Shown: positions 1-64,000 of the stretch, in pieces
Numbering within the stretch: position 1 is the first letter of the stretch
Layout of the letters: each line of letters starts with the position of its first letter
Source: Prescottella equi
GTDB taxonomy: Bacteria > Actinomycetota > Actinomycetes > Mycobacteriales > Mycobacteriaceae
DNA length: 64,000 bases
Direction of reading: 5' to 3'
Assembly: GCF_002094305.1 (NCBI RefSeq)
Contig: NZ_LWTX01000003.1
Coordinates: 62,001 to 126,000, forward strand
The notes under the pieces: model-generated
What the model saw: only the letters and a program-made list of their open reading frames with translations
Databases searched by the model: none
Told to the model about the DNA's origin: nothing
Program-made: the position numbers and the translations under genes

Positions 1-1086
1 GCCCCGCAGCACCCGGACCGCCTCCGCGATGCCGTTGACGCCGTGGAGGTACGCCTCACCGAGCTGGCCGCCGTGCGTGTTGCTCGGCAGCCGTCCACCG
101 ATCTCCAGATTGCCCTCGCGGATGAAGTCCTTGGCCTCGCCGGGACGGCAGAAACCGAGTTCCTCGAGCTGCGGGAGCACCAGAGGAGTGAAGTGGTCGT
201 AGAGGACCGCGGCGTCGATGTCGTCCGGCGTCAGCCCGGCCTGGGCGTAGAGCTGACGGCCGACCAGACCCATCTCCGGGATCCCGGTGATGTCGGGCCG
301 GTAGTAGCTCGCCATCATGTGCTGGTCCTTGCCGGAGCCCTGCGCAGCGCCCTTGATGATCGCGGGCTTCTGACGCAGGTCCTTGGCGCGCTCGGCCGAG
401 ACGATGACGAGGGCCTGACCGCCGTCGGTCTCCTGGCAGCAGTCGAGCAGGTGCAGCGGCTCGGCGATCCACCGGGAGTTCTGGTGGTCCTCGAGCGTGA
501 TGGGCTTGCCGTAGAACCACGCCTTCGGGTTGTTCGCGGCATGCTTGCGGTCCACGACAGCAACCCGGCCGAAATCCTCACTCGTGGCACCGTACTGGTA
601 CATGTACCGCCGGGCGAACATCGCGACCCACTGGGCGGGAGTCGCCAGTCCCTGCGGGGTCAACCATGCGTACGCTGCGCGGTCGGCGGTGGAGTCCATC
701 GGGCGGTCGTGCTGGCCCGCACCGAAGCGCATTCCGGAGCGCTCGTTGAACGCGCGGTAGACCACCACGACGTCGGCGATGCCGGTCGCGACGGCCATCG
801 CGGCCTGCTGCACCGACGCGCACGCCGCGCCGCCGCCGTAGCCGATCCGGGAAAAGAACTTGAGCTCCCCGAGCCCACAGTTGCGGGCGACGAGGATCTC
901 GCCGTTGGTCTCCATCGTGAACGTGGTCAGACCGTCGACCTCGGAGGGGTCGATGCCGGCGTCGGCGAGGGCCGCGGTGACCGCCTCGCACGCGAGCTGC
1001 AGCTCCGAACGGCCGGACTTCTTCGAGAACTCGGTGGCACCGATACCGACGATCGCGGCGGCACCCGAGAGCGGGCTGACAGCCAT
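1..1086 (-). CDS. ltp2: Ltp2-like steroid side-chain retro-aldolase (3-prime end outside window)
   Basis: Thiolase-fold lipid-transfer protein; 362 residues are visible and no stop is reached before the window edge, so the C-terminus (about 25 residues in the family) is missing. Family knowledge: Ltp2 works with the ChsH1-ChsH2 hydratase and splits the hydrated C3 side chain of the steroid CoA thioester, releasing propionyl-CoA and a 17-ketosteroid. Visible landmarks are IVGIGATEFSKKSGRSELQ at the N-terminus, IGYGGGAACASVQQAA, FNERSGMRFG, the DHQNSRWIAEPLHLLDCCQ block and, near the visible end, the NTHGGQLGEAYLHG motif. The start ATG shares one base with the stop of chsH1 (TGATG), so it is translationally coupled as the last gene of a five-gene operon. 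Assignment is by strong recalled resemblance to M. tuberculosis Rv3540c. Confidence 0.9.
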   Translation of the reverse strand, partial: MAVSPLSGAAAIVGIGATEFSKKSGRSELQLACEAVTAALADAGIDPSEVDGLTTFTMETNGEILVARNCGLGELKFFSRIGYGGGAACASVQQAAMAVATGIADVVVVYRAFNERSGMRFGAGQHDRPMDSTADRAAYAWLTPQGLATPAQWVAMFARRYMYQYGATSEDFGRVAVVDRKHAANNPKAWFYGKPITLEDHQNSRWIAEPLHLLDCCQETDGGQALVIVSAERAKDLRQKPAIIKGAAQGSGKDQHMMASYYRPDITGIPEMGLVGRQLYAQAGLTPDDIDAAVLYDHFTPLVLPQLEELGFCRPGEAKDFIREGNLEIGGRLPSNTHGGQLGEAYLHGVNGIAEAVRVLRG

Positions 1087-1532
1087 CAGGCGTCCTTCCC
1101 TTCGCTGGCGGCGGGGTACGCGACGGTGACGGAGCCCGCGAGGTGGTTGCCGAGGCTGTTCGCGCCGACGACCTTCACCTCGACGAGACCGTTCTCCTTC
1201 GAGACGACCTCACCGCTCATGGTCATCGTGTCGCCCGGGTAGTTGGGGGCACCGAGCCGGATCTTGACCCGGCGCACGGTCGCGAACGGCCCCGCCCAGT
1301 CCGTCACGAACCGCCCGGCCAGCCCGTTGCTGGTGAGGATGTTCATGAACACGTCCTTGCTGCCGCGCTGCTGCGCCAGCTCCGGATCGTGGTGCACGTC
1401 CTGGAAGTCGCGGGTCGCGATCGCCGTCGCGACGATCAGCGTGCGGGTCAGCGGGATCGCCAGCTCCGGCAGCACCTCGCCGACGGCGATGTCGTCGTAG
1501 CTGCGGCCCGTGACGGTGACGGTGGCGGTCAT
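1086..1532 (-). CDS. chsH1: ChsH1-like MaoC subunit of steroid enoyl-CoA hydratase
   Basis: 148-residue single hotdog (MaoC) domain. The core reads ATRDFQDVHHDPELAQQRGS, followed by VFMNILTSNGLAGRFVTDW, which is the ChsH1 (Rv3541c) signature. In the known system ChsH1 pairs with ChsH2 to hydrate the 17(20)-unsaturated C3 side-chain CoA ester, and the complex docks Ltp2. Here the N-terminus is about 18 residues longer than in the mycobacterial protein. The ATG overlaps the upstream dehydrogenase stop by four bases (ATGA), and the stop overlaps the ltp2 ATG, so all three cistrons are coupled. Confidence 0.9.
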   Translation of the reverse strand: MTATVTVTGRSYDDIAVGEVLPELAIPLTRTLIVATAIATRDFQDVHHDPELAQQRGSKDVFMNILTSNGLAGRFVTDWAGPFATVRRVKIRLGAPNYPGDTMTMSGEVVSKENGLVEVKVVGANSLGNHLAGSVTVAYPAASEGKDA

Positions 1533-2641
1533 GCGACCACCTCGACACCCGCGGCGAGCTGCGCGCCGAGACGGGCGAGATCCGACGCCGAACCGCCCAG
1601 GGTGGCGCCGATCTGCTTGCCCCACAGCAGGTGCCGGTGCACGGGGTAGTCGGTGTCGACACCCATGCCGCCGTGCACGTGCGTGGTGCGGTGCACCACG
1701 CGCTGGCCGCCGTCGGTGGCCCACCACTTGGCGACGAGCACCGACGTGCCCAGCTCCTGCCCCTCGGCGAGCAGCCACGCGGCCTGCCACAGCGTCACGC
1801 GCATGGCCTCGAGGTCGATGTAGCAGTCGGCCAGCTGGTGGTTGACGGCCTGGAAGGTCGCCAGCGGACGGCCGAACTGGTGGCGGCCGTTGAGGTACGT
1901 GACGGCCTGCTGGACGGCGCCGGAACCGACGCCGAGCTGGATCGCGGCGAGCGCGAGCTCGACACGGTCGAGCAACCACTGCGCGGTGGTGCCGTCGGCG
2001 GGGCCGAGCAGCTCCGCCGGGGCGGACTCGAGCGTGACGTTGCCGCAGATCTCCCAGGTGGTGGACTGCGTCTGCTCCACCGAGACACCCTCGCCCGCGA
2101 GGTCGACGACGAACAGCGCGGCACCGGTCGGCGTGGTGGCCGAGACGATCGCGCGATCCGCGACGTGCGTGATCGGGACGACGGCCTTGGCGCCCGTGAG
2201 GGTCCACTGGCCGTTCGCCTCGGCGGCGGTGGTCTGCGGGTTCCCCTCGACGTAGGGGCCGAACTCCTCGAGACCGATCGTGAGGAAGCTGCTGCCCTCC
2301 GCCACTCCCGGCACCAGCGCGGTGCGCTGCGCATCGGTTCCGAACTCGGCGACCGCGAGGGCCGCGAGGGCCGACTGCCAGATCGGCACGGGCGCGACGT
2401 GGCGGCCCTGCTGCTCGAGCAGGACGTACAGCTCGGACAGGCCCATGCCGCCGCCGCCGAGATCCTCGGGCAGCGCGATACCCAGCAGGCCCGTGTTGGC
2501 GAGTTCGCGCCACAGGTCGCGGTCCAGGCGCTCGTCGCTCAGCTCGACCTGCTTGACGCGGTCGATGTCGGCCTTGCTGGTGAAGACCTCGTCGGCGAGG
2601 TTACGAATTGCCTCTTGCTCTTCGCTGAAGTTGAAGTCCAT
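1529..2641 (-). CDS. chsE1: ChsE1-like acyl-CoA dehydrogenase subunit (FadE28 type)
   Basis: 370 residues with the acyl-CoA dehydrogenase three-domain layout: N-terminal helices (MDFNFSEEQEAIRNLADEVF), a middle beta domain with a poorly conserved flavin-contact region, and a C-terminal helical domain ending in the HVHGGMGVDTDYPVHRH block. Family knowledge: FadE28 and FadE29 form an alpha2beta2 heterotetramer (ChsE1-ChsE2) that desaturates the C3 steroid side chain. Gene order chsE2-chsH2-chsE1-chsH1-ltp2 differs slightly from M. tuberculosis, where the two dehydrogenases are adjacent. The start ATG overlaps the chsH2 stop (TGATG). Confidence 0.87.
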   Translation of the reverse strand: MDFNFSEEQEAIRNLADEVFTSKADIDRVKQVELSDERLDRDLWRELANTGLLGIALPEDLGGGGMGLSELYVLLEQQGRHVAPVPIWQSALAALAVAEFGTDAQRTALVPGVAEGSSFLTIGLEEFGPYVEGNPQTTAAEANGQWTLTGAKAVVPITHVADRAIVSATTPTGAALFVVDLAGEGVSVEQTQSTTWEICGNVTLESAPAELLGPADGTTAQWLLDRVELALAAIQLGVGSGAVQQAVTYLNGRHQFGRPLATFQAVNHQLADCYIDLEAMRVTLWQAAWLLAEGQELGTSVLVAKWWATDGGQRVVHRTTHVHGGMGVDTDYPVHRHLLWGKQIGATLGGSASDLARLGAQLAAGVEVVA

Positions 2642-3639
2642 CAGGAGTCCTCCCGTGCGGCCGGACGGAACGCGGGCAGCGTCAGATCCGGGTCGGCGTC
2701 GATCCAGTCCAGTTCCACCGGCATGCCGATCTCGACATCGTCCGGCGCGATGCCGGTCATGTTCGCGATCAGGCGCGTGCCCTCTTCGAGTTCGATGGTC
2801 GCCACGATGAGCGGGTACTCGAATCCGGGGATCTGCGGGTGGTGGTTGACGACGAAGCTGTAGACGATGCCCCGGCCCGAGGCGTCGACGGTGTCCCAGT
2901 TCAGCGACTGGCACGCGCCACACATCGGACCCGTGGGGTGGCGCAGCACGCCGCAGTTGGTGCACCGCTGGATCACCAGGCGGTGCTCCTTGGCGGCCTC
3001 GAACCAGAAAGCGTTGTCGGCGTTGAGAGCCGGTCGGGGGCGCAGGCCCGGGATGGGGCCGCCCGACTTCTCCGCCGGCTTCTCGGCCGCCTTCTCGCTG
3101 CCCTTCGGCTTGAAGCGCAACGTCCGCCAACGCTGCGTCGCGACGACCTCGTCGTCCCCACTGTGTCCGTTCGCGGCGCCGCCGCGGCGGTACGTCTTGA
3201 GCGTCGTGACGAAGTGTCCGACGCCGAGGCCGGTCTTCTTCTCCTCGGAGATCGACTCGATCACCTCGGTGAGCGAAACACGGTCGCCGGGACGCAGTTC
3301 CGTGAAGAACTCGAAGTCCGAGTCGGTCGCGACGACGGACGTGAAGCCTTCGTCGTCGAGCGTGGCGATCAGATCGGTCCACACCTGCGACGGATCGTTG
3401 TTCGCCATCTTGTCGTTGAAGGTGCGCATGGTCCACACCTGCGCCATCAGCGCCGGTGCGACAGCGCCGTCACGGCCGGTCGCCCGGGCCGCGTCGTCGT
3501 CGAGGTAGATCGGGCTGGTGTCGCCCATCGTCTCGACCCAGTGCCGGATCATCGGGGTGTTGACCTCGTCCGGACCCCACACCGTGGGAGTCAGGATCTG
3601 ACCCTCGAATGCCTTGAGCTTGGTGAGGAATTCGCTCAC
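2641..3639 (-). CDS. chsH2: ChsH2-like fusion of MaoC domain and DUF35 OB-fold domain
   Basis: 332 residues. Residues about 1-185 form a MaoC/hotdog hydratase half (start FLTKLKAFEGQILTPTVWG, then VNTPMIRHWVETMGD). A Lys/Ala/Pro/Glu-rich linker around residue 190 leads to a C-terminal DUF35 domain with a rubredoxin-like zinc ribbon, visible as CTNCGVLRHPTGPMCGAC (two CxxC pairs). In the described ChsH1-ChsH2-Ltp2 complex the DUF35 domain holds the aldolase against the hydratase. The start is GTG at 3639, four bases into the preceding stop (GTGA). The protein is about 20 residues longer than Rv3542c, mostly in the linker. Confidence 0.9.
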   Translation of the reverse strand: MSEFLTKLKAFEGQILTPTVWGPDEVNTPMIRHWVETMGDTSPIYLDDDAARATGRDGAVAPALMAQVWTMRTFNDKMANNDPSQVWTDLIATLDDEGFTSVVATDSDFEFFTELRPGDRVSLTEVIESISEEKKTGLGVGHFVTTLKTYRRGGAANGHSGDDEVVATQRWRTLRFKPKGSEKAAEKPAEKSGGPIPGLRPRPALNADNAFWFEAAKEHRLVIQRCTNCGVLRHPTGPMCGACQSLNWDTVDASGRGIVYSFVVNHHPQIPGFEYPLIVATIELEEGTRLIANMTGIAPDDVEIGMPVELDWIDADPDLTLPAFRPAAREDS

Positions 3640-4802
3640 TTGACCCTCTTCTCACGTGCCAGACCGAGGCCCATCGTGCCGACCATGTCGCGCAGGACCT
3701 CGTTGACGCCGCCACCGAACGTGTTGACCATGCCCTGGCGGGAGATCTGCTCGATCTGACCGGCCAGCAGCGCGCCCGGCGACTCGGGGCGGATGCGACC
3801 CGCGGCGCCGAGGATGCCCAGCAGCGTGCGGTACACGTCGATGTGGGTCTCGGTGCCGTACGCCTTGGTGGCGCCGGCGTCGGCGCCGGACAGCGTGTCG
3901 GCGGCAACGGCCGCGGTCATCTTCCAGTTCAGCAGGCGCATGGCCTCGAGCTTGGCGTGCGTGCGCGCGAACTCCTGCTGCACCCACGGAATCTCGATCG
4001 CGCCGTTCTCCTTGGCCCAGTCCAGGACCTGGTGCCACAGACCGTAGGTGCGGCCACCGATCGCGGCCAGACCGATGCGCTCGTGGTTGAGCTGCGCGGC
4101 GATCAGCTGCCAGCCACCGTTGACGTCACCGATGACGTCCTTCTGCGGCACCCGGATACCGCTGTAGTACGTGGCGGTGACCATGAGACCGCCGACGGTG
4201 TTGATCGGCGACCACGAGAAGCCGGGGTCGTCGGTGGGCACCACGAGGATCGAGATGCCCTTGTGCTTGGGGGCCTCCGGATCGGTGCGGGCCGCGAGCC
4301 ACACGTAGTCGGCGGTGTTCGCGCCCGACGTGAAGATCTTGGCGCCGTCGACCACGAAGTCCTCGCCGTCGGCGACCGCGCGCGTCTTGAGCGACGCGAG
4401 GTCGGTGCCGGCCTCGGGCTCGGTGTAGCCGATCGCGAAGACGATGTCACCCGCGAGGATGCCCGGCAGGAAGCGCTCCTTCTGCTCCTCGGTGCCGTAC
4501 TTCATCAGCGTCGGGCCGACGGTGTTGACGGTGACGAACGGGAACGGCAGGCCGGCGCGCTGGACCTCGTCGAAGAACACGAACTGCTCCTCGATGGAGC
4601 GGCCCTGTCCGCCGTACTCCTTGGGCCAGCCGATGCCCAGCCAGCCGTCCTGGCCGAGCAGCTTGACGACCTCGCGGAAGTACTGGCCGCCCACGCCCTC
4701 CTCGCCGGCCTTGCGTCGCTTCTCCTCCGGCAGCAGCGCCGCGAAGTACGCACGCAACTCCTTGCGGAGCGCGAGCTGTTCGGGGGATTCCCTCAAATCC
4801 AT
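3636..4802 (-). CDS. chsE2: ChsE2-like acyl-CoA dehydrogenase subunit (FadE29 type)
   Basis: 388 residues, first gene of the igr-like operon. Conserved acyl-CoA dehydrogenase motifs are plain: IGWPKEYGGQGRSIEEQ near residue 60, FAIGYTEPEAGTDLASL for flavin contact near residue 145, and FGGGVNEVLRDMVGTMGLGL at the C-terminus. It pairs with ChsE1 in the known alpha2beta2 dehydrogenase, where one full active site forms per heterodimer. It starts at ATG 4802 behind a good GAGGAG ribosome site; only 38 bases separate it from the preceding terminator, and that gap contains a 14-bp perfect palindrome that is probably the operon's operator. Confidence 0.9.
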   Translation of the reverse strand: MDLRESPEQLALRKELRAYFAALLPEEKRRKAGEEGVGGQYFREVVKLLGQDGWLGIGWPKEYGGQGRSIEEQFVFFDEVQRAGLPFPFVTVNTVGPTLMKYGTEEQKERFLPGILAGDIVFAIGYTEPEAGTDLASLKTRAVADGEDFVVDGAKIFTSGANTADYVWLAARTDPEAPKHKGISILVVPTDDPGFSWSPINTVGGLMVTATYYSGIRVPQKDVIGDVNGGWQLIAAQLNHERIGLAAIGGRTYGLWHQVLDWAKENGAIEIPWVQQEFARTHAKLEAMRLLNWKMTAAVAADTLSGADAGATKAYGTETHIDVYRTLLGILGAAGRIRPESPGALLAGQIEQISRQGMVNTFGGGVNEVLRDMVGTMGLGLAREKRVK

Positions 4803-4820
4803 CGTTACTCCTCTAATACC

Positions 4821-4834
4821 AAACGACGTCGTTT
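4821..4834. promoter_or_regulatory. Perfect 14-bp palindrome in the igr-like operon leader
   Basis: AAACGACGTCGTTT lies 18 bases upstream of the chsE2 ATG, between the ribosome site and the terminator of the preceding operon. It is a complete palindrome without spacer, as expected for a dimeric TetR-type repressor. It does not match the other two motif families in this window, so its regulator is unknown. Confidence 0.55.
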
Positions 4835-4840
4835 ACCAAA

Positions 4841-4875
4841 GGCAGACAGCCGCCGGGTTCCGGCGACTGTCTGCC
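4841..4875 (-). terminator. Hairpin terminator behind the SDR/FadD17-like operon
   Basis: GGCAGACAGCCGCCGG pairs with CCGGCGACTGTCTGCC over 16 bp with one G-U and a three-base loop. It sits between the SDR stop (4980) and the chsE2 start (4802) on the same strand, so it separates the two transcription units. No T tract follows. Confidence 0.65.
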
Positions 4876-4979
4876 TGCGTTGTCCCGGACGCTAGCGACC
4901 GAGTCGGATCCCCGGGTCACACGTCTCGCACAGCGGGAACCGCGACCCCACCTGCACTCGGTCGACTCCGAGACGCCCG

Positions 4980-5822
4980 TCAGGACGTGGCGGAATCAGT
5001 GAAATCATTCACCAGCTTGGGCGCCCAGACCACCTTTCCGAGAAAACGCTCGGCGTCGGGTGCGGTGGCCAGCCAGACCGCGGCGGCGGCCGGCACCGTC
5101 GCGGGCACCGAGTCGAATCCGGCGTCCTCGATCTTCTCGGTGCCGCCGCGCGCCTTACCGGACTCGGTGACCACGAATCCGGGGCTCAGATTGAACGCGC
5201 GGATACCGCGCCCGCGGTATTCCGCGTTGACGGCACCGGCCAGTCGCCCGAACGCCGCCTTCGATGCCGCGTACGCGACGCCCCAGCCGCCCTCGCCGGG
5301 CGCGGCCGGCGGGTCCGTCGTCGCCGATCCCGACACCAGGTCGACGATCACCCCGTCCCCGTTCTCGACCATCGACGGCAGCACCCGCTGGATCAGCGCC
5401 AGCTGATGCAGGTAGTTGCCGCGGACCATGACCTCGGCGTCGCCGAGCTGCAGGTCCAGGATCCGTTCCATGTGGCCGGCCGTCTGCGCGTAGGCGTTGT
5501 TGACCAGGACGTCGACCCGGCCCAGGACCCGAAGTACCTCGTCCGCGGCGGCCAGCACCGATTCCAGATCGAGCAGATCCATCCGGATCGGCAGCGCGCG
5601 GACGCCGCACGCCTCGATCTCGGCAGCGGTCGTCTCGAGGCTGCCGGGCACCGCGATCAGCGTCTCGCCCTCCGCGCGGGTGCGAGGCGTCACGGCGCCG
5701 TCGCCCTCCCGCACCGTGCGGGCGGTGATGGCCACGTCGAAACCCTTACGCGCGAACGCGAGCGCGATCTCCCGGCCGATACCGCGGCTCGCGCCCGTGA
5801 CCAGCGCAACCTTGCGGGTCAC
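4980..5822 (-). CDS. Short-chain dehydrogenase/reductase
   Basis: 280 residues with the classical SDR Rossmann motif ALVTGASRGIGREIALAFA, the NNAY structural motif, and the catalytic Ser (LVSGSA) with YAASKAAF supplying Tyr and Lys. The C-terminus (NLSPGFVVTE) is standard. GTG start at 5822, one base after the stop of the upstream FadD17-like ligase, so the two are coupled. The context suggests an alcohol or keto function on a steroid CoA ester (side-chain beta-hydroxyl or ring hydroxyl); the sequence alone does not give the position. Confidence 0.8.
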   Translation of the reverse strand: MTRKVALVTGASRGIGREIALAFARKGFDVAITARTVREGDGAVTPRTRAEGETLIAVPGSLETTAAEIEACGVRALPIRMDLLDLESVLAAADEVLRVLGRVDVLVNNAYAQTAGHMERILDLQLGDAEVMVRGNYLHQLALIQRVLPSMVENGDGVIVDLVSGSATTDPPAAPGEGGWGVAYAASKAAFGRLAGAVNAEYRGRGIRAFNLSPGFVVTESGKARGGTEKIEDAGFDSVPATVPAAAAVWLATAPDAERFLGKVVWAPKLVNDFTDSATS

Positions 5823-5823
5823 G

Positions 5824-7560
5824 TCAGACTCCCAGGAAACGCTGGCGACCGGAGGCGACGAACTCCGCCTCGAGCGCGGCCTTGTCCTCTGCGGTCATCG
5901 CCTCGTAGACGGGCTCGCCGCGGCCCACCCAGCGGTAGACCGGCTCGTCGGTGCGCCACAACTCGGCCTGCAGTTCGCGCTTGAGGACCTTGTTGGACCC
6001 GGTGATCGGCAGGTTGGTCGAGACCCGCAGGAACCGCGGCGTCGCCTTGCTGCCGAGATCGGCCTGCCCGGAGAGGTATTCGGCGAACTTGACCGGGTCG
6101 AAGCCTTCGAGCGATTCGACCTCGATCGCGGCCATCACCTGGTCACCCGACTTCGGATCCGGGATCGCGTACACGCCCGTCGCGATGACCTCCGGGTGGC
6201 GGCGCAGCACCCGCTCGATCATCAACGCCGACGTGTTCTCGCCGTCCACGCGGATCCAGTCGCCCTTGCGTCCGGCGAAGTAGATGAACCCGGCCTCGTC
6301 GATGTAGCCGAGATCGCCGGTCCAGTACCAGCCGTGCTTGATGCGGTCGGCGTCGGCGGCGTCGTTCTTGTAGTAGCCCTCGAAGGCACGCGCGCCCTCG
6401 GTGTTGATCATCTCGCCGATGGCCTCGTCCGGATTGAGCACCCGGCCGTGCTCGTCGAGGATCGCGCGGGCGCACTCCTCACGCGTCTCCGGGTTCACCA
6501 CCAGGATGCCGTCGTGCGCGGGGCGACCGAGCGCGCCGGAGGGCGCCTCCGGGTCGAGCTTGACCGAGCCGGCACCCTCCGACGAGCCGTAGCCCTCGAA
6601 CAGTTCGGCGCCGAATCGGCGGACGAACTCGGCCTTGTCCTCCGGAGAGGCCTCGGTGCCGAACCCGCGCTCGAGCTTGTTGTCGATGTCGCCGGTCAGC
6701 TCCGGGGTCGCCATCAAGTACGACAGGGCCTTGCCGACGTAGGTGAAGAACGTCGCGCCGAAGAACTTCACGTCCGGGAGGAAACCCGAGGCGGAGAACT
6801 TCCTCGCCTCCGGCAGACACACCGTGGCACCGTTCGCGAGCGCCGGCGCCCACAACGCCATCAGCGCGTTGCCGTGGAACAGTGGCATCGGGCAGTAATC
6901 GACGTCGTCGCGCTTGTGCCCGTACTTCGCGGTGTTCGCGTACGCCAGGCGCGACAGGCGGCCCTGGCTGCACTTGACGCCCTTGGACATCCCGGTGGTG
7001 CCCGACGTGAACAGCAGCAGGAACAGGCTGAACTCGTCGATGCCGTCGGCCATGGCCGGCTCCACCCGGTGGGCATCGATCCGCTCCCGGTAGTCCGGTG
7101 CGTCGACGAGGACGAACCGGTCCTCGGACAGCCCCAGATCCAGGCCCTTCAGCTTCTCCATGCCCGCGGCGTCGGTGACGATCAGCTGGCAGTCGACGTA
7201 CTTGATCTCGGCCTCGAGTTCCGCCGCGCCACGCGTCGGGTTGATCCCGACGATCGTCGCGCCGGTCAGCGCCGCGCCACCGAGCCAGAACAGGAACTCC
7301 GGCACGTTCTCGAGCAGCACGCCGATATGGAACGGCCCGTCGGTCCGCAGCGATCGGGCGAGATCACCGCACGCGGCGCTCTCGCGGACGACCTCGTCCC
7401 ACGTCCAGTCCTGCTCGCGGGTGCGGAGACCGAGATGCTCGTCGCCGACGCGATCGAGCAGCATCTCGGCAATCGTGGTGCGTTCCAACTCATTCTCTCC
7501 TGTCACGGCGCCGGTGGGCGCGGTACTGATGGCCGTCGGCGGTGTCGGCGGGGCAGCCAT
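5824..7560 (-). CDS. Steroid acid CoA ligase, FadD17/CasG/CasI family
   Basis: Adenylate-forming acyl-CoA synthetase of 578 residues from ATG 7560. Motifs: LLFTSGTTGMSKGVKC (P-loop), the motif YGSSEGAGS, YWTGDLGYIDEAG and GRKGDWIRVDGEN. The whole reads like mycobacterial FadD17, which activates the C5-chain C24 steroid acid; Rhodococcus CasG and CasI are related C24 and C22 ligases. The N-terminus before LERTTIAEMLL is low-complexity (Ala/Thr/Pro); a TTG start at 7488 with AGGAGAG eight bases upstream fits the family length better. Probably cotranscribed with the following SDR. Confidence 0.8.
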   Translation of the reverse strand: MAAPPTPPTAISTAPTGAVTGENELERTTIAEMLLDRVGDEHLGLRTREQDWTWDEVVRESAACGDLARSLRTDGPFHIGVLLENVPEFLFWLGGAALTGATIVGINPTRGAAELEAEIKYVDCQLIVTDAAGMEKLKGLDLGLSEDRFVLVDAPDYRERIDAHRVEPAMADGIDEFSLFLLLFTSGTTGMSKGVKCSQGRLSRLAYANTAKYGHKRDDVDYCPMPLFHGNALMALWAPALANGATVCLPEARKFSASGFLPDVKFFGATFFTYVGKALSYLMATPELTGDIDNKLERGFGTEASPEDKAEFVRRFGAELFEGYGSSEGAGSVKLDPEAPSGALGRPAHDGILVVNPETREECARAILDEHGRVLNPDEAIGEMINTEGARAFEGYYKNDAADADRIKHGWYWTGDLGYIDEAGFIYFAGRKGDWIRVDGENTSALMIERVLRRHPEVIATGVYAIPDPKSGDQVMAAIEVESLEGFDPVKFAEYLSGQADLGSKATPRFLRVSTNLPITGSNKVLKRELQAELWRTDEPVYRWVGRGEPVYEAMTAEDKAALEAEFVASGRQRFLGV

Positions 7561-7658
7561 GTCCTATGCGCGAAAAGTATCCGCGGGCTGTCGCGCAGAT
7601 CACCGTCAGTCTCGCTCAGTGGTAACTCCCCCCATCGCGGGTTCCGGACGTGAGAAAT

Positions 7659-7696
7659 TGCCGTGAGAAACCCGTCACATGACACACCTCACGGCA
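7659..7696. promoter_or_regulatory. Nested inverted repeats in divergent ligase promoter
   Basis: TGCCGTGAG and CTCACGGCA (9 bp, exact) flank 20 bases whose centre carries GTCACATGAC. The nearly concentric arrangement lies between the divergent FadD17-like and second ligase genes, a likely operator or promoter control site. A CGTGAGAAA direct repeat overlaps the left arm. Confidence 0.4.
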
Positions 7697-7762
7697 TCTA
7701 CCTGGGTGTTCGCTGGTCAATGGTGACAGGAGCGACACTGTGACATCGAAGAAAGGTCACCC

Positions 7763-9427
7763 ATGACAGCCCCCGCCGATCCACAACTGCACCTGGATCA
7801 GGTCATCTCTCGTCTCACCGGCTTCGGCGGACCGTTCGAGATCGTCGAGGAAGAGGTCCTCGGCACCCGCATGCCGGTCATGAAGAACCGGGATCGGGCC
7901 GTCGGCGATCTGCTGGCGCAGTCCGTGAAGTGGGGCGACCGGGACTACCTGGTCACCGAGGACCGTCGCGTCTCCTACGCACAGCACGCCGCCGACGCCT
8001 ACGCGCTCGCCGCGGCGCTGCGGGACCGGTACGGCGTGGAGAAGGGCGACCGGGTCGCGATCCTGGGCGCCAACACGCCGGAATGGGTCATCTCGTTCTG
8101 GGCGACGCAGGCGCTCGGTGCGATCACCGTCGGCCTCAACGGCTGGTGGGTGCCGCGCGAGATCGAGTACGGCCTGCAGCACAGCGCCCCCAAGGTCCTG
8201 GTCGTCGACGCCAAGCGCGGCGCCGCGCTCGCCGGGGTGGACACGTCCGGGATCACGATCCTGACCATGGAAGAGGACCTTCCCAACCTCTTCGCCGAGT
8301 TCGCCGGCGCGCAGCGTCCCGTCGTCGCGGTCGACGAGGACGATCCGTCGGTGATCCTGTACACGTCCGGCACCAGCGGCCGCCCCAAGGGCGCGCTGCA
8401 CTCGCACCGCAACCTGCTCGCGGTCGTCGACTACCACCGCTACAACGGCGCGATCATGGCGTCGTTCACGGGACAGCAGTTCGATCCGGACGTGCCGACC
8501 CACATGCGCGACCTGCTCACCTCCCCGCTCTTCCACATCGCGAGCCTGCACAACCTGGCGGTCCCCCGCCTCGCGATGGGCGGCGCGCTGGTCATCAACC
8601 AGGGTTCCTTCGACGTCGACCGGATCCTCCGCCTCGTCGAGCGCGAACGTGTCACCAACTGGGGCGCGGTGCCCACGATGGCCTCGCGTCTGCTCGAGCA
8701 CGGCAACCTCGACAAGTACGACCTCTCGTCGCTGACGTCGTTCTCGCTCGCGTCGGCGCCGTCGTCGATCGCGTTCAAGGACCGCCTGCGCGAACAGGTT
8801 CCGTTCGCCCGCAACGCCCTCGTCGACAGCTACGGGCTCACCGAGTGCAGCACCGCCATCGCGGTGGCCACCTCTGCCGAACTCGAGGAGTACCCGGGCA
8901 CGCTGGGGCGGCCGATCATCACGGTCAGCATGGAGATCCGGGATCCGTTCGGCGAGTGGCTGCCGGACGGTATGGAGGGCGAGGTGTGCGTGCGCAGCCC
9001 GTTCGTCATGCTCGGCTACTGGAACGACCCTGTCGCGACGGAGAACTCGATCACCCCCGACCGCTGGCTGCGCACCGGCGACTACGGCGTCGTCGAGGAC
9101 GGCCGCCTGCGGCTCACCGGTCGGCGCTCGGACCTGATCCTGCGCGGCGGCGAGAACGTCTACCCCACCGAGATCGAGCAGATCCTCGACGAGCACCCGG
9201 CAGTGCAGGAGTGCGCGGTCGTCGGCTCCCCGCACCCGGATCTGGGTCAGGAAGTATCGGCGGTCGTCGTGGTGACGCCGGGCGCGACGGTCACCGAGGA
9301 GGAACTGCGGGAGTTCGCATCCGAACGCCTGTCCTACTTCAAGGTGCCGACGAAGTGGCGCATCACCACGGACCTGTTGCCGCGCAACGCGACCGGCAAG
9401 ATGAACCGACGCGAGATCCACGTCTGA
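7763..9427 (+). CDS. Class I acyl-CoA synthetase (FadD family)
   Basis: 554 residues; ATP/AMP motif [17 protein letters not shown] near residue 195, YGLTECS near 355, WLRTGDYG and [20 protein letters not shown], with the C-terminal catalytic lysine in [11 protein letters not shown]. The start ATG follows GAAAGG. It belongs to the general fatty/aryl acid ligases and is not close to FadD17 or FadD19, so its substrate is open; position opposite a steroid acid ligase suggests a steroid or side-chain acid. Its stop overlaps the next ATG (TGATG), coupling it to a SnoaL protein. Confidence 0.82.
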
Positions 9428-9909
9428 TGTCCGCCTGGACCGTCGAACGACTCGGCGCGGTCGAGTCGATCCGCGACCTCGCCCACCGCTACACGCACCT
9501 CGTCGACGAGGCGCGGCTCGAGGAGGTAGCCGACCTCTTCGCGCACGCGGTGTACGGGCAGTGCGACGGTACCGGGACGCCGGTGGGGGCGGTGCGCGAC
9601 TGCGACCCCGCCGGCGTGCTGGAGGCGTGCCGCAGCTTCATCCGGATGCACGGCACACCGCCGCGGCCGCGCACCAAGCACGTGGTCACCAACCTGCGGG
9701 TCGACGTCGCCGACGACTGCAGGACCGCGACGTCCCTGTCGTACTTCACGGTGCTGCAGGCAACGGACGCGCTTCCCCTGCAGCCGATCCTGACCGGCCG
9801 CTACTTCGATGCGTTCGCGTTCCGCGACGGCGAGTGGATGTTCACCCAGCGGCTCACCTGCATCGACCTGGTCGGCAACCTCAGTGAGCACGCGCAGCGC
9901 ACTCTGTGA
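9427..9909 (+). CDS. SnoaL/NTF2-like protein (candidate isomerase or dehydratase)
   Basis: 160 residues with the SnoaL_4-type N-terminus (ESIRDLAHRYTHLVDEARLEEVADLFA) and the later TKHVVTNLRVDV and FAFRDGEWMFTQR strands. This alpha+beta barrel family includes ketosteroid isomerase, scytalone dehydratase and bile-acid 7-dehydratase (BaiE), so a proton-transfer or dehydration step is likely, but catalytic residues cannot be assigned by eye. Coupled to the upstream ligase by a one-base overlap. Confidence 0.75.
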   Translation: MSAWTVERLGAVESIRDLAHRYTHLVDEARLEEVADLFAHAVYGQCDGTGTPVGAVRDCDPAGVLEACRSFIRMHGTPPRPRTKHVVTNLRVDVADDCRTATSLSYFTVLQATDALPLQPILTGRYFDAFAFRDGEWMFTQRLTCIDLVGNLSEHAQRTL

Positions 9910-9994
9910 GAATCGGTGCTGCGCTGCGACTCTCGATGAGGCAAAGTCCGTGACGAAGGCGGCGCCGAACGCGTAGCCGCGGAACAGGAGCACC

Positions 9995-10909
9995 ATGCAG
10001 GTCGGTCTGAACATCCTCGGAGCCGAGAACCTCTACGCCGGACGGATCCGCCCGGTGCTCGATGTGGCCGCTGCCGCGGACCGCGCGGGAGTCGACATGA
10101 TCTCCACCGGAGACCACCTCGGCTTCAACGCGGCCGCGCATGCGGAACGCGTTCGTACCCACGGCTTCCCGTTCCCGATCGAACACGACTGGTACGAGCC
10201 GATGTCACTGTTGGCGTCGGTCGCGGCCGTCACGGAACGGGTGTTGCTCAACGTGTCGGTGCTGATCGCGACGATCCGCCCGCCGGTGCTGCTGGCCAAG
10301 CAGATCGCCACCCTCGACCGGCTCTCCGAGGGGCGGGCGGCGATCGGGATGGGCGTCGGCTGGCAGGAAGCCGAGTACACGGCCACCAACATGCCCTTCG
10401 ACGCCCGCTTCGGCCGCCTGGAGGACACCGTCCGCGCGTGCCGCGAACTGTGGACCGACGCGCCGACCGACTTCCAGGGCCGCGAGTTCTCCTTCGAGGA
10501 CTTCCACGCCCGCCCCCTGCCGGTGCAGGGGCGGGTGCCGGTGATCTTCGGATTCGGCCCGAGTCGGCGCAACTTCGACCGCATCGCCCGCGTCGCCGAC
10601 GGCTGGACCGTCAACCCCGCCGACATGCAGACCTTCGCGGACAGCGTCACGCTGTTGCGCGACACCTTCGAGGCGCACGGTCGCGATCCCCGCACCGCGA
10701 TCGTCCAGGTGTCGGTGGGGCCGGAGCGCCGCGACGACGGCACCGTCGACCTCGACGCGACCGCCGAGAAGGCCCTGGCCTGGCATGCCGCCGGCGCGAC
10801 GGTCGTGGTCTTCCGACCGGCCACCTTCTGCGCGACGGGAGAAGAGGTTCCGGAGCTGATCGACTGGGCCGTGGGACTGAAGGCGGTCGGGCGCACGCTG
10901 GTGGGCTGA
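9995..10909 (+). CDS. LLM-class F420-dependent oxidoreductase
   Basis: 304 residues of the luciferase-like monooxygenase superfamily. Starts MQVGLNILGAENLYAG; contains ISTGDHLGF, LSEGRAAIGMGVGWQEAE and VPVIFGFGPSRRNFDRIARVADGW, the pattern of F420-dependent LLM enzymes (TIGR03619-like). A CAGGAG ribosome site precedes the ATG. It may form the end of the ligase-SnoaL transcript (85-base gap). The reaction is unknown; redox on a steroid ketone or double bond is conceivable. Confidence 0.75.
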   Translation: MQVGLNILGAENLYAGRIRPVLDVAAAADRAGVDMISTGDHLGFNAAAHAERVRTHGFPFPIEHDWYEPMSLLASVAAVTERVLLNVSVLIATIRPPVLLAKQIATLDRLSEGRAAIGMGVGWQEAEYTATNMPFDARFGRLEDTVRACRELWTDAPTDFQGREFSFEDFHARPLPVQGRVPVIFGFGPSRRNFDRIARVADGWTVNPADMQTFADSVTLLRDTFEAHGRDPRTAIVQVSVGPERRDDGTVDLDATAEKALAWHAAGATVVVFRPATFCATGEEVPELIDWAVGLKAVGRTLVG

Positions 10910-10940
10910 CCCTGTCGTCCCCGCGTGCTGTACTGGGGCC

Positions 10941-11669
10941 GTGTACAGCGAGCGTCCGTCACACGCGGTTCCCGGTGCCACCGTCTGGCACACGGTCCGT
11001 TCGTCGGACGGCACGGTGCTGCCGGACGGCTGCATGGATCTCGTGTGGCGGGACGGCGCGGTCCTGGTCGCGGGTCCCGACACCGGGCCGTTCACCGTCA
11101 CCGCGTCCCCGCAGCCCGGTGTGGGTGTGCGGTTTCCGCCCGGCCTGCTCCCGCACCTGCTCGGCGTCCCGGCCGCACACCTGCGTGACCAGCGGGTGCC
11201 GCTCGACGACGTCGTCGGCCGTCGGCCGGCGGCGGCCCTGAGCGCACTGGATCCCACCGGCGCCGCCGACGCGTTCGAGACGTTCGCGGTGAGGCGCCTG
11301 GCCGATGTCGGCCTACCGGACCACGCGGTGACCGTCGCGGCCCGCCTCCTCGGGACGGGGGTGCCGGTGGCCGGGGTCGCCGAGGCCACCGGACTGTCGG
11401 CCCGCGCGCTGCACCGCCTCGGCAACCGCAGCTTCGGCTACGGACCGAAGACCCTGGCCGGCATCCTGCGCCTCGCCCGCGCCCGCGAGCTGGCCGGGCA
11501 AGGCCTGCCGTCCGCCGCCGTGGCGGCCGAGTGCGGCTACGTCGACCAGGGCCATCTCATCCGCGAATCGCGCCGCATCACGGGCCGCCCGTTCGGGGAA
11601 CTGCGTCAGGACGGCAGGGCTGCGAACAGGTCGACGCCGTTGCCGTCGGGGTCGGTGACCGTCGCGTAG
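10941..11669 (+). CDS. AraC-family transcriptional regulator
   Basis: 242 residues from GTG 10941. N-terminal sensor-like domain containing VLPDGCMDLVWRDGAVLVAGP (DUF6597-type start) and a C-terminal double helix-turn-helix: GVAEATGLSARALHRLGNRSFGYGPK then LARARELAGQGLPSAAVAAE with GYVDQGHLIRESRRITGRPF. Its 3-prime end overlaps the convergent VOC gene by about 64 bases; the last roughly 20 residues lie beyond the domain, so the overlap affects only the tail. Target unknown. Confidence 0.8.
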   Translation: MYSERPSHAVPGATVWHTVRSSDGTVLPDGCMDLVWRDGAVLVAGPDTGPFTVTASPQPGVGVRFPPGLLPHLLGVPAAHLRDQRVPLDDVVGRRPAAALSALDPTGAADAFETFAVRRLADVGLPDHAVTVAARLLGTGVPVAGVAEATGLSARALHRLGNRSFGYGPKTLAGILRLARARELAGQGLPSAAVAAECGYVDQGHLIRESRRITGRPFGELRQDGRAANRSTPLPSGSVTVA

Positions 11670-11995
11670 CGCTGCCCCCACGGAGCGTCGAACGGTTCCA
11701 CCTCGCCGTGCCCGGCCTCGGCGAGCCGAGACCACACCGCGTCCACCTCCCCCGGCCCGTCGCACTCGAACGCGAGCGAGACCCGCGCGTCGCCGGTAGG
11801 CGGGGTGTACGGGCCACCGAACGACTCCACGACCTCGACGGTGTCCCACATCAATCGCACCCCGCCCGCGACCACCTCGACGTGCGGCCGGGACTCGACG
11901 TCCTCGGGGATGTCGAGCCCGAGGAGACGGTAGAACCGCAGCGACGCTGCGAGATCCGTCGTCACCAGTCCGATTGCGTTCAACTGTGGAGTCAT
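11606..11995 (-). CDS. VOC/glyoxalase-family protein
   Basis: 129 residues (ATG 11995; a GTG three codons upstream is possible). One vicinal-oxygen-chelate domain: LNAIGLVTTDLAASLRFYRLLG at the start, GDARVSLAFECDGPGEVD in the middle and RYATVTDPDGNGVDLFAAL at the end. Single-domain VOC proteins often act as dimers in resistance or dioxygenase-like roles. Convergent with and overlapping the AraC gene; no clear link to steroid genes. Confidence 0.75.
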   Translation of the reverse strand: MTPQLNAIGLVTTDLAASLRFYRLLGLDIPEDVESRPHVEVVAGGVRLMWDTVEVVESFGGPYTPPTGDARVSLAFECDGPGEVDAVWSRLAEAGHGEVEPFDAPWGQRYATVTDPDGNGVDLFAALPS

Positions 11996-12049
11996 GGTGA
12001 CCACGCTAGACAGCGTCGGCGGTCGGCGATTGGATCTTTCGGACAGCCG

Positions 12050-12967
12050 TCAGTTCGAGTTGCTTCCCCGCATGGCCGCCAGCGCGGCGAGCGGGGCAGC
12101 GATGTCGTGCTCGTCGAATGCGGCGAGCACGGCCTGAGTGATGTACCGCTGCACCGCCCACTGCTGTCCGGGCTTGACACGAGCGGTCAACCGCAGCATC
12201 ACCGACTCCGCGGTGACGCCGTTGACCCCGAGCATCTGCGGCCGTTCCAGCACCGCGTCGGCGATCGCTTCGTCCTCGGAGGCTTCGATGGCCGCGGTGA
12301 GCGCCACTTCGGTCGCCCGCGGGACCGCCGCCCCCGGGGCGATGGGCAGATCGATCACTGCCACCGCGTGCCCCTGGCTCATGTTGCCGACACGCGCGAT
12401 CTCACCGTTGCGGCAGTACCACAGCGTGCCGTTCAGGTCCCGGATCGTGGTGACGCGCAGGCCCACCGTCTCGACGGTCCCGGACGCCTCACCGACGTCG
12501 ATGATGTCGCCCACCCCGTACTGGTCCTCGAGCAGCATGAACATGCCGGTCAGGAAGTCCCGCACCAGGTTCTGCGCACCGAAGCCCAGCGCGACGCCGA
12601 CCACGCCGGCGGAGGCGACCAGGGGCGCGACGTTGACACTGAACACCGTCAGGATCTGCAGCACGCACCACGTGAGCGTCACGATCGACACCCCGGACTT
12701 GAGTACCGACCCGATGGTGCGGGCGCGCTGCGCTCGACGCTGCGCGGCCACCGAGTCCCGCGTCCCCGCAGGCAGGCGTTCCCGCAGCGGACGCAGCAGG
12801 CCCGGCTCCCCACCAGGTCTCTCCCGGGTCGCGCGGTCGACGACCCGGTGAAGCACGAAGCGCAGGACGAGCGCGATCACGATGTAGACCGCGATCTCGA
12901 TGGGCCGCTCGATCAACCACGTTCGCGCACTGTCGGTCAGTTCGATTGCAGTCAATTCGTACGTCAT
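12050..12967 (-). CDS. MscS-family mechanosensitive channel
   Basis: 305 residues. Two to three hydrophobic segments: about residues 24-42 (EIAVYIVIALVLRFVLHRVV), 88-110, and the pore-lining TM3 around VASAGVVGVALGFGAQNLVRD (Gly/Ala-rich, as in MscS). Then the soluble beta domain begins with MFMLLEDQYGVGDIIDVGEA and TVETVGLRVTTIRDLNGTLW. Expected role is release of solutes on hypo-osmotic shock at the inner membrane. Start ATG 12967; alternative upstream extensions are low-complexity and Arg-rich. Divergent from the small secreted protein gene. Confidence 0.85.
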   Translation of the reverse strand: MTYELTAIELTDSARTWLIERPIEIAVYIVIALVLRFVLHRVVDRATRERPGGEPGLLRPLRERLPAGTRDSVAAQRRAQRARTIGSVLKSGVSIVTLTWCVLQILTVFSVNVAPLVASAGVVGVALGFGAQNLVRDFLTGMFMLLEDQYGVGDIIDVGEASGTVETVGLRVTTIRDLNGTLWYCRNGEIARVGNMSQGHAVAVIDLPIAPGAAVPRATEVALTAAIEASEDEAIADAVLERPQMLGVNGVTAESVMLRLTARVKPGQQWAVQRYITQAVLAAFDEHDIAAPLAALAAMRGSNSN

Positions 12968-13070
12968 CGGTGCCGACCCTACGGAAGATCGGCGCCCTCG
13001 GCTGGGCACCGTCGGCTCGCCGAGCGCCGTCCGGTGCCGACGTGAAGCCCGGGGTGAATCCGTCCGATCC

Positions 13071-13086
13071 GGCCCCGACCGGGGCC
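13071..13086. terminator. Short GC hairpin upstream of small secreted protein gene
   Basis: GGCCCC, a GACC loop and GGGGCC form a 6-bp stem 46 bases before the ATG of the secreted protein, followed by TTCGTCGTGTTTC. It could be a leader attenuator or an end of a transcript; evidence is structural only. Confidence 0.3.
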
Positions 13087-13131
13087 TTCGTCGTGTTTCA
13101 TTCGTCCCGAACTGACGAAAGGGAACCCAAC

Positions 13132-13446
13132 ATGGTGACTGATACGACGGGTCGTCGGGTGCGGGCAGCGCTCGGGGCCGTGCTGGTGGCGGCCGGGACA
13201 GCAGCGGTGATGGCGTTCGCGCCGGGCACCGCCGCCGCGCTGCCCGAGCCACCCGAGCCGAGCAGCTCGGCCGGCAGCATCACCTTCAGCCTTCCCTCGC
13301 TCCTGACGCCGCTGCTCGGTCAGCTCGGGTTCGGCAGCCTCGACACGGGCAGCGTGGGCAGCTCGTCAAACGGCAGCCTGGGCAGCTCGAACACCGGCAG
13401 CTTCGGCAGTTCCTACGGCAGCGTCGTCGACTCCCCCAGCGCCTGA
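13132..13446 (+). CDS. Small secreted Gly/Ser-repeat protein
   Basis: 104 residues. Residues about 8-36 form a Sec signal peptide (RRVRAALGAVLVAAGTAAVM then AFAPGTAAA with an Ala-rich cleavage site). The mature part has PEPPEPSSS, a short hydrophobic stretch (SITFSLPSLLTPLLGQLGF) and a C-terminal run of GS-type units (DTGSVGSSSNGSLGSSNTGS). The same style of GS repeat follows the signal peptide of the mycolyltransferase at 28093, suggesting cell-envelope location. Good GAAAGGG ribosome site. Function not recognised. Confidence 0.65.
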   Translation: MVTDTTGRRVRAALGAVLVAAGTAAVMAFAPGTAAALPEPPEPSSSAGSITFSLPSLLTPLLGQLGFGSLDTGSVGSSSNGSLGSSNTGSFGSSYGSVVDSPSA

Positions 13447-13453
13447 CCGGTCG

Positions 13454-14242
13454 TCAGTCCACCTGCGGCGCCCACTGCACGCCGTTGATGTGCCCGCCGC
13501 CGTCGACGAACAGCGTGTTGCCGGTGACGTACCGGGAATCGTCGCTCGCCAGGAACGTTGCGACGGGGCCGATGTCGTCGAGCGGGTCGCCGATGCGACC
13601 CATCGGGTTGGCCGACGCCATCGTCGCCGCCATCTGCGGGTTGGCCTCGACGGTCCGCTGGTATGCAGCGCTCTGCGCTCCCGGGCAGATCACGTTGCAA
13701 CACACCTGCTTCGGCGCCCACTCGCGGGCGGCGGTGCGGGTGAGCGTGCGCAGTGCCTCCTTCGCGGCGTTGTAGTGCACCGAGTACATGTGCGCGTTCA
13801 CACCGTTGAGCGAGCACAGGTTGATCACCCGGCCGGCGCCGCGCTTCTCCAGTTCGGGCAGTGCTCGCTGCATCGCCCAGAACGCGGCCATCACCGCCAT
13901 GTCGAAACCGCCGCGCAGCTGCTCGTCGGTGATGTTCTCGAGCCGCGCGTAGCCGCTGCTGCGCCACGCGTTGTTGACGAGGATGTCGAGGCGGCCGAAC
14001 TGCGCGACCGCACCGTCGACCATCGCGTGGACCTGGTCCTTGTCGGTGATGTCGGTCCGCAGGAACTTCGCCTCGACGCCCCACTCGTCGCGCAGCCACT
14101 GCGCGGTCGATTCACCGGCGGCCTCGTCGATCTCGGCCACCAGCACGCTCGCACCCTCACGCGCGAACGCTCCCGCGATCCCTCGGCCGATGCCCATGCC
14201 GGCACCGGTGACGATCGCGACCCTCTCGTCGAGCTTCCCCAC
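13454..14242 (-). CDS. Short-chain dehydrogenase/reductase
   Basis: 262 residues from GTG 14242 (GGAGAT upstream). Rossmann motif AIVTGAGMGIGRGIAGAFA, NNAW in place of NNAG, catalytic Ser in NLCSLNGVN, YNAAKEALRTL for Tyr/Lys, and SRYVTGNTLFVDGGGHINGV at the end. Member of the 3-ketoacyl reductase-like SDRs. It lies downstream of the thioesterase but behind a strong terminator, so it probably has its own promoter. Steroid hydroxyl or beta-hydroxyacyl oxidation are both plausible. Confidence 0.78.
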   Translation of the reverse strand: MGKLDERVAIVTGAGMGIGRGIAGAFAREGASVLVAEIDEAAGESTAQWLRDEWGVEAKFLRTDITDKDQVHAMVDGAVAQFGRLDILVNNAWRSSGYARLENITDEQLRGGFDMAVMAAFWAMQRALPELEKRGAGRVINLCSLNGVNAHMYSVHYNAAKEALRTLTRTAAREWAPKQVCCNVICPGAQSAAYQRTVEANPQMAATMASANPMGRIGDPLDDIGPVATFLASDDSRYVTGNTLFVDGGGHINGVQWAPQVD

Positions 14243-14266
14243 AGTCGATCTCCTCTTCCGTTGGAA

Positions 14267-14319
14267 GAGCTGAAGGGTCCCTTCACACGCGGACAGCGCA
14301 CGAAGGGACCCTTCAGCTC
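14267..14319 (-). terminator. Strong hairpin terminator behind the thioesterase
   Basis: GAGCTGAAGGGTCCCTTC and GAAGGGACCCTTCAGCTC are exact 18-bp complements with a 17-base loop. Each arm is itself nearly palindromic (GAAGGGTCCCTTC), so a cruciform or two small hairpins are also possible. Placed just after the thioesterase stop (14332) on the minus strand. Confidence 0.75.
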
Positions 14320-14331
14320 GAGGCCAGACGG

Positions 14332-14982
14332 TTACCGCGGGCGCGGCACCGAAGCGTCGATGAACAGTCCCTCCACCGACACGCACACCTCACCGGCGGC
14401 GTTCTTGATGTCGCCGACGGTGTGAATCTTGCGGCCGTCCACCGAGATCTGCTTCCCGGTGACGGTCAACTCCTCGAACAGCGGAGTCGGCTTGTGGTAC
14501 CGCACGTTGAGCTGCGCGGTCATACCGGCCTTGCCGCCCCACGCGTTCGCGACGCCGAGTACGTGGTCGAGGATCAGCGACGACACGCCGCCGTGCACGC
14601 ACCCGGGCGGACCCTGGTACGGCAGGGTCAGCGTCACGACGCCCTGCACGGAGCCGTCGTCGAGTCCCTTCAGGACCAGCGGCGGCGCGATCGCGTTCTC
14701 CGGACCGGTGATCGGGTCGTGGCGGGTGACACCCTCACCGCTCCACATGTCGATCATCCGCTCGGCCACCTCGGGAGCGTGCTCCTCGAGATGGTCGGCG
14801 ATACTGTTCAACTCCTCCGCGACCCGGTCCAGATTCGCGTTGCCGCGATCGGTGCGCAGCATCGCGTCGATCACCCGCCGGGCGGCCGCGGTGGCGCGGT
14901 CGACCGGCGCATCCTGCGGCGCCGACGTCAGGACGGTGCCGTGCGGATGGGTCTGCGCTGTCGGGTGGTCACCGACCTTCAC
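14332..14982 (-). CDS. PaaI/hotdog-fold acyl-CoA thioesterase
   Basis: 216 residues from GTG 14982, overlapping the MaoC stop by four bases (GTGA). The second half is a hotdog domain: LPYQGPPGCVHGGVSSLILD with the conserved HGG, HVLGVANAWGGKAGMTAQ and NVRYHKPTPLFEELTV. The first 80 residues are helical (ARRVIDAMLRTDRGNANLDR). It would release CoA from acyl or steroid-acyl thioesters, perhaps relieving CoA depletion when intermediates accumulate. Last gene of the FadE34-like/SCPx/MaoC transcript. Confidence 0.8.
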   Translation of the reverse strand: MKVGDHPTAQTHPHGTVLTSAPQDAPVDRATAAARRVIDAMLRTDRGNANLDRVAEELNSIADHLEEHAPEVAERMIDMWSGEGVTRHDPITGPENAIAPPLVLKGLDDGSVQGVVTLTLPYQGPPGCVHGGVSSLILDHVLGVANAWGGKAGMTAQLNVRYHKPTPLFEELTVTGKQISVDGRKIHTVGDIKNAAGEVCVSVEGLFIDASVPRPR

Positions 14983-15851
14983 GAGCGAACCTCCATGGTG
15001 GCGTGAGTCAGCACCGGCTGGCCGTCGCGCTCGGGGCAGGTCGCGAGCAGCGTGAGCGTGTTCCCGTCCTGCCACACCGACGTCTCGATGGTCTCGCCGG
15101 GGTAGATCGAGCCCGCGAAGCGCACCGAGTAGCTCTGCACGCGAGCGGGATCGCCCCCGAGCAGGCCGTCGACGACGGCCTTGCAGACGACGCCGTACGA
15201 CGCGAGCCCGTGCAGGATCGGACGGTCGAAACCGGCCATCTTCGCGAACTCCGGGTCGGCGTGCAGCGGGTTCATGTCGGCGCTGAGCCGGTAGACGAGC
15301 GCCTGCTGGGTGCTGGTCGGCGAGACCAGGACCTTGTCGGCGTCCCGCTCGGGCACCGCGTTGGCGACCTCCGGGCCGGCGTCGCCGCCGAAGCCGCCCT
15401 CACCGCGGGCCCAGATCTGCATGGCGGTGGTCCACAACGGGTTTCCGTCCTGGTCCGTCGCGGACTGCTCGAGCACGATGACCGCGGCCTTGCCCTTGTC
15501 CCACACGTCGGCGACCCGCGAGGAGATCCGCGCGGAACCGGTGGTCGGGATCGGTGCGTGCAGCGTCAGCGACTGGCCGCCGTGCAGGATCTTGCGCAGG
15601 TCGATGTCGATGCCGGGCATGTTCATTCCGGCCGGCTTCAGGGTGCCGGCCGAGATGCCCTGGCCCGCGACCATCGCGAACGTCGGCAGGACCCGCAGAC
15701 CCTTCTCGTACACCCAGCCGAGTTCCGCGGGATCGAGCGCGTTCACTCCCGCGCCGAGACCCAGGTGGTACAGCAGGACGTCGCGCTCGGTCCAGTTGGC
15801 CTCGCGGACAGTCGGTTCGGCCGACAGCGCGGCCTTCACGTCGATGGGCAT
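14979..15851 (-). CDS. Double-hotdog MaoC enoyl-CoA hydratase, ChsH3/Rv3538 type
   Basis: 290 residues, the size of (R)-specific 2-enoyl-CoA hydratase 2 proteins with a degenerate N-terminal and an active C-terminal hotdog. N-terminus RDVLLYHLGLGAGVNALDPA and FAMVAGQGISAGTLKPAG; the hydratase motif is YRLSADMNPLHADPEFAKMA, followed by FDRPILHGLASYGVVCKAVV (catalytic Asp/His pair). The family includes mycobacterial Rv3538, reported to hydrate a steroid side-chain enoyl-CoA. Lies four bases after the SCPx-type thiolase gene and upstream of the thioesterase. Confidence 0.82.
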   Translation of the reverse strand: MPIDVKAALSAEPTVREANWTERDVLLYHLGLGAGVNALDPAELGWVYEKGLRVLPTFAMVAGQGISAGTLKPAGMNMPGIDIDLRKILHGGQSLTLHAPIPTTGSARISSRVADVWDKGKAAVIVLEQSATDQDGNPLWTTAMQIWARGEGGFGGDAGPEVANAVPERDADKVLVSPTSTQQALVYRLSADMNPLHADPEFAKMAGFDRPILHGLASYGVVCKAVVDGLLGGDPARVQSYSVRFAGSIYPGETIETSVWQDGNTLTLLATCPERDGQPVLTHATMEVRS

Positions 15852-15855
15852 GGTG

Positions 15856-17064
15856 TTACGACTCCTTGGAGATGGTCCCGGCCCGGTACAGCGTGACGAC
15901 GCACGCACCACCGAGGCCGAGGTTGTGCTGCAGACCGACGCGGGCACCGTCGACCTGGCGGGCGTCGGCCTGACCACGCAGCTGCCACGTGAGCTCGGCG
16001 CACTGCGCCAGGCCGGTGGCGCCCAGCGGGTGCCCCTTCGAGATGAGGCCGCCGGACGGGTTGACGACCCACTTGCCACCGTACGTGGTGCCACCGGACT
16101 CGACGAGCTTGCCACCCTCGCCCGGTTCGCACAGGCCGAGGCCCTCGTACGTGATGATCTCGTTGATCGCGAAGCAGTCGTGCAACTCGATCACGTCGAC
16201 GTCGTCGACCGTCAGTCCCGACTCGGCGAACACCTGTGCGGCAGCGGCCTTCGTCATGGGGGCGCCCACGACGTCGATCATCGACTTGTCCGCGAACGCC
16301 TCGGCGGTGTCGGTGGTGAGCGCCTGCGCGACGATCTCCACGGCCTGGTCCTCGAGCCCGTGCTCACGCACGAACCGCTCGCTGACGACCACCGCGGCAC
16401 CCGCGCCGTCGGAGGTGGGCGAACACTGCGACCGGGTGAGCGGCGCGTGGATCATCTTGTCTTCCAACACCTGCGCCAGCGTGTACTCGTCGCGGAACTG
16501 CGCGTAGGGGTTGTTCACCGAGTGCTTGTGGTTCTTGACCGCCACCGACGCGATCTGCTCGGCGGTGGTGCCGTAGCGCTCCATGTGCTCGAGTGCCGCG
16601 TTGCCGAACAGCTGCGCCGTCATGGGACCGCGGCCCCACTCGTGCTTGGCGGTCATCACCTTCAGGTGATCGTCGAGAGTGGTGACCTTGGGCATCTCGC
16701 CGGTACCGGAGAGCGCCGTCTTGGTCATCTTCTCGAACCCGACCGCCAGGGCGACGTCGACGATGCCGCCCTGTACCCACTCGCGGGCCATCATGAGCGC
16801 CGACGAGCCGGTGGCGCAGTTGTTGTTGACGTTGACGATCGGGATACCGGTCAGACCGGTCTCGTACAGCGCACGCTGACCGGCGGCCGACGGCTGGAAG
16901 ACGTACCCGACGGCGGCGCGCTGCACCTGGTCGTACGAGATCCCGGCATCGGCCAGGGCGGTGCCCACGGCCTCGGACACCATGTCCGGGTACTCCCAGT
17001 CACGAGACTCGATCTTCTCGAACTTGGTCATACCCACGCCGACGACGAACGTGCGATTACTCAT
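15856..17064 (-). CDS. SCPx-type thiolase (steroid beta-ketoacyl-CoA thiolase)
   Basis: 402 residues. It is strikingly like the thiolase domain of animal peroxisomal [36 protein letters not shown] (nucleophilic Cys), [51 protein letters not shown] and [20 protein letters not shown] cleaves the 24-keto C27 bile-acid CoA, so a branched steroid side-chain thiolysis is the natural inference. No SCP2 sterol-carrier domain is fused. ATG 17064, twelve bases after the FadE34-like stop; same transcript. Confidence 0.87.
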
Positions 17065-17075
17065 GCGTGTGGAAC

Positions 17076-19280
17076 TCACTTTCCGGGATCGGGATCGCGC
17101 GGCAGACCCAGGATCCGCTCGCCGATGATGTTGAGCTGCACATTGGTGGTACCACCTGCAATCGACATGCACTGCGAGTTCAGGAACATTTGGGTGGCCG
17201 AGCGGCGATGCTGCTCACCGAGCAGGGACGACGGACCCGCCCATTCCATCGCGACCTCCCACACCTGCTGGATGTGTTCGACGCCCAGCAGTTTCGCGAT
17301 CGACGACTCCGCGCCGGGCTGCGCGCCGGTGAGCGACCGCAGCGTCGTGCGCAGGCCCATCAGACCGCCGGACTGCGCGTCGCACAGCACCTTGCCCAGA
17401 ACGGTCATTTGTTCGTCGTCGAGGCCACCGGGGATCGAGACGGCCAGGTCGAGCAGCGCCTCACCACCCGAACCGAGCGAGGAGTCGTGCGACAGCGAGA
17501 CCCGCTCGTTCGCGAGGGTGGTGCGCGCCAGCTTCCAGCCGTCACCGGGCTCGGCGACCAGGCACTCGTCGGGGACGAACACGTCGTCGAGGAACACCTC
17601 GTTGAACAGCGCCTCGCCCGTGATCTCACGCAGCGGGCGGATGTCGAGTCCGCTGTTCTTGATGTCGATCAGGAAGTACGACAGGCCCTTGTGTTTGGGA
17701 GCGTCGGCGTCGGTGCGGGCCAGGCAGATACCCCAGTCCGCCTCGCGGGCCATGGACGTCCACACCTTCTGCCCGTTGAGCTTCCAGCCGCCGTCGACCT
17801 TGGTGGCCTTGGTGGACAGGCCGGCCAGGTCGGAGCCCGCGCCGGGCTCGGAGAACAGCTGGCACCACACGATGTCGCCACGCAGCGACTGCGGGACGAA
17901 TCGCTCGATCTGCTCGGCGTTACCGTGCGCGATCAGCGTGGGGATCACCCAGTTGCCGATGATCATGTCGTGCGGAACGAGCGCGGCGGCGCGCAGTTCC
18001 TCGGCGATGACGAGCTGGGTGACCGCGTCGGCGCCCTTACCCCACGGGGCGGGCAGATGCGGTGAGGTGTAGCCCTTCTCGGCCAGGTACGCCTTCTGCT
18101 CGGCACCCTCGAGCGCCGTCGCGGGCTCGAGCTCGGCGCGGACGTCGGCGCGGATCTGCTCCGCCTCCGGCGGCAGGTCGATGCTGAGGACGCGGCGGGC
18201 GCCGTCGATCGTCAGGTTCGCGACGCGACGCTTCCAGGAGGCCGTGGAGCCCAGCAGGATTCGCAGCGACTGCGCGCGGCGCAGGTACAGGTGGGCGTCG
18301 TGCTCCCACGTGAAGCCGATGCCGCCGAGGACCTGGATGCAGTCCTTGGTGACCTGGAACGCGGATTCGAGCGCCACCGCACCGGCCACCGCCGCCGCGA
18401 GCGATGCCTCGGTGCCGTCGACGTCCTCACCCAGCGCGCGGGCCGCGTCCCACGCGGTGACGCGGGCCTGCTCGGTGAGGCTGAACATGCGGGCGGCCTT
18501 GTGCTTGACGCCCTGGAACTGTCCGATGACCCGGCCGAACTGCTGACGCACCCGCGCGTAGTCCGCGGCCGTGGTGGTCGCCCAGTCCGCCAGGCCCGAC
18601 GCCTCCGCCGCGAACAGCGTCGCGGCGATGTCGAGAATGCGCTGCGAATCGAGTTCCAGCACATCGCCGTCGGACAGCTCGAGGCCGTCGGCCGTCACCT
18701 CCGCGTTGCGGCGGACCACGTCGTGGCTCGGCAGCTCGGTGACGTCGAGGCGATCGCGCGCCACCACGACGAACGACAGGCCACCCTCGGCCGCGTCGGT
18801 GTCGTCATCGGAGGCGGCCAGCAGGAACACGTCGCCCACCTGACCGCCGAGGATATGGCTCGACGTGCCGGACAGCGTGGTCTTGCCGCCGTCGCGGACC
18901 AGCTTCAGCCCGCCCGGCTGCAGCGCGACGGCGCCGAACAGCGAACCGTCGGCCAGACCCTCGAGCTCGGCGGTGCGGCCGGCCTCGTTCAGGACCGTGG
19001 ACACGACCGCGGTCGGCAGGAAGGGTCCGGGAACCATCGCACGGCCGAGTTCCTCGGTGACGATGGCGAGTTCGACGAGCCCGTAGCCGGCGCCGCCGAA
19101 CTCCTCCGGCAGGTGCAGGCCCAGCATGCCGAGTTCGGCGAGCGAACCCCAGTAGCCGGGGCGGGTTTCGGTCTTCGCCTCGACCGCCTCCCGGATCACG
19201 GTCGGGGTCGCGTGGCGCGCGGCCCAACCACGCACGGAATCGCGGAGTTCGCGGTCTTCGTCACTCAAACCAATGGTCAT
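17076..19280 (-). CDS. Two-domain acyl-CoA dehydrogenase, FadE34/ChsE3 type
   Basis: 734 residues containing two acyl-CoA dehydrogenase units in tandem. Unit one (1-370) opens [20 protein letters not shown] and carries [20 protein letters not shown] and [20 protein letters not shown]; unit two (380-734) carries [40 protein letters not shown] and ends [16 protein letters not shown]. FadE34 (Rv3573c) is the known fused dimer acting on 3-oxo-chol-4-en-24-oyl-CoA, a C5 side chain. The presence of this enzyme is the best single hint that C24 steroid acids pass through this cluster. Start ATG 19280. Confidence 0.87.
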
Positions 19281-19311
19281 CGAAAAGTCCTCGGAAGTAG
19301 ATGAAGTACGA

Positions 19312-19370
19312 CGGGCGCTTCGCGCCCGTGCGCCTTTTCGGTAGTGGGGACTACCGAAAAGGCGCACGGG
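19312..19370 (-). terminator. 20-bp hairpin with an overlapping competing hairpin
   Basis: CCCGTGCGCCTTTTCGGTAG (19325-19344) pairs exactly with 19351-19370 around a six-base loop, just downstream of the FadA5-like stop on the minus strand. A smaller hairpin, CGGGCGC-TTC-GCGCCCG (19312-19328), shares four bases with the long arm, so the two cannot fully form together. Either a terminator between the thiolase and the FadE34-like gene or an attenuator in the leader of the latter. Confidence 0.65.
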
Positions 19371-19382
19371 TGGCGGAGCCGC

Positions 19383-20618
<1,236 letters not shown>

Positions 20619-20625
20619 TCATTTT

Positions 20626-20639
20626 TGGAATGTATTCTA
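20626..20639. promoter_or_regulatory. KstR-like operator upstream of FadA5-like thiolase
   Basis: TGGAATGTATTCTA lies 80 bases before the thiolase ATG in a 293-base intergenic stretch (20547-20839) otherwise without genes. It fits the KstR form T-n-n-A-A-y-n-n-r-T-T-n-n-A. The KstR-like regulator gene is the next gene upstream. Confidence 0.6.
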
Positions 20640-20792
20640 CTTTCGCGGTCAGGGCAATGGCTGCGCGGGAACTGGACCGCACGCTCGGCGAACACTGCGC
20701 CAGCCGCACATTCAGCTCAATCAGTAAGCCGTTTACACACTGGCGCGCCGGGCCGCCGCCGGGACCGGCCCCAGGGCCGGCCGACGACGACT

Positions 20793-20821
20793 CCGGCCCC
20801 GCGAGCAACTCACGGGGCCGG
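20793..20821 (-). terminator. Hairpin terminator behind the KstR-like gene
   Basis: CCGGCCCCGCGAG and CTCACGGGGCCGG pair over 13 bp (one G-U) around a CAA loop, 19 bases past the regulator's stop. The gap between stop and stem holds TAGAATTCATTTCA, a further loose KstR-like match. Confidence 0.65.
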
Positions 20822-20839
20822 AATTAGAATTCATTTCAG

Positions 20840-21472
20840 TTACGCCTGGATCGGCGGCAGTTGAGCGTTCGACAGATCGGCCAGCAGCAGCCGACACGCC
20901 GTGCGGAGATCCTCCTCGGCATCGGGGACCGAGATCCGGCCGTTGAGGCAGGACTGGATGATGCCGAACCACGCCGATACCAGTAAACGAACGAGCACCG
21001 AATCGTTCTCCGTCACCTGTTCGAGCCCCGCAGCCTCGAACAGCACGTCCCGGAACTGCCGGTCCACGCGCGCCACGTCGGGGATCGTGGTGACCTTGGC
21101 CGTACTGGTCGACTGGATCATCGCGTTCGCCAGCAGAGGCCGGCGCAGCAACGCCCGCGTGGCCCGCAACAGGGTCTCGAAGATCTCGTCCTGCGGGGTC
21201 GGCGCCGGTTGCGCGCGACGCGCGAAGCCCTCGCTCATCTGGTCGATCTGGTCGACCATCACCGCGACGAACAGATGCGTCTTCGACGGGAAGTAGCGAT
21301 AGAGGGTTCCGATCGCGACGCCCGCGAGCTTGGCGACCTCGTGCATCTGCACGCGCTCGAGATCCTTCTCGGCGCCCAACTGGGCGGCGGCGTCGAGCAT
21401 GCGGGCGAACCGCGCGCGCTGCTCCGCCGAACTCGGCTCGGCCGCGTCCCGTGCCTCGGCCACTCTCGGCAC
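20840..21472 (-). CDS. KstR-like TetR-family repressor
   Basis: About 210 residues; start uncertain (GTG 21472 chosen, GTG 21463 possible). The DNA-binding helix-turn-helix EVAKLAGVAIGTLYRYFPSK is almost that of KstR (Rv3574), the cholesterol-regulon repressor, including the residues before the recognition helix. The ligand-binding half is divergent (LLVSAWFGIIQSCLNGRIS). KstR-type repressors bind a steroid CoA thioester and release DNA. Four KstR-like boxes occur in this window, the nearest about 200 bases downstream of this gene at the FadA5-like promoter, so it is the likely local regulator, perhaps a KstR3-type paralogue. Inference for targets; family assignment firm. Confidence 0.82.
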   Translation of the reverse strand: MPRVAEARDAAEPSSAEQRARFARMLDAAAQLGAEKDLERVQMHEVAKLAGVAIGTLYRYFPSKTHLFVAVMVDQIDQMSEGFARRAQPAPTPQDEIFETLLRATRALLRRPLLANAMIQSTSTAKVTTIPDVARVDRQFRDVLFEAAGLEQVTENDSVLVRLLVSAWFGIIQSCLNGRISVPDAEEDLRTACRLLLADLSNAQLPPIQA

Positions 21473-21693
21473 CGTCGACCCCCTACCTCGTCCTCGTCCT
21501 CGAACCGCGTGCCGCGGGGCGCGCAGCACACTTCGAATGCTCCCAGCTGACGTCGTCCGCTCGCAGCGCTTCCGGTCAGTGGGAATCGCGGAGCCCGTGT
21601 GGGCGCCGCCGATCGAGTTCACATCGAACCCGAAAACGGGGGCGGACACAACCACGCAGACCCGGCACGTGGGACGACGGGGCGCCGACCGCG

Positions 21694-22860
21694 TCAGACC
21701 AGGTTGTCCTCCACCGGGAGACCGAAGGCTCCACGGCCGTACATGGCGAGGGCCCGCGCGGCATCGTTGGCGACGTGGACGCTGCCGGCGTGCGCGTCGC
21801 GCCACGCCCGTTCGATCGGGTTGCCGCGGGTGAGCGAGTTGCCGCCCGCGGTCTTGAAGAGCACGTCGATCGCCTCGAGGGCCCGCTCCGTGCCACGCAC
21901 CTGATCCCGCCGGACGCGCAGCCGCATGCTCATCGGCAGCGGCTGGCCGGCCTCGGCCAGTTCCAGCAGCTCCCGGATGTTGCGGTCCATCTGCAGGATC
22001 GCCGCGTCGATCTCCGACGACGCCCGCGCCACCGCGATCTGCGCCGACTGGTCCTCCGCGAACCGGCCGCCGCCGAGACTGAGCCGGACCCGGTCCCGCA
22101 TGGCCGACAGATAGGTCTCGTAGCACCCCGCGACCGTCCCGATGACCGGCGCCGCGACGGTGCTGGTGAAGATCGCCGCGAACGGGAGCTTGAACAACGG
22201 CGCGGGGTTCACCTTGTGTCCGGGCCCGCGCAGTTGTGCCGCCTCGTAGTTGCGGATCGTCCGATACTCGGGGACGAACGCCCGCTCCACGGTGATCTCG
22301 TTGCTCGCGGTTCCGCGCAGTCCGACGACGTCCCACACGTCCTTGATCCGGTAGTCGGTGCGCGGCACCAGCACGGTCATGAAGTCCACGGGCCGCCCCT
22401 CGGCACCGACCACGAGCCCGCCGAGCAACGCCCACGACGCATGGTCACAGCCCGACGAGAACCGCCAGCTGCCCGACAGTTCGTAGCCGCCCTCCACCGG
22501 AACGAGCTCCCCCACCGGCGCATACGCCGACGACACGAGCGTCGAGGTGTCCTGCCCCCACACCTCGTCCTGCACCTTGACGTCGAACAGCGCGAGATGC
22601 CACGGGTGCACCCCCAGCACCGACGTGACCCATCCCGTGGATCCGCACACTCCGGAGATCGCGCGGACCACCTCGTAGAAGTCGACCGGGCTGGTCTCGA
22701 GACCTCCGTAGCGCGCGGGCTGCAGCATCCGGAAGACGCCGGCCGCCGTCAGGTCCCGGATCGTCTGGTCGGAGACGCGCCGCGATTCGTCGACGGTCTG
22801 GGCGCGCTCGGCGATGGCGGGTAACAGTTCGCGGACCGACTGCAGGACCTCGTTGGGCAT
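21694..22860 (-). CDS. hsaA: HsaA-like flavin-dependent 3-HSA 4-hydroxylase oxygenase
   Basis: 388 residues of the acyl-CoA-dehydrogenase-like two-component monooxygenases. Very close in pattern to mycobacterial HsaA: VCGSTGWVTSVLGVHPWHLA, FSSGCDHASWALLGG, KDVWDVVGLRGTASNEITVE, and RAWRDAHAGSVHVANDAARA with the catalytic His region. HsaA hydroxylates the secosteroid phenol (3-HSA) using reduced flavin from HsaB. It is 7 kb away from the other hsa genes and divergent from kshA, sharing a promoter region with it. A second HsaA relative lies at 30300. Confidence 0.85.
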   Translation of the reverse strand: MPNEVLQSVRELLPAIAERAQTVDESRRVSDQTIRDLTAAGVFRMLQPARYGGLETSPVDFYEVVRAISGVCGSTGWVTSVLGVHPWHLALFDVKVQDEVWGQDTSTLVSSAYAPVGELVPVEGGYELSGSWRFSSGCDHASWALLGGLVVGAEGRPVDFMTVLVPRTDYRIKDVWDVVGLRGTASNEITVERAFVPEYRTIRNYEAAQLRGPGHKVNPAPLFKLPFAAIFTSTVAAPVIGTVAGCYETYLSAMRDRVRLSLGGGRFAEDQSAQIAVARASSEIDAAILQMDRNIRELLELAEAGQPLPMSMRLRVRRDQVRGTERALEAIDVLFKTAGGNSLTRGNPIERAWRDAHAGSVHVANDAARALAMYGRGAFGLPVEDNLV

Positions 22861-23002
22861 GTGGGTGCTCCTCCACGACCCCGACCGGGATCACATGTAG
22901 GGACAGGGGGGTACCCGCATGGTAGGGCGGGACGGCCGCGGACCGTCCGCCGGGCGGTCCGTGGGGCGGTCCCGGCCAGTGGGACTGTCGAAAACCGGGT
23001 GA

Positions 23003-23015
23003 TAGGTGTCACCTA
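23003..23015. promoter_or_regulatory. TAGGTGtCACCTA palindrome in the hsaA-kshA divergent promoter
   Basis: Six-base arms around one central T, about 120 bases upstream of the kshA start and 143 from the hsaA start, in a 275-base gene-free region. Position suits an operator controlling both divergent units. Confidence 0.45.
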
Positions 23016-23135
23016 GCGTGGCCGTCAATGCCACAGGTGCATCCTCCACCGTGGAGGGCCCGCATCCGCGGCCAGCGCTCGACATTCGAAGCGCGTCCGA
23101 ACTCGAAAACTGCTTTCCCTGAAAGGACGGACGAA

Positions 23136-24293
23136 GTGACGCTCAATCAGTCCGATGAAACCGAAGTCCGCGAGATCGTCGCCGGTGTCGCCCCCACCCG
23201 TTTCGCCCGTGGTTGGCACTGCCTCGGCCTCTCGGAGTCCTTCAAGGACGGAAAGCCGCACTCGGTCCACGCCTTCGGCACCAAGCTGGTCGCGTTCGCC
23301 GACAGCAAGGGCGACGTCCAGGTCCTCGACGCGTACTGCCGGCACATGGGTGGCGACCTGAGCCAGGGCGAGATCAAGGGCGACTCGGTCGCGTGTCCGT
23401 TCCACGACTGGCGCTGGAACGGCAAGGGCCGCTGCACCGACATCCCCTACGCCCGCCGCGTTCCCCCGGTCGCCAAGACCCGCGCCTGGCCGACCCTGGA
23501 CCAGGACGGCATGCTCTTCATCTGGCACGACCCTGAGGGCAAGGCGCCGACCGAAGAGGACATGTACATCCCGCACATCGAGGGTGCGCTGAGCGACGAG
23601 TGGACCGAGTGGGTCTGGTACACCACCGAGGTCGACACCAACTGCCGCGAGATCGTCGACAACATCGTCGACATGGCGCACTTCTTCTACGTGCACTACT
23701 CGTTCCCGACGTTCTTCAAGAACGTCTTCGAGGGCCCGGTCGCCAGCCAGTTCATGCGCGGCGAGGCCCGTACCGACATGCGCCCGCACGCGACCGGCGT
23801 TCCGAAGATGCTCGGCAGCCGCTCCGACGCGTCGTACTTCGGTCCCTCGTTCATGATCGACGACCTGGCGTACGAGTACGAGGGCTACGACGTCGAGTCG
23901 ATCCTCATCAACTGCCACTACCCGGTCAGCCCCGACAAGTTCGTGCTCATGTACGGCATGATCGTCAAGAAGTCGCCGGTCCTCGGGGACAAGGCGCTCG
24001 AGACCGCACAGAAGTTCGGCGAGTTCATCGCCAAGGGCTTCGAGCAGGACATCGCGATCTGGAAGAACAAGACCCGCATCGAGAACCCGCTGCTGTGCGA
24101 GGAAGACGGTCCGGTCTACCAGCTGCGCCGCTGGTACGAGCAGTTCTACGTGGACCGCGCGGACGTCACCTCGGACATGACCGACCGGTTCGAGCACGAG
24201 ATGGACACCACCAAGGCCGTCGCTTCGTGGCGTCGAGTGGTCGAGGACAACCTCGAGAAGAAGGCGCGTGAGAATGCAGCCGCTGGAGTGTGA
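23136..24293 (+). CDS. kshA: KshA, oxygenase of 3-ketosteroid 9-alpha-hydroxylase
   Basis: 385 residues from GTG 23136 (GAAAGGACGG upstream). N-terminal Rieske domain: CRHMGGDLSQGEIKG then CPFHDW give the Cys-X-His and Cys-X2-His ligands. C-terminal catalytic domain holds the mononuclear iron motif NIVDMAHFFYVHYSFPTFFK (Asp/His/His). Family role: with the reductase KshB it adds a 9-alpha-hydroxyl to 3-keto-1,4-diene steroids, so ring B opens. KshB is not in the window. Several kshA paralogues with different preferences occur in Rhodococcus; the C22 or C24 CoA forms are plausible here. Followed, with overlap, by a small Cys-rich gene. Confidence 0.93.
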   Translation: MTLNQSDETEVREIVAGVAPTRFARGWHCLGLSESFKDGKPHSVHAFGTKLVAFADSKGDVQVLDAYCRHMGGDLSQGEIKGDSVACPFHDWRWNGKGRCTDIPYARRVPPVAKTRAWPTLDQDGMLFIWHDPEGKAPTEEDMYIPHIEGALSDEWTEWVWYTTEVDTNCREIVDNIVDMAHFFYVHYSFPTFFKNVFEGPVASQFMRGEARTDMRPHATGVPKMLGSRSDASYFGPSFMIDDLAYEYEGYDVESILINCHYPVSPDKFVLMYGMIVKKSPVLGDKALETAQKFGEFIAKGFEQDIAIWKNKTRIENPLLCEEDGPVYQLRRWYEQFYVDRADVTSDMTDRFEHEMDTTKAVASWRRVVEDNLEKKARENAAAGV

Positions 24294-24537
24294 TCGCTGT
24301 GGGGCCTGCGTGCAGGTCCAGAAGCACAGCTGGGAACACACCGCCGTGCAGTGGAACGAGACGGCCCAGGAGAAGTGCGTCGAGATCCACGAGTGGGTGG
24401 GCCGCGAAGGCCGCCCCGGCGCACCGGTGATGCGGTGCGAGGCGTTGAGCGCGACGATCCAGGTCGCCGCGCTCGACGGCCGCCTCGCCATCACCAACGA
24501 GGAGCCCGTCCCCACCCCGCAGGTCGTCGACCACTAG
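24274..24537 (+). CDS. Small Cys-rich protein overlapping kshA
   Basis: 87 residues from ATG 24274 (a GTG two codons earlier is possible); it overlaps the kshA end by 20 bases in another frame. Residues 6-14 read ECDRCGACV, followed by HSWEHTAVQW, EKCVEIHEW and APVMRCEALSAT: five Cys and three His in a short protein, suggestive of a zinc or Fe-S site. No family recognised. Tight coupling to the Rieske oxygenase KshA suggests an accessory, perhaps assembly, electron-transfer or CoA-substrate role; this is inference. Confidence 0.65.
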   Translation: MQPLECDRCGACVQVQKHSWEHTAVQWNETAQEKCVEIHEWVGREGRPGAPVMRCEALSATIQVAALDGRLAITNEEPVPTPQVVDH

Positions 24538-24565
24538 GTCGGACTGCAGACGAGAGAGACCTTTC

Positions 24566-25357
24566 ATGATCGACAAGAACCAGTACGGCCCGTGGGCCGT
24601 CATCGCGGGTGGCTCCGAGGGCGTCGGCGCGGCTTTCGCCGACGAGCTCAGTCGCGCCGGCCTCAACCTCGTGCTCATCGCCCGCAAGCCGGGCCCGCTC
24701 GAGGAGACCGCGGACAAGGTGCGCGCCAACGGCGTCGAGGTCCGCACGCTGTCGCTCGATCTCCTGGCCGACGACGCGATGGACCAGATCCGCAAGGTGA
24801 CCGACGACCTCGAGGTGGGCCTGCTCATCTTCAACGCCGGCGCCAACAGCTACGGCCACGAGTTCGTCACCGGTGACCTCGACGGGTTCAACGGCGTCAT
24901 CAACCTCAACATCACCAAGCAGCTCGAGCTGTCGCACCACTTCGGCGCGAAGATGAAGGACCGCGGCCGCGGCGGCATCATGCTGCTCGGCTCGCTGGCC
25001 GGCTACATGGGCTCCGAGCACCAGAGCATCTACGCGTCCGCCAAGGCGTTCAGCCGGGTGTTCGCGGAGAGCCTGTGGCTCGAGCTCGCGCCGTACAACG
25101 TCCACGTGGTGGAGCTGATCCTGGGTGTCACCCGCACGCCCGCGATGATCCGCGCCGGACTCAACTTCGACATCCCGGGCATGATCGTCCAGGAGCCGGA
25201 GGACGCGGCGCGCGAGGGGCTCGCGCACCTCACCGACGGTCCGGTCTGGGTGGCCGGTGGCAACTACGCCGCCGCCGAGAAGCGCAGTGGCTTCCCCCGC
25301 GACAAGATGGTCAAGGGTGCGGCCGAGGCGATGCGCAAGCTGCTGAACCGCGCGTAG
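24566..25357 (+). CDS. Short-chain dehydrogenase/reductase (DltE-like subgroup)
   Basis: 263 residues. Variant glycine motif AVIAGGSEGVGAAFADELSR, NAGANSYGHEF, LGSLAGYMGSEHQSIYASAK with Ser/Tyr/Lys, then a C-terminal tail without the usual DGG ending. This subgroup is separate from the FabG-like SDRs elsewhere in the window. It sits 28 bases behind the Cys-rich gene and ends before a terminator, so kshA, the small protein and this SDR form one operon; a keto/hydroxy-steroid conversion is likely but unproven. Confidence 0.78.
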   Translation: MIDKNQYGPWAVIAGGSEGVGAAFADELSRAGLNLVLIARKPGPLEETADKVRANGVEVRTLSLDLLADDAMDQIRKVTDDLEVGLLIFNAGANSYGHEFVTGDLDGFNGVINLNITKQLELSHHFGAKMKDRGRGGIMLLGSLAGYMGSEHQSIYASAKAFSRVFAESLWLELAPYNVHVVELILGVTRTPAMIRAGLNFDIPGMIVQEPEDAAREGLAHLTDGPVWVAGGNYAAAEKRSGFPRDKMVKGAAEAMRKLLNRA

Positions 25358-25375
25358 AATTTCAGATCGACAAGC

Positions 25376-25405
25376 TGTGGCTGCGACCGAAAGGTCGCAG
25401 CCACA
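25376..25405 (+). terminator. Hairpin terminator of the kshA operon
   Basis: TGTGGCTGCGACC and GGTCGCAGCCACA are exact 13-bp complements with a GAAA tetraloop, 18 bases after the SDR stop. No T tract. The SnoaL-fusion gene begins 36 bases later and may be read through or have its own start signal. Confidence 0.7.
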
Positions 25406-25440
25406 GTCGTATTCGCCCCCAGCCACCGAAGGGAACACCG

Positions 25441-26334
25441 ATGACTCTCGAGATCCTGTTGGCCGAACGCGAGATCGCTCGCGGCGTCGTGAGGTTCGCG
25501 CGCGCGATGGACGACCGCGACTGGCCGGTGCTGCACGACATCATGCTGCCCGACGCCACCGCCGATCTCGGGACCGGAACACTGCACGGGCCGGGCGAGG
25601 TGGAAGCCGCGATCCGCTCGTTCCTCGACGACTGCGGGCCCACCCAGCACCTGCTGGGCAACATGCTGATCGACGTCGACCTGGCGGCCGGCACCGCGAC
25701 CAGCCGCACCTACGTGTCCGACCTGCATCTCGGCGTCGGAGACCTTCGCGGCCTGAGCTTCTCGACGCTCGGTGACTACCACGACCAGTGGCAGCTCACC
25801 GACGGAGCATGGCGAATGAGCCACCGCACCAAGCACATGCACGGCACCCAGGGGGAGATCGAGGTACTCGGGGCCGGTCCCGGCCACTGGAACGGCGGGA
25901 CGTCCCCGGTCAACCCGCGCACCACCGCGGCGGACATCGAGGCGATCCGGGCTCTCAAGGCCCGCTACTTCCGGCTCATGGACACCAAGGACTGGGACGG
26001 TCTGGCGGCCGTGTTCACCGACGACGTCACGATCGACATGACGGAGACCGGTGGCGGCGTGACGCATTCGGTGGACGAGTACATGCCGTTCCTGCGGGCG
26101 AACATCGAGAACGTGGCCACCGTCCATCACGGCCACATGCCCGAGATCACCCTGACCTCCCCCACCACCGCGACCGGGGTGTGGGCGATGGAGGACAAGC
26201 TGTGGTGGCCGGACGGCGCGCCGGTGCGCAGCCTGCACGGCTACGGGCACTACGTCGAGGAGTACCGGAAGGCCGGCGACGACTGGCGGATCGCATCGAT
26301 GCGTCTGACCCGACTGCGCACCGACACCGCGTAA
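25441..26334 (+). CDS. Tandem double-SnoaL (NTF2-like) protein
   Basis: 297 residues containing two SnoaL-type domains. Domain one (about 1-135): ILLAEREIARGVVRFARAMD, LPDATADLGTGTLHGPGEVE, YHDQWQLTDGAWRMSHRTK. Domain two (about 155-297): IEAIRALKARYFRLMDTKDW, TVHHGHMPEITLTSPTTATG, VWAMEDKLWW, LHGYGHYVEEYRKAGDDW. Domain two is plainly related to the single-domain proteins at 60620 and 61207. Related folds include ketosteroid isomerase and bile-acid 7-dehydratase, which are normally single-domain oligomers; here two copies are fused. GAAGGGA ribosome site. Substrate unknown, probably steroid. Confidence 0.8.
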   Translation: MTLEILLAEREIARGVVRFARAMDDRDWPVLHDIMLPDATADLGTGTLHGPGEVEAAIRSFLDDCGPTQHLLGNMLIDVDLAAGTATSRTYVSDLHLGVGDLRGLSFSTLGDYHDQWQLTDGAWRMSHRTKHMHGTQGEIEVLGAGPGHWNGGTSPVNPRTTAADIEAIRALKARYFRLMDTKDWDGLAAVFTDDVTIDMTETGGGVTHSVDEYMPFLRANIENVATVHHGHMPEITLTSPTTATGVWAMEDKLWWPDGAPVRSLHGYGHYVEEYRKAGDDWRIASMRLTRLRTDTA

Positions 26335-26348
26335 CCGCAGTCGGGTCC

Positions 26349-26402
26349 GATCCTGAAGGATTTCTGATTTCTCTCGCTGAGCGACGGAAATCCTTCAGGA
26401 TC
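26349..26402 (+). terminator. 16-bp inverted repeat behind the double-SnoaL gene
   Basis: GATCCTGAAGGATTTC and GAAATCCTTCAGGATC are exact complements separated by 22 bases, starting 15 bases after the stop. Likely a transcript end; the AT-richer arms stand out from the surroundings. Confidence 0.6.
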
Positions 26403-26477
26403 AACGTAACGATCGACCGTTCTGCCCGATACCGTCTGCACAGGTGTCTCGACTGCGGCACCCGACGGGGAGGAAAC

Positions 26478-27085
26478 ATGTCGAGGTATCGAGTTGCGGT
26501 GCTGGGGATCGCCGGACTGTTCGGCGTCGTGGGCTGCGGGGCCACGGACGCGGCGCCGCCCGTGAGCGGGGAGGAATTCCGGGTGAGCCTGCTGCCCGGC
26601 GCGACGGATCGGAGGCGACGACGACGTTCGATCCACCCGCGTGCGAGGCCGAGAACGCCTACTCGGACGGGGCTCGGATCGGGTTGGTCGACAACGGTTC
26701 CGCCGCCGGCGCACTTCTCGGAGACGACCGCGCGTACATCATGCTGGTCAGCGAGGCCGACCTGGACGTGCAGCGAATGGCCGATGCCCACACCGGATCG
26801 TGCGCAACGTACACCGTCGCCTACGACGACCCGGCTTCCTTCGGCCGCACGGTCCGCACCGAACGACTCGATCTACCGCCCGAGCTCGCGTCGGAGGACG
26901 CTGTGATCGTCTCCGAGGTCACGCACTCCGACAATCCGAACTGGGCTGACGACGAGGTGCTACTGGGATACGCCGCAGTCGGCGACTACACCGTGCTGGT
27001 GCTGGCTTACCACGGCAAGGAGTTTCGCACCGAGTTCGACGACGTGTTCACCCGGACCGTCGAGAAGGTGCGCAGTCACGCGTGA
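26478..27085 (+). pseudogene. Secreted lipoprotein gene with a frameshift
   Basis: The frame starting at ATG 26478 gives a lipoprotein signal (MSRYRVAVLGIAGLFGVVGC, lipobox ending in Cys 20) and then SGEEFRVSLLPGAT before turning into an Arg-rich nonsense frame. The reading frame one base back carries a convincing continuation from about 26605: GSEATTTFDPPACEAENAYS, AYIMLVSEADLDVQRMADAH and a clean end at 27085. A one-base deletion (or two-base insertion) in the GACG-repetitive stretch near 26590-26612 explains both halves. Either a real pseudogene or a sequencing error. The intact product would be a roughly 200-residue exported protein with a PknH-sensor-like style; function not recognised. 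Confidence 0.65.
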
Positions 27086-27163
27086 GCGGACCGACCCGTG
27101 GCGCCGCGGAGGCGAGCGGAGATCGGGAGACGCCCGGAACGACGGGCCTTTCCGCAGTCCGCA

Positions 27164-27979
27164 TCAACCCAGTCTGCGCAGCAACCCCATCGCGTCGAAC
27201 GGGGCGTAGCCCTTCATGTCGTTGTCGAAGTACACGAAGGCGTCCCGCCCGGACTCCGTCCACCCACGCACCTTCTCGGCCCAGCGGTCGAGGGCGTCGT
27301 CGGTGTAGCCGCTGGCGTACAGTTCGGCGTCGCCGTGCAGCCGGGCGTACGCGAAGTCCGCGGTGTCCTCGTCGATCCGGGGATAGCGACCGGCGGTGTC
27401 GGCCAGCACCAGCGCCACACCGTGGTCGCGGGCGATCGAAACCATGTCCGGAACAGCGAAACTCGGGTGCCGCACCTCGAGCGCATGCCGGATGGGGCGT
27501 TCGGCGTCGGTGGTGTCGAGAACGCGGTCGTCGGAGAGTTTGTCGTCGCGACGGGCCGCGAGCGTGCACGCCGCAGAGGTGGTGCGCGGCAGCAGCGTCA
27601 GGAACTCCTCCAGCAGCCGGGCATCGAACTGCATGTTCGGCGGCAACTGCCACAGGATCGGCCCCAGCTTGTCGCGCAGCGCGAGGACGCCCGCGGCGAA
27701 GAAGTTCGCGAGCGGCACCTCCACGTCCCGGAGCCGCCGGATGTGCGTGACGTAGCGGCCACCCTTGACGGCGAACACGAAGCCGTCAGGTGTCTCGTCA
27801 CGCCATTTTGCGAAGCTCGACGGCTTCTGCAGCGCGTAGAACGACCCGTTGATCTCGATCGACGTCAGGTGCTCTGCGGCGTACCGCAGTTCATCCCGGT
27901 GCACGAGGCCCTTCGGATAGAAGCCACCGCGCCATCCCGGGTACACCCACCCGGAGATGCCGACACGGACGTCCACCAT
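27164..27979 (-). CDS. DUF72 family protein
   Basis: 271 residues with the DUF72 TIM-barrel signature: VRVGISGWVYPGWRGGFYP at the start, EINGSFYALQKPSSFAKWRD, FVFAVKGGRYVTHIRRL, GPILWQLPPN, and FVYFDNDMKGYAPFDAM at the end. The family is widespread and its biochemical role is not settled. Convergent with the lipoprotein gene; no functional link to steroid genes. Confidence 0.85.
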   Translation of the reverse strand: MVDVRVGISGWVYPGWRGGFYPKGLVHRDELRYAAEHLTSIEINGSFYALQKPSSFAKWRDETPDGFVFAVKGGRYVTHIRRLRDVEVPLANFFAAGVLALRDKLGPILWQLPPNMQFDARLLEEFLTLLPRTTSAACTLAARRDDKLSDDRVLDTTDAERPIRHALEVRHPSFAVPDMVSIARDHGVALVLADTAGRYPRIDEDTADFAYARLHGDAELYASGYTDDALDRWAEKVRGWTESGRDAFVYFDNDMKGYAPFDAMGLLRRLG

Positions 27980-28092
27980 GCGGCCGCAGTGTAGTCCGTC
28001 CGATCGACGATTCCTCGGACTCGGTAACTCCTGTCCCGAGGTCGGGGTACCTTACTGATCGCCAGATTCGAGATGTAGGGGGATTTTCTTCC

Positions 28093-29259
28093 ATGTGGGG
28101 TTCAGATCCGAGACGCGCGGCGAGACGTCGACTACGCCGGGGAGTGGTGGGCGCATCGCTCGCGGCACTGGTGGCCTTGCCACTGGCCGGCGAAGCGGCG
28201 GCCGCGCCCGGAAGCACCGGAAGCACCGGGAGCCTCGGCAGCGCCGCGGCAGGGTCGAGCGGCAGCGCTGCCGCCAGTTCCGACAACGGCAGCGTCACCG
28301 CCGGGTCGGTGATTCCGGGCCCGCTCCAGAACGAGCATCCGCCGCTGCCACCGCTGCGGGACGACATCGCCGCCGCGGCCATCACCGGCGAGGAGCAGAA
28401 GACCGATCGGCTCGTGCGCTTCACCGTCGCGTCGCCGGCGCTGCGCCGCGAGGTCGGCGTGGAAGTGCTCCTTCCGAAGGACAATTCGGTGCCGCGCCCG
28501 TCGATCTACGCGCTCGAGGGCGTAGACGCGCGTGAGGACACCAGCGGGTGGGTCACGATCGGCGGCGCGCCGGACTTCTTCGCGGACAAGAACGTCAACG
28601 TCGTGATGATCAACGGCGGAGTCTCCGGCATGTACACCGACTGGGACCGGATCGATCCGGGCGTCGGACTGCACAAGTGGGAAACCTTCATCACCCAGGA
28701 GCTGCCCACGCTGCTCGACGCCCGGCTGAACACCAACGGAGTCAAGTCGCTGCTCGGCATCTCGATGGGTTCACAGGGTGCGATGATGCTCGCCCACCGC
28801 AATCCCGGAATGTACCGCGGCATCGCGGTCTTCAGCGGCTGCTACTCGACGGTCGACGACCTGGGCCGGCTCAGCGTCCAGTCGACGGTGTCGTCGCGCG
28901 GCGGCGACATCGCCAACGTGTGGGGCGAGGTCGGTGGCCCGGGGTGGGTCGCCCACGACAGCGTCCGGAACGCCGAGGCCCTGCGTGGCATGGACATCTA
29001 CGTGTCGGTGGCGTCGGGTGTGCCCGGCAAGTACGAGGATCCCGCGGCGTCCGACTGGTTCGACCGGGTGTTCATCGGCGGGCCGATGGAGGTGCTGGCG
29101 AACGGCTGCACCCGTCTCCTCGACGCCCGCCTCGACGAATTGAACATCCCGGCGACGTTCGAGTACGAGGCGATCGGCATCCACGGCTGGGCGTACTGGC
29201 GCGACCGGCTGCCGCAGGCATGGCCGACGCTGGCGCGCTCCCTCGACCTTCCGGTCTGA
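28093..29259 (+). CDS. Mycolyltransferase (antigen 85/esterase family)
   Basis: 388 residues with an Arg-rich N-region and signal peptide (VVGASLAALVALPLAGEAAA), then a Gly/Ser/Thr repeat linker (residues about 40-75) and an alpha/beta hydrolase domain. The nucleophile elbow is LLGISMGSQGAMMLA, and HGWAYWRDRLPQAW near the end supplies the catalytic His. The antigen 85 family transfers mycolic acids to trehalose or arabinogalactan at the cell wall, indicating a mycolate-containing host. The GS linker resembles the tail of the protein at 13132. Confidence 0.85.
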   Translation: MWGSDPRRAARRRLRRGVVGASLAALVALPLAGEAAAAPGSTGSTGSLGSAAAGSSGSAAASSDNGSVTAGSVIPGPLQNEHPPLPPLRDDIAAAAITGEEQKTDRLVRFTVASPALRREVGVEVLLPKDNSVPRPSIYALEGVDAREDTSGWVTIGGAPDFFADKNVNVVMINGGVSGMYTDWDRIDPGVGLHKWETFITQELPTLLDARLNTNGVKSLLGISMGSQGAMMLAHRNPGMYRGIAVFSGCYSTVDDLGRLSVQSTVSSRGGDIANVWGEVGGPGWVAHDSVRNAEALRGMDIYVSVASGVPGKYEDPAASDWFDRVFIGGPMEVLANGCTRLLDARLDELNIPATFEYEAIGIHGWAYWRDRLPQAWPTLARSLDLPV

Positions 29260-29291
29260 CCCTCCGCACGACAGAGGTCCCCGCACGACGA

Positions 29292-29325
29292 AGGGCCCCG
29301 CACGGACGAATCCGTGCGGGGCCCT
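29292..29325. terminator. Bidirectional terminator between mycolyltransferase and hsaC
   Basis: AGGGCCCCGCACGGA and TCCGTGCGGGGCCCT pair exactly over 15 bp with a CGAA loop, between two convergent genes. Confidence 0.8.
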
Positions 29326-29353
29326 GTCGCGTCGAGCACCACCTACCGGGTGA

Positions 29354-30259
29354 TCAGGCCTTCGGGATGAACGCCTTCAGCGGCTCCGAGGCCGACCAGT
29401 CGTGACCCCAGTAGCTGTCCGCCGTGATCTCCTCGGCGGTGTAGAAGGTCTCGTCGACCAGCATGCCCTCGGTGCCGAACTCGAGGTCCCAGCCTCCGGG
29501 AGCGCGCACGTAGAACGAGATCATCTTGTCGTTCGTGTGGCGACCCAGGGTCGAGGAGATCGTGAAGCCGAGCTTGGCGACACGGTCCAGCGCCTGACCG
29601 ACGGCGTCGAGGGTGTCGACCTCCGTCATCAGGTGCACCAGGCCGGGCTCCTCCGTCGGCGGCGCCGGGCACAGCGCCAGGCTGTGGTGACGCTGGTTGA
29701 CGCCGAGGAAGCGGACGCGCGAGACGCCGTCCTGCAGCCGGATGGCGCCACGCGGGAGGAAGCCGAGCACCTCGGTGTAGAAGGCGTAGGACTCCGCGAA
29801 CTTGGCCGTCGGCAGCACGACGTGGCCGAGGCCCTGCTCGCCGGTGACCCAGCGGCCACCGTGCGGCGTCACGACCGGGCTGTGGTCGAGCACGGGGCCG
29901 AAGAACACCTCGACACGCGTGCCGGCCGGGTCGTCGAACGCGATGACCTTCTCGGCGTCCCGGTAGTCGGCCTCTTCGAGGGAGAGCTCCTCGACGGCGA
30001 TGCCGGCCTTCTCCACGGCCTCACGGACGCGCTGCAGCGCGAAGTGGTCGCGCACCTCCCAGCCGACGGCCTGGGCCTTGTCGGTGTCGCCCGGCAGGAC
30101 GATCAGGCGCGCACGCCGCTCGTCGAGACGCAGGTACAGGCCGTCCGGGTCGGGGCCCGAGCCGGTCGCCATGCCGAGGCCGTCGACGACGAGCTCACGC
30201 CAGCGGGCGATGTCCTGTGTCTGAATTCTGAGGTAACCGAGACCCCGAATGTCCGTCAT
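29354..30259 (-). CDS. hsaC: HsaC, extradiol dioxygenase for steroid ring A
   Basis: 301 residues, two VOC modules as in type I extradiol dioxygenases. Start MTDIRGLGYLRIQTQDIARW; iron ligands are visible as His in GEQGLGHVVL (about 145), His in GLVHLMTEVDTLD (about 215) and Glu in GGWDLEFGTEG (about 265). Family role: meta-cleavage of 3,4-DHSA between C4 and C5. Forty bases downstream of the HsaA paralogue and probably cotranscribed with it; a strong terminator follows. Confidence 0.92.
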   Translation of the reverse strand: MTDIRGLGYLRIQTQDIARWRELVVDGLGMATGSGPDPDGLYLRLDERRARLIVLPGDTDKAQAVGWEVRDHFALQRVREAVEKAGIAVEELSLEEADYRDAEKVIAFDDPAGTRVEVFFGPVLDHSPVVTPHGGRWVTGEQGLGHVVLPTAKFAESYAFYTEVLGFLPRGAIRLQDGVSRVRFLGVNQRHHSLALCPAPPTEEPGLVHLMTEVDTLDAVGQALDRVAKLGFTISSTLGRHTNDKMISFYVRAPGGWDLEFGTEGMLVDETFYTAEEITADSYWGHDWSASEPLKAFIPKA

Positions 30260-30299
30260 ATCAATCCGTCCCTGAGTGAGGAATTCAGCTGGGTTCGAA

Positions 30300-31472
30300 C
30301 TAGATCATCGAACGGTGGACGCCCTGCGGCTCGCCACCGAGCTGCGTCAGCGCCGACGCGTGGTTGATCGAGCCCGGCACGTGGATGGCGTGCGTGAGGC
30401 CGACGTGCGCGTCACGCCAGAAGCGCTGCAGCGGCAGCGTGACCTTCATGGCACCGCCGCCGGCGCGAGCGAAGATCTCGTCCAGGGCGCTCACGGCACG
30501 CCATGCGGCGTTGGTCTGGGTGCGGCGACCGATGGCGCGCTCCTCGAAGGTGACGACCTCACCCTTCTCGGTCTTGTCCCAGAAGCGGTCGACGGTCTCG
30601 AGGATCGCGACGCGCGAGGCGTTGATCTCGTCGGCGGCCTGACCGATGGCGTACAGGACGTAGGGGTCCTCCTTGATCGGGACACCGGTGACCGCGACGC
30701 GCTCCTTCTGCGCGGCGATGTACAGGGCGAGACCTCCCTCGCACATGCCGATCAGCGACGAGGAGATGCCGAGCGGGAAGATGCAGGAGAACGGGAACTT
30801 GTACAGCGTCTCGTCGCGGCCGGCGTGCTTGGCGCCGTTGCCACTGAGGACGATCTCGGCGTCGATCGTGCGGTACTCGGGGATGAAGGCGTCCTTGACG
30901 GTGAAGTCCTTCGAGCCGGTGCCGCGCAGGCCGACGACGTTCCAGCTCTCGTGGTCGACGGTGTAGTCGGCCTTGGGGACCAGCACGTGCAGGATCTTGC
31001 CGGTCGGCACGCCCTTCTGGTCGCCGACGAGAGCGCCGATCATGACCCACTCGCAGTGGTCGTTGCCGGTGGAGAACGACCAGCGGCCGTTGAGGATGTA
31101 GCCGCCGTCGACCGGCACTGCGACACCCATCGGGGCGTACGGCGACGCGATCCAGGTGTCGATGTCCTCGCCCCAGACCTCCTGCTGCGCCTTGGGGTCG
31201 AAGAAGGCCATCTCCCACGGGTGGACACCGACGATGCCCGACACCCAGCCGGTGGAGCCGTCGACCGAGCCCAGCTTCATGGCCGTCTCCGCGAACTCGC
31301 GCGGGTGGGCCTCGAGGCCGCCGAACTCCTTCGGCTGCAGCATCCGGATGACGCCTGCGTCGCGCACGCGCTTCGCGTTGCCGTCCGAGAGGCGCATCAG
31401 CTTCTCGCCCTCGATGCCACCCTCGCGGATCTCGTCCGCGAACTGCATGATGTTGTCCAAAACCTGACCCAT
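30300..31472 (-). CDS. HsaA-paralogous flavin-dependent monooxygenase
   Basis: 390 residues, same fold and motifs as HsaA but clearly diverged: VDGSTGWVSGIVGVHPWEMA, FSTGNDHCEWVMIGALVGDQ in place of the SSGCDHASW block, HESWNVVGLRGTGSKDFTVK, and RFWRDAHVGLTHAIHVPGSI with the His region but a different tail (GEPQGVHRSMI). It sits directly before hsaC. It may act on secosteroids that still carry a C-17 side chain, or on a different phenol, while the gene at 21694 is the classic HsaA. Start ATG 31472 with AGAGAGAG upstream. Confidence 0.85.
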   Translation of the reverse strand: MGQVLDNIMQFADEIREGGIEGEKLMRLSDGNAKRVRDAGVIRMLQPKEFGGLEAHPREFAETAMKLGSVDGSTGWVSGIVGVHPWEMAFFDPKAQQEVWGEDIDTWIASPYAPMGVAVPVDGGYILNGRWSFSTGNDHCEWVMIGALVGDQKGVPTGKILHVLVPKADYTVDHESWNVVGLRGTGSKDFTVKDAFIPEYRTIDAEIVLSGNGAKHAGRDETLYKFPFSCIFPLGISSSLIGMCEGGLALYIAAQKERVAVTGVPIKEDPYVLYAIGQAADEINASRVAILETVDRFWDKTEKGEVVTFEERAIGRRTQTNAAWRAVSALDEIFARAGGGAMKVTLPLQRFWRDAHVGLTHAIHVPGSINHASALTQLGGEPQGVHRSMI

Positions 31473-31914
31473 AGCTATCAGCTCTCTCTCTGCGATCCCA
31501 CGACGCGGATCAATTCTTAACGGCCAGACCGGTTGCGTTCTAGAGCAATTGGTCTTTCCTGTCCTCCGGCAAGCTCGGGCGACCGGCCTAGCCGAGAATC
31601 TCGGTTCGGGTGCGCCGTGAGGCTTGGCATGCGCGCGGCATGCTCGAGGAAGCTGGGAAGGACACCGACGACGAGAATATCGGCCGCGGCGCCCCGGGTA
31701 CCCGCATTCGGACGGAAAGCAGTGCTCGCGAGCATGCGCCCTCCTGGTGCGGATCGGGGATCAACGCAACCGCTTGCGCTGATCGTGTGTATCGAACGGT
31801 CCCAGGAATCGGCCCGGGAGAACAAAACATCTCCCGCTCAGCGGGACTGGAATTCGGCCACGTCAGAGCCGGTTTCCCAGTCCCACTGAGTGAGCATTTC
31901 GAGAGACTTCCGGA
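31473..31914 (-). other. 442-base gene-free stretch between kstD and the hsaA paralogue
   Basis: No convincing coding frame. It contains the kstD-side terminator at 31832-31846 and, from there to 31473, a leader or promoter region of about 360 bases for the hsaA-paralogue/hsaC operon. A KstR-type half site, GTTCTA, occurs at 31537-31542 without a good partner half. Confidence 0.6.
31832..31846 (-). terminator. Rho-independent terminator behind hsaD-kstD
   Basis: On the minus strand TCCCGC-TGA-GCGGGA is followed by GATGTTTTGTTC, i.e. a short GC stem with a T-rich tail, 69 bases after the kstD stop. Confidence 0.7.
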
Positions 31915-33603
31915 CTACTTCTCGCCGGATCCGACGACGCGCTCGACGTCGCTGTCGGCGACGCGGTTCGCGGCCACGTACCCGAACACCATCGAGGGGC
32001 CGATGGTGGCGCCGGCGCCGGCGTACTCGTTCGCCATGACCGACGCGGACGTGTTGCCCGTGGCGTACAGACCGTCGATGACCGAGCCGTCCTCACGCAG
32101 TACGCGCGCGTCGGCGTCGGTGACGAGGCCACCCTTGGTGCCCAGGTCGCCGGCCTCGATGCGGATCGCGTAGAACGGGCCCTTGACGATCTCGTCCATG
32201 GCCGGGTTCTTCATCGTCGGGTCACCGTAGTACCGGTCGTACGCGCTGTCGCCGCGGCCGAATTCCTCGTCCTTGCCGGTGCGGGCGTAGCCGTTGAACC
32301 GGTCGACGGTCTCGAGCAGGTTCTGCGTCGGTACACCGATCTGCTCGGCCAGCTCGCTGAGCGAATTCGCCTTGTGGACGATGCCCTTGTCGTAGAAGCC
32401 CTGCGGGAACGGGGCCCCCGGCAGAACCTGCGCGAACGGGTACCGCGACCGGGCCTTGCTGTCCATGATGAAGTAGGCCGGCACGTGGCCGCCCTCGAGC
32501 TGGTCGTGCACGAAGTTGACGTAGGGCGCCGACTCGTTGGTGAACCGCTTGCCGTCCTTGTTCACGATCACCGAGGGCGGGATCGAGCGCTCCGACACCA
32601 GCGGGATGACCGCACCCATCGGGTGCATGACCGACGGCATCCACCACGCATCGTCCATGAGATCGACTGCAGCACCCAGCTTCTGGCCGGCGACGATGCC
32701 GTCGCCGACGTTCTCCCGGGCGCCCATGCTGATGTTCTCCACGCCACGCTCGGGGAGGTGCTCCGCGCGCATCGCGTTGTTGTGCTCGAAACCGCCGGTG
32801 GCCAGCAGGACACCCTTGCGGGCACCGATACGCACGAGCTTGCCCTCGCGCTCCGCGGTGATACCGATGACGGCGCCCTTGTCGTCGACGATCAGGTCCT
32901 TCATCGACGTCCGGAGCCACAGCGGAACGCCGGCGTCCTTGAGCGCCATGCGCATCCGTGCGACGAGCGCGCGGCCACCGGTGGACATGTGGCGGCGACG
33001 GATCACGTTGGACGACACCCGCCACGCCGCGACGAGCGACGCCCGGCGACCGGCCCAGGTGCGCTTGACCATTGCGAGGTCGTGGTAGTCCTTGCTCGTC
33101 ACCCACAGGCCCAACGGGCCCTTCATGCTGTTGGGGCGCTGGTACTTCTCGTCCTCACCGAGCTTGCGGGTGTCGAACGGAGTGCACTCGACGGTACGGC
33201 CGAGCGGGCGTCCCCCGTCGTACTCGGGGTGGTAGTCGGCGTAGCCCTTGACCCAGTAGAACTCGATGTGGGGACTGCGCTCGAGCAGCTCCATCATCGG
33301 CGGGCCGTTGTCGATGTACGCGTCGAGACGCTCGTCGGACACCTTGCCCTCGGTGACGATGTCGAGGTAGCGGCGCACCGATTCCCGCGAGTCGCCGGCG
33401 CCCTTGCGGACGAGGACGGGCGCGTTGGGGATCCAGATGCCACCGCCGGAGATCGCGGTGGACCCGCCGTAGGTCTTGCCCTTGTCGATGATCAGGGACG
33501 ACATGCCGCGGTCGGCGGCCGTGATGCCGGCGACCATGCCGCCGCCGCCACTGCCGACGACGAGGAAGTCGACGACGGTGTCGAAGTTGTTGTTCTCAGC
33601 CAT
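31915..33603 (-). CDS. kstD: 3-Ketosteroid delta-1-dehydrogenase (KstD)
   Basis: 562 residues. N-terminal FAD motif DFLVVGSGGGGMVAGITAAD, then STAISGGGIWIPNAPVL, GVLLATGGFEHNNAMRAEHL, and the C-terminal GLYATGNTSASVMANEYAGA with GATIGPSMVFGYVAANR. This is the KstD/fumarate-reductase-like flavoprotein family; it introduces the 1,2 double bond in ring A, the partner step to KshA. Rhodococcus carries several KstD types with different chain preferences. Fourteen bases separate it from the hsaD stop side, same operon. Confidence 0.92.
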   Translation of the reverse strand: MAENNNFDTVVDFLVVGSGGGGMVAGITAADRGMSSLIIDKGKTYGGSTAISGGGIWIPNAPVLVRKGAGDSRESVRRYLDIVTEGKVSDERLDAYIDNGPPMMELLERSPHIEFYWVKGYADYHPEYDGGRPLGRTVECTPFDTRKLGEDEKYQRPNSMKGPLGLWVTSKDYHDLAMVKRTWAGRRASLVAAWRVSSNVIRRRHMSTGGRALVARMRMALKDAGVPLWLRTSMKDLIVDDKGAVIGITAEREGKLVRIGARKGVLLATGGFEHNNAMRAEHLPERGVENISMGARENVGDGIVAGQKLGAAVDLMDDAWWMPSVMHPMGAVIPLVSERSIPPSVIVNKDGKRFTNESAPYVNFVHDQLEGGHVPAYFIMDSKARSRYPFAQVLPGAPFPQGFYDKGIVHKANSLSELAEQIGVPTQNLLETVDRFNGYARTGKDEEFGRGDSAYDRYYGDPTMKNPAMDEIVKGPFYAIRIEAGDLGTKGGLVTDADARVLREDGSVIDGLYATGNTSASVMANEYAGAGATIGPSMVFGYVAANRVADSDVERVVGSGEK

Positions 33604-33617
33604 GGTGATTCGTCAGC

Positions 33618-34484
33618 TCACTTACGGTCGCGCAGGAGGAAGGAGAGCACCGACGCAACCCAGGCGTCGCGGGCCTCGATCATCGTCCAGTGCCCACAGT
33701 TCGGGAACACGTGGAACTCGGCGTTGGGGATGTCGCGCATCGGCAGCAGGCCGAGGTCGACGGGGCTGACGCGGTCGTCGCGTCCCCACGTGAGCAGCGT
33801 GGGCGCCTTGATCTTGCCGAACTGCGCCCAGTACGGGGTGCCGTCGGCCTGCGCGTTGGCCGCGGCCATCGCGGCGAAAGCCTTGCTGCTGTACATGCGG
33901 CGGGCGATCTCGAGGGTCTTGGGCTCGGTCGCGAGCTCCCAGCGCTCCTCGATGAGCTGCTCGGTCACCACGGCAGGGTTGTAGACCATCGACTGCAGCC
34001 AGCGGATGAGGCCCTCGCGGGTCGGGTTGTCGGTGAACTCCATGAGCAGCTTGATGCCCTCGCCCGGGCTGGACGAGAGCACGTTCTTGCCCATGCCGCC
34101 GATCGAGACGAACTTGTTGACGAGCTCGGGACGCGCGATCGCGATACGGGCGCCGACGACACCGCCCATCGAGTTGCCGATGATGTCGACCGGACCCAGG
34201 CCGAGGCCCTCGAGGAAGGCCGGTACGGCGCCGACTGCCTCGACCATCGGGTGGCCGTCGCACGGGTCGGACACGCCGAAGCCGGGGAACTCGAGCACGT
34301 AGCAGGTGAAGTGCTCCGCGAAGTCGGCGAGGACGCCGCGATAGTTGCGCCAACCGGTGACGCCGGGACCGGAACCGTGCAGCAGCAGCAGCGGCGGACC
34401 GTCGCCGGCCTGGTGGTACCGCAGCACACCCTGATCGGTGTGCAGTTCCCGCTTGGAATCCTCGTAACTGATCTCAATAGCCAT
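33618..34484 (-). CDS. hsaD: HsaD, meta-cleavage product hydrolase
   Basis: 288 residues of the alpha/beta hydrolase fold. Oxyanion region LLLLHGSGPGVTGWRNYRGV, nucleophile in VDIIGNSMGGVVGARIA, acid in LLTWGRDDRVSPVDLG and His in VFPNCGHWTMIEARDAW. Family role: C-C hydrolysis of 4,9-DSHA to give HHD and DOHNAA. ATG 34484 chosen; ATG 34496 adds four residues. First gene of hsaD-kstD, divergent from hsaB. Confidence 0.92.
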   Translation of the reverse strand: MAIEISYEDSKRELHTDQGVLRYHQAGDGPPLLLLHGSGPGVTGWRNYRGVLADFAEHFTCYVLEFPGFGVSDPCDGHPMVEAVGAVPAFLEGLGLGPVDIIGNSMGGVVGARIAIARPELVNKFVSIGGMGKNVLSSSPGEGIKLLMEFTDNPTREGLIRWLQSMVYNPAVVTEQLIEERWELATEPKTLEIARRMYSSKAFAAMAAANAQADGTPYWAQFGKIKAPTLLTWGRDDRVSPVDLGLLPMRDIPNAEFHVFPNCGHWTMIEARDAWVASVLSFLLRDRK

Positions 34485-34580
34485 CGTCAGCCTCATGTCC
34501 GTTGCAAAAAATGTCATCCGGGTCACAGCCCATCCGGCGGAAGGGTGCCAGTCGGCGTCGAAGTGGGCCATATCGCATCC

Positions 34581-34639
34581 CGATCAGCGAGACCACCTCT
34601 GGTCGAGGTCACCTCCGCCGAGGGCGGTTCCGCTGATCG
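34581..34639. promoter_or_regulatory. Separated 9-bp inverted repeat in hsaD-hsaB promoter region
   Basis: CGATCAGCG (34581-34589) and CGCTGATCG (34631-34639) lie 41 bases apart inside the 255-base divergent region. Each is followed by AGAC. Could be paired operators on one DNA face; weak evidence. Confidence 0.3.
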
Positions 34640-34739
34640 AGACAGCAATTCAGGGCTGCGGACCTGCGGCCATACGCTCGCAAACATCGACTTCGGCGTA
34701 GCGGACGCCGAGCAGTTTCATCGAATCGGAGGTGGCCCC

Positions 34740-35264
34740 ATGTCCACAGAGGCGATTGCACAGGAGATCACGCTGGGAGCAGAGCCGACTCCGGCGGACA
34801 TGCGACGGGTGATGGGCCAGTTCGCGACGGGTGTCACCGTGGTGACCGGTCTCGACGACGAGGGCCCGGTGGGCTTCGCATGCCAGTCGTTCGCCTCCGT
34901 CTCGCTGGAGCCTCCGCTCATCCTCATCTGCGCCGATCACCGCGGCCGGGCCTGGCCCCGCATCCGCGAGACCGGCCGCTTCTGCGTCAACGTCCTGCAC
35001 GAGGACCAGTCGGACCTGTGCTCCCGTTTCGGGTCGAGCAAGGGCCGCAAGTACGAGGACCTCGACTGGGAGGTCTCCCGTTGGGGCACGCCGTCGCTGC
35101 CGGACGTGCTGATGCGGGTGCACGCCGAGGTGCACGAGGTCCACGTCGCCGGTGACCACGACATCATCATCGGCCGGGTGCTCGAGCTGGACACGGTGTG
35201 CGAGGAACGCCCGATGGTGTTCTTCCGCGGCAAGTTCGGCATCGGAGCTCCCGAACTGGTCTGA
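34740..35264 (+). CDS. hsaB: HsaB, flavin reductase of the 3-HSA hydroxylase
   Basis: 174 residues with the flavin-reductase split-barrel pattern: MRRVMGQFATGVTVVTGLDD, VGFACQSFASVSLEPPLILI, RIRETGRFCVNVLHEDQSDL, and HDIIIGRVLELDTVCEERPM with the phosphate-binding strand. It supplies reduced flavin to HsaA-type oxygenases. The ATG at 34740 follows GGAGGTGG. It stands alone before a terminator, divergent from hsaD, and presumably serves both HsaA relatives in this window. Confidence 0.9.
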   Translation: MSTEAIAQEITLGAEPTPADMRRVMGQFATGVTVVTGLDDEGPVGFACQSFASVSLEPPLILICADHRGRAWPRIRETGRFCVNVLHEDQSDLCSRFGSSKGRKYEDLDWEVSRWGTPSLPDVLMRVHAEVHEVHVAGDHDIIIGRVLELDTVCEERPMVFFRGKFGIGAPELV

Positions 35265-35286
35265 CGGCCACCGGCCACTCCGCTCG

Positions 35287-35339
35287 AACGGGAACTGGCG
35301 GCACCCTTCCGACGTGGAAGTGTGCCGCCAGTTCCCGTT
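35287..35339. terminator. Bidirectional terminator between hsaB and the IclR gene
   Basis: AACGGGAACTGGCGGCAC pairs exactly with GTGCCGCCAGTTCCCGTT over 18 bp, loop 17 bases, between convergent genes. Confidence 0.8.
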
Positions 35340-35360
35340 GGCGCGGTCGGGAGGTGCCCG

Positions 35361-36254
35361 TCAGATCCACTGCCCGCTCTGGATCGACAGCAGTCGATCC
35401 ATCGCGTCCGCGGACCAGGTGTTGACGGGCGGCTCGGGCGCCCGGCGCGCACGCCGGGGAGCACCCATGTCGGGGTAGAGCGTGCGCGACACCTCGCGGG
35501 CCGCGTCGACCACGAGCGGCGCGACGCGCTCGAGCTGGGCGGTTCGCGCATCGCCACACAGCGAGATTCCGGCGACCGGACCCTCGTAGCCGCGCACGGC
35601 GACACCGACACAGGCCACACCGCGCACGGACTCGCCGCGCTCGAAAGCCAGGCCCCGACGCTGCCGGATCCGGTTGAGTTCCTGGTGCAGGGTCGCGATG
35701 TCGGTGATGGTCCGGTCGGTACAGCGACTCAGCCGCGCCTCGTACAGGCTGTCGACCCGCTCCGGGTCGAGCCACGCCAGCATGGACTTCCCGCCGGCCG
35801 TTGAGTAGGCCGGTCCGCGGCCGCCCACTCGCGAGGGCAGCGTCGACGCGAAACGCCCGCCGACCTTGTCGAGGTAGACGCTCTCGCTGCCGTCGAGCAC
35901 GGCGAGATGGACGACCATGCCGGTCTGCATGTGCAGCTCGTGCAGCAGGGGCGCGGCGGCAGCGCGGATCTCACTGTGCCCGCCGTCGCCGCCACCGAGG
36001 CCGAGCGCACGCCGGCCGAGGCAGTAGCCGAACGAGGCGTGTTCCACCCAGTTCAGCCGCACCAACTGATCGAGAATCCGGTGCACGGTCGAGCGCGGCA
36101 ACTGCGTACGGCACGCCACTTCTTCGAGCGTGAGCCGCGATGCGCGACCGTCGAACGCGTCGAGAATCAGGGTCATCCGCTCCACCATCGAAGGCGGCAG
36201 TTCACGGCGCGGGGCCGGCGTGGTGACCGACTCACCGGAATCGACGACTGTCAT
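35361..36254 (-). CDS. IclR-family transcriptional regulator
   Basis: 297 residues from ATG 36254 (an ATG four codons earlier is possible). N-terminal winged helix: RMTLILDAFDGRASRLTLEE, RTQLPRSTVHRILDQLVRLN. The C-terminal effector domain holds the IclR pattern LHMQTGMVVHLAVLDGSES, YSTAGGKSMLAWL, RRGLAFERGESVRGVACVGV. An Arg-rich tail (GAPRRARRAPEPP) follows. Located between hsaB and an LLM/SnoaL pair, it may control either; a CTGATCAG palindrome lies 28 bases upstream of its start. Confidence 0.83.
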   Translation of the reverse strand: MTVVDSGESVTTPAPRRELPPSMVERMTLILDAFDGRASRLTLEEVACRTQLPRSTVHRILDQLVRLNWVEHASFGYCLGRRALGLGGGDGGHSEIRAAAAPLLHELHMQTGMVVHLAVLDGSESVYLDKVGGRFASTLPSRVGGRGPAYSTAGGKSMLAWLDPERVDSLYEARLSRCTDRTITDIATLHQELNRIRQRRGLAFERGESVRGVACVGVAVRGYEGPVAGISLCGDARTAQLERVAPLVVDAAREVSRTLYPDMGAPRRARRAPEPPVNTWSADAMDRLLSIQSGQWI

Positions 36255-36277
36255 CGACACCTCCAAGCAACATCTGA

Positions 36278-36295
36278 GCCCCTGATCAGAGGGGC
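36278..36295. promoter_or_regulatory. Overlapping palindromes upstream of the IclR gene
   Basis: GCCCCT-GATCAG-AGGGGC forms six-base arms, and CTGATCAG (36282-36289) is an exact eight-base palindrome in its centre. Position suits autoregulation. Confidence 0.35.
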
Positions 36296-36337
36296 AATCC
36301 GACGCAAAACTGAAATCAATTCTGACAGGCTAGCAGG

Positions 36338-36363
36338 AAAGTCCCGCTAGGCGGGACTTTTTT
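36338..36363 (+). terminator. Rho-independent terminator in a divergent intergenic region
   Basis: AAAGTCCCGC-TAG-GCGGGACTTTTTT is a 10-bp stem with a six-T tail, the most canonical terminator in the window. It acts on plus-strand transcripts yet lies between divergent genes (IclR minus, LLM plus from 36530), where no plus-strand gene ends. It may end a short leader or small RNA or attenuate the LLM transcript. Confidence 0.7.
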
Positions 36364-36529
36364 CCGGTCGATTGTTTGTCCGAATCGGACACCCGATCAT
36401 GCCCGCTCGCACCGTCGTCCGCCGTCCGAGTCGATCAGACTCCCGGTCACCGGAAAAACGGGCCCAAGGCCCCTCCGCCGTCCGGTAGAACGAAGCAACA
36501 CCGGCCGATCCAGCAACGGAGCTGTAGGG

Positions 36530-37411
36530 ATGCACATCGGAATCGTCTCCCCAGTCGTGGTCCTGCACCCCGACGCCCACTCCCCGTGGGAGCGCGACGC
36601 CGGTATCGCCGACCTCGCCCGCATCGCGGAGACCGCGGACCGTCTCGGCTACGACCACCTGACCTGCAGCGAACACGTCGCGGTCCCGGTGGAGGTCGCC
36701 GCCGCACGGGGGGGCACGTACTGGGATCCGCTCGCGACGCTGGGATTCCTCGCCGCCCGGACCACCCGGATCCGGCTCGCCACCCAGGTTCTCGTGCTCG
36801 GCTACCACCACCCGCTCGAGATCGCCAAGCGCTACGGCACTCTCGACGTCGTGAGCGGAGGACGGCTGATCCTCGGCCTCGGCGTCGGCACGCTGCGCGA
36901 GGAGTTCGATCTTCTGGGCGCGCCTTTCGAGGACCGCGGGGCTCGCGCCGACGACGCCCTCGCCGCGCTCCGCGCATCGCTCTCGCGCAGCCTGCCCGAG
37001 TACCACGGGACCTACTACGACTACGACGGACTGCTCGTCGAACCGCACGCCGTGCAGGACCGGGTGCCCCTGTGGATCGGTGGTCGCACGATGCGTTCGC
37101 TGCGCCGCGCCACGACACACGGAGACGGCTGGGCGCCGTTCGGCCTGAGCGTCGACGAACTTCGTGGCATGCTCGAAAAGGTAGACGTCCCAGCGCACTT
37201 CGACGTCGTACTGAGCGCGGGGGCGCCTCTGGACCCGCTGGGCGCACGCGACCGCACCCTCCGGGCGCTCGAACGCCGCCGCGACGCCGGCGCCACGATC
37301 GCCAGCGCGTCGATCTCCGCGACCGACTGCGCGCACTACTGCGATCAGCTCGAATCCCTGCGCGAACTCGGTGCCGAACTGGGCATCGAGTTCGATCCCG
37401 CACCCCGCTGA
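36530..37411 (+). CDS. LLM-class flavin/F420-dependent oxidoreductase
   Basis: 293 residues. Start MHIGIVSPVVVLHPDAHSPW; contains DHLTCSEHVAVPVEVAAARG, IRLATQVLVLGYHHPLEIAK, GGRLILGLGVGTLREEFDLL, and VPLWIGGRTMRSLRRATTHG, all usual LLM superfamily elements. Likely F420-linked given the host group. It is followed by a SnoaL protein 109 bases on, the same pairing seen at 9.4-10.9 kb. Substrate unknown. Confidence 0.78.
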   Translation: MHIGIVSPVVVLHPDAHSPWERDAGIADLARIAETADRLGYDHLTCSEHVAVPVEVAAARGGTYWDPLATLGFLAARTTRIRLATQVLVLGYHHPLEIAKRYGTLDVVSGGRLILGLGVGTLREEFDLLGAPFEDRGARADDALAALRASLSRSLPEYHGTYYDYDGLLVEPHAVQDRVPLWIGGRTMRSLRRATTHGDGWAPFGLSVDELRGMLEKVDVPAHFDVVLSAGAPLDPLGARDRTLRALERRRDAGATIASASISATDCAHYCDQLESLRELGAELGIEFDPAPR

Positions 37412-37520
37412 CCGCGGGACGCCGCTGCACCACCGAGCCCGGATCGGACACCGATCGAGGCTCGCACGCAACAGGTTTCACGTTTCACCCGATAGCCGGA
37501 CATACACCGAAGGAGATCCG

Positions 37521-38006
37521 ATGACCGATACCGCTGCGCTCGTCCAGTCACTGATCGAGCGGGTCGAGCTGCTCGAGGACAAGCTCGCGATCCAGGAGCT
37601 CATCACCGCGTACGGCCCGGCCGTCGACGCCGGCAACGCCGACAAGGTCGGCGCACTGTGGGCCGAGGACGCCGTGTACGACGTGGACATCCGCAACATG
37701 AACGGGCGCGCGGAGATCATGGAGATGGTCCGCACCAGCCCCCACCAGGACTACATCAAGAACGGCTGCGGCCACCTGCTCGACCCGGTCAACATCGTGG
37801 TCGACGGCGACACGGCCGTCGCCACGTGCCACTCGCAGCTGCTGCTGCGCAACCAGGACGAGGATTCGTTCCGCGTGTGGCGCGTGACCGCGAACCGCTT
37901 CGACCTGAAGAAGATCGACGGCACGTGGCAGATCCAGCGCCGCACCTCGCGCGTGCTCGACGGCCGCCCCGAGGCCCCCGAGCTGCTCGGCCGCGCCGGC
38001 AGCTGA
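37521..38006 (+). CDS. SnoaL/NTF2-like protein
   Basis: 161 residues with a helical N-terminus (LVQSLIERVELLEDKLAIQE), the SnoaL_4 core YGPAVDAGNADKVGALWAED, and VTANRFDLKKIDGTWQIQRR plus RTSRVLDGRPEAPELLG. A KSI, dehydratase or cyclase-like role is possible for this fold. AAGGAGAT ribosome site. Ends before a strong bidirectional terminator facing the FadD19-like ligase. Confidence 0.78.
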   Translation: MTDTAALVQSLIERVELLEDKLAIQELITAYGPAVDAGNADKVGALWAEDAVYDVDIRNMNGRAEIMEMVRTSPHQDYIKNGCGHLLDPVNIVVDGDTAVATCHSQLLLRNQDEDSFRVWRVTANRFDLKKIDGTWQIQRRTSRVLDGRPEAPELLGRAGS

Positions 38007-38017
38007 CCTCCCGTACC

Positions 38018-38056
38018 GACACGGCCCGCCTCGCTGATCGCGAGGCGGGCCGTGTC
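38018..38056. terminator. Bidirectional terminator between SnoaL and FadD19-like genes
   Basis: GACACGGCCCGCCTCG and CGAGGCGGGCCGTGTC pair exactly over 16 bp with a seven-base loop. Confidence 0.8.
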
Positions 38057-38072
38057 GTCGAGCGGTAGGACT

Positions 38073-39692
38073 CTACTGGGAGACGGATTCGAGAGTTGCC
38101 TTCGCCCAACGGTAATCGGCCTTACCCGCAGGCGAGCGGACGACCTCCGGGACCACGACGAGTGTGCGCGGCACCTTGTAACCGGCGATCTTGGTCCGGC
38201 AGTGGGCGATCACGTCGTCCTCGTCGAGATCGTCGACGCCCTCGCGGGCGGAGATGACGGCCGACACGCGCTGCCCGTACATGGGATCGGGGATGCCGGC
38301 GACGAGTGCGTCGAGTACACCGGGGTGACTCTTGAGTGCCTCCTCGACCTCCTCGGCGTAGACCTTCTCGCCACCGGTGTTGATGCACGACGATCCGCGG
38401 CCGAGCACGACGATGGTGCCGTCCGCCTCGACGCGAGCCAGGTCACCGAGGACCGAGAGCCGCACGCCGTCGACGACGGGGAACGTCGCCGCGGTCTTCT
38501 CCGGGTCACCGAAGTAGCCGAGCGGCACGTGTCCGGCGCGGGCGAGGTAGCCGACGTTGTCGGAACCGGGCTCGATCGTCGAGAAGTCGGTGTCGACGAC
38601 GCGAGCCTTCGGTGACGGCGGCATGCGCAGCAGGCCGTCCTCGTCCTTCTTCAGCTCGCCGTCGTTGCCGGACTCCGACGAGCCGAACGCGTCCCGGAGG
38701 TAGACGTTGGGGAGCAGCTCGTTGAGCTTCCCGCGGACACTCGCCGACCACAGCGCGCCACCCGAACCGATGATCCACAGCGAGCTCAGATCGAATCGGT
38801 CGCCGTGCTGCTCGATCGCGTCGGCGAGCGGACGGGCGATCGCATCGCCGACGACCATGACGGTGTTGATCTTGTGTCGATCGACCAGCTCGAGCGCCTC
38901 GACCGGGTCGTACTTGGACATGAGGACCTGCTTGGAGCCCATGAACATGCAGGTGAAGAGCGAGTAGGACGCCGCACCGTGCATCAGCGGCGCAGTCACC
39001 AGGTACGTCATCGCGAACTGGTTCGCCGCCGCGGCGGCGCCGAGCTCGGCGGGCGAGAGGATCGGGTCGCCGCCCATGATCGCGCCGCCCGCGAGTGCTG
39101 CGTGGTAGAAGTCCTCGTGCCGCCACATCACACCCTTGGGCATGCCGGTGGTGCCGCCCGTGTAGATGACGTAGAGATCGTCGGCGCTGCGCTCCGGGAA
39201 GTCGCGATCTGCGGACTGCGCGGCGGAAGCCTTGTGATAGTCGACGACCGAGACGTCGGCGGCGGCAGCGGCGTCCGCCAGTGCCGGTCCGGCCGGCTCG
39301 CCGATGAGCACGATGTGCCGCAGCTCGGGACACTTGGGCAGGACGTCGGCGATGACGTCGCTGAACTCGCCGTCGGCGATGACGGTGGCCAGCTTCGCGT
39401 CGTTGTAGAGGTAGGTGAGTTCCGCGTCGACGTAGCGGAAGTTGACGTTGACCGGGACGGCGCGGATCTTGAGGCACCCGAGCAGCGATTCGACGAACTC
39501 GAGGCTGTTGCGCGCGTGCAGGCCGACGTGATCCCCGGGGCCGACACCCTGCTCCGCGAGGTGGTGCGCGATCCGGTTCGCAGCAGCGTCGAACTCGGCG
39601 AACGTCCGCGATTCGGATCCGCACACGAGCGCGACCTTGTCCGGTACGGCGTCGATGACGGCTTCGGTCAGATCAGCGAGATTGAGAGTCAT
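38073..39692 (-). CDS. FadD19-like steroid acid CoA ligase
   Basis: 539 residues. It follows mycobacterial FadD19 closely in layout: MTLNLADLTEAVIDAVPDKV, VNVNFRYVDAELTYLYNDAK, VIYTGGTTGMPKGVMWRHED (with the TGG variant of the P-loop), PLMHGAASYSLF, FGSSESGNDGEL, LGRGSSCINTGGEKVYAEEV and the C-terminal RSPAGKADYRWAKATLE. FadD19 activates C26/C27 cholestenoic acids; the related CasG of the cholate pathway activates C24 acids. Which chain is used here cannot be told from sequence. The promoter carries a KstR-like box. Confidence 0.85.
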   Translation of the reverse strand: MTLNLADLTEAVIDAVPDKVALVCGSESRTFAEFDAAANRIAHHLAEQGVGPGDHVGLHARNSLEFVESLLGCLKIRAVPVNVNFRYVDAELTYLYNDAKLATVIADGEFSDVIADVLPKCPELRHIVLIGEPAGPALADAAAAADVSVVDYHKASAAQSADRDFPERSADDLYVIYTGGTTGMPKGVMWRHEDFYHAALAGGAIMGGDPILSPAELGAAAAANQFAMTYLVTAPLMHGAASYSLFTCMFMGSKQVLMSKYDPVEALELVDRHKINTVMVVGDAIARPLADAIEQHGDRFDLSSLWIIGSGGALWSASVRGKLNELLPNVYLRDAFGSSESGNDGELKKDEDGLLRMPPSPKARVVDTDFSTIEPGSDNVGYLARAGHVPLGYFGDPEKTAATFPVVDGVRLSVLGDLARVEADGTIVVLGRGSSCINTGGEKVYAEEVEEALKSHPGVLDALVAGIPDPMYGQRVSAVISAREGVDDLDEDDVIAHCRTKIAGYKVPRTLVVVPEVVRSPAGKADYRWAKATLESVSQ

Positions 39693-39781
39693 ATCCGGCC
39701 CTTCGGTGAATCGCACATCGAGCAACAGTGCGTTCTACCACAAACCCCGCCCTCGTGTGCCTGAGATCACAACCTGCCGAG

Positions 39782-39811
39782 TAGAACATATTCCTATTGG
39801 TTGATCAATAG
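39782..39811. promoter_or_regulatory. KstR-like box and adjoining inverted repeat, FadD19-like promoter
   Basis: TAGAACATATTCCT (39782-39795) fits the KstR form with one mismatch at the last base. It is directly followed by CTATTG-gttgat-CAATAG (39794-39811), a second six-base-arm repeat. Both lie about 90-120 bases before the ligase start. Confidence 0.55.
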
Positions 39812-39922
39812 CCCGACGGGGAGAACTGGGGTTCCGCCAGCACAGGCGGAGGCGATGCCGCATCATCTGCGGGAGCATCCCGAGGCGACGGAGGAACGGG
39901 ATGGACCAAGACCCTTGTGCCA

Positions 39923-39944
39923 AAACTAGAATGAATACTAGTTT
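39923..39944. promoter_or_regulatory. KstR-like operator upstream of the 39978 SDR
   Basis: The core TAGAATGAATACTA (39927-39940) lies inside a 22-bp inverted repeat with arms AAACTAGAAT and ATACTAGTTT (one mismatch), 34 bases before the ATG. Arm sequence and spacing match the boxes at 20626 and 39782. Confidence 0.62.
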
Positions 39945-39977
39945 GATTGCATCGCACGGAACCTGAAGGAGCCTGAC

Positions 39978-40919
39978 ATGGTGGATTCTCTGAGCTTGGC
40001 CGGTAAGACGGCCATCGTCACCGGCGCCGGGGCCGGTCTCGGCCGCGCCGAGGCGCTCGCCCTCGCCGACGCCGGTGCCGCCGTCGTCGTGAACGACATG
40101 GGCTCCGCCGCCCACGACGTCGTCGACGAGATCAAGGCGGCCGGTGGGCAGGCCCTCGCCGTCACCGGCGACGTCTCCGACTGGTCGCTCGGCGGGCGCA
40201 TGATCCAGGAAGCCGTGTCCAACTTCGGCTCGATGGACATCCTGGTCAACAACGCGGGCATCCTGCGCGACAAGATGATCTTCAACCTGTCCGAGTCGGA
40301 CTGGGACGACGTCATCCGCGTGCACCTCAAGGGCCACGCCGCGACGTCGCACGCCGCGGCCGTGCACTGGCGTCAGGCGAGCAAGGACGCCGGCGGCCCG
40401 ATCTACGGTCGCGTCATCAACACCTCGTCCGAGGCGTTCCTGTTCGGCTCCGCCGGCCAGCCCAACTATTCGGCCGCCAAGGCCGGTATCACCGCGCTGA
40501 CCCTCTCCACCGCCGCCGGCCTGTCCCGCTACGGCGTGCGCGCCAACGCGATCTGCCCCCGCGCCCGGACCGCGATGACCGCGGAGGCGTTCGGCACCGA
40601 GAACAACACCGGCACGCAGGGTCTCGACCCGTTGGCTCCGGAGCGCGTCGGCACGCTGGTCCGCTACCTCGCGTCGCCCGCGTCGGACGAGATCAACGGC
40701 CAGGTGTTCGTGGTCTACGGCAAGATGGTCGCCCTCATGGCCGCGCCGCAGGTCGAGAACCGTTTCGATGCAGCCGGTTCCGAGTTCTCCGTCGAGGAGC
40801 TGGCCGGCCAGATGACGCCGTACTTCTCGGGCCGCGGCCCGTACGAGACCTACGCCGCGTACAGCGTCGCGGGCCTCGAGAAGATCGCCCTCGCCACCGA
40901 CGCGCCCGCCGGCGTCTGA
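39978..40919 (+). CDS. SDR, Hsd4A/ChsB1-like beta-hydroxyacyl-CoA dehydrogenase
   Basis: 313 residues. SDR core: TAIVTGAGAGLGRAEALALA, MDILVNNAGILRDKMIFNLS, NTSSEAFLFGSAGQPNYSAA with Ser/Tyr/Lys, and the long C-terminus (FSVEELAGQMTPYFSGRGPY) that marks the multifunctional-enzyme-2-like SDRs. Mycobacterial relatives (Rv3502c, Hsd4A) oxidise the 22-hydroxy steroid CoA and also 17-beta-hydroxysteroids. GAAGGAGC ribosome site. The following SDR starts 19 bases later. Confidence 0.82.
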   Translation: MVDSLSLAGKTAIVTGAGAGLGRAEALALADAGAAVVVNDMGSAAHDVVDEIKAAGGQALAVTGDVSDWSLGGRMIQEAVSNFGSMDILVNNAGILRDKMIFNLSESDWDDVIRVHLKGHAATSHAAAVHWRQASKDAGGPIYGRVINTSSEAFLFGSAGQPNYSAAKAGITALTLSTAAGLSRYGVRANAICPRARTAMTAEAFGTENNTGTQGLDPLAPERVGTLVRYLASPASDEINGQVFVVYGKMVALMAAPQVENRFDAAGSEFSVEELAGQMTPYFSGRGPYETYAAYSVAGLEKIALATDAPAGV

Positions 40920-40938
40920 TCCGGACGGCGGACTCTTC

Positions 40939-41691
40939 ATGAGGCTTCAGGGCAAGGTTGCCATCGTCACCGGCGGTGCCGGTGGCATCGGGCGCGCGAT
41001 CACCCGGGTGTTCTCGCGCGAGGGTGCGAAGGTGCTGTTCGTCGACATCAGCGACGAGAACGGCTTCGCACTCGAGAAGGAGATCGCGGAGGCTGGCGGT
41101 GAGGGCAAGTTCCTCAACGTCGACATCTCGCAGAAGGATTCGGCCGAGGCGATCCGCGACGCCGCGGTCGCGGCGTTCGGCCGTATCGACATCCTCGTCA
41201 ACAACGCGCACGCGTCCCGTCAGGCTCCGCTGCTCGAGCAGACGCAGGAGATGTTCGACCTCTCCTTCGGCACCGGCTTCTACCCGACGGTGCACCTCAT
41301 GCAGGCCTGCTACCCGCAGCTCAAGGAGTCGAAGGGGTCGATCATCAACTTCGGCTCCAGCTCCGGGCTCGAGGGCATGCCCACGCAGACGTCGTACGCG
41401 GCGGCCAAGGAGGCCATCCGGGGCGTCAGCCGGGTCGCCGCCAACGAGTGGGCCGCGGACCAGATCCGGGTCAATGTGCTGTGCCCGTTCGCGGCCACCG
41501 AGGGAGTCGTGGCGTGGCAGGAGGCGTTCCCCGAGCGGGCCGCCGCGACCATCGCCAAGGTTCCGCTGCAGCGCATCGGCGATCCGGAGACCGACATCGC
41601 CCCGATCGCACTGTTCCTGGCGAGCGACGACTCGAAGTACATGACGGGTCAGACCGTCATGGCGGACGGCGGCAGCCTCAAGCTCCGCTGA
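40939..41691 (+). CDS. FabG-like short-chain dehydrogenase
   Basis: 250 residues: VAIVTGGAGGIGRAITRVFS, FGRIDILVNNAHASRQAPLL (NNAH variant of NNAG), INFGSSSGLEGMPTQTSYAA with Ser and Tyr, AAKEAIRGVSRVAANEWA and KYMTGQTVMADGGSLKLR. Probably NAD-dependent given DIS at the end of strand two. Cotranscribed with the preceding SDR; ring hydroxysteroid or beta-hydroxyacyl substrate likely. Confidence 0.8.
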   Translation: MRLQGKVAIVTGGAGGIGRAITRVFSREGAKVLFVDISDENGFALEKEIAEAGGEGKFLNVDISQKDSAEAIRDAAVAAFGRIDILVNNAHASRQAPLLEQTQEMFDLSFGTGFYPTVHLMQACYPQLKESKGSIINFGSSSGLEGMPTQTSYAAAKEAIRGVSRVAANEWAADQIRVNVLCPFAATEGVVAWQEAFPERAAATIAKVPLQRIGDPETDIAPIALFLASDDSKYMTGQTVMADGGSLKLR

Positions 41692-41750
41692 TCGCGCTCC
41701 GACAACTCCATGTCCGAGGTGTGCCAATTTTCCGGTACTGCCTCGTAACC

Positions 41751-43482
<1,732 letters not shown>

Positions 43483-43489
43483 CGACCCG

Positions 43490-43531
43490 CCTGCCCGCGT
43501 CCCCGCCTGCGCTCCGGGGGACGCGGGCAGG
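43490..43531 (+). terminator. Terminator of choE
   Basis: CCTGCCCGCGTCCCC and GGGGACGCGGGCAGG pair exactly over 15 bp, starting eight bases after the stop. Confidence 0.78.
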
Positions 43532-43615
43532 CCCCGCTCTGCGATAGCCTTTCCACGAACGATCCCACTCGACCACGTTTTCTTCACGCGTCGAAGCGGA
43601 TGAGAGGACATCGCG

Positions 43616-44395
43616 ATGTCTACCCGTTCGAACTATTCCGAGGGCACACCCAGCTGGGTCGATCTGCAGACGTCGGACCAGGCCGGGGCCAAGGAGTTCT
43701 ACACCGCACTGTTCGGTTGGTCGTACGACGATCGGCCGATGCTCGAGGACACGGTCTACTCGATCGCCACGCTGCGGAACGAGCAGATCGCGGCGATAGC
43801 TCCGCTTCCCGTGGGCGCCCCGCCGGCGGATACTCCGTCGACGTGGAACACCTTCCTGGCGGTGGACGACGCCGACGCGTCGGCCGCGAAGGTCGAACCG
43901 GCGGGCGGGCAGCTGATCCTCCCGGCGTTCGACGTCGGGGATGCCGGGAGGATGGCGTTCGTCGCGGACCCCACGGGGGCACAGGTGGGGCTGTGGCAGG
44001 CCCGCGCGCACATCGGCGCCACCCTGGTGAACGAGGCCGGCACGCTGATCTGGAACGAGCTGATCACCGACGACCCGTCGTCGGCGCTGGCGTTCTACGC
44101 CGCCGTCGTGGGCCTGGGTGCCGCGGTGATGCCGATGCCGGACGGCGAGTACACCGTCCTGCAGGTCCACGAGGACGGCGTGGGCGGGTGCGTCACCCCA
44201 CCGCGCCCCGATGTCCCCAACCACTGGCACGTCTACTTCTGCACGGACGACGTCGACGCGACCGTCGCAACCGCCGCGAGGGAAGGCGGCGCGCTGATGG
44301 CCGACCCGTTCGAGGTGGCAACGGTGGGCCGGATGGCGGTACTCGCCGACCCGCAGGACGCGGTATTCAGCGTCATGCAGCCCGAATCACCCTGA
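43616..44395 (+). CDS. CFP32-like tandem VOC protein
   Basis: 259 residues with two glyoxalase-like domains. [25 protein letters not shown]-type strand, [40 protein letters not shown] and [20 protein letters not shown] follow mycobacterial CFP32 (Rv0577) very closely. That protein is exported or released and has been linked to methylglyoxal handling and host recognition. Convergent with the amidohydrolase gene; no tie to steroid genes. Confidence 0.82.
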
Positions 44396-44404
44396 GCTGC
44401 GCGA

Positions 44405-45322
44405 TCAGTCGATTCCGAACAGGCGCACCGCGTTGTCGTGCACCACGGCACGCAGCCAGTCGTCCCCCAGGTCGAAGCGGGTGAGGGCCTCGAGCGCGTC
44501 GAGGTACGAGTACGGGATGTTGGGGAAGTCGCTGCCGAACAGGATCCGATCCCCCAGGTCACGCAGACGCGGGACCTCGGTGCGCGGGAACGGGATCTGT
44601 GCCTCGGTGAAGTCGGTGAACGCCATCGTGGTGTCCAGCTGCACCAGCGGGTAGCGGTCGGCGAGGTCGAGGAATTCGGTGTACTCGGGCATTCCCATGT
44701 GCGCGACGATCAGCACCAGGCGGGGGTGCCGCGCGAGCAGCGTGGCGATCCGGTCGGGGCCGGTGTAGCGGCCGGGCGCCGGTCCGGAACCGCAGTGGAT
44801 CACGATCGGAGTGCCGGCATCCTCGAGCAGTCCCCACACCGGGTCGAGCAGCGGATCGTTCGGGTCGTAGTCGCCCACCTGGATGTGCGACTTGAACACT
44901 CGCGCACCCGCGTCGAGCGCCGACGCGACGTACCCGGCAGCGGACTCCTCCGGATAGAAGGTGGCGGTGTGCAGGCAGTCGGGGGTGCGGGCCGCGAAAT
45001 CGGCCGCCCACTGGTTGAGCCACGCCGCCATCTCGGGCTTGTGCGGATAGAGCATCGAGGTGAACCTGGCGATGCCGAACTCCCGCAGGTGCGCGACTCG
45101 CGTCTCCTCCTCCGACCGGTACCGGATCGGCCACTCCCTACCGGTGAGCGGTCCCGCCGAGTCGAAGTAGGCCCACACCTTGTCCATGACGTTCTTGGGC
45201 ATGAAGTGGGTGTGCACGTCGATCAGCGCGGACAGGCCCAGCGCCTCACGGAAGGCGATCACCCCGGCCGCCTCGGACTCCCGGTCGAGTTCCGTCCCCA
45301 CCGCTGATTCACACACGGTCAT
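44405..45322 (-). CDS. Amidohydrolase (TIM-barrel metal-dependent hydrolase)
   Basis: 305 residues of the amidohydrolase-2 family. Metal motif LIDVHTHFMP near residue 35, GTPIVIHCGSGPAPGRY (His), VAHMGMPEYTEF (His) and ILFGSDFPNIPYSYLDALEA (Asp) near the end. The family includes decarboxylases and lactonases. Divergent from the Old-Yellow-Enzyme gene and separated from it by a KstR2-like box, so it could share that control. Confidence 0.8.
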   Translation of the reverse strand: MTVCESAVGTELDRESEAAGVIAFREALGLSALIDVHTHFMPKNVMDKVWAYFDSAGPLTGREWPIRYRSEEETRVAHLREFGIARFTSMLYPHKPEMAAWLNQWAADFAARTPDCLHTATFYPEESAAGYVASALDAGARVFKSHIQVGDYDPNDPLLDPVWGLLEDAGTPIVIHCGSGPAPGRYTGPDRIATLLARHPRLVLIVAHMGMPEYTEFLDLADRYPLVQLDTTMAFTDFTEAQIPFPRTEVPRLRDLGDRILFGSDFPNIPYSYLDALEALTRFDLGDDWLRAVVHDNAVRLFGID

Positions 45323-45439
45323 GCCCCTCTCGGTTCGGTGACTCGAGTGGCCCCGAGCACACCTGCCGACCCTAGTCTCGGGACGTTTGCGCTGAGTGAG
45401 ACCCCGGTTTGACGGGTCCGGAAACCGCCTGAAACGCTA

Positions 45440-45455
45440 CCTAGCACTTGCTTGG
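45440..45455. promoter_or_regulatory. KstR2-like box upstream of Old-Yellow-Enzyme gene
   Basis: CCTAGCACTTGCTTGG, 32 bases before the ATG at 45487, is an imperfect palindrome of the same form as the boxes at 59822 and 61156. Confidence 0.62.
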
Positions 45456-45486
45456 TTTACGACGATCCCGAAAAGGCGCAGACGAC

Positions 45487-46626
45487 ATGACCTCTTCATC
45501 TCCCCTGTTCCAGCCGCTGAAGGTGCGTTCGCTCGAACTCGCGAATCGCATCGTCATGTCGCCGATGACGCGCTCCTACTCGATCGACGGCGTCCCCGGT
45601 GACGACGTCGCCGGCTACTACCGCCGCCGCGCCGAGGGCGGGACCGGGCTGATCGTCACCGAGGGTGTCGCGATCGACCACGAGACCGCGGTCGACAACC
45701 CGCGCGTGCCGCGCCTGTTCGGCGAGGAGTCGCTCGCAGGCTGGCGCAAGGTCGTCGACGGCGTGCACGAAGCTGGCGGCAAGATCATTCCGCAGCTGTG
45801 GCACGTCGGCCCGCTGTGGGGCGCGATGAGCAAGGTCGACCCGGCGGTCAAGCCGATGCGCCCGTCCGGCGAGTGGGGTCCGCTCGGCACGACGTCGTAC
45901 CCGGAGTCGTACACCTCGTGGGTCCAGGAGCCCACCGAGGCAATGACCGAGCAGGACATCCAGGACGTCATCGCGGCGTTCGCCCGCGCGGCCCGCAACG
46001 CGATCGACGTCGGCTTCGACGGCATCGCCCTGCACGGCGGCCACGGCTACCTGCTCGACTCGTTCCTGTGGGAAGGCACCAACAAGCGTGACGACGAGTG
46101 GGGCGGCGACCTCGAGCGCCGTACCCGCTTCCCCGTCGCCGTGGTGAAGGCGATTCGCGCCGAGATCGGCGAGGACTACCCGATCTTCTACCGCTTCTCG
46201 CAGCACAAGCAGCAGAACTACACCGCGCGCATCGCAGAGACGCCCGACAAACTGAAGGTGATCCTCGGTGCGCTCGCCGACGCCGGGGTCGACGTCTTCG
46301 ACGCCAGCATCCGCCGCTTCGACATCCCCGCGTTCGAGGGTAGCGACGTGTCCTTGGCCGGCTGGGCCAAGAAGGTCACCGGCGCGATCACGATGGCCGT
46401 CGGCAGCGTCGGCATCGGGAAGTCGCTGCGCGACAGCCGCATCGACGGTTCGGCGCCGGTCGTCGACAACATCCCCGAACTCGAGAAGCGCATCGGTGGC
46501 GGCGAGTTCGACCTGATCGCGATCGGCCGTCTGCACCTGGCCGACCCGGCGCTGGCCTCGCGCCTGCGCGCCGGTGAGCCGCTGCCCGAGTTCGTCCGCG
46601 ACGTCCACGAGGGCTCGCTGACGTAA
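45487..46626 (+). CDS. Old Yellow Enzyme-type NADH:flavin oxidoreductase
   Basis: 379 residues, one FMN TIM barrel. LFQPLKVRSLELANRIVMSP at the start, GGKIIPQLWHVGPLWGAMSK, GFDGIALHGGHGYLLDSFLW (active-site loop), NKRDDEWGGDLERRTRFPVA and FDLIAIGRLHLADPALASRL. About two thirds identical by eye to the protein at 61728. OYE enzymes reduce activated C=C bonds such as enones; steroid 4-en-3-one or dienone reduction is plausible. It lacks the second NAD(P)-binding domain of BaiCD/BaiH. Confidence 0.85.
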   Translation: MTSSSPLFQPLKVRSLELANRIVMSPMTRSYSIDGVPGDDVAGYYRRRAEGGTGLIVTEGVAIDHETAVDNPRVPRLFGEESLAGWRKVVDGVHEAGGKIIPQLWHVGPLWGAMSKVDPAVKPMRPSGEWGPLGTTSYPESYTSWVQEPTEAMTEQDIQDVIAAFARAARNAIDVGFDGIALHGGHGYLLDSFLWEGTNKRDDEWGGDLERRTRFPVAVVKAIRAEIGEDYPIFYRFSQHKQQNYTARIAETPDKLKVILGALADAGVDVFDASIRRFDIPAFEGSDVSLAGWAKKVTGAITMAVGSVGIGKSLRDSRIDGSAPVVDNIPELEKRIGGGEFDLIAIGRLHLADPALASRLRAGEPLPEFVRDVHEGSLT

Positions 46627-46648
46627 CCTCCAGCTCGACATGATCCAC

Positions 46649-46689
46649 CCGGTCGCCGCAACACCTCCGCGAGGCGTTGCGGCGACCGG
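46649..46689 (+). terminator. Terminator of the 45487 OYE gene
   Basis: CCGGTCGCCGCAAC and GTTGCGGCGACCGG pair exactly over 14 bp, 23 bases after the stop. Confidence 0.75.
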
Positions 46690-46739
46690 TTCGTCTGTGC
46701 GGCAACAGCCACGCAGCCCGGAATCGAAGGAACCGATCC

Positions 46740-47180
46740 TTGACGCAGTACGACGACGCCGACTGGCACTACGGCGGCGACTTCCCCGACGACCTCCCCC
46801 AGGCTGCGGCCGGCACCCACATCGGCATGTTCGTGGCATGGTGCCTGCTCACCGGCTTCGCGAGCGAAGGGGTCGAGGACCGACTCGAACCGCTCGAGAC
46901 GCGGGAGACGACCCCCGGCGCCTTCCTCATGAAGGTGCTCGACGAGCGGTTCGCCAGCGACGACCTCACCGCCGACGGCAACGCGTTCGCCGTCGCGTAC
47001 TACGCGGGCCGCAGCGACGACTCCCGCTACCTCGACGACTACTGCGACGAGTTCGACACCACCGCGGAAGAGATCTACCGGGTGGAAGACACCTGGGAGA
47101 CCTACGACCGGATCGCGGACCGGATCGGCGATCGCTTCCACGCATGGCTGGACAGCGGGCGGCCGCAGTTCGTCGCGTAG
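46740..47180 (+). CDS. Conserved acidic hypothetical protein
   Basis: 146 residues from TTG 46740, chosen because GAAGGAACC sits at the right distance and the protein begins TQYDDADWHYGGDFPDDLPQ. Acidic and soluble, with HIGMFVAWCLLTGFASEGVE (one amphipathic or hydrophobic helix) and AYYAGRSDDSRYLDDYCDEF. It resembles DUF7832-type proteins found beside toxins or cell-wall genes, but I do not recognise a function. Confidence 0.7.
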   Translation: MTQYDDADWHYGGDFPDDLPQAAAGTHIGMFVAWCLLTGFASEGVEDRLEPLETRETTPGAFLMKVLDERFASDDLTADGNAFAVAYYAGRSDDSRYLDDYCDEFDTTAEEIYRVEDTWETYDRIADRIGDRFHAWLDSGRPQFVA

Positions 47181-47412
47181 GGCTCCGACCCGCAACGGTC
47201 GGCGAGCCGAGTCCTCGGTGCGACGTCCTCAGTGCGACTCCGCGGGCACCTGATGTCCGGGGGCCGTACTGGCTGTGCCGCTCGGGCCGTGGGTCGAGGC
47301 CCACCGAAAGAAGCCCGTGATGATCGCTGCCGACGTCGCCCGGTGTGCGGTACCGCCGGCCAAGCCGGGCGGCGTGAACTCCGACGCTGGCGTGACCCGC
47401 ACCCCCCGGTGG

Positions 47413-47440
47413 CCGGCACCCCCTTCCAAGGGGGTGTCGG
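47413..47440 (-). terminator. Hairpin behind the 13E12/HNH gene
   Basis: CCGGCACCCCCTT and AAGGGGGTGTCGG pair over 13 bp with one G-U and a CC turn, nine bases after the stop. The rest of 47181-47412 holds nothing I can name. Confidence 0.6.
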
Positions 47441-47448
47441 CAGCAGCG

Positions 47449-48747
47449 TCATGCGGCGTGTGGGCCCGCCCGGTTGTGGGCGGGGACGGGTTTCTTGAAC
47501 GGGTCGACGGTGCTCGGTGGGGTGAACCACGGGTGCCGGTCGGCGCCGATTCTCACGCCCCAGTGGCTGTGATGCAGTAGCTGGTGGTGGTAGCGGCAGA
47601 GTAGGACGAGGTTGTCGAGGTCGGTGGGTCCGCCGTCTGCCCAGTGCTTTACGTGGTGGCCTTCGCAGTGGGCGGGTGGTGTGCCGCAGCCGGGGAAGGC
47701 GCAGCCGTGGTCGCGGGCGATCAGGGCGCGGCGCTGTTTCTTCGACACGGTTCTGCTGGTGCGGCCCAAGTTCAGGGGCACGCCATCGTCCATGACGATG
47801 GGGGTGAGGTGACAGTCGCAGGCCAGTCGCCGAGCGGTTGCAATGGAGAGCGGTCCCATGTGGGGCATGCGTGCGATGTCCTTGTCGCCGAACAGGTCCG
47901 ACCCTTCGTTCGGATGCGTCCACTCGTGAGCCGACTCGCTGCGGGCGAGATCGCTGGCGTTCACGTGCAGTGACAGGTGTGGCCGCTCCCCGCCCTCGAT
48001 CGGGGCGTCGCCGGAGTCGAGGTGGCGGCGCAGAATCTCGGCGAACGCGTCCGCCCGCTGCCGTGCCGGGGTGAGTTTCTCGGCCGGGTCGTCGACCGGA
48101 TTCCTCGGTTTGGTCAGCGCGGACAGTGCGGTCAGGAGCATCTCGCCGGTGACGGCGTCGAGGTCACCCTTGACCGAGACCCGTCCGTTCAGGGTTTTCG
48201 AGGCGTGGAATTCGTTGCGTTCGGTGTCTTCGCTGGGTGGGAGTTCGTCGGATTCGAAGATCCGCTCGAGCCGGGAGATGCAGGTGCGGACGGTCGTGGT
48301 GGTCGCGGCGGGACCGGACGCGGCGTCCAGCAACACTTTCCGGCACGAACCAAGCGCTTCGTTCGGCATGCCGCGCGGCGGGGTCTCGCAGAACTTCCCG
48401 ATCAACGCCGCGTGCTCGGCGGAAATATCGCCGGCGTTGAAGGCGTCGGCGATCTCGGGCTGCCGGCTCAGCATCCGGCCCAACGCGAGGATCCGTGCTG
48501 CGGCCGGCACTTCCAGCAATGTGTTCGCGGCCAGCCACTGCTTGACGCTGCGGAAGCCGAGGGTGTCGAATGAGACTGCGCGCTCGTCGATCTCGGCGAC
48601 GGTGGCTGCGCGTAGTGCTTCGAGTTGTTCGATCGCGTGGCAGATGTCGAGGCCGGTCTGCACCAGCAGGATTTCTGGCAGCGTGTGCACGTCTTCTGGT
48701 CGCGGCGCGGCGACCGTGACCAGCGTATTGAGTCCCCCCGGATTCAT
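47449..48747 (-). CDS. 13E12-repeat family protein (DUF222 plus HNH endonuclease)
   Basis: 432 residues. N-terminal DUF222 region (ALRAATVAEIDERAVSFDTL, SVKQWLAANTLLEVPAAARI) and a C-terminal HNH nuclease: HGCAFPGCGTPPAHCEGHHV, HWADGGPTDLDNLVLLCRYH, with zinc Cys pairs and HH catalytic core. 13E12 genes are numerous in mycolata genomes; some are mobile-element-like and several mycobacterial members are under LexA control. An SOS box overlaps the promoter here, in line with that. Confidence 0.88.
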   Translation of the reverse strand: MNPGGLNTLVTVAAPRPEDVHTLPEILLVQTGLDICHAIEQLEALRAATVAEIDERAVSFDTLGFRSVKQWLAANTLLEVPAAARILALGRMLSRQPEIADAFNAGDISAEHAALIGKFCETPPRGMPNEALGSCRKVLLDAASGPAATTTTVRTCISRLERIFESDELPPSEDTERNEFHASKTLNGRVSVKGDLDAVTGEMLLTALSALTKPRNPVDDPAEKLTPARQRADAFAEILRRHLDSGDAPIEGGERPHLSLHVNASDLARSESAHEWTHPNEGSDLFGDKDIARMPHMGPLSIATARRLACDCHLTPIVMDDGVPLNLGRTSRTVSKKQRRALIARDHGCAFPGCGTPPAHCEGHHVKHWADGGPTDLDNLVLLCRYHHQLLHHSHWGVRIGADRHPWFTPPSTVDPFKKPVPAHNRAGPHAA

Positions 48748-48756
48748 GACACGAGC

Positions 48757-49455
48757 TTAGTTCGAACTAGTGTTCGAGTCAAGACCTGTCCCGTTCGTCA
48801 GACTTTCCGGAGAGCATCCGGAAGGAGCTTGCGGCGGCGGGAATCGCTTCGCGTGTTGAGGATTCCAGTCGCGGGTGACTGCGGACAAGATCAACCATGG
48901 CTCGATCACCAGATTGATCGCGATATGCGCGATGACGGCAGGTAGGAGTGCGCGATCCGATAGCAGATATACGGCCGCCAATCCTGCCCCCAGGCATGTT
49001 GTCGAGACAACGACCGGGATCGCTATGGCCCATTCTCGACCGAGAAGAACCCAAGCGCCGTGGGCAACGCCGAATGCCAGTGCAGATGCGCCGATCTGGC
49101 CGACCGCTCCGATCCCGTTATCGGCGAGTGCATCCATCACCATTCTGCGGAAGATGACCTCTTCGATTGCGCTCGACGTGATGGCCACCCACACGCCGAG
49201 CGCCTTCAGTGGCGAGATCTCGGTGACGTGTTCCCGGACGAACGGCACGGACCACAGCGTGTACGAGATGTAGCCAACTGCCACGAGGACGGCCCCCATC
49301 CACCCCACGGGTACGGCCAGACGATCGCCGACGAGCCCAACCTGTTCGGCCAGGACGGATGCGGACCCAGCGATGAGCCAGAGGGCGAGTGGAGCCGACG
49401 TCGCAATTGCGAACGCGAACAGAACGATTGCCGTGTAGCGGCGCGCTTGATGCAT
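48757..49455 (-). CDS. CPBP-family intramembrane (CAAX-type) protease
   Basis: 232 residues from ATG 49455 behind GGAGG. Five or six hydrophobic segments, with the ABI/CPBP motifs ITSSAIEEVIFRRMVMDALA (EExxxR) and ALAFGVAHGAWVLLG (His), plus PAVIAHIAINLVIEPWLI (second His). Such proteases process membrane substrates, prenyl proteins or bacteriocin-related factors. The C-terminal tail is hydrophilic and its coding end overlaps the SOS box of the 13E12 gene. Divergent from the TetR gene at 49517. Confidence 0.82.
   Translation of the reverse strand: MHQARRYTAIVLFAFAIATSAPLALWLIAGSASVLAEQVGLVGDRLAVPVGWMGAVLVAVGYISYTLWSVPFVREHVTEISPLKALGVWVAITSSAIEEVIFRRMVMDALADNGIGAVGQIGASALAFGVAHGAWVLLGREWAIAIPVVVSTTCLGAGLAAVYLLSDRALLPAVIAHIAINLVIEPWLILSAVTRDWNPQHAKRFPPPQAPSGCSPESLTNGTGLDSNTSSN
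48762..48777. promoter_or_regulatory. LexA SOS box
   Basis: TCGAACTAGTGTTCGA matches the actinobacterial SOS box TCGAACnnnnGTTCGA exactly and begins 15 bases before the 13E12/HNH start. It lies within the end of the upstream CPBP gene. Confidence 0.85.
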
Positions 49456-49516
49456 GACCACCTCCTATTTCGCACGACTGTACTATTAAATCTGAACGCC
49501 TGACCGAGGAGAGGTA

Positions 49517-50083
49517 ATGCCAAAGGTTGTCGACCCGCAAGCACGTCGGGACGCGCTGAGTCGAGCACTGTGGAAGGTCGTGCAGCGCGATGGGATAGGT
49601 GCGGTCTCCGTCAGATCGGTTGCTGCCGAAGCCAATTGCTCACCGTCTGCGTTGCGCCACTACTTCCCCAACTCCGAGGACATGCTCGCCGAGGCGCTGT
49701 CACTCGCCAGGGCACAGCAACGGCGCCGAATCGACTCGATGGTGGTCAGCGCGACGCCCCACCAACACGTGAAGCAGCTATGGAGGGAGGCGTTACCGCT
49801 CACCGAGGAATCACGCCTCGAGGCCCAGGTTTGGCTGGCAGTGCAGGTCGCGATCAAGACCACGCGGGTTGCTGAGGTCCTGGACTCGATCGACGCTGAA
49901 CTCGATCACCTGTGCGAGTGGACCGCTACCGTCCTCGCCCCTGCTTCGGCGCCAGCCGTGACCGGTGCGGAGATACGCGCCTTCACAGATGGGCTGACGA
50001 TGAACGCGGTACTTCGACCACGCACGTTCAGCTTCGACCAAGTGGCTGTTCTGTTCGATTCGTACCTTGCGCGCCTGCAGTAG
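49517..50083 (+). CDS. TetR-family regulator
   Basis: 188 residues. N-terminal helix-turn-helix SVRSVAAEANCSPSALRHYF with PNSEDMLAEALSLA; C-terminal dimer domain typical of the PfmR/BetI-like group (LTEESRLEAQVWLAVQVAIK). Divergent from the CPBP protease with only 61 bases between starts, so it probably controls itself and the protease. ATG 49517 behind GAGAGG. Confidence 0.82.
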   Translation: MPKVVDPQARRDALSRALWKVVQRDGIGAVSVRSVAAEANCSPSALRHYFPNSEDMLAEALSLARAQQRRRIDSMVVSATPHQHVKQLWREALPLTEESRLEAQVWLAVQVAIKTTRVAEVLDSIDAELDHLCEWTATVLAPASAPAVTGAEIRAFTDGLTMNAVLRPRTFSFDQVAVLFDSYLARLQ

Positions 50084-50104
50084 GTCGGTGCTCGACCCAC
50101 CTGC

Positions 50105-50129
50105 CGGGGTTGCCCTCGGTGCAACCCCG
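50105..50129. terminator. Hairpin between TetR and RNase HI genes
   Basis: CGGGGTTGC and GCAACCCCG (9 bp, exact) around a seven-base loop in a convergent intergenic region. Confidence 0.6.
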
Positions 50130-50202
50130 ATCGTCCGCGACAACAAGACAGCTTCTCGACGCAAGACACTCGGATCACGCCCGTCCGCCCGAGCGGATGC
50201 CT

Positions 50203-50757
50203 TCAGAACAGCGTGAGCTCCGGCTCCGGCGCCCTCACCGGCGCGGATGCCGGGGTAACCGCGGCCACGGGACGTGGAGGTACCTCCCGCGGACCGAGCC
50301 CGGCCCACGGGCGAGCCTTCTCCGGCGTCGACGCGACGGCACGCGCAGCCTCACCCGCCAGTTTGTCCGCGATCTCGTTGAAGTGGTTGCCGACGTGTCC
50401 GCGCACCCAGCGGAAGCGGACCGGTCCGGATCGTTCGGTGATCGCGCGGTCGATGTCCTGCACCAGTTCGAGGTTCTTGACCGGTCCGCCCGACGCGGTC
50501 TTCCACCCCTTGCGCTTCCATCCGGGGAGCCACTCGGACGCGCACTTGATAGCGTACTGCGAGTCGGATTCGATGAGCAGCGGCTCGGGGCCGGGGTGCG
50601 CGACGATCGCCTCCACCAGCGCCCACAGTTCGGCGATCTGGTTGGTGCCGGACACCGCTCCGCCCGACCGGCTCGGACCCTCGTGATCGACCCACGCCCA
50701 CCCGATGGCGCCACCGGGATTCTTCAGACACGAACCGTCGGTACTCACGATGATCAT
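50203..50757 (-). CDS. rnhA: Ribonuclease HI
   Basis: 184 residues. The four acidic catalytic residues are visible: Asp in MIIVSTDGSCLKNPGGAIGW, Glu in NQIAELWALVEAI, Asp in LLIESDSQYAIKCASEWLPG and Asp in GNHFNEIADKLAGEAAR, with the RGHVGN basic region. Degrades RNA in RNA:DNA hybrids. A C-terminal Pro-rich extension of about 40 residues (PEKARPWAGLGPREVPPRPV) lies outside the fold. Start ATG 50757. Confidence 0.9.
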   Translation of the reverse strand: MIIVSTDGSCLKNPGGAIGWAWVDHEGPSRSGGAVSGTNQIAELWALVEAIVAHPGPEPLLIESDSQYAIKCASEWLPGWKRKGWKTASGGPVKNLELVQDIDRAITERSGPVRFRWVRGHVGNHFNEIADKLAGEAARAVASTPEKARPWAGLGPREVPPRPVAAVTPASAPVRAPEPELTLF

Positions 50758-50830
50758 GGCTTCGGACAATACGTTGCCGCCCCGACGGCCGCCGGACAGG
50801 TCCCGGCCGGGCGACGATAGGCTGCCGGTG

Positions 50831-51763
50831 ATGACCGATACGGCCTCCGAAGTGCGGTTCGAGCTGTCGACGCGACGTCCCGTGGACCTTGCGCCGACGC
50901 TGTCGCCGCTGCGGCGCGGACGCTTCGACCCGTGCCATCGGCGCGAGCCGGACGGCAGTGTGTGGCGCACGTCGCTACTGCCGTCGGGCGCGGTCACCTA
51001 CCGGCTGCGGCAGCAGGGGCCGAGTGTGGTGGAGGCCCGCGCGTGGGGACCTGGTGCGGAGGAGTTGGAGACGTACCTGCCGGGTCTCGTCGGGGAGGAC
51101 GACGCCGGCCGGTCCGACGACTTCGCGCCCGCCCACCCGAAGCTGGCCGAGGCGCACCGCCGCTTTCCGAACCTGCGGATCGTACGCACCGGCAGGGTGA
51201 TGGAGGCACTGGTGCCGGCGATCCTCGAGCAGCGAGTACACGGCGTCGCTGCGCAGGCGTCGTGGCGGCGGCTCGTGACGAAGTTCGGGGCGCCGGCACC
51301 GGGACCCGCTCCCGACGGCATGCGGGTGCCGCCCGGTGCCGAGGTGTGGCGGCGGGTTCCGTCGTGGGAGTTCCACCACGCCAACGTCGACCCGCAGCGC
51401 GCGAAGACGATCGTCGCGTGCGCCCGCGTCGCCGATCGCCTCGAAGAGACCGTCGGCATGGACCGACTCGACGCCTACCGGCGTCTGCGCGCCGTCCCCG
51501 GCGTCGGGCTGTGGACCGCGGCGGAAGTCTCCCAGCGCGCCCTCGGCGACGCCGACGCACTCTCCGTCGGCGACTTCCACCTCGCGTCGGTCGTCGGCTG
51601 GACCCTCCTGGGCCGGCCCCTCGACGACGCGGGCATGGTCGAGTACCTCGCCGACCTCCGCCCCCACCGCTACCGCGCGATCCGCCTGCTCGAGATCAGT
51701 GGCCAGGCCCGCAAACCCAAGTTCGGGCCGCGGACACCGATCGTCGACCACACCTGGCACTGA
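50831..51763 (+). CDS. AlkA-like 3-methyladenine DNA glycosylase
   Basis: 310 residues. HhH-GPD fold: hairpin RAVPGVGLWTAAEVSQRALG followed by the catalytic Asp in DALSVGDFHLASVVGWTLLG. N-terminal half has LAEAHRRFPNLRIVRTGRVM and ILEQRVHGVAAQASWRRL, typical of this family. Base-excision repair enzyme, divergent from rnhA. ATG 50831, 73 bases from the rnhA start. Confidence 0.83.
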   Translation: MTDTASEVRFELSTRRPVDLAPTLSPLRRGRFDPCHRREPDGSVWRTSLLPSGAVTYRLRQQGPSVVEARAWGPGAEELETYLPGLVGEDDAGRSDDFAPAHPKLAEAHRRFPNLRIVRTGRVMEALVPAILEQRVHGVAAQASWRRLVTKFGAPAPGPAPDGMRVPPGAEVWRRVPSWEFHHANVDPQRAKTIVACARVADRLEETVGMDRLDAYRRLRAVPGVGLWTAAEVSQRALGDADALSVGDFHLASVVGWTLLGRPLDDAGMVEYLADLRPHRYRAIRLLEISGQARKPKFGPRTPIVDHTWH

Positions 51764-51802
51764 ACCTGGGCGCGTTCCGCCGCTGCGGCGCCCCGACGCC
51801 GC

Positions 51803-52606
51803 TCAGCGGCCGGTGACCAGTTTCATCACGTCCGGGTAGTTGGAGACCTGCCAGCCGCCGTCGACCATGAGGCTGGCGCCGGTGATGTAGGTGGCGTCGT
51901 CGCTCGCCAGGTACAGGCACGGCGCTGCGATCTCCTCGGGAGTCGCGGGGCGGCCCATCGGGATCCGCTCGACGAACCCGTTCAGCAGCGGCTCCCAGCC
52001 GGTGACGCCCGCGACGAGTGGGGTGTCGACGAGTCCCGGTAGCACCGCGTTGACGCGGATCCCGTGCTGCGACAGTTCGAGGGCGGCGTTCTTGCTGAAC
52101 ATCTCGACCCCGGCCTTGCCCGTCACGTACGGGCTTCCGCCCATCATCGGCATGCGGGCGTTGAACGACGCGATGTTCACGATCGCGCCGCCCCGCTCGT
52201 TCGCCACCATGTGCCGGGCCTCGTGTTTCGTGGACAGGAACACGCCCTTCTGCACGAGGTCGACGGTGAAGTCCCAGTCGGACTCCTCGAGATCGAGGAT
52301 CATGCCGCCGCGTGCGGCACCGGCGACGTTGAACGCCAGATCCAGCGCACCGAAGCGCTCCACCGCGACGGCGACTGCTGCCGCCACCTGGTCCTCGGCG
52401 GTGACGTCGGCGGTCGCGCCGACGAACTTCTCGCCGAGTTCCTTCTCCAGGACCGCGAGCGCGTCGGTGGCGATGTCGATCCCGACGACGGATGCACCCT
52501 CGCCGATCAGCCGCTTCGCCACGGCCGCACCGATTCCCGATGCCGCACCGGTCACCACCGCGACGCGGCCGGCGAAACGTTCGCCGTCGAACGTGTTGTC
52601 AGACAT
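51803..52606 (-). CDS. FabG-like short-chain dehydrogenase
   Basis: 267 residues: VAVVTGAASGIGAAVAKRLI, ALDLAFNVAGAARGGMILDL (NVAG for NNAG), IVNIASFNARMPMMGGSPYV with Ser/Tyr, KAGVEMFSKNAALELSQHGI, and ATYITGASLMVDGGWQVSNY. ATG 52606 overlaps the end of the alcohol dehydrogenase gene by eight bases, placing it last in an LLM-ADH-SDR operon. Confidence 0.8.
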   Translation of the reverse strand: MSDNTFDGERFAGRVAVVTGAASGIGAAVAKRLIGEGASVVGIDIATDALAVLEKELGEKFVGATADVTAEDQVAAAVAVAVERFGALDLAFNVAGAARGGMILDLEESDWDFTVDLVQKGVFLSTKHEARHMVANERGGAIVNIASFNARMPMMGGSPYVTGKAGVEMFSKNAALELSQHGIRVNAVLPGLVDTPLVAGVTGWEPLLNGFVERIPMGRPATPEEIAAPCLYLASDDATYITGASLMVDGGWQVSNYPDVMKLVTGR

Positions 52607-53642
52607 GAGCTACCTCCACGAGAACCTTCATGCGACGCCCGTCGGACGCCGCCTGGACACCGTCGAGCACGTCCGCGAGCGGGACACGCTCCACCCACCC
52701 GTCGAGCGGATAGGCACCCGCCGCCATACGGTCGATGACGGAAGTGAATTCCTTGCGCGAGTATGCGAGGGACGACATCAGCCGCATCTCGCCGAACATC
52801 AGCGCATACGTGTTCAGAGGCACCTGCTCCTTGTAGGTCGCGAGCAGCACCACCGCGCCCCGGGGCCGAACGGCAGCGAGCGCCGTCTGCAACGCGGCAC
52901 CGACTCCGGCGCACTCGAACACGACGTCCGCGCCCGCTCCGTCGGTGCGTTCCTGCACCGCCGCAACGAGATCGGTCGCCGTCGGATCGATCACGTCGAG
53001 GCCCAGCGCGGTCGCGACCGCACGCCTCGTCTCGAACGGCTCACTGAGCAGGATCCGGTCCACACCGTCCGCACACAGGTTGAGTGCGGTCGCGATGCCG
53101 ATGGGCCCGGCCCCGAGGATCAGGGCGAAGTCGGTGTGCCCGACGCCGGACAGTTCGACGGCGTGCAACGCGACCGCCAGCGGTTCCACCACCGCGGCCT
53201 GTTCGAGCGAGACGCCGTCGGGCAGCACGTACACGTTCTCCGCGGGCACGGCGGTGCGCTCGGCCAACCCGCCTCCCGGAGCGTTGATCCCGTGGAAGGC
53301 CGCCGACGTGCACAGGTGCTCGTGCCCGTCCCGGCACCGGGCACACGTGCCGCAGTGATAGTTGGGCTGCACCGCGACCCGGTCGCCGACGGCCACGTCG
53401 ACGACACCGGCGCCCACCGCGCAAACGACGCCGGAGAACTCGTGGCCGAGGATCTGTGGGCCGCACGCACCGGTGAGCGGATGCGGATGCTCGGAGATCC
53501 CGAACGAGTGGATCATGCCGAGATCGGATCCGCAGATGCCGTTGAACGCCACGTCGACGAGGACGTACCCGTCCGGCAGCTCCGGTTCCGGCACGTCCTC
53601 GACCCGCAGGTCGTCGATGCCGTGCAGGACAGCGGCCCTCAC
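52599..53642 (-). CDS. Zinc-dependent alcohol dehydrogenase (butanediol-dehydrogenase-like)
   Basis: 347 residues. Catalytic zinc ligands: Cys in FNGICGSDLGMIHSF and His in ILGHEFSGVVCAVG; structural zinc from four Cys in CGTCARCRDGHEHLC. NAD domain ALILGAGPIGIATALNLC. GTG 53642 overlaps the LLM stop by four bases. Substrate may be a secondary alcohol made by the upstream LLM enzyme. Confidence 0.83.
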   Translation of the reverse strand: MRAAVLHGIDDLRVEDVPEPELPDGYVLVDVAFNGICGSDLGMIHSFGISEHPHPLTGACGPQILGHEFSGVVCAVGAGVVDVAVGDRVAVQPNYHCGTCARCRDGHEHLCTSAAFHGINAPGGGLAERTAVPAENVYVLPDGVSLEQAAVVEPLAVALHAVELSGVGHTDFALILGAGPIGIATALNLCADGVDRILLSEPFETRRAVATALGLDVIDPTATDLVAAVQERTDGAGADVVFECAGVGAALQTALAAVRPRGAVVLLATYKEQVPLNTYALMFGEMRLMSSLAYSRKEFTSVIDRMAAGAYPLDGWVERVPLADVLDGVQAASDGRRMKVLVEVAHV

Positions 53643-54805
53643 GCCTTGGCCGCCAGTTCGTCCTCGTACTTCTTGGTCATGTGCGCGATCGCGGCGTGCT
53701 GCGCCTCGTTGTACCCGTCTCGCTTCTGGCCGGCGCGGGCAGCGGCGTCGAACAGAGGTTGCGACTGTCCTTGGAAGTGCGGGGCCACCTGCTGCGCGAT
53801 CAACTCGAACGAGCGCTTCGTCGCGGCCGGGGCGGCCCAGTCGGCGTTCATGATCAGCATCGAACCGAATCCGCCGGACTGCGTCACGAGCTTGCCGATC
53901 AGCTCGCGGGCCTGTGCCGGGGTGCCGATGATCCCCATGCCGGAGTGGTTCATGTACTTGATCATGTCGTCCATTGCGGCACCACCGGAGCCGAAATGCG
54001 GGAAGGCCGCGACCTTTCCGAAGTAGTCGATCCACTCGCCCAACCCGAATCGGACGTCCTGCTGCGCCTCCTCCTCCGTCTCCGCGATGTGCATCGGGCA
54101 GACGAGACGCCACTGGTCCCGGTCGACGGCGGTGCCGAACTCGGCGGCGCGTTCCTCCATGATTCCGAAATGGTGGCCGAGCGCGTCGTAACCCTCGGGG
54201 GTCAGCGTCGCGCCGATCGACAGCAGGCCGAGGCCGTGCTTGCCGGCCAGGCGCGGACCGGTGGGCGACGCCACCCCGGCGACGACGACCTCGAAACACG
54301 GGTGCGAGTACGGGCGCAGCTGCAGTTGGGCGTCGATCAGGGTGTGGGTCCGCGTGGTCGCGGTGACCGACTCGCCGTGGAGCAGTCGCACGACGATGTC
54401 GAGGTTCTCTTCGAGCAGTTCGCGGCACTCGGTGGGATTCAGTCCGATCATCGCCGAATCGGTCGGCAGCGAGCCGGGACCGACGCCGAGCATCACCCGG
54501 CCACGGGTGAGGTGGTCGAGCAGCACCATGCGGTCCGCGACCCATAGCGGGTTGTGGTAGCTCAGCGACGTCACACCGGTGCCGAGCTTGATGCGCTTGG
54601 TCCGCTCCGCGGCGGCGGCGATGAAGATCTCGGGGCTCCCGATGATCTCGCTGCCCGCCGAGTGGTGTTCGCCGATCCACACCTCGTCGAAGTCGAGCCG
54701 GTCCAGGTGCTCGACGAACTCGAGGTCGCGCTGCAGGGCGACGGTGGGGTTCTGGCCGATGGCGTGGTGCGGCGCGATGAAAGCGCCGAAACGAAGCCTG
54801 CCCAT
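53639..54805 (-). CDS. Luciferase-like flavin monooxygenase (LLM)
   Basis: 388 residues, close to alkanal/limonene monooxygenase-type LLM proteins: LRFGAFIAPHHAIGQNPTVA, DFDEVWIGEHHSAGSEIIGS, IKLGTGVTSLSYHNPLWVAD, RGRVMLGVGPGSLPTDSAMI. First gene of an LLM-ADH-SDR operon, an arrangement that suggests hydroxylation or Baeyer-Villiger chemistry followed by alcohol oxidation. Divergent from a LuxR-type regulator; a KstR-like box lies between them. Confidence 0.82.
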   Translation of the reverse strand: MGRLRFGAFIAPHHAIGQNPTVALQRDLEFVEHLDRLDFDEVWIGEHHSAGSEIIGSPEIFIAAAAERTKRIKLGTGVTSLSYHNPLWVADRMVLLDHLTRGRVMLGVGPGSLPTDSAMIGLNPTECRELLEENLDIVVRLLHGESVTATTRTHTLIDAQLQLRPYSHPCFEVVVAGVASPTGPRLAGKHGLGLLSIGATLTPEGYDALGHHFGIMEERAAEFGTAVDRDQWRLVCPMHIAETEEEAQQDVRFGLGEWIDYFGKVAAFPHFGSGGAAMDDMIKYMNHSGMGIIGTPAQARELIGKLVTQSGGFGSMLIMNADWAAPAATKRSFELIAQQVAPHFQGQSQPLFDAAARAGQKRDGYNEAQHAAIAHMTKKYEDELAAKA

Positions 54806-54851
54806 GCGTGTACTCCTCGGGAAATCGCTGAAACACAGTCGTCCCCGACGC

Positions 54852-54865
54852 TAGAATTCGTTCCG
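54852..54865. promoter_or_regulatory. KstR-like box between LLM operon and LuxR gene
   Basis: TAGAATTCGTTCCG fits the KstR form except for the last base, 47 bases upstream of the LLM start. Confidence 0.45.
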
Positions 54866-54935
54866 CCCGGGCGACAGTGCACTTTGGTGGACAGTTCCGC
54901 ACACAGCGCCTCGGCCAGGCCGGGTACTCGGATGG

Positions 54936-55709
54936 GTGGTGAACTGTTTGACCGAGGTCTCCTTGCGGGCAACCGATTACGAGCGCGTCTTCGCGGTGCT
55001 CGATCGCTGCGTGGACGTGCGGACGGTGCCGGAGTTCCGCACCCGGATCGCGGCGGCGATGACCGACGTCTTCCCGGTGCGGGTCGCGACGTGCTTCGTC
55101 GGCGACAGCTACGACAGTCAGTTCACCGATCCCGACGCCGCACTCGTCGGCGGACACGGGTGGGAGCGCAATCGTCCGGTCTACCAGGAGAAGTGGGCCC
55201 GGCACGACATCTTCGCGACCCCCGAGGCCCGTCGCCGGCTCGAACACAACCGCGTCGCGTCGCTCGCCGATCTACAGGACCTGCCCGCCGGTGCGGCCGC
55301 CTACGTGCGGGACTATCTGGGCGCCTGGGGCCTGCGCTCGGTCAGCGCGATGCACCTGGATCTGCCCGGTCGGGCGCGCGCTCTCGTGGGTCTCTTCGAC
55401 GGCGACGACAGTGCGCTCGGCACCCGCGACCTCGCAACGCTGCGCCTGTTGGCCCGTCACCTGTCCGCTCTGACCCGCAATCTCGAGACGGCACCGCGAC
55501 GCGACCCGTACGCCGCACTCACCGAACGTCAGCGTGACGTCGCGAGACTGGTTGCGGACGGTATGAGCAACGCGGCCATCGCGCGGCGACTCATGCTTGC
55601 CGAGGACACCGTGAAGAAGTACGTCAGCCGGATCCTCGCGGCCACCGGATGCGCGTCCCGCACCCAGTTGGCCCTCGAGGTTCAGTCCTTCGGGCCGCCC
55701 GCCACGTAG
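54936..55709 (+). CDS. LuxR-family response regulator-like protein
   Basis: 257 residues from GTG 54936 (GTG 54939 possible). A roughly 180-residue N-terminal domain without receiver motifs and then the helix-turn-helix LTERQRDVARLVADGMSNAA, IARRLMLAEDTVKKYVSRIL. Probably an effector-binding activator. Its 3-prime end overlaps the convergent SDR by 28 bases. Likely controls the LLM-ADH-SDR operon opposite to it. Confidence 0.8.
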   Translation: MVNCLTEVSLRATDYERVFAVLDRCVDVRTVPEFRTRIAAAMTDVFPVRVATCFVGDSYDSQFTDPDAALVGGHGWERNRPVYQEKWARHDIFATPEARRRLEHNRVASLADLQDLPAGAAAYVRDYLGAWGLRSVSAMHLDLPGRARALVGLFDGDDSALGTRDLATLRLLARHLSALTRNLETAPRRDPYAALTERQRDVARLVADGMSNAAIARRLMLAEDTVKKYVSRILAATGCASRTQLALEVQSFGPPAT

Positions 55710-56443
55710 ATCACCTGCCCCGACACGAACCCCGCCCCCTCGCCGATCAGGAACGACGCGGTGTGCGCGATGTCGTCGGGCACACCGACGCGGCGCACCG
55801 GCGTCTCGGCGGCGGCAGCGGCCATGAAGTCGTCGAACGGCACGCCGAGGCGCTCCGCCGTCGCGGCCGTCATCTCGGTCGCGATGAAACCGGGGGCGAT
55901 GGCGTTGGCGGTGACGCCGAACGGACCCAGCTCGAGCGCGAGAGTCTTCGTCAGCCCCTGCATGCCAGCCTTCGCGGCCGAGTAGTTCACCTGGCCGCGA
56001 TTGCCGAGCGCCGAGATGCTCGACAGGTTGACGATGCGGCCCCACTTCTGCTCGACCATGTACTTCTGCGCGGCGCGAGTGAGTAGGAAGGCCCCGCGCA
56101 GGTGCACGTTCATCACGGCGTCCCAGTCGTCCACGCTCATCTTGAACAGCAGGTTGTCCCGGGTGATGCCGGCGTTGTTCACGACGACGGTGGGGGCACC
56201 CAGTTCGTTCGCGATCCTGTCGACGGCGGCGGCGACCGACGCCTCGTCCGAGACGTCGGCGCCCACCGCGAGTGCGCGCCCGCCGGCACTCTCGATGGCG
56301 GAGACCGTCTCGGCACAGGAGGATTCGTCGAGGTCGAGGACCGCGACGGCGAGGCCGTCCGACGCGAGGCGCTTCGCGATCGCGGCGCCGATTCCGCGTG
56401 CCGCACCCGAGACCACTGCCACCCGCTGGTTGCCGTCCGTCAT
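55682..56443 (-). CDS. FabG-type 3-oxoacyl reductase / SDR
   Basis: 253 residues, the clearest FabG-like SDR here: VAVVSGAARGIGAAIAKRLA, PTVVVNNAGITRDNLLFKMS, RIVNLSSISALGNRGQVNYS, AAKAGMQGLTKTLALELGPF, and GFVSGQVIYVAGGPKD at the end. Could act in fatty acid, polyester or steroid side-chain metabolism. ATG 56443. Confidence 0.82.
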   Translation of the reverse strand: MTDGNQRVAVVSGAARGIGAAIAKRLASDGLAVAVLDLDESSCAETVSAIESAGGRALAVGADVSDEASVAAAVDRIANELGAPTVVVNNAGITRDNLLFKMSVDDWDAVMNVHLRGAFLLTRAAQKYMVEQKWGRIVNLSSISALGNRGQVNYSAAKAGMQGLTKTLALELGPFGVTANAIAPGFIATEMTAATAERLGVPFDDFMAAAAAETPVRRVGVPDDIAHTASFLIGEGAGFVSGQVIYVAGGPKD

Positions 56444-56502
56444 GTGTCGTTCCCTCCCACTGCCCGGTGTCGTCCGTCGGTGAGGCTACGCGGGCGACGG
56501 CG

Positions 56503-56952
56503 TCAGGACAGCGAGACCGGGGAGATGGTGGCGACGATCTGGTCGATCGCTCCGTTCTCGAAGGCGAAGGTCTCGACGATTTCGACGGTCATCAGTCGCT
56601 GCGGGCCGAAGCCGGCGTCGAGCAGGTAGCGGGTGTGGACGGTGTCGCCGGCCTCGCTCATCACGAGGTCCCGGACGCCCTGGATGACGCGGTACTGGAC
56701 GCCGTGGTTCAGGTCGTTCGTGAGCTGCGGGCCGTTGAAGCCGGTCTGCAGTCCGGCCTCGACACGGGTGGCGTCGGGGGTGAACACGACGGCACTCGCG
56801 TCGTGGCTGACGAGCGCGTCGATGTAGGCGCGGGCCATCGCCTGGTTCGGGGAGTCGGCCGGGTTCGGCGCGGCCGAGGCAGCGGTGGGTGCCACCACGG
56901 CCATGGTGGCCGCGGCGAGCAGGGACAGGGTCGACGTCTTGGCGATACGCAT
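56503..56952 (-). CDS. Exported SnoaL/NTF2-like protein
   Basis: 149 residues with a Sec signal (MRIAKTSTLSLLAAATMAVV then APTAASAAP, cleavage near 28). The mature domain is SnoaL-type: NQAMARAYIDALVSHDASAV, FTPDATRVEAGLQTGFNG, and VETFAFENGAIDQIVATISP. Extracytoplasmic location makes a steroid-CoA role unlikely; function unknown. Confidence 0.72.
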   Translation of the reverse strand: MRIAKTSTLSLLAAATMAVVAPTAASAAPNPADSPNQAMARAYIDALVSHDASAVVFTPDATRVEAGLQTGFNGPQLTNDLNHGVQYRVIQGVRDLVMSEAGDTVHTRYLLDAGFGPQRLMTVEIVETFAFENGAIDQIVATISPVSLS

Positions 56953-57039
56953 GCCGCATCGTAGCTAGAACACGTTGCAGCACGGGCGGAAAACGCGCGT
57001 GCCCGGCGATGTCGCGTCATCGGGGGTAGACAAGAAATC

Positions 57040-57591
57040 ATGGGACGATCCACCTCCGACGACGACCGGAAGCCATCCGAGCCACGGCGCGTGCGTTTCC
57101 CGCGCCGCTGGAGTCAGATCGACGAGACCCGCCGCGGCATCGTGCTGGCCTGGCTCGCGTTCACGGTCACCTTCGGCGGCGCCCGCCTGGTGACGTGGCT
57201 GATCCAGGTCGACTCCCGGGACTTCGGCGACGTCTCCGCCGGCGGCACGCACCTGCACCACTACCTGTGGGGCATCCTGCTGCTGGCCGGCGTCGCGATC
57301 TTCGGCATGGTCGACCGCAGTCCGCGCGCACGCACGTGGATGGGTCTGGCACTGGGCATTGCGCTCGCACTCATCGTCGACGAGGCCGCACTGCTCATCA
57401 CTCTGCGGGACGTGTACTGGCAGACCGAGGGCTGGCCGAGCGTCGCACTCGGCGTGGTGCTGATCGGTCTCGTCGGCACCGGGCTCGTGGTCACCCGCAG
57501 TGGCGCCACGATCGAGGAGCCCGACGACCCCTCCGAATCCCAATCCGAATCCGCCGACGAATCCCACTCCGGGGACCGAAGTCCCGACTAG
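57040..57591 (+). CDS. Small integral membrane protein
   Basis: 183 residues. Four hydrophobic segments: about 32-54 (GIVLAWLAFTVTFGGARLVT), 72-90 (LHHYLWGILLLAGVAIFGMV), 100-120 (GLALGIALALIVDEAALLIT) and 132-150 (SVALGVVLIGLVGTGLVVTR). The HLHHY motif and DEAA inside membrane stretches could bind metal. Charged Arg-rich N-terminus, Ser/Glu/Asp-rich tail. Family not recognised. Confidence 0.68.
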   Translation: MGRSTSDDDRKPSEPRRVRFPRRWSQIDETRRGIVLAWLAFTVTFGGARLVTWLIQVDSRDFGDVSAGGTHLHHYLWGILLLAGVAIFGMVDRSPRARTWMGLALGIALALIVDEAALLITLRDVYWQTEGWPSVALGVVLIGLVGTGLVVTRSGATIEEPDDPSESQSESADESHSGDRSPD

Positions 57592-57761
57592 CGAGGACTC
57601 CCGACTCCCCCACACGGGGTACCTCCCACCGGGACGGACCGGCCCGGTCGGCCCCTTCCCGGCCGGACGCCGACGAACACTCCCGGTGGGCGAGACGCCG
57701 TGCTGTTACCGCCGCCACAGGTCGTCTAGCTTCGTGACATCGGCAACGACAGGAGTTACCC

Positions 57762-59198
57762 ATGAGTACGGACACCGCCGCCATCACGCGCCTCCCCCAG
57801 ATCCTCGAGGCTCAGAAACGTGCTGCGTCCGAACAGGGAACGCCGTCGGCCGACGAGCGCCGCGCCCGCCTGCAGAAGATGATCGACCTGCTGGTCCGCT
57901 ACCACAAGCCGCTCACCGAGGCGATCGACGCGGACTTCGGTGGGCGCCTCGTCGCGTTCTCGATCATGAACGACATCCTCGGAGCCATCACGTCGCTCAA
58001 GCACACCCGGGACTCCCTCGAGTCGTGGATGGAAGACGAGGAGCGGCCACCGTACCCGCCGTACGACCAACTGGGCGCGAAGGCGTACATCCAGTACCAA
58101 CCCAAGGGCTCGGTCGGCATCATCGGCACGTGGAACGCGCCGCTGTTCACACTGCTCAGCCCGCTGGCGTGCGCGCTCGGTGCCGGCAATCGCGCGATCC
58201 TCAAGCCGTCCGAGATCGTGCCGCAGACTGCGCAGGTGCTCGCCGACGCCGTGGCAGAGATGTTCGATCCCACCGAGGTCGCGGTCGTGACCGGCGGCCC
58301 CGAAGTCGCCGACGCGTTCACGTCGCTGCCGTTCGACCACCTCGTCTTCACCGGCAGCACCGAGGTCGGCAAGCTCGTCATGGCCAACGCCGCCAAGAAC
58401 CTCGTCCCGGTCACCCTGGAACTGGGTGGCAAGTCGCCGACGATCGTCGGGCGCAGCGCCGACCTCGACGACGCAGCCAACAAGATCGCAATCGCGAAGG
58501 CCACCAACTCCGGCCAGATCTGCGTCTCCCCCGACGTGGTGTACGTCCCCCGCGAGGAACTCGACACGTTCGTCGGCGCGCTCGAGAAGTCGTACGCCTC
58601 GCTCCTGCCGTCCATCACCGACAACCCGGACGTCGTCGCTGTGGTGAGCGATCGTCACCTGGCCCGGGTGGAGGCTCTGGTCGCCGACGCCCGCGACCGC
58701 GGAGCACTGATCGTCGCCACCCCGGTGGACGAGAGCTCGCCCGTCGACGGCGACCGCAAGCGTCCGCTGCGATTGGTGGTCTCGCCGCCCGCCGAGTCGA
58801 AGATCATGCAGGAAGAGATCTTCGGCCCCGCGATCATCCTGCTTCCGTACGACCAGACCGAAGAGGTCATCGCGGACATCAACAGCAGGCCGAAGCCGCT
58901 GGCGCTGTACTACTTCGGCACCGACGCCGCCGAGCAGGAGGCAGTTCTCACTCGCACGTTCTCGGGCGGGGTGACGGTCAACGACATCATGATGCATCCC
59001 GGCATGCACGACGCCCCGTTCGGCGGTGTCGGCGCGTCCGGAATGGGCCACTACCACGGGCGGGAGGGGTTTCTCGAATTCAGCCATGCCCGTACGGTTT
59101 TCGAGGCGCCCGAACACGACCCGCGAGCCGAATGGGGCACGCTGCCACCGTACGGTGAGGGCTTCCTCGCCGCGATGGAGGCGCAGGTCACCCCGTAG
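57762..59198 (+). CDS. Aldehyde dehydrogenase (ALDH3/coniferyl-type)
   Basis: 478 residues. IIGTWNAPLFTLLSPLACAL (Asn motif), LVFTGSTEVGKLVMANAAKN (NAD binding), VPVTLELGGKSPTIVGRSAD (Glu), NSGQICVSPDVVYVPREEL with the catalytic Cys, and MQEEIFGPAIILLPYDQTEE. Similar in shape to coniferyl or fatty aldehyde dehydrogenases. Followed by a hairpin. Could oxidise a steroid side-chain aldehyde; not demonstrable from sequence. Confidence 0.83.
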   Translation: MSTDTAAITRLPQILEAQKRAASEQGTPSADERRARLQKMIDLLVRYHKPLTEAIDADFGGRLVAFSIMNDILGAITSLKHTRDSLESWMEDEERPPYPPYDQLGAKAYIQYQPKGSVGIIGTWNAPLFTLLSPLACALGAGNRAILKPSEIVPQTAQVLADAVAEMFDPTEVAVVTGGPEVADAFTSLPFDHLVFTGSTEVGKLVMANAAKNLVPVTLELGGKSPTIVGRSADLDDAANKIAIAKATNSGQICVSPDVVYVPREELDTFVGALEKSYASLLPSITDNPDVVAVVSDRHLARVEALVADARDRGALIVATPVDESSPVDGDRKRPLRLVVSPPAESKIMQEEIFGPAIILLPYDQTEEVIADINSRPKPLALYYFGTDAAEQEAVLTRTFSGGVTVNDIMMHPGMHDAPFGGVGASGMGHYHGREGFLEFSHARTVFEAPEHDPRAEWGTLPPYGEGFLAAMEAQVTP

Positions 59199-59227
59199 CG
59201 GCGACATTGCCGATCAGTGAGATGTCT

Positions 59228-59253
59228 CCCCGCCGCCCTCTCGGGCGGCGGGG
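59228..59253 (+). terminator. GC hairpin between ALDH and SnoaL genes
   Basis: CCCCGCCGCCC-TCTC-GGGCGGCGGGG, an exact 11-bp stem starting 30 bases after the ALDH stop and ending 12 bases before the next ATG. Terminator, or a structure bordering that gene's ribosome site. Confidence 0.65.
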
Positions 59254-59265
59254 AGAATGTGTTTC

Positions 59266-59718
59266 ATGAGCAGTGAACTCGTAGACCGCCTTGCCCTCAC
59301 CGACCTCGTCGCGCAGTACGCGATCGCCGTCGACCACCGCGACGAACCGGCGCTGACCGTGCTCTTCGCCGACGACGCGGAACTGGTCCAGCCGGCCGGC
59401 CTGGTCCGACGCGGCCGGAACGCCACGCTGACCGGCAACGTGGGCATCGCCGCGGGGGTCCTCGAGGCCGTCGCGCATCTCCATTCCACCCGGCACGTCG
59501 TCAGCCAGCAGATCGTCGACCTCTCGGGCGACACTGCCCGCGGCCAGGTCTACGGCGAGGCCCACCACGTGTATGCCACCGGGGGCGGCCATCGCGACTA
59601 CGTCGTGGCGATGCGCTACCAGGACGAGTACCGCCGCGCGGACGGCGCGTGGCGCATCTCCCGGCGGGAACTCTCGGTCGACTTCACCTACGACGTCGAG
59701 GTCGAGCTCCTGAAGTGA
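59266..59718 (+). CDS. SnoaL/NTF2-like protein
   Basis: 150 residues: LVDRLALTDLVAQYAIAVDH, TVLFADDAELVQPAGLVRRG, LHSTRHVVSQQIVDLSGD and YQDEYRRADGAWRISRRELS. Same SnoaL_4 class as the proteins at 9427 and 37521. GGGAGA ribosome site. Ends 103 bases before the KstR2-like box. Confidence 0.75.
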   Translation: MSSELVDRLALTDLVAQYAIAVDHRDEPALTVLFADDAELVQPAGLVRRGRNATLTGNVGIAAGVLEAVAHLHSTRHVVSQQIVDLSGDTARGQVYGEAHHVYATGGGHRDYVVAMRYQDEYRRADGAWRISRRELSVDFTYDVEVELLK

Positions 59719-59821
59719 GAGCGCCCGCCGTCCCACGCAATCGTCGATCGAAGCAGTTCAGGAGATATTTGGCTGAGCGGAACAGGCCTTCCCCGACGGG
59801 CCGTCCGATCCTATAGTTCAG

Positions 59822-59837
59822 TCAAGCGATTGCTTGG
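59822..59837. promoter_or_regulatory. KstR2-like box at the KstR2-like regulator gene
   Basis: TCAAGCGATTGCTTGG, 24 bases before the regulator ATG; core CAAGCGATTGCTTG is a near-perfect palindrome. Suggests autoregulation. Confidence 0.65.
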
Positions 59838-59860
59838 GAGCTCGAGGGAGGGGCTGGACC

Positions 59861-60499
59861 ATGACGGAGTGCTCGGCGCGACGCCGCGAGATCCTCGACG
59901 CGGCGGCCGACCTGTTCGCCCGCAAAGGCGTGGCCGCGACGACCATTCGGGAGATCGCCGACCGCGTGGGCGTCGTGTCGGGAGCGCTGTACCACCATTT
60001 TCCGTCCAAGCTCGCCATCGTGGACGAGCTCGTGGTGGGCTATCTCGAAGAACTGCAACGGCGGTACCGGGCACTCGACGCACTGACACTGGACCCGCGC
60101 GCACGGCTGCAGGCCGTCGTCGACACGTCGTTGGAACTGGCGCACGAGCGTCCACACGCAACCGCCGTTTACCAGGACGAACTCCCCCACCTGCACAACC
60201 GCTCGCAGCGGACCCGCGCGAGCGACCTCGCGGACGAGATCCAGCAGGTGTGGCTCGACACGATCGAGGACGGCAAGCGGCGCGGCACCTTCCGAAACGA
60301 TCTGCCGGCAGGAGTGTTCCATCGCTTCATCCGCGACTGCGTGTGGCTGTCCACGCGGTGGCACAGCGCCGACGACGCCTACTCCACCGATCGTCTCGCC
60401 GCGGACTGTGTGTCGATCTTCCTCGACGGATTCGCCGTCGATGCCGGCTGCTCCCATCACGATTCGGTGCACCACACTCCCGCTCCGGCGGCGGCGTGA
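59861..60499 (+). CDS. KstR2-like TetR repressor
   Basis: 212 residues from ATG 59861. The DNA-binding region REILDAAADLFARKGVAATT, IREIADRVGVVSGALYHHFP and the ligand-domain stretch AVYQDELPHLHNRSQ, QVWLDTIEDGKRRGTFRNDL, VFHRFIRDCVWLSTRW follow KstR2 (Rv3557c), the repressor of the HIP/CD-ring genes that senses HIP-CoA. KstR2 sites contain CAAGnnCTTG; here the boxes have CAAG and CTTG six bases apart, so this is a paralogue with an altered site. Probable targets are itself and the two OYE units. Confidence 0.82.
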   Translation: MTECSARRREILDAAADLFARKGVAATTIREIADRVGVVSGALYHHFPSKLAIVDELVVGYLEELQRRYRALDALTLDPRARLQAVVDTSLELAHERPHATAVYQDELPHLHNRSQRTRASDLADEIQQVWLDTIEDGKRRGTFRNDLPAGVFHRFIRDCVWLSTRWHSADDAYSTDRLAADCVSIFLDGFAVDAGCSHHDSVHHTPAPAAA

Positions 60500-60619
60500 A
60501 GTCTCCGACGCCCGCGCAACCGCTGGGCGGGAAGTCCGGGCCCCGGGGCCACAACCGCGGTTAGGCTCCGGGCCGATCGAAAGCTCGCTCTTCCACACCC
60601 CGAACACGGAGGTCGAATC

Positions 60620-61135
60620 ATGGGCACGCCCGCCACGGACAACCAGTCACCGTCGCTGACACTCACCCCGGCTGAACAGGCGCTCGCCGTCGAGGAGATC
60701 GAACGGGTCTTCGCCAGGCGCCTGCGGATCATGGACACCAAGCAGTGGGACCTCTACGGCTCGGTGCACACGGAGGACGTCGTCAGCGAGTCCTGGGGTG
60801 CCGGCAGCAGAGTCACCGGGCGCGAGACCCTCGCCGACGCGATTCGAAACACCCTGGACGGCAAGGTGTTCGTGACAAGTGTGCATCACGGCCACACCCC
60901 CGAGATCGTCCTCACCTCGGACACCACCGCCACCGGCATCTGGGCCATGGAGGACGAACTGTGGTGGACCAACGTCGATGTCGAGGAACACCTCCACGGC
61001 TACGGCCACTACCACGAGGAATACCGCAAGGTGGAGGGCAAGTGGCTGATCAGCTACCGCACCCTCACCCGACTGCGCGAAACCGCGACCCCGAACTTCT
61101 ACGACTACCGCGGAGCCGATACGCCTCGACGCTAG
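60620..61135 (+). CDS. SnoaL-type protein, paralogue one
   Basis: 171 residues. LAVEEIERVFARRLRIMDTK, QWDLYGSVHTEDVVSESWGA, TSVHHGHTPEIVLTSDTTAT, GIWAMEDELWWTNVDVEEHL, HGYGHYHEEYRKVEGKWLIS, YRTLTRLRETATPNFYDY. About three quarters identical by eye to the next protein at 61207, and the same type as the second domain at 25441. Conserved His in VHHGHTPE and the HGYGHYHEEY block are candidates for catalysis. KSI/dehydratase-like fold. Confidence 0.8.
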   Translation: MGTPATDNQSPSLTLTPAEQALAVEEIERVFARRLRIMDTKQWDLYGSVHTEDVVSESWGAGSRVTGRETLADAIRNTLDGKVFVTSVHHGHTPEIVLTSDTTATGIWAMEDELWWTNVDVEEHLHGYGHYHEEYRKVEGKWLISYRTLTRLRETATPNFYDYRGADTPRR

Positions 61136-61155
61136 CTATGCTGTGTTCCAGGTCA

Positions 61156-61171
61156 CCAAACAATTGCTTGG
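61156..61171. promoter_or_regulatory. KstR2-like box upstream of SnoaL-OYE operon
   Basis: CCAAACAATTGCTTGG, 35 bases before the ATG at 61207; the best copy of the shared palindrome. It lies after the first SnoaL gene, so the second SnoaL and OYE form their own unit. Confidence 0.65.
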
Positions 61172-61206
61172 TTGATAGAACGAGACCCGAGGAAAGAGGT
61201 TGAGGC

Positions 61207-61731
61207 ATGGGTGCGCCCACCACTGAACTGACGATGACCGCGGCCGAGCAGGTGCTCGCCATCGAGGAGATCAAGCGCGTGTTCGCGATGCGTCTGCGCG
61301 TCATGGACACCAAGCAGTGGGACCTCTACGGGCCCCTGCACACCGAGGATGTCGTCACCGAGACGTGGGCCGGGTTGCCCGGAGACAAGCAGCCCAAGTC
61401 CGACGGCCAGGCCAACCGGGCATCCGGACGCGAGCACCTGACCAACTCGATCCGGGGCATGCTCGGATCCTCGACGCACGTGACCACGGCGCACCACGGC
61501 CACACGCCCGAGATCGTCCTCACCTCGGACACCACCGCCACCGGCATCTGGGCCATGGAGGACGAACTGTGGTGGACCAACGGCGATGTCGAGGAACACC
61601 TCCACGGTTACGGCCACTACCACGAGGAGTACCGCAAGGTGGAGGGCAAGTGGCTGATCAGCTACCGCAAGCTCACCCGCCTCCGCGAAACCCACACGCC
61701 CAACTTCTTCGACTACATGGGAGCCCTGTGA
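61207..61731 (+). CDS. SnoaL-type protein, paralogue two
   Basis: 174 residues. VLAIEEIKRVFAMRLRVMDT, KQWDLYGPLHTEDVVTETWA, then an insertion of about 10 residues (LPGDKQPKSDGQANRASGRE) relative to the 60620 protein, and the near-identical C-terminal half from HHGHTPEIVLTSDTTATGIW to YMGAL. Recent duplication is likely because the C-terminal DNA is almost unchanged. Coupled to the OYE gene by a GTGA overlap, so the two probably act in one conversion. Confidence 0.8.
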   Translation: MGAPTTELTMTAAEQVLAIEEIKRVFAMRLRVMDTKQWDLYGPLHTEDVVTETWAGLPGDKQPKSDGQANRASGREHLTNSIRGMLGSSTHVTTAHHGHTPEIVLTSDTTATGIWAMEDELWWTNGDVEEHLHGYGHYHEEYRKVEGKWLISYRKLTRLRETHTPNFFDYMGAL

Positions 61732-62876
61732 CCACCACAGCACTGGACACGTCCGCCCTCTTCACGCCGCTCACCGTCCGGTCCCTCGAACTGCGGAACC
61801 GGATCGCGATGTCGCCCATGACCCGTCACGGGTCTCCGGGTGGCGTGCCCACCGACGAGGTCGTCGCGTACTACCGTCGCCGCGCGGAGGGTGGGACCGG
61901 ACTCATCGTCACCGAGGGGGTGGCGATCGAGCATCCCTCGGCCGTCGACGCCGACACCGTTCCGGTGATGTACGGCGAAGCGGCGCTGGCGGGTTGGCGC
62001 AAGGTTGTCGACGCGGTTCACGCCGCGGGCGGGAAGATCGTCCCGCAGTTGTGGCACGTCGGGCCGCTGTTCGGCGCGATGGGCCCGGTCGGTGACGTCA
62101 CCCCGATGCGCCCGTCCGGACACTGGGGCACCGTGGGCAACACGATGTACTCCGACGACTACGTCGAGCAGATGCGTCCGGTCACCGCGGCGATGTCCGA
62201 GCAGGACATCGCCGACGTGATCGCGGCCTACGCCGCGGCGGCCCGCAACGCGATCGACGTCGGGTTCGACGGCATCGCCCTGCACGGCGGTCACGGCTAT
62301 CTCCTCGACGCGTTCCTGTGGGAGGCGACCAACCAGCGCGACGACGAGTGGGGCGGAGATCTGCAGCGCCGCACCCGGTTCCCCGTCGAGGTCGTCAAGG
62401 CGATCCGCGCCGAGATCGGCGAGGACTACCCGATCATCTTCCGCTTCTCGCAGCACAAGCAGCAGGACTTCGCGTCGAAGATCGCCCAGACCCCCGAGGA
62501 ACTCGGTGTGGTGCTGAACGCCCTCGTCGACGCCGGCGTCGACATCCTGGATGCCAGCATCCGCCGGTTCTACGCGCCCGCGTTCGAGGGCAGCGACCTC
62601 TCGCTGGCCGGCTGGGCGAAGAAGCTCACCGGCGCCACCGTGATGGCCGTCGGCAGCGTCGGCCTCGACAGCGCGCTGAACGAGCAGGTCATCGTCGGCC
62701 TGCCGCACATGACGGACACCCTGTCGGATCTGATGCGCCGGGTGAACGAGGGCGAGTTCGACCTCGTCGCGATCGGGCGCCTGCACCTGGCGGACCCCGC
62801 GATCGCGCAGCGCCTGCGGGACGGCGACCCGATGCCGGAATTCGACCAGAAGCTCCACGCGGGCCGGCTGTACTGA
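61728..62876 (+). CDS. Old Yellow Enzyme-type NADH:flavin oxidoreductase
   Basis: 382 residues from GTG 61728. ALFTPLTVRSLELRNRIAMS, GGKIVPQLWHVGPLFGAMGP, GFDGIALHGGHGYLLDAFLW, NQRDDEWGGDLQRRTRFPVE, FDLVAIGRLHLADPAIAQRL. Close paralogue of the 45487 protein, differing mainly around the substrate loop (PMRPSGHWGTVGNTMYSDDY). Single-domain, without BaiCD-type C-terminal extension. Pairing with a SnoaL dehydratase-like protein suggests dehydration followed by enone reduction, inference only. Confidence 0.85.
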   Translation: MTTTALDTSALFTPLTVRSLELRNRIAMSPMTRHGSPGGVPTDEVVAYYRRRAEGGTGLIVTEGVAIEHPSAVDADTVPVMYGEAALAGWRKVVDAVHAAGGKIVPQLWHVGPLFGAMGPVGDVTPMRPSGHWGTVGNTMYSDDYVEQMRPVTAAMSEQDIADVIAAYAAAARNAIDVGFDGIALHGGHGYLLDAFLWEATNQRDDEWGGDLQRRTRFPVEVVKAIRAEIGEDYPIIFRFSQHKQQDFASKIAQTPEELGVVLNALVDAGVDILDASIRRFYAPAFEGSDLSLAGWAKKLTGATVMAVGSVGLDSALNEQVIVGLPHMTDTLSDLMRRVNEGEFDLVAIGRLHLADPAIAQRLRDGDPMPEFDQKLHAGRLY

Positions 62877-62887
62877 CGGTTCGATCA

Positions 62888-62944
62888 CGAACGGGAGTTC
62901 ACGGCACGCTTTCCTGTGGGGTGCGTGCGGTGAACTCCCGTTCG
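62888..62944. terminator. Bidirectional terminator between OYE and ADH genes
   Basis: A 22-bp arm beginning CGAACGGGAGTTCAC (62888-62909) pairs with the arm ending GTGAACTCCCGTTCG (62923-62944) with one mismatch and a 13-base loop, between convergent genes. Confidence 0.8.
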
Positions 62945-62949
62945 CCGTT

Positions 62950-63987
62950 TCAGGAGTGATCGGGCACCAGAATCGCGCGGCCCTTGATCTTTCCGGCCTC
63001 GAGCGCGTCGAAGGCGGCGACGGCGTCCTCGAGCGGAATCGTCTCGGACTCGATCGTCACGAGCCCGCGACGCGCCAGGTCGATCACCGCTCGCTGGTCC
63101 GCACGGGTGCCGGCGTAGCTCGTGCGCACGTCGGCGCCCCACGGCAGCGCGAAGCCGGTCCAGGCGAAGGTTCCGCCGCCCAAGCCCAGCACTCTCAGGG
63201 CCCCGTCGCGTCCGATGATCTGCGTGGCGATGTCGACCGTGGCCTGCACACCGACACAGTCGAAGACCGCGTCGACGCCGATGCCGTCGGTCAGTTCGAG
63301 AATCCTTCCGACGCACGACGCATCGCTGGCGAACACGTGATCGGCGCCCAATGCGGTTGCCAGTTCCAGCTTCTCCTCCGCCGAGTCCACCGCGATGATC
63401 CGGGTGGCGGTGGTGGCCGCGAGGATCTGCACCGCGGTGTGGCCGAGCCCGCCGATGCCGAGCACCACGGCCGTCGTACCGGGCCCCAGTCGGTCCCGGG
63501 CGCCGTCGATGGCGTGGTAGGTGGTCAGGCCGGCGTCGGCCAACGGCCCTGCCGTGACGGGGTCGAGGCCCCCGAGTGGTTCGACGAAGCGGGCGTCGAC
63601 CTTCATGTACTCGGCCATGCCGCCGTGCGCGGCCAGGCCCGGGCAGAGCGGCAGCCCCTGGCGTCCGGTCCCGCGCTCGCAGGAGTTCTCGCGTCCCTGC
63701 ACGCATGCGCGGCACGTGCCGCAACTCCACACCAGGAACACCAGGACCGCGTCGCCTACCGCGAATGCGTCGACCCCGTCACCCAGTGCGGCAACGCGTC
63801 CGGCGGTCTCGTGTCCCAGCGTCATCGGCGGCGGCATCATGGATGCCGGGGAGTGCCGGACGTGGATGTCGGAGTGGCACAGGCCCGCACCGGCAACCTC
63901 GATCAGGACCTCACCGGCGCCGATCTCAGGAACGTCGGTGTCGACGACGGCGATCCGGCCGTGCTCAACCAGCTGCAACGCTCTCAT
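62950..63987 (-). CDS. Zinc-dependent alcohol dehydrogenase
   Basis: 345 residues from ATG 63987 (GTG 63990 possible). Catalytic zinc: Cys in AGAGLCHSDIHVRHS and His in TLGHETAGRVAALG; structural zinc: CGTCRACVQGRENSC. NAD domain AVVLGIGGLGHTAVQILAAT and DSAEEKLELATALGADHVFA. Classic medium-chain ADH with a primary or cyclic alcohol substrate. Convergent with the OYE operon; the first gene of whatever lies beyond the window. Confidence 0.83.
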   Translation of the reverse strand: MRALQLVEHGRIAVVDTDVPEIGAGEVLIEVAGAGLCHSDIHVRHSPASMMPPPMTLGHETAGRVAALGDGVDAFAVGDAVLVFLVWSCGTCRACVQGRENSCERGTGRQGLPLCPGLAAHGGMAEYMKVDARFVEPLGGLDPVTAGPLADAGLTTYHAIDGARDRLGPGTTAVVLGIGGLGHTAVQILAATTATRIIAVDSAEEKLELATALGADHVFASDASCVGRILELTDGIGVDAVFDCVGVQATVDIATQIIGRDGALRVLGLGGGTFAWTGFALPWGADVRTSYAGTRADQRAVIDLARRGLVTIESETIPLEDAVAAFDALEAGKIKGRAILVPDHS

Positions 63988-64000
63988 CACGCACCTCCCC

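Follow-up and report, generated by a model that had tools for sequence, protein, structure and literature searches.

KstR2-type candidate operators precede two Old Yellow Enzyme units and a KstR2-like regulator gene in Prescottella equi

Results

Three like palindromes in a 64-kb window

The window, meaning the whole 64,000-nucleotide stretch of Prescottella equi DNA that was analysed (contig NZ_LWTX01000003.1, positions 62,001 to 126,000), holds, in a gene cluster of steroid type, two Old Yellow Enzyme (OYE) genes, three genes for SnoaL-like proteins, a TetR-family regulator gene and three short palindromes:

45440..45455, no strand assigned: candidate operator 1, CCTAGCACTTGCTTGG, KstR2-type, OYE1 start 31 bp downstream
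45487..46626, + strand: OYE1, Old Yellow Enzyme family (PF00724), 379 aa
57762..59198, + strand: aldehyde dehydrogenase, a syntenic neighbour
59257..59718, + strand: SnoaL-like protein a (SnoaL_4)
59822..59837, no strand assigned: candidate operator 2, TCAAGCGATTGCTTGG, KstR2-type, local TetR start 23 bp downstream
59861..60499, + strand: KstR2-like TetR paralogue ("local TetR"), 212 aa, recognition helix GVVSGALYHHF
60620..61135, + strand: SnoaL-like protein b (SnoaL_4)
61156..61171, no strand assigned: candidate operator 3, CCAAACAATTGCTTGG, KstR2-type, SnoaL c start 35 bp downstream
61207..61731, + strand: SnoaL-like protein c, PDB matches to BaiE
61734..62876, + strand: OYE2, Old Yellow Enzyme family, 69% identical to OYE1

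The enzymes recall those of bile acid dehydroxylation, BaiE and BaiCD: at E 0.01, SnoaL c has no PDB sequence matches other than BaiE bile acid 7-alpha-dehydratases (best E 3.4e-14), and both OYEs match the first half of the NCBIfam BaiCD model. Unlike BaiCD itself, both score far below the cut-off of that model (172 and 181 bits against 825).

An earlier note, made from the letters of this DNA, had placed one palindrome at three promoters, 24-35 bases before the start codon. All three 16-mers are present where it had placed them, those before the local TetR gene and the SnoaL c-OYE2 unit included; the ATG codons (45487, 59861 and 61207) follow after 31, 23 and 35 bp, so that two fall within the range given and one just outside it. 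Each site fits CCAAGC-N4-GCTTGG at 11 of 12 positions. Searching the window for CCAAGCANTTGCTTGG at up to three mismatches gave 10 matches (five places, each on both strands, two of them other than the three noted sites); 100 shuffles gave 0.39 matches on average and 3 at most. When 5.2 Mb of DNA was simulated with an order-3 Markov model based on the window, a matrix of published KstR2 sites matched it 3 times at 16 bits or above. An exact match to CCAAGCRNNTGCTTGG occurs at least once in each of 14 genomes of the genus, with 0-3 matches per genome and strand for the motif and 0-1 for a reversed-pattern control. Against this, on the forward strand of the window's own genome the reversed control exceeded the motif at one, two and three mismatches (83 vs 15, 34 vs 21 and 130 vs 50), an excess that may stem from the richness of the reversed pattern in TTCG and CGAA. 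The palindromes are genuine and properly placed, and they exceed chance.

The palindromes share the register of published KstR2 sites

We scored the sites with a matrix built from seven distinct published KstR2 sites, which reduce to six distinct 16-mers. The window sites at 45440, 59822 and 61156 scored 24.5, 20.5 and 25.2, each lying 1-2 letters from its nearest training 16-mer. The KstR2 promoters of the same genome, echA20, kstR2 and fadE30/fadD3, scored 24.8, 23.2 and 23.8, values that are not independent because two of these three sites are identical to a training 16-mer. All nine published rows fit the same 16-mer register with 10-12 of 12 positions matched, although this register was picked as the best fit to CCAAGC-N4-GCTTGG and is thus not a blind discovery; one of them, R. 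jostii ro04652/04653, holds CCAAGCGATTGCTTGG exactly.

The earlier note had contrasted the window sites with CAAGnnCTTG and proposed a shifted spacing of half sites. CAAGnnCTTG is indeed missing from all three window sites, but it is equally missing from two of the three canonical KstR2 sites of this genome and from the R. jostii ro04652/04653 site. A shifted spacing is ruled out by the common register at the nine published rows and the genome's own KstR2 promoters. Exact CAAG-n6-CTTG occurs in just one of the three window sites, and the strict published consensus AnCAAGnnCTTGnT in none of them, in one of three own canonical KstR2 sites and in eight of nine published rows. By their letters, the three palindromes are KstR2-type candidate operators of the form CCAAGC-N4-GCTTGG. 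In PMC3068626, gel shifts cover the three Mtb sites and are given as not done for R. jostii and M. smegmatis; the Mtb probes there all hold CAAGnnCTTG, found in no window site, which counts against the reading that we favour below.

The motif is also not private to the three promoters. A genome scan matched CCAAGC-N4-GCTTGG at 15 places when a single mismatch was allowed, ten of them scoring at least 19.8, and these ten include the three canonical KstR2 promoters; because the scan was made by pattern and not by matrix, weaker sites may be missed. Since the motif stands at more promoters and a true KstR2 is encoded elsewhere, the small three-promoter regulon first proposed is ruled out.

The local TetR is a paralogue of a true KstR2

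The assignment of the 59861 protein as KstR2-like was borne out by its matches to PDB 2ibd (E 2.4e-48) and Mtb KstR2 4w97 (E 7.8e-39). The true KstR2 lies at C2:741592-742164 and matches Mtb KstR2 structures at E 4.2e-78 and 5.6e-78 and 2ibd at E 7.3e-107. The two proteins are 39% identical, and in our tree the local TetR sits on a branch separate from the KstR2 clade (13 rows, support 100/100), which places it as a paralogue outside that clade, again as proposed. Orthology with a group of 51-53% identical TetRs was ruled out by their co-occurrence in genomes G001, G004 and G006 and by the split in the tree.

The recognition helices are close (GVVSGALYHHF in the local TetR vs GILSGSLYHHF in KstR2), and among 70 rows of KstR2-like TetRs the ending YHHF is confined to KstR2 and the two clades of the local TetR. 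We take Arg162 and Trp166 to be the KstR2 contacts to HIP-CoA. The KstR2 motif YRFIRDTTW (158-166; PMC13176608) aligns with HRFIRDCVW in the local TetR, which keeps the equivalents of both residues. KstR2 was found in 13 of the genomes, with an identical recognition helix and a KstR2-type site at the kstR2 promoter in all 13; it was not found in G002, which we take as an assembly gap.

Own promoters of the 70 TetRs carry the motif within one mismatch in 13/13 KstR2 and 2/3 clade A local TetRs (3/3 at two mismatches), and in 0/54 of the remainder.

The OYE1 site persists where the local TetR is absent

OYE1 is present in 10 of the 14 genomes, and its site is kept in all ten (scores 22.2-25.9). 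Four of them, G002, G009, G010 and G012, keep the OYE1 neighbourhood and site and lack an orthologue of the local TetR, both in the fetched OYE1 stretches and genome-wide, where the best match is 43-53% identical and located elsewhere. A single regulator for all three promoters, as the earlier note had it, does not fit this pattern: the site is conserved across relatives independently of the local TetR. The most frequent OYE1 site, CCTAGCAATTGCTTGG, is a single base away from the most frequent kstR2 operator, CCTAGCAATCGCTTGG; the OYE1 and kstR2 sites of the window's own genome show two base differences. Because the site is kept in 10/10 genomes, four without the TetR, and its commonest form is one base from the kstR2 operator, OYE1 is most likely an added target of KstR2 itself. 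At 11 OYE loci from other Rhodococcus, Nocardia, Williamsia and Arthrobacter records, drawn from 80 fetched and not a survey, no site of at least 14 bits was found in the fetched 7-13 kb; L154 (R. triatomae) has only 195 bp ahead of the gene.

Candidate operators and recognition helix of the local TetR differ between two clades

The local TetR occurs in six genomes. In clade A (three genomes, the window's own among them), both its own promoter and that of SnoaL c-OYE2 carry KstR2-type candidate operators scoring 16.2-25.2. In the sister clade, B (three genomes), the helix reads GVV[A/P]GALYHHF and the sequences upstream of the TetR and SnoaL c genes differ together with it; the clade B OYE1 site scores 25.9. 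The split is imperfect: a site scoring 15.0 persists at the TetR promoter of G005 (clade B), and sites precede SnoaL b in G003 (clade B, 17.2) and G009 (18.1). It also counts against the favoured reading that only three of the six TetR-bearing genomes have KstR2-type sites before the TetR gene (16.2 in G004), and that SnoaL c has a site of at least 14 bits in 4/10 genomes. G002 lacks the TetR gene, yet its apparent TetR promoter element and operator are kept. In G006 the TetR operator is identical, letter for letter, to a site at C3:348066, which from its position is presumed to be the echA20 KstR2 site. The species tree, made without the SDR gene, has two weakly supported inner branches (49 and 71) among genomes outside clade A.

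Discussion

The earlier observation is thus confirmed and its interpretation partly supported. We favour, at a probability of roughly 0.6, an extended KstR2 regulon that takes in OYE1, with a local TetR paralogue that shares the KstR2 operator. KstR2 itself would most likely repress OYE1, with release by its ligand HIP-CoA as for the ring C/D genes, and the local TetR would most likely repress its own gene and the SnoaL c-OYE2 unit from a site just before the start codon. Given the likeness of the clade A operators to KstR2 sites, binding by KstR2 is expected there as well, which would place SnoaL c-OYE2 under two related repressors. More tentatively, clade A may have a two-key lock on the paralogue gene and SnoaL c-OYE2, set by KstR2 and the paralogue with perhaps different ligands, from whose interference the clade B paralogue escaped through a changed helix and new operators while OYE1, under KstR2 only, retained the earlier site; both states, along with probable losses of the paralogue, would then be present in the genus.

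The clade comparison also bears on two unlikely variants. KstR2 might control OYE1 and be inactive in the cell at the other two promoters despite their matching sequence, leaving these to the local TetR alone; operators 2 and 3, in contrast to the OYE1 site, do change between clades along with the local TetR, but the scores of the clade A sites, the identity of the G006 TetR operator with the presumed echA20 site and the persistence of both kinds of site in G002 speak against it. Still less likely, all three promoters could be plain KstR2 targets, with the local TetR binding something else. The window scores and the sites present without the TetR, at OYE1 and in G002, agree with this; the sequences upstream of TetR and SnoaL c, however, differ where the local TetR helix differs, although the KstR2 helix is constant in 13 genomes.

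The original proposal, in which a single autoregulated paralogue with a site spacing of its own governs just these units, is now very unlikely. Three like sites near three starts, a TetR gene beside one of them and the lack of CAAGnnCTTG from all three made it attractive, but the canonical KstR2 genes of this genome and every published row carry the same 16-mer, and the OYE1 site is independent of the TetR. Least probable of all is that the binder is an unrelated factor or another KstR2-like paralogue. The TetR group of C2:508773 is found in all ten OYE1 genomes, which by itself would allow it as the binder; its own promoters, however, show a TTGAGC-N4-GCTCAA type motif in 11/12 and the KstR2 motif in 0/12, counts that describe rather than test because the paralogue motifs were taken from the same promoters. 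The remaining groups are each absent from at least one OYE1 genome at a threshold of E 1e-30, and from own-promoter motifs we judge the other paralogues unlikely binders.

If the extended-regulon reading is true, KstR2 in this Rhodococcus group governs more than the ring C/D genes: its regulon would take in an OYE-family enzyme and probably isocitrate lyase, and so tie late steroid breakdown to the use of its products. Within the genus, versions of one repressor pair are shared in some genomes, diverged in others and missing from others again, and interference between paralogous repressors is therefore directly testable there.

As given in Kendall 2010 (PMC3068626), the KstR2 regulon comprises 15 genes with three promoters near kstR2, and M. 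smegmatis sites lie 22-82 bp before regulated starts. The system here is like that of mycobacteria and R. jostii in its 16-bp operator register, three canonical promoters, presumed autoregulation and TetR repressor, and unlike it in having additional sites of this type at OYE1, the TetR paralogue, SnoaL c-OYE2, aceA and SDR genes. KstR3 of Mycolicibacterium neoaurum is likewise a local repressor of a small steroid operon, but its targets are atf1, chsH4 and chsE6; the available part of PMC10398937 makes no mention of "motif" or "palindrome". According to PMC7593942, the lithocholate cluster of Nocardioides simplex has the motif Lcin1, TCCCGGT[C/G]ACCGGGA, which was set aside as an explanation since its letters are unlike the window sites. 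Like the locus described here, that cluster has a TetR (the KstR3 orthologue KR76_18060) near an OYE-family gene, with a baiE orthologue and kshA.

Three palindromes in the window have the form of KstR2 sites

As the earlier note had described, three 16-mers stand ahead of the start codons of an Old Yellow Enzyme gene, a KstR2-like TetR gene (the local TetR) and a SnoaL-OYE pair, with the gene families confirmed by Pfam.

Operators in the window, located by sequence search
45440, operator 1, 31 bp upstream of ATG 45487 (OYE1)
59822, operator 2, 23 bp upstream of ATG 59861 (local TetR)
61156, operator 3, 35 bp upstream of ATG 61207 (SnoaL c-OYE2 pair)

The motif has 10 matches in the window; shuffles gave 0.39 on average and never more than 3. 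A reversed-pattern control exceeded the motif count when one to three mismatches were allowed and was not higher at exact matches; we attribute the excess to a putative base-composition effect. With a matrix built from the seven different KstR2 sites in print, which hold six different 16-mers, operators 1, 2 and 3 score 24.5, 20.5 and 25.2 bits. Simulation of 5.2 Mb of DNA with a Markov model produced three matches scoring at least 16.

The spacing of the half sites had been read as the mark of a regulator other than KstR2, and the published sites contradict this. Kendall et al (2010; PMC3068626) tabulate KstR2 sites in nine rows (seven distinct). Each row agrees with CCAAGC-N4-GCTTGG at 10-12 of the 12 positions; one of them, R. 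jostii ro04652/04653, contains CCAAGCGATTGCTTGG exactly. The short published consensus occurs in eight of these nine rows, in none of the three window sites, and in one of the three canonical KstR2 sites of this genome (echA20, kstR2 and fadE30/fadD3); gel shifts in that paper used Mtb sites only, all holding the short core. Because the published rows fit the wider register and only one canonical site here has the short core, the wider register is the normal look of a KstR2 site in this genome and, judged from sequence, not another regulator's mark.

KstR2-type sites occur across the genome

True KstR2 lies at 741592-742164 of contig C2. Structures of Mtb KstR2 match it at E = 4.2e-78 and 5.6e-78, and 2ibd, the R. 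jostii protein, at E = 7.3e-107. Its neighbours are a ligase of the FadD3 family (719.6 bits against a cut-off of 657), a thiolase and an acyl-CoA dehydrogenase; presumably fadA6, fadE30, echA20 and ipdAB lie nearby, as named by eye from translations and the known gene order.

Scanning the 5.2-Mb genome, in which the window occupies C3:62001-126000, for CCAAGC-N4-GCTTGG with at most one mismatch gave 15 places, five scoring 9.3-12.8 and ten 19.8-25.2. Six of the ten are the canonical KstR2 promoters and the window sites, three of each; the other four are at aceA (isocitrate lyase; 768 bits against a cut-off of 562), two SDR promoters and one transporter binding-protein promoter (Pfam), so the proposal of a private three-promoter regulon was not borne out. 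At an E-value threshold of 1e-30 this genome encodes seven KstR2-like TetRs; in the relatives G011 and G013, KstR2 is the only one at that threshold. These have eight and seven places within one mismatch, respectively; the same five score at least 18 in both (the three canonical sites, aceA and one SDR), and the remaining three and two score at most 14.6. The aceA site (C5:262277, L019:9278) scores 22.8, and 20.1 and 18.1 in G011 and G013 (L228, L227). The sequences suggest that aceA is a KstR2 target.

Outside the window, 1.9 kb to its left at C3:60109 (L024:13109), a site of 19.8 lies beside SDR genes, and G011 and G013 have a similar site (18.5) ahead of their SDR orthologue. A site at C2:517437 (L021:9438), letter-identical to the OYE1 operator, precedes another SDR gene; roughly 8 kb away lies a KstR2-like TetR (C2:508773) whose own promoter holds a different motif. 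Three sites (C6:99165, 99303 and 99323; L025:9166-9339; 20.7, 17.5 and 17.5) fall within 175 bp ahead of a transporter periplasmic binding protein gene, and a similar gene adjoining a KstR2-like TetR is preceded by a site at C5:280060 (18.9).

In searches of open-licence literature and in passages of PMC3068626, PMC13101464, PMC10398937, PMC7593942, PMC4810484, PMC13176608, PMC11667970, PMC8399759, PMC3161971 and PMC7807495, we met no KstR2 site placed at an OYE gene or at aceA. For N. simplex, 29 operons with predicted KstR2 sites are reported (PMC7807495), so larger KstR2 regulons had already been proposed.

The OYE1 site is kept with or without the local TetR gene

OYE1 is found in 10 of the 14 genomes of the genus, in all ten preceded by a KstR2-type site (24.5 in the window and in G009, 22.2 in G002, 25.9 in G001, G003-G006, G010 and G012). 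The local TetR is present in six: this genome, G004 (89% identical), G006 (85%), and G001, G003 and G005 (66-67%). In G002, G009, G010 and G012 the genome-wide best match is 43-53% identical and lies elsewhere, and tblastn of the fetched OYE1 stretches found no local TetR. G010 and G012 also lack OYE2, and no SnoaL b was seen there. G002 still has a promoter element TTTTGCTGAGCGGAACA and an operator CCAAGCGATTGCTTG, with a SnoaL c site of 25.2, and the matching place in G009, read by eye, holds a clade B-like sequence. These remnants argue that the TetR gene was probably lost from G002 and G009 and that the operators are independent of it.

The local TetR falls into two clades. Clade A (G000, the present genome, with G004 and G006) has the recognition helix GVVSGALYHHF. 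Its sites are of the KstR2 type both at the TetR promoter (20.5, 16.2 and 24.8) and at SnoaL c (25.2, 22.5 and 25.2). Clade B (G001, G003 and G005) has GVV[A/P]GALYHHF, with CCAGGCAGGTGATCGG (7.9), TCGGGCACGTGTTCGG (5.2) and CCGAGCACGTGTTCGG (15.0) at the operator place before TetR, and other palindromes precede SnoaL c in G003 and G005. Two sites depart from this split, one of 17.2 ahead of SnoaL b in G003 and that of 15.0 at TetR in G005. All three clade B genomes keep the KstR2-type OYE1 site (25.9), which sets OYE1 apart from the other two promoters. Ahead of SnoaL b and SnoaL c, the clade B genomes (L066, L067 and L068 for G001, G003 and G005) have other sequences, for example TCAACTGCTTGTTTGA before SnoaL b in G001 and G005, shared by G002 as far as TCAACTGCTTGTTT, and AATCAATCGATTGATT before SnoaL c in G005.

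A tree of 70 of the 71 KstR2-like TetRs of the 14 genomes, in which the bootstrap had not converged and several long branches meet, separates KstR2 (13 rows, 100/100) from the local TetR (98/92 for clade A and 100/99 for clade B). The KstR2 motif, at one mismatch or fewer, occurs in the own promoter of 13 of 13 KstR2 genes, two of three in clade A (three at two mismatches) and none of 54 others, whose best matrix score is 15.4. Five of the remaining groups carry, for the most part, different motifs, which mainly follow a hexamer-N4-hexamer layout.

Paralogue motifs, derived from the promoters in which they were counted
TTGAGC-N4-GCTCAA, 11 of 12 own promoters
TTGAAY-N4-RTTCAA, 7 of 7
CCGAGC-N4-GCTTCG, 6 of 10
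TCAAGC-N4-GTTCGA, 6 of 10
AGC-N4-GTTTG type, 8 of 8

These group-specific palindromes are a possible recognition code for the helix GxxxGxLYHxF.

Proposed regulation and enzymes of the cluster

Our analysis establishes the sites, their conservation and their co-variation. In the mechanism we propose, KstR2 would repress OYE1, and HIP-CoA, which releases KstR2 according to PMC8399759, would lift that repression. The paralogue would repress its own gene and SnoaL c-OYE2, and in clade A KstR2 would be able to bind the same operators. PMC13176608 gives the KstR2 motif YRFIRDTTW. By sequence comparison this reads HRFIRDCVW in the paralogue, with Arg and Trp kept. In KstR2 these two residues are HIP-CoA contacts.

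The window encodes an FAD protein resembling KstD, an HsaA-like protein that falls short of its cut-off and an extradiol dioxygenase that passes the biphenyl-diol cut-off, which together make a steroid-type substrate likely. OYE1 and OYE2 are general members of the OYE family. The best PDB match of SnoaL c is BaiE (E = 3.4e-14), with the common block HxGHTPEI...TTATGxW...ED, and SnoaL c and OYE2 could be a dehydratase/ene-reductase pair acting on a steroid ring.

A further regulator gene lies in the window:
35361-36266, minus strand, IclR-type gene

No KstR2-type site was seen in four OYE loci (L148, L149, L151 and L157; 4 of 11 other loci) in which 67-77% identical matches to this gene lie near OYE. 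The IclR-type gene may be an older regulator of the cluster.
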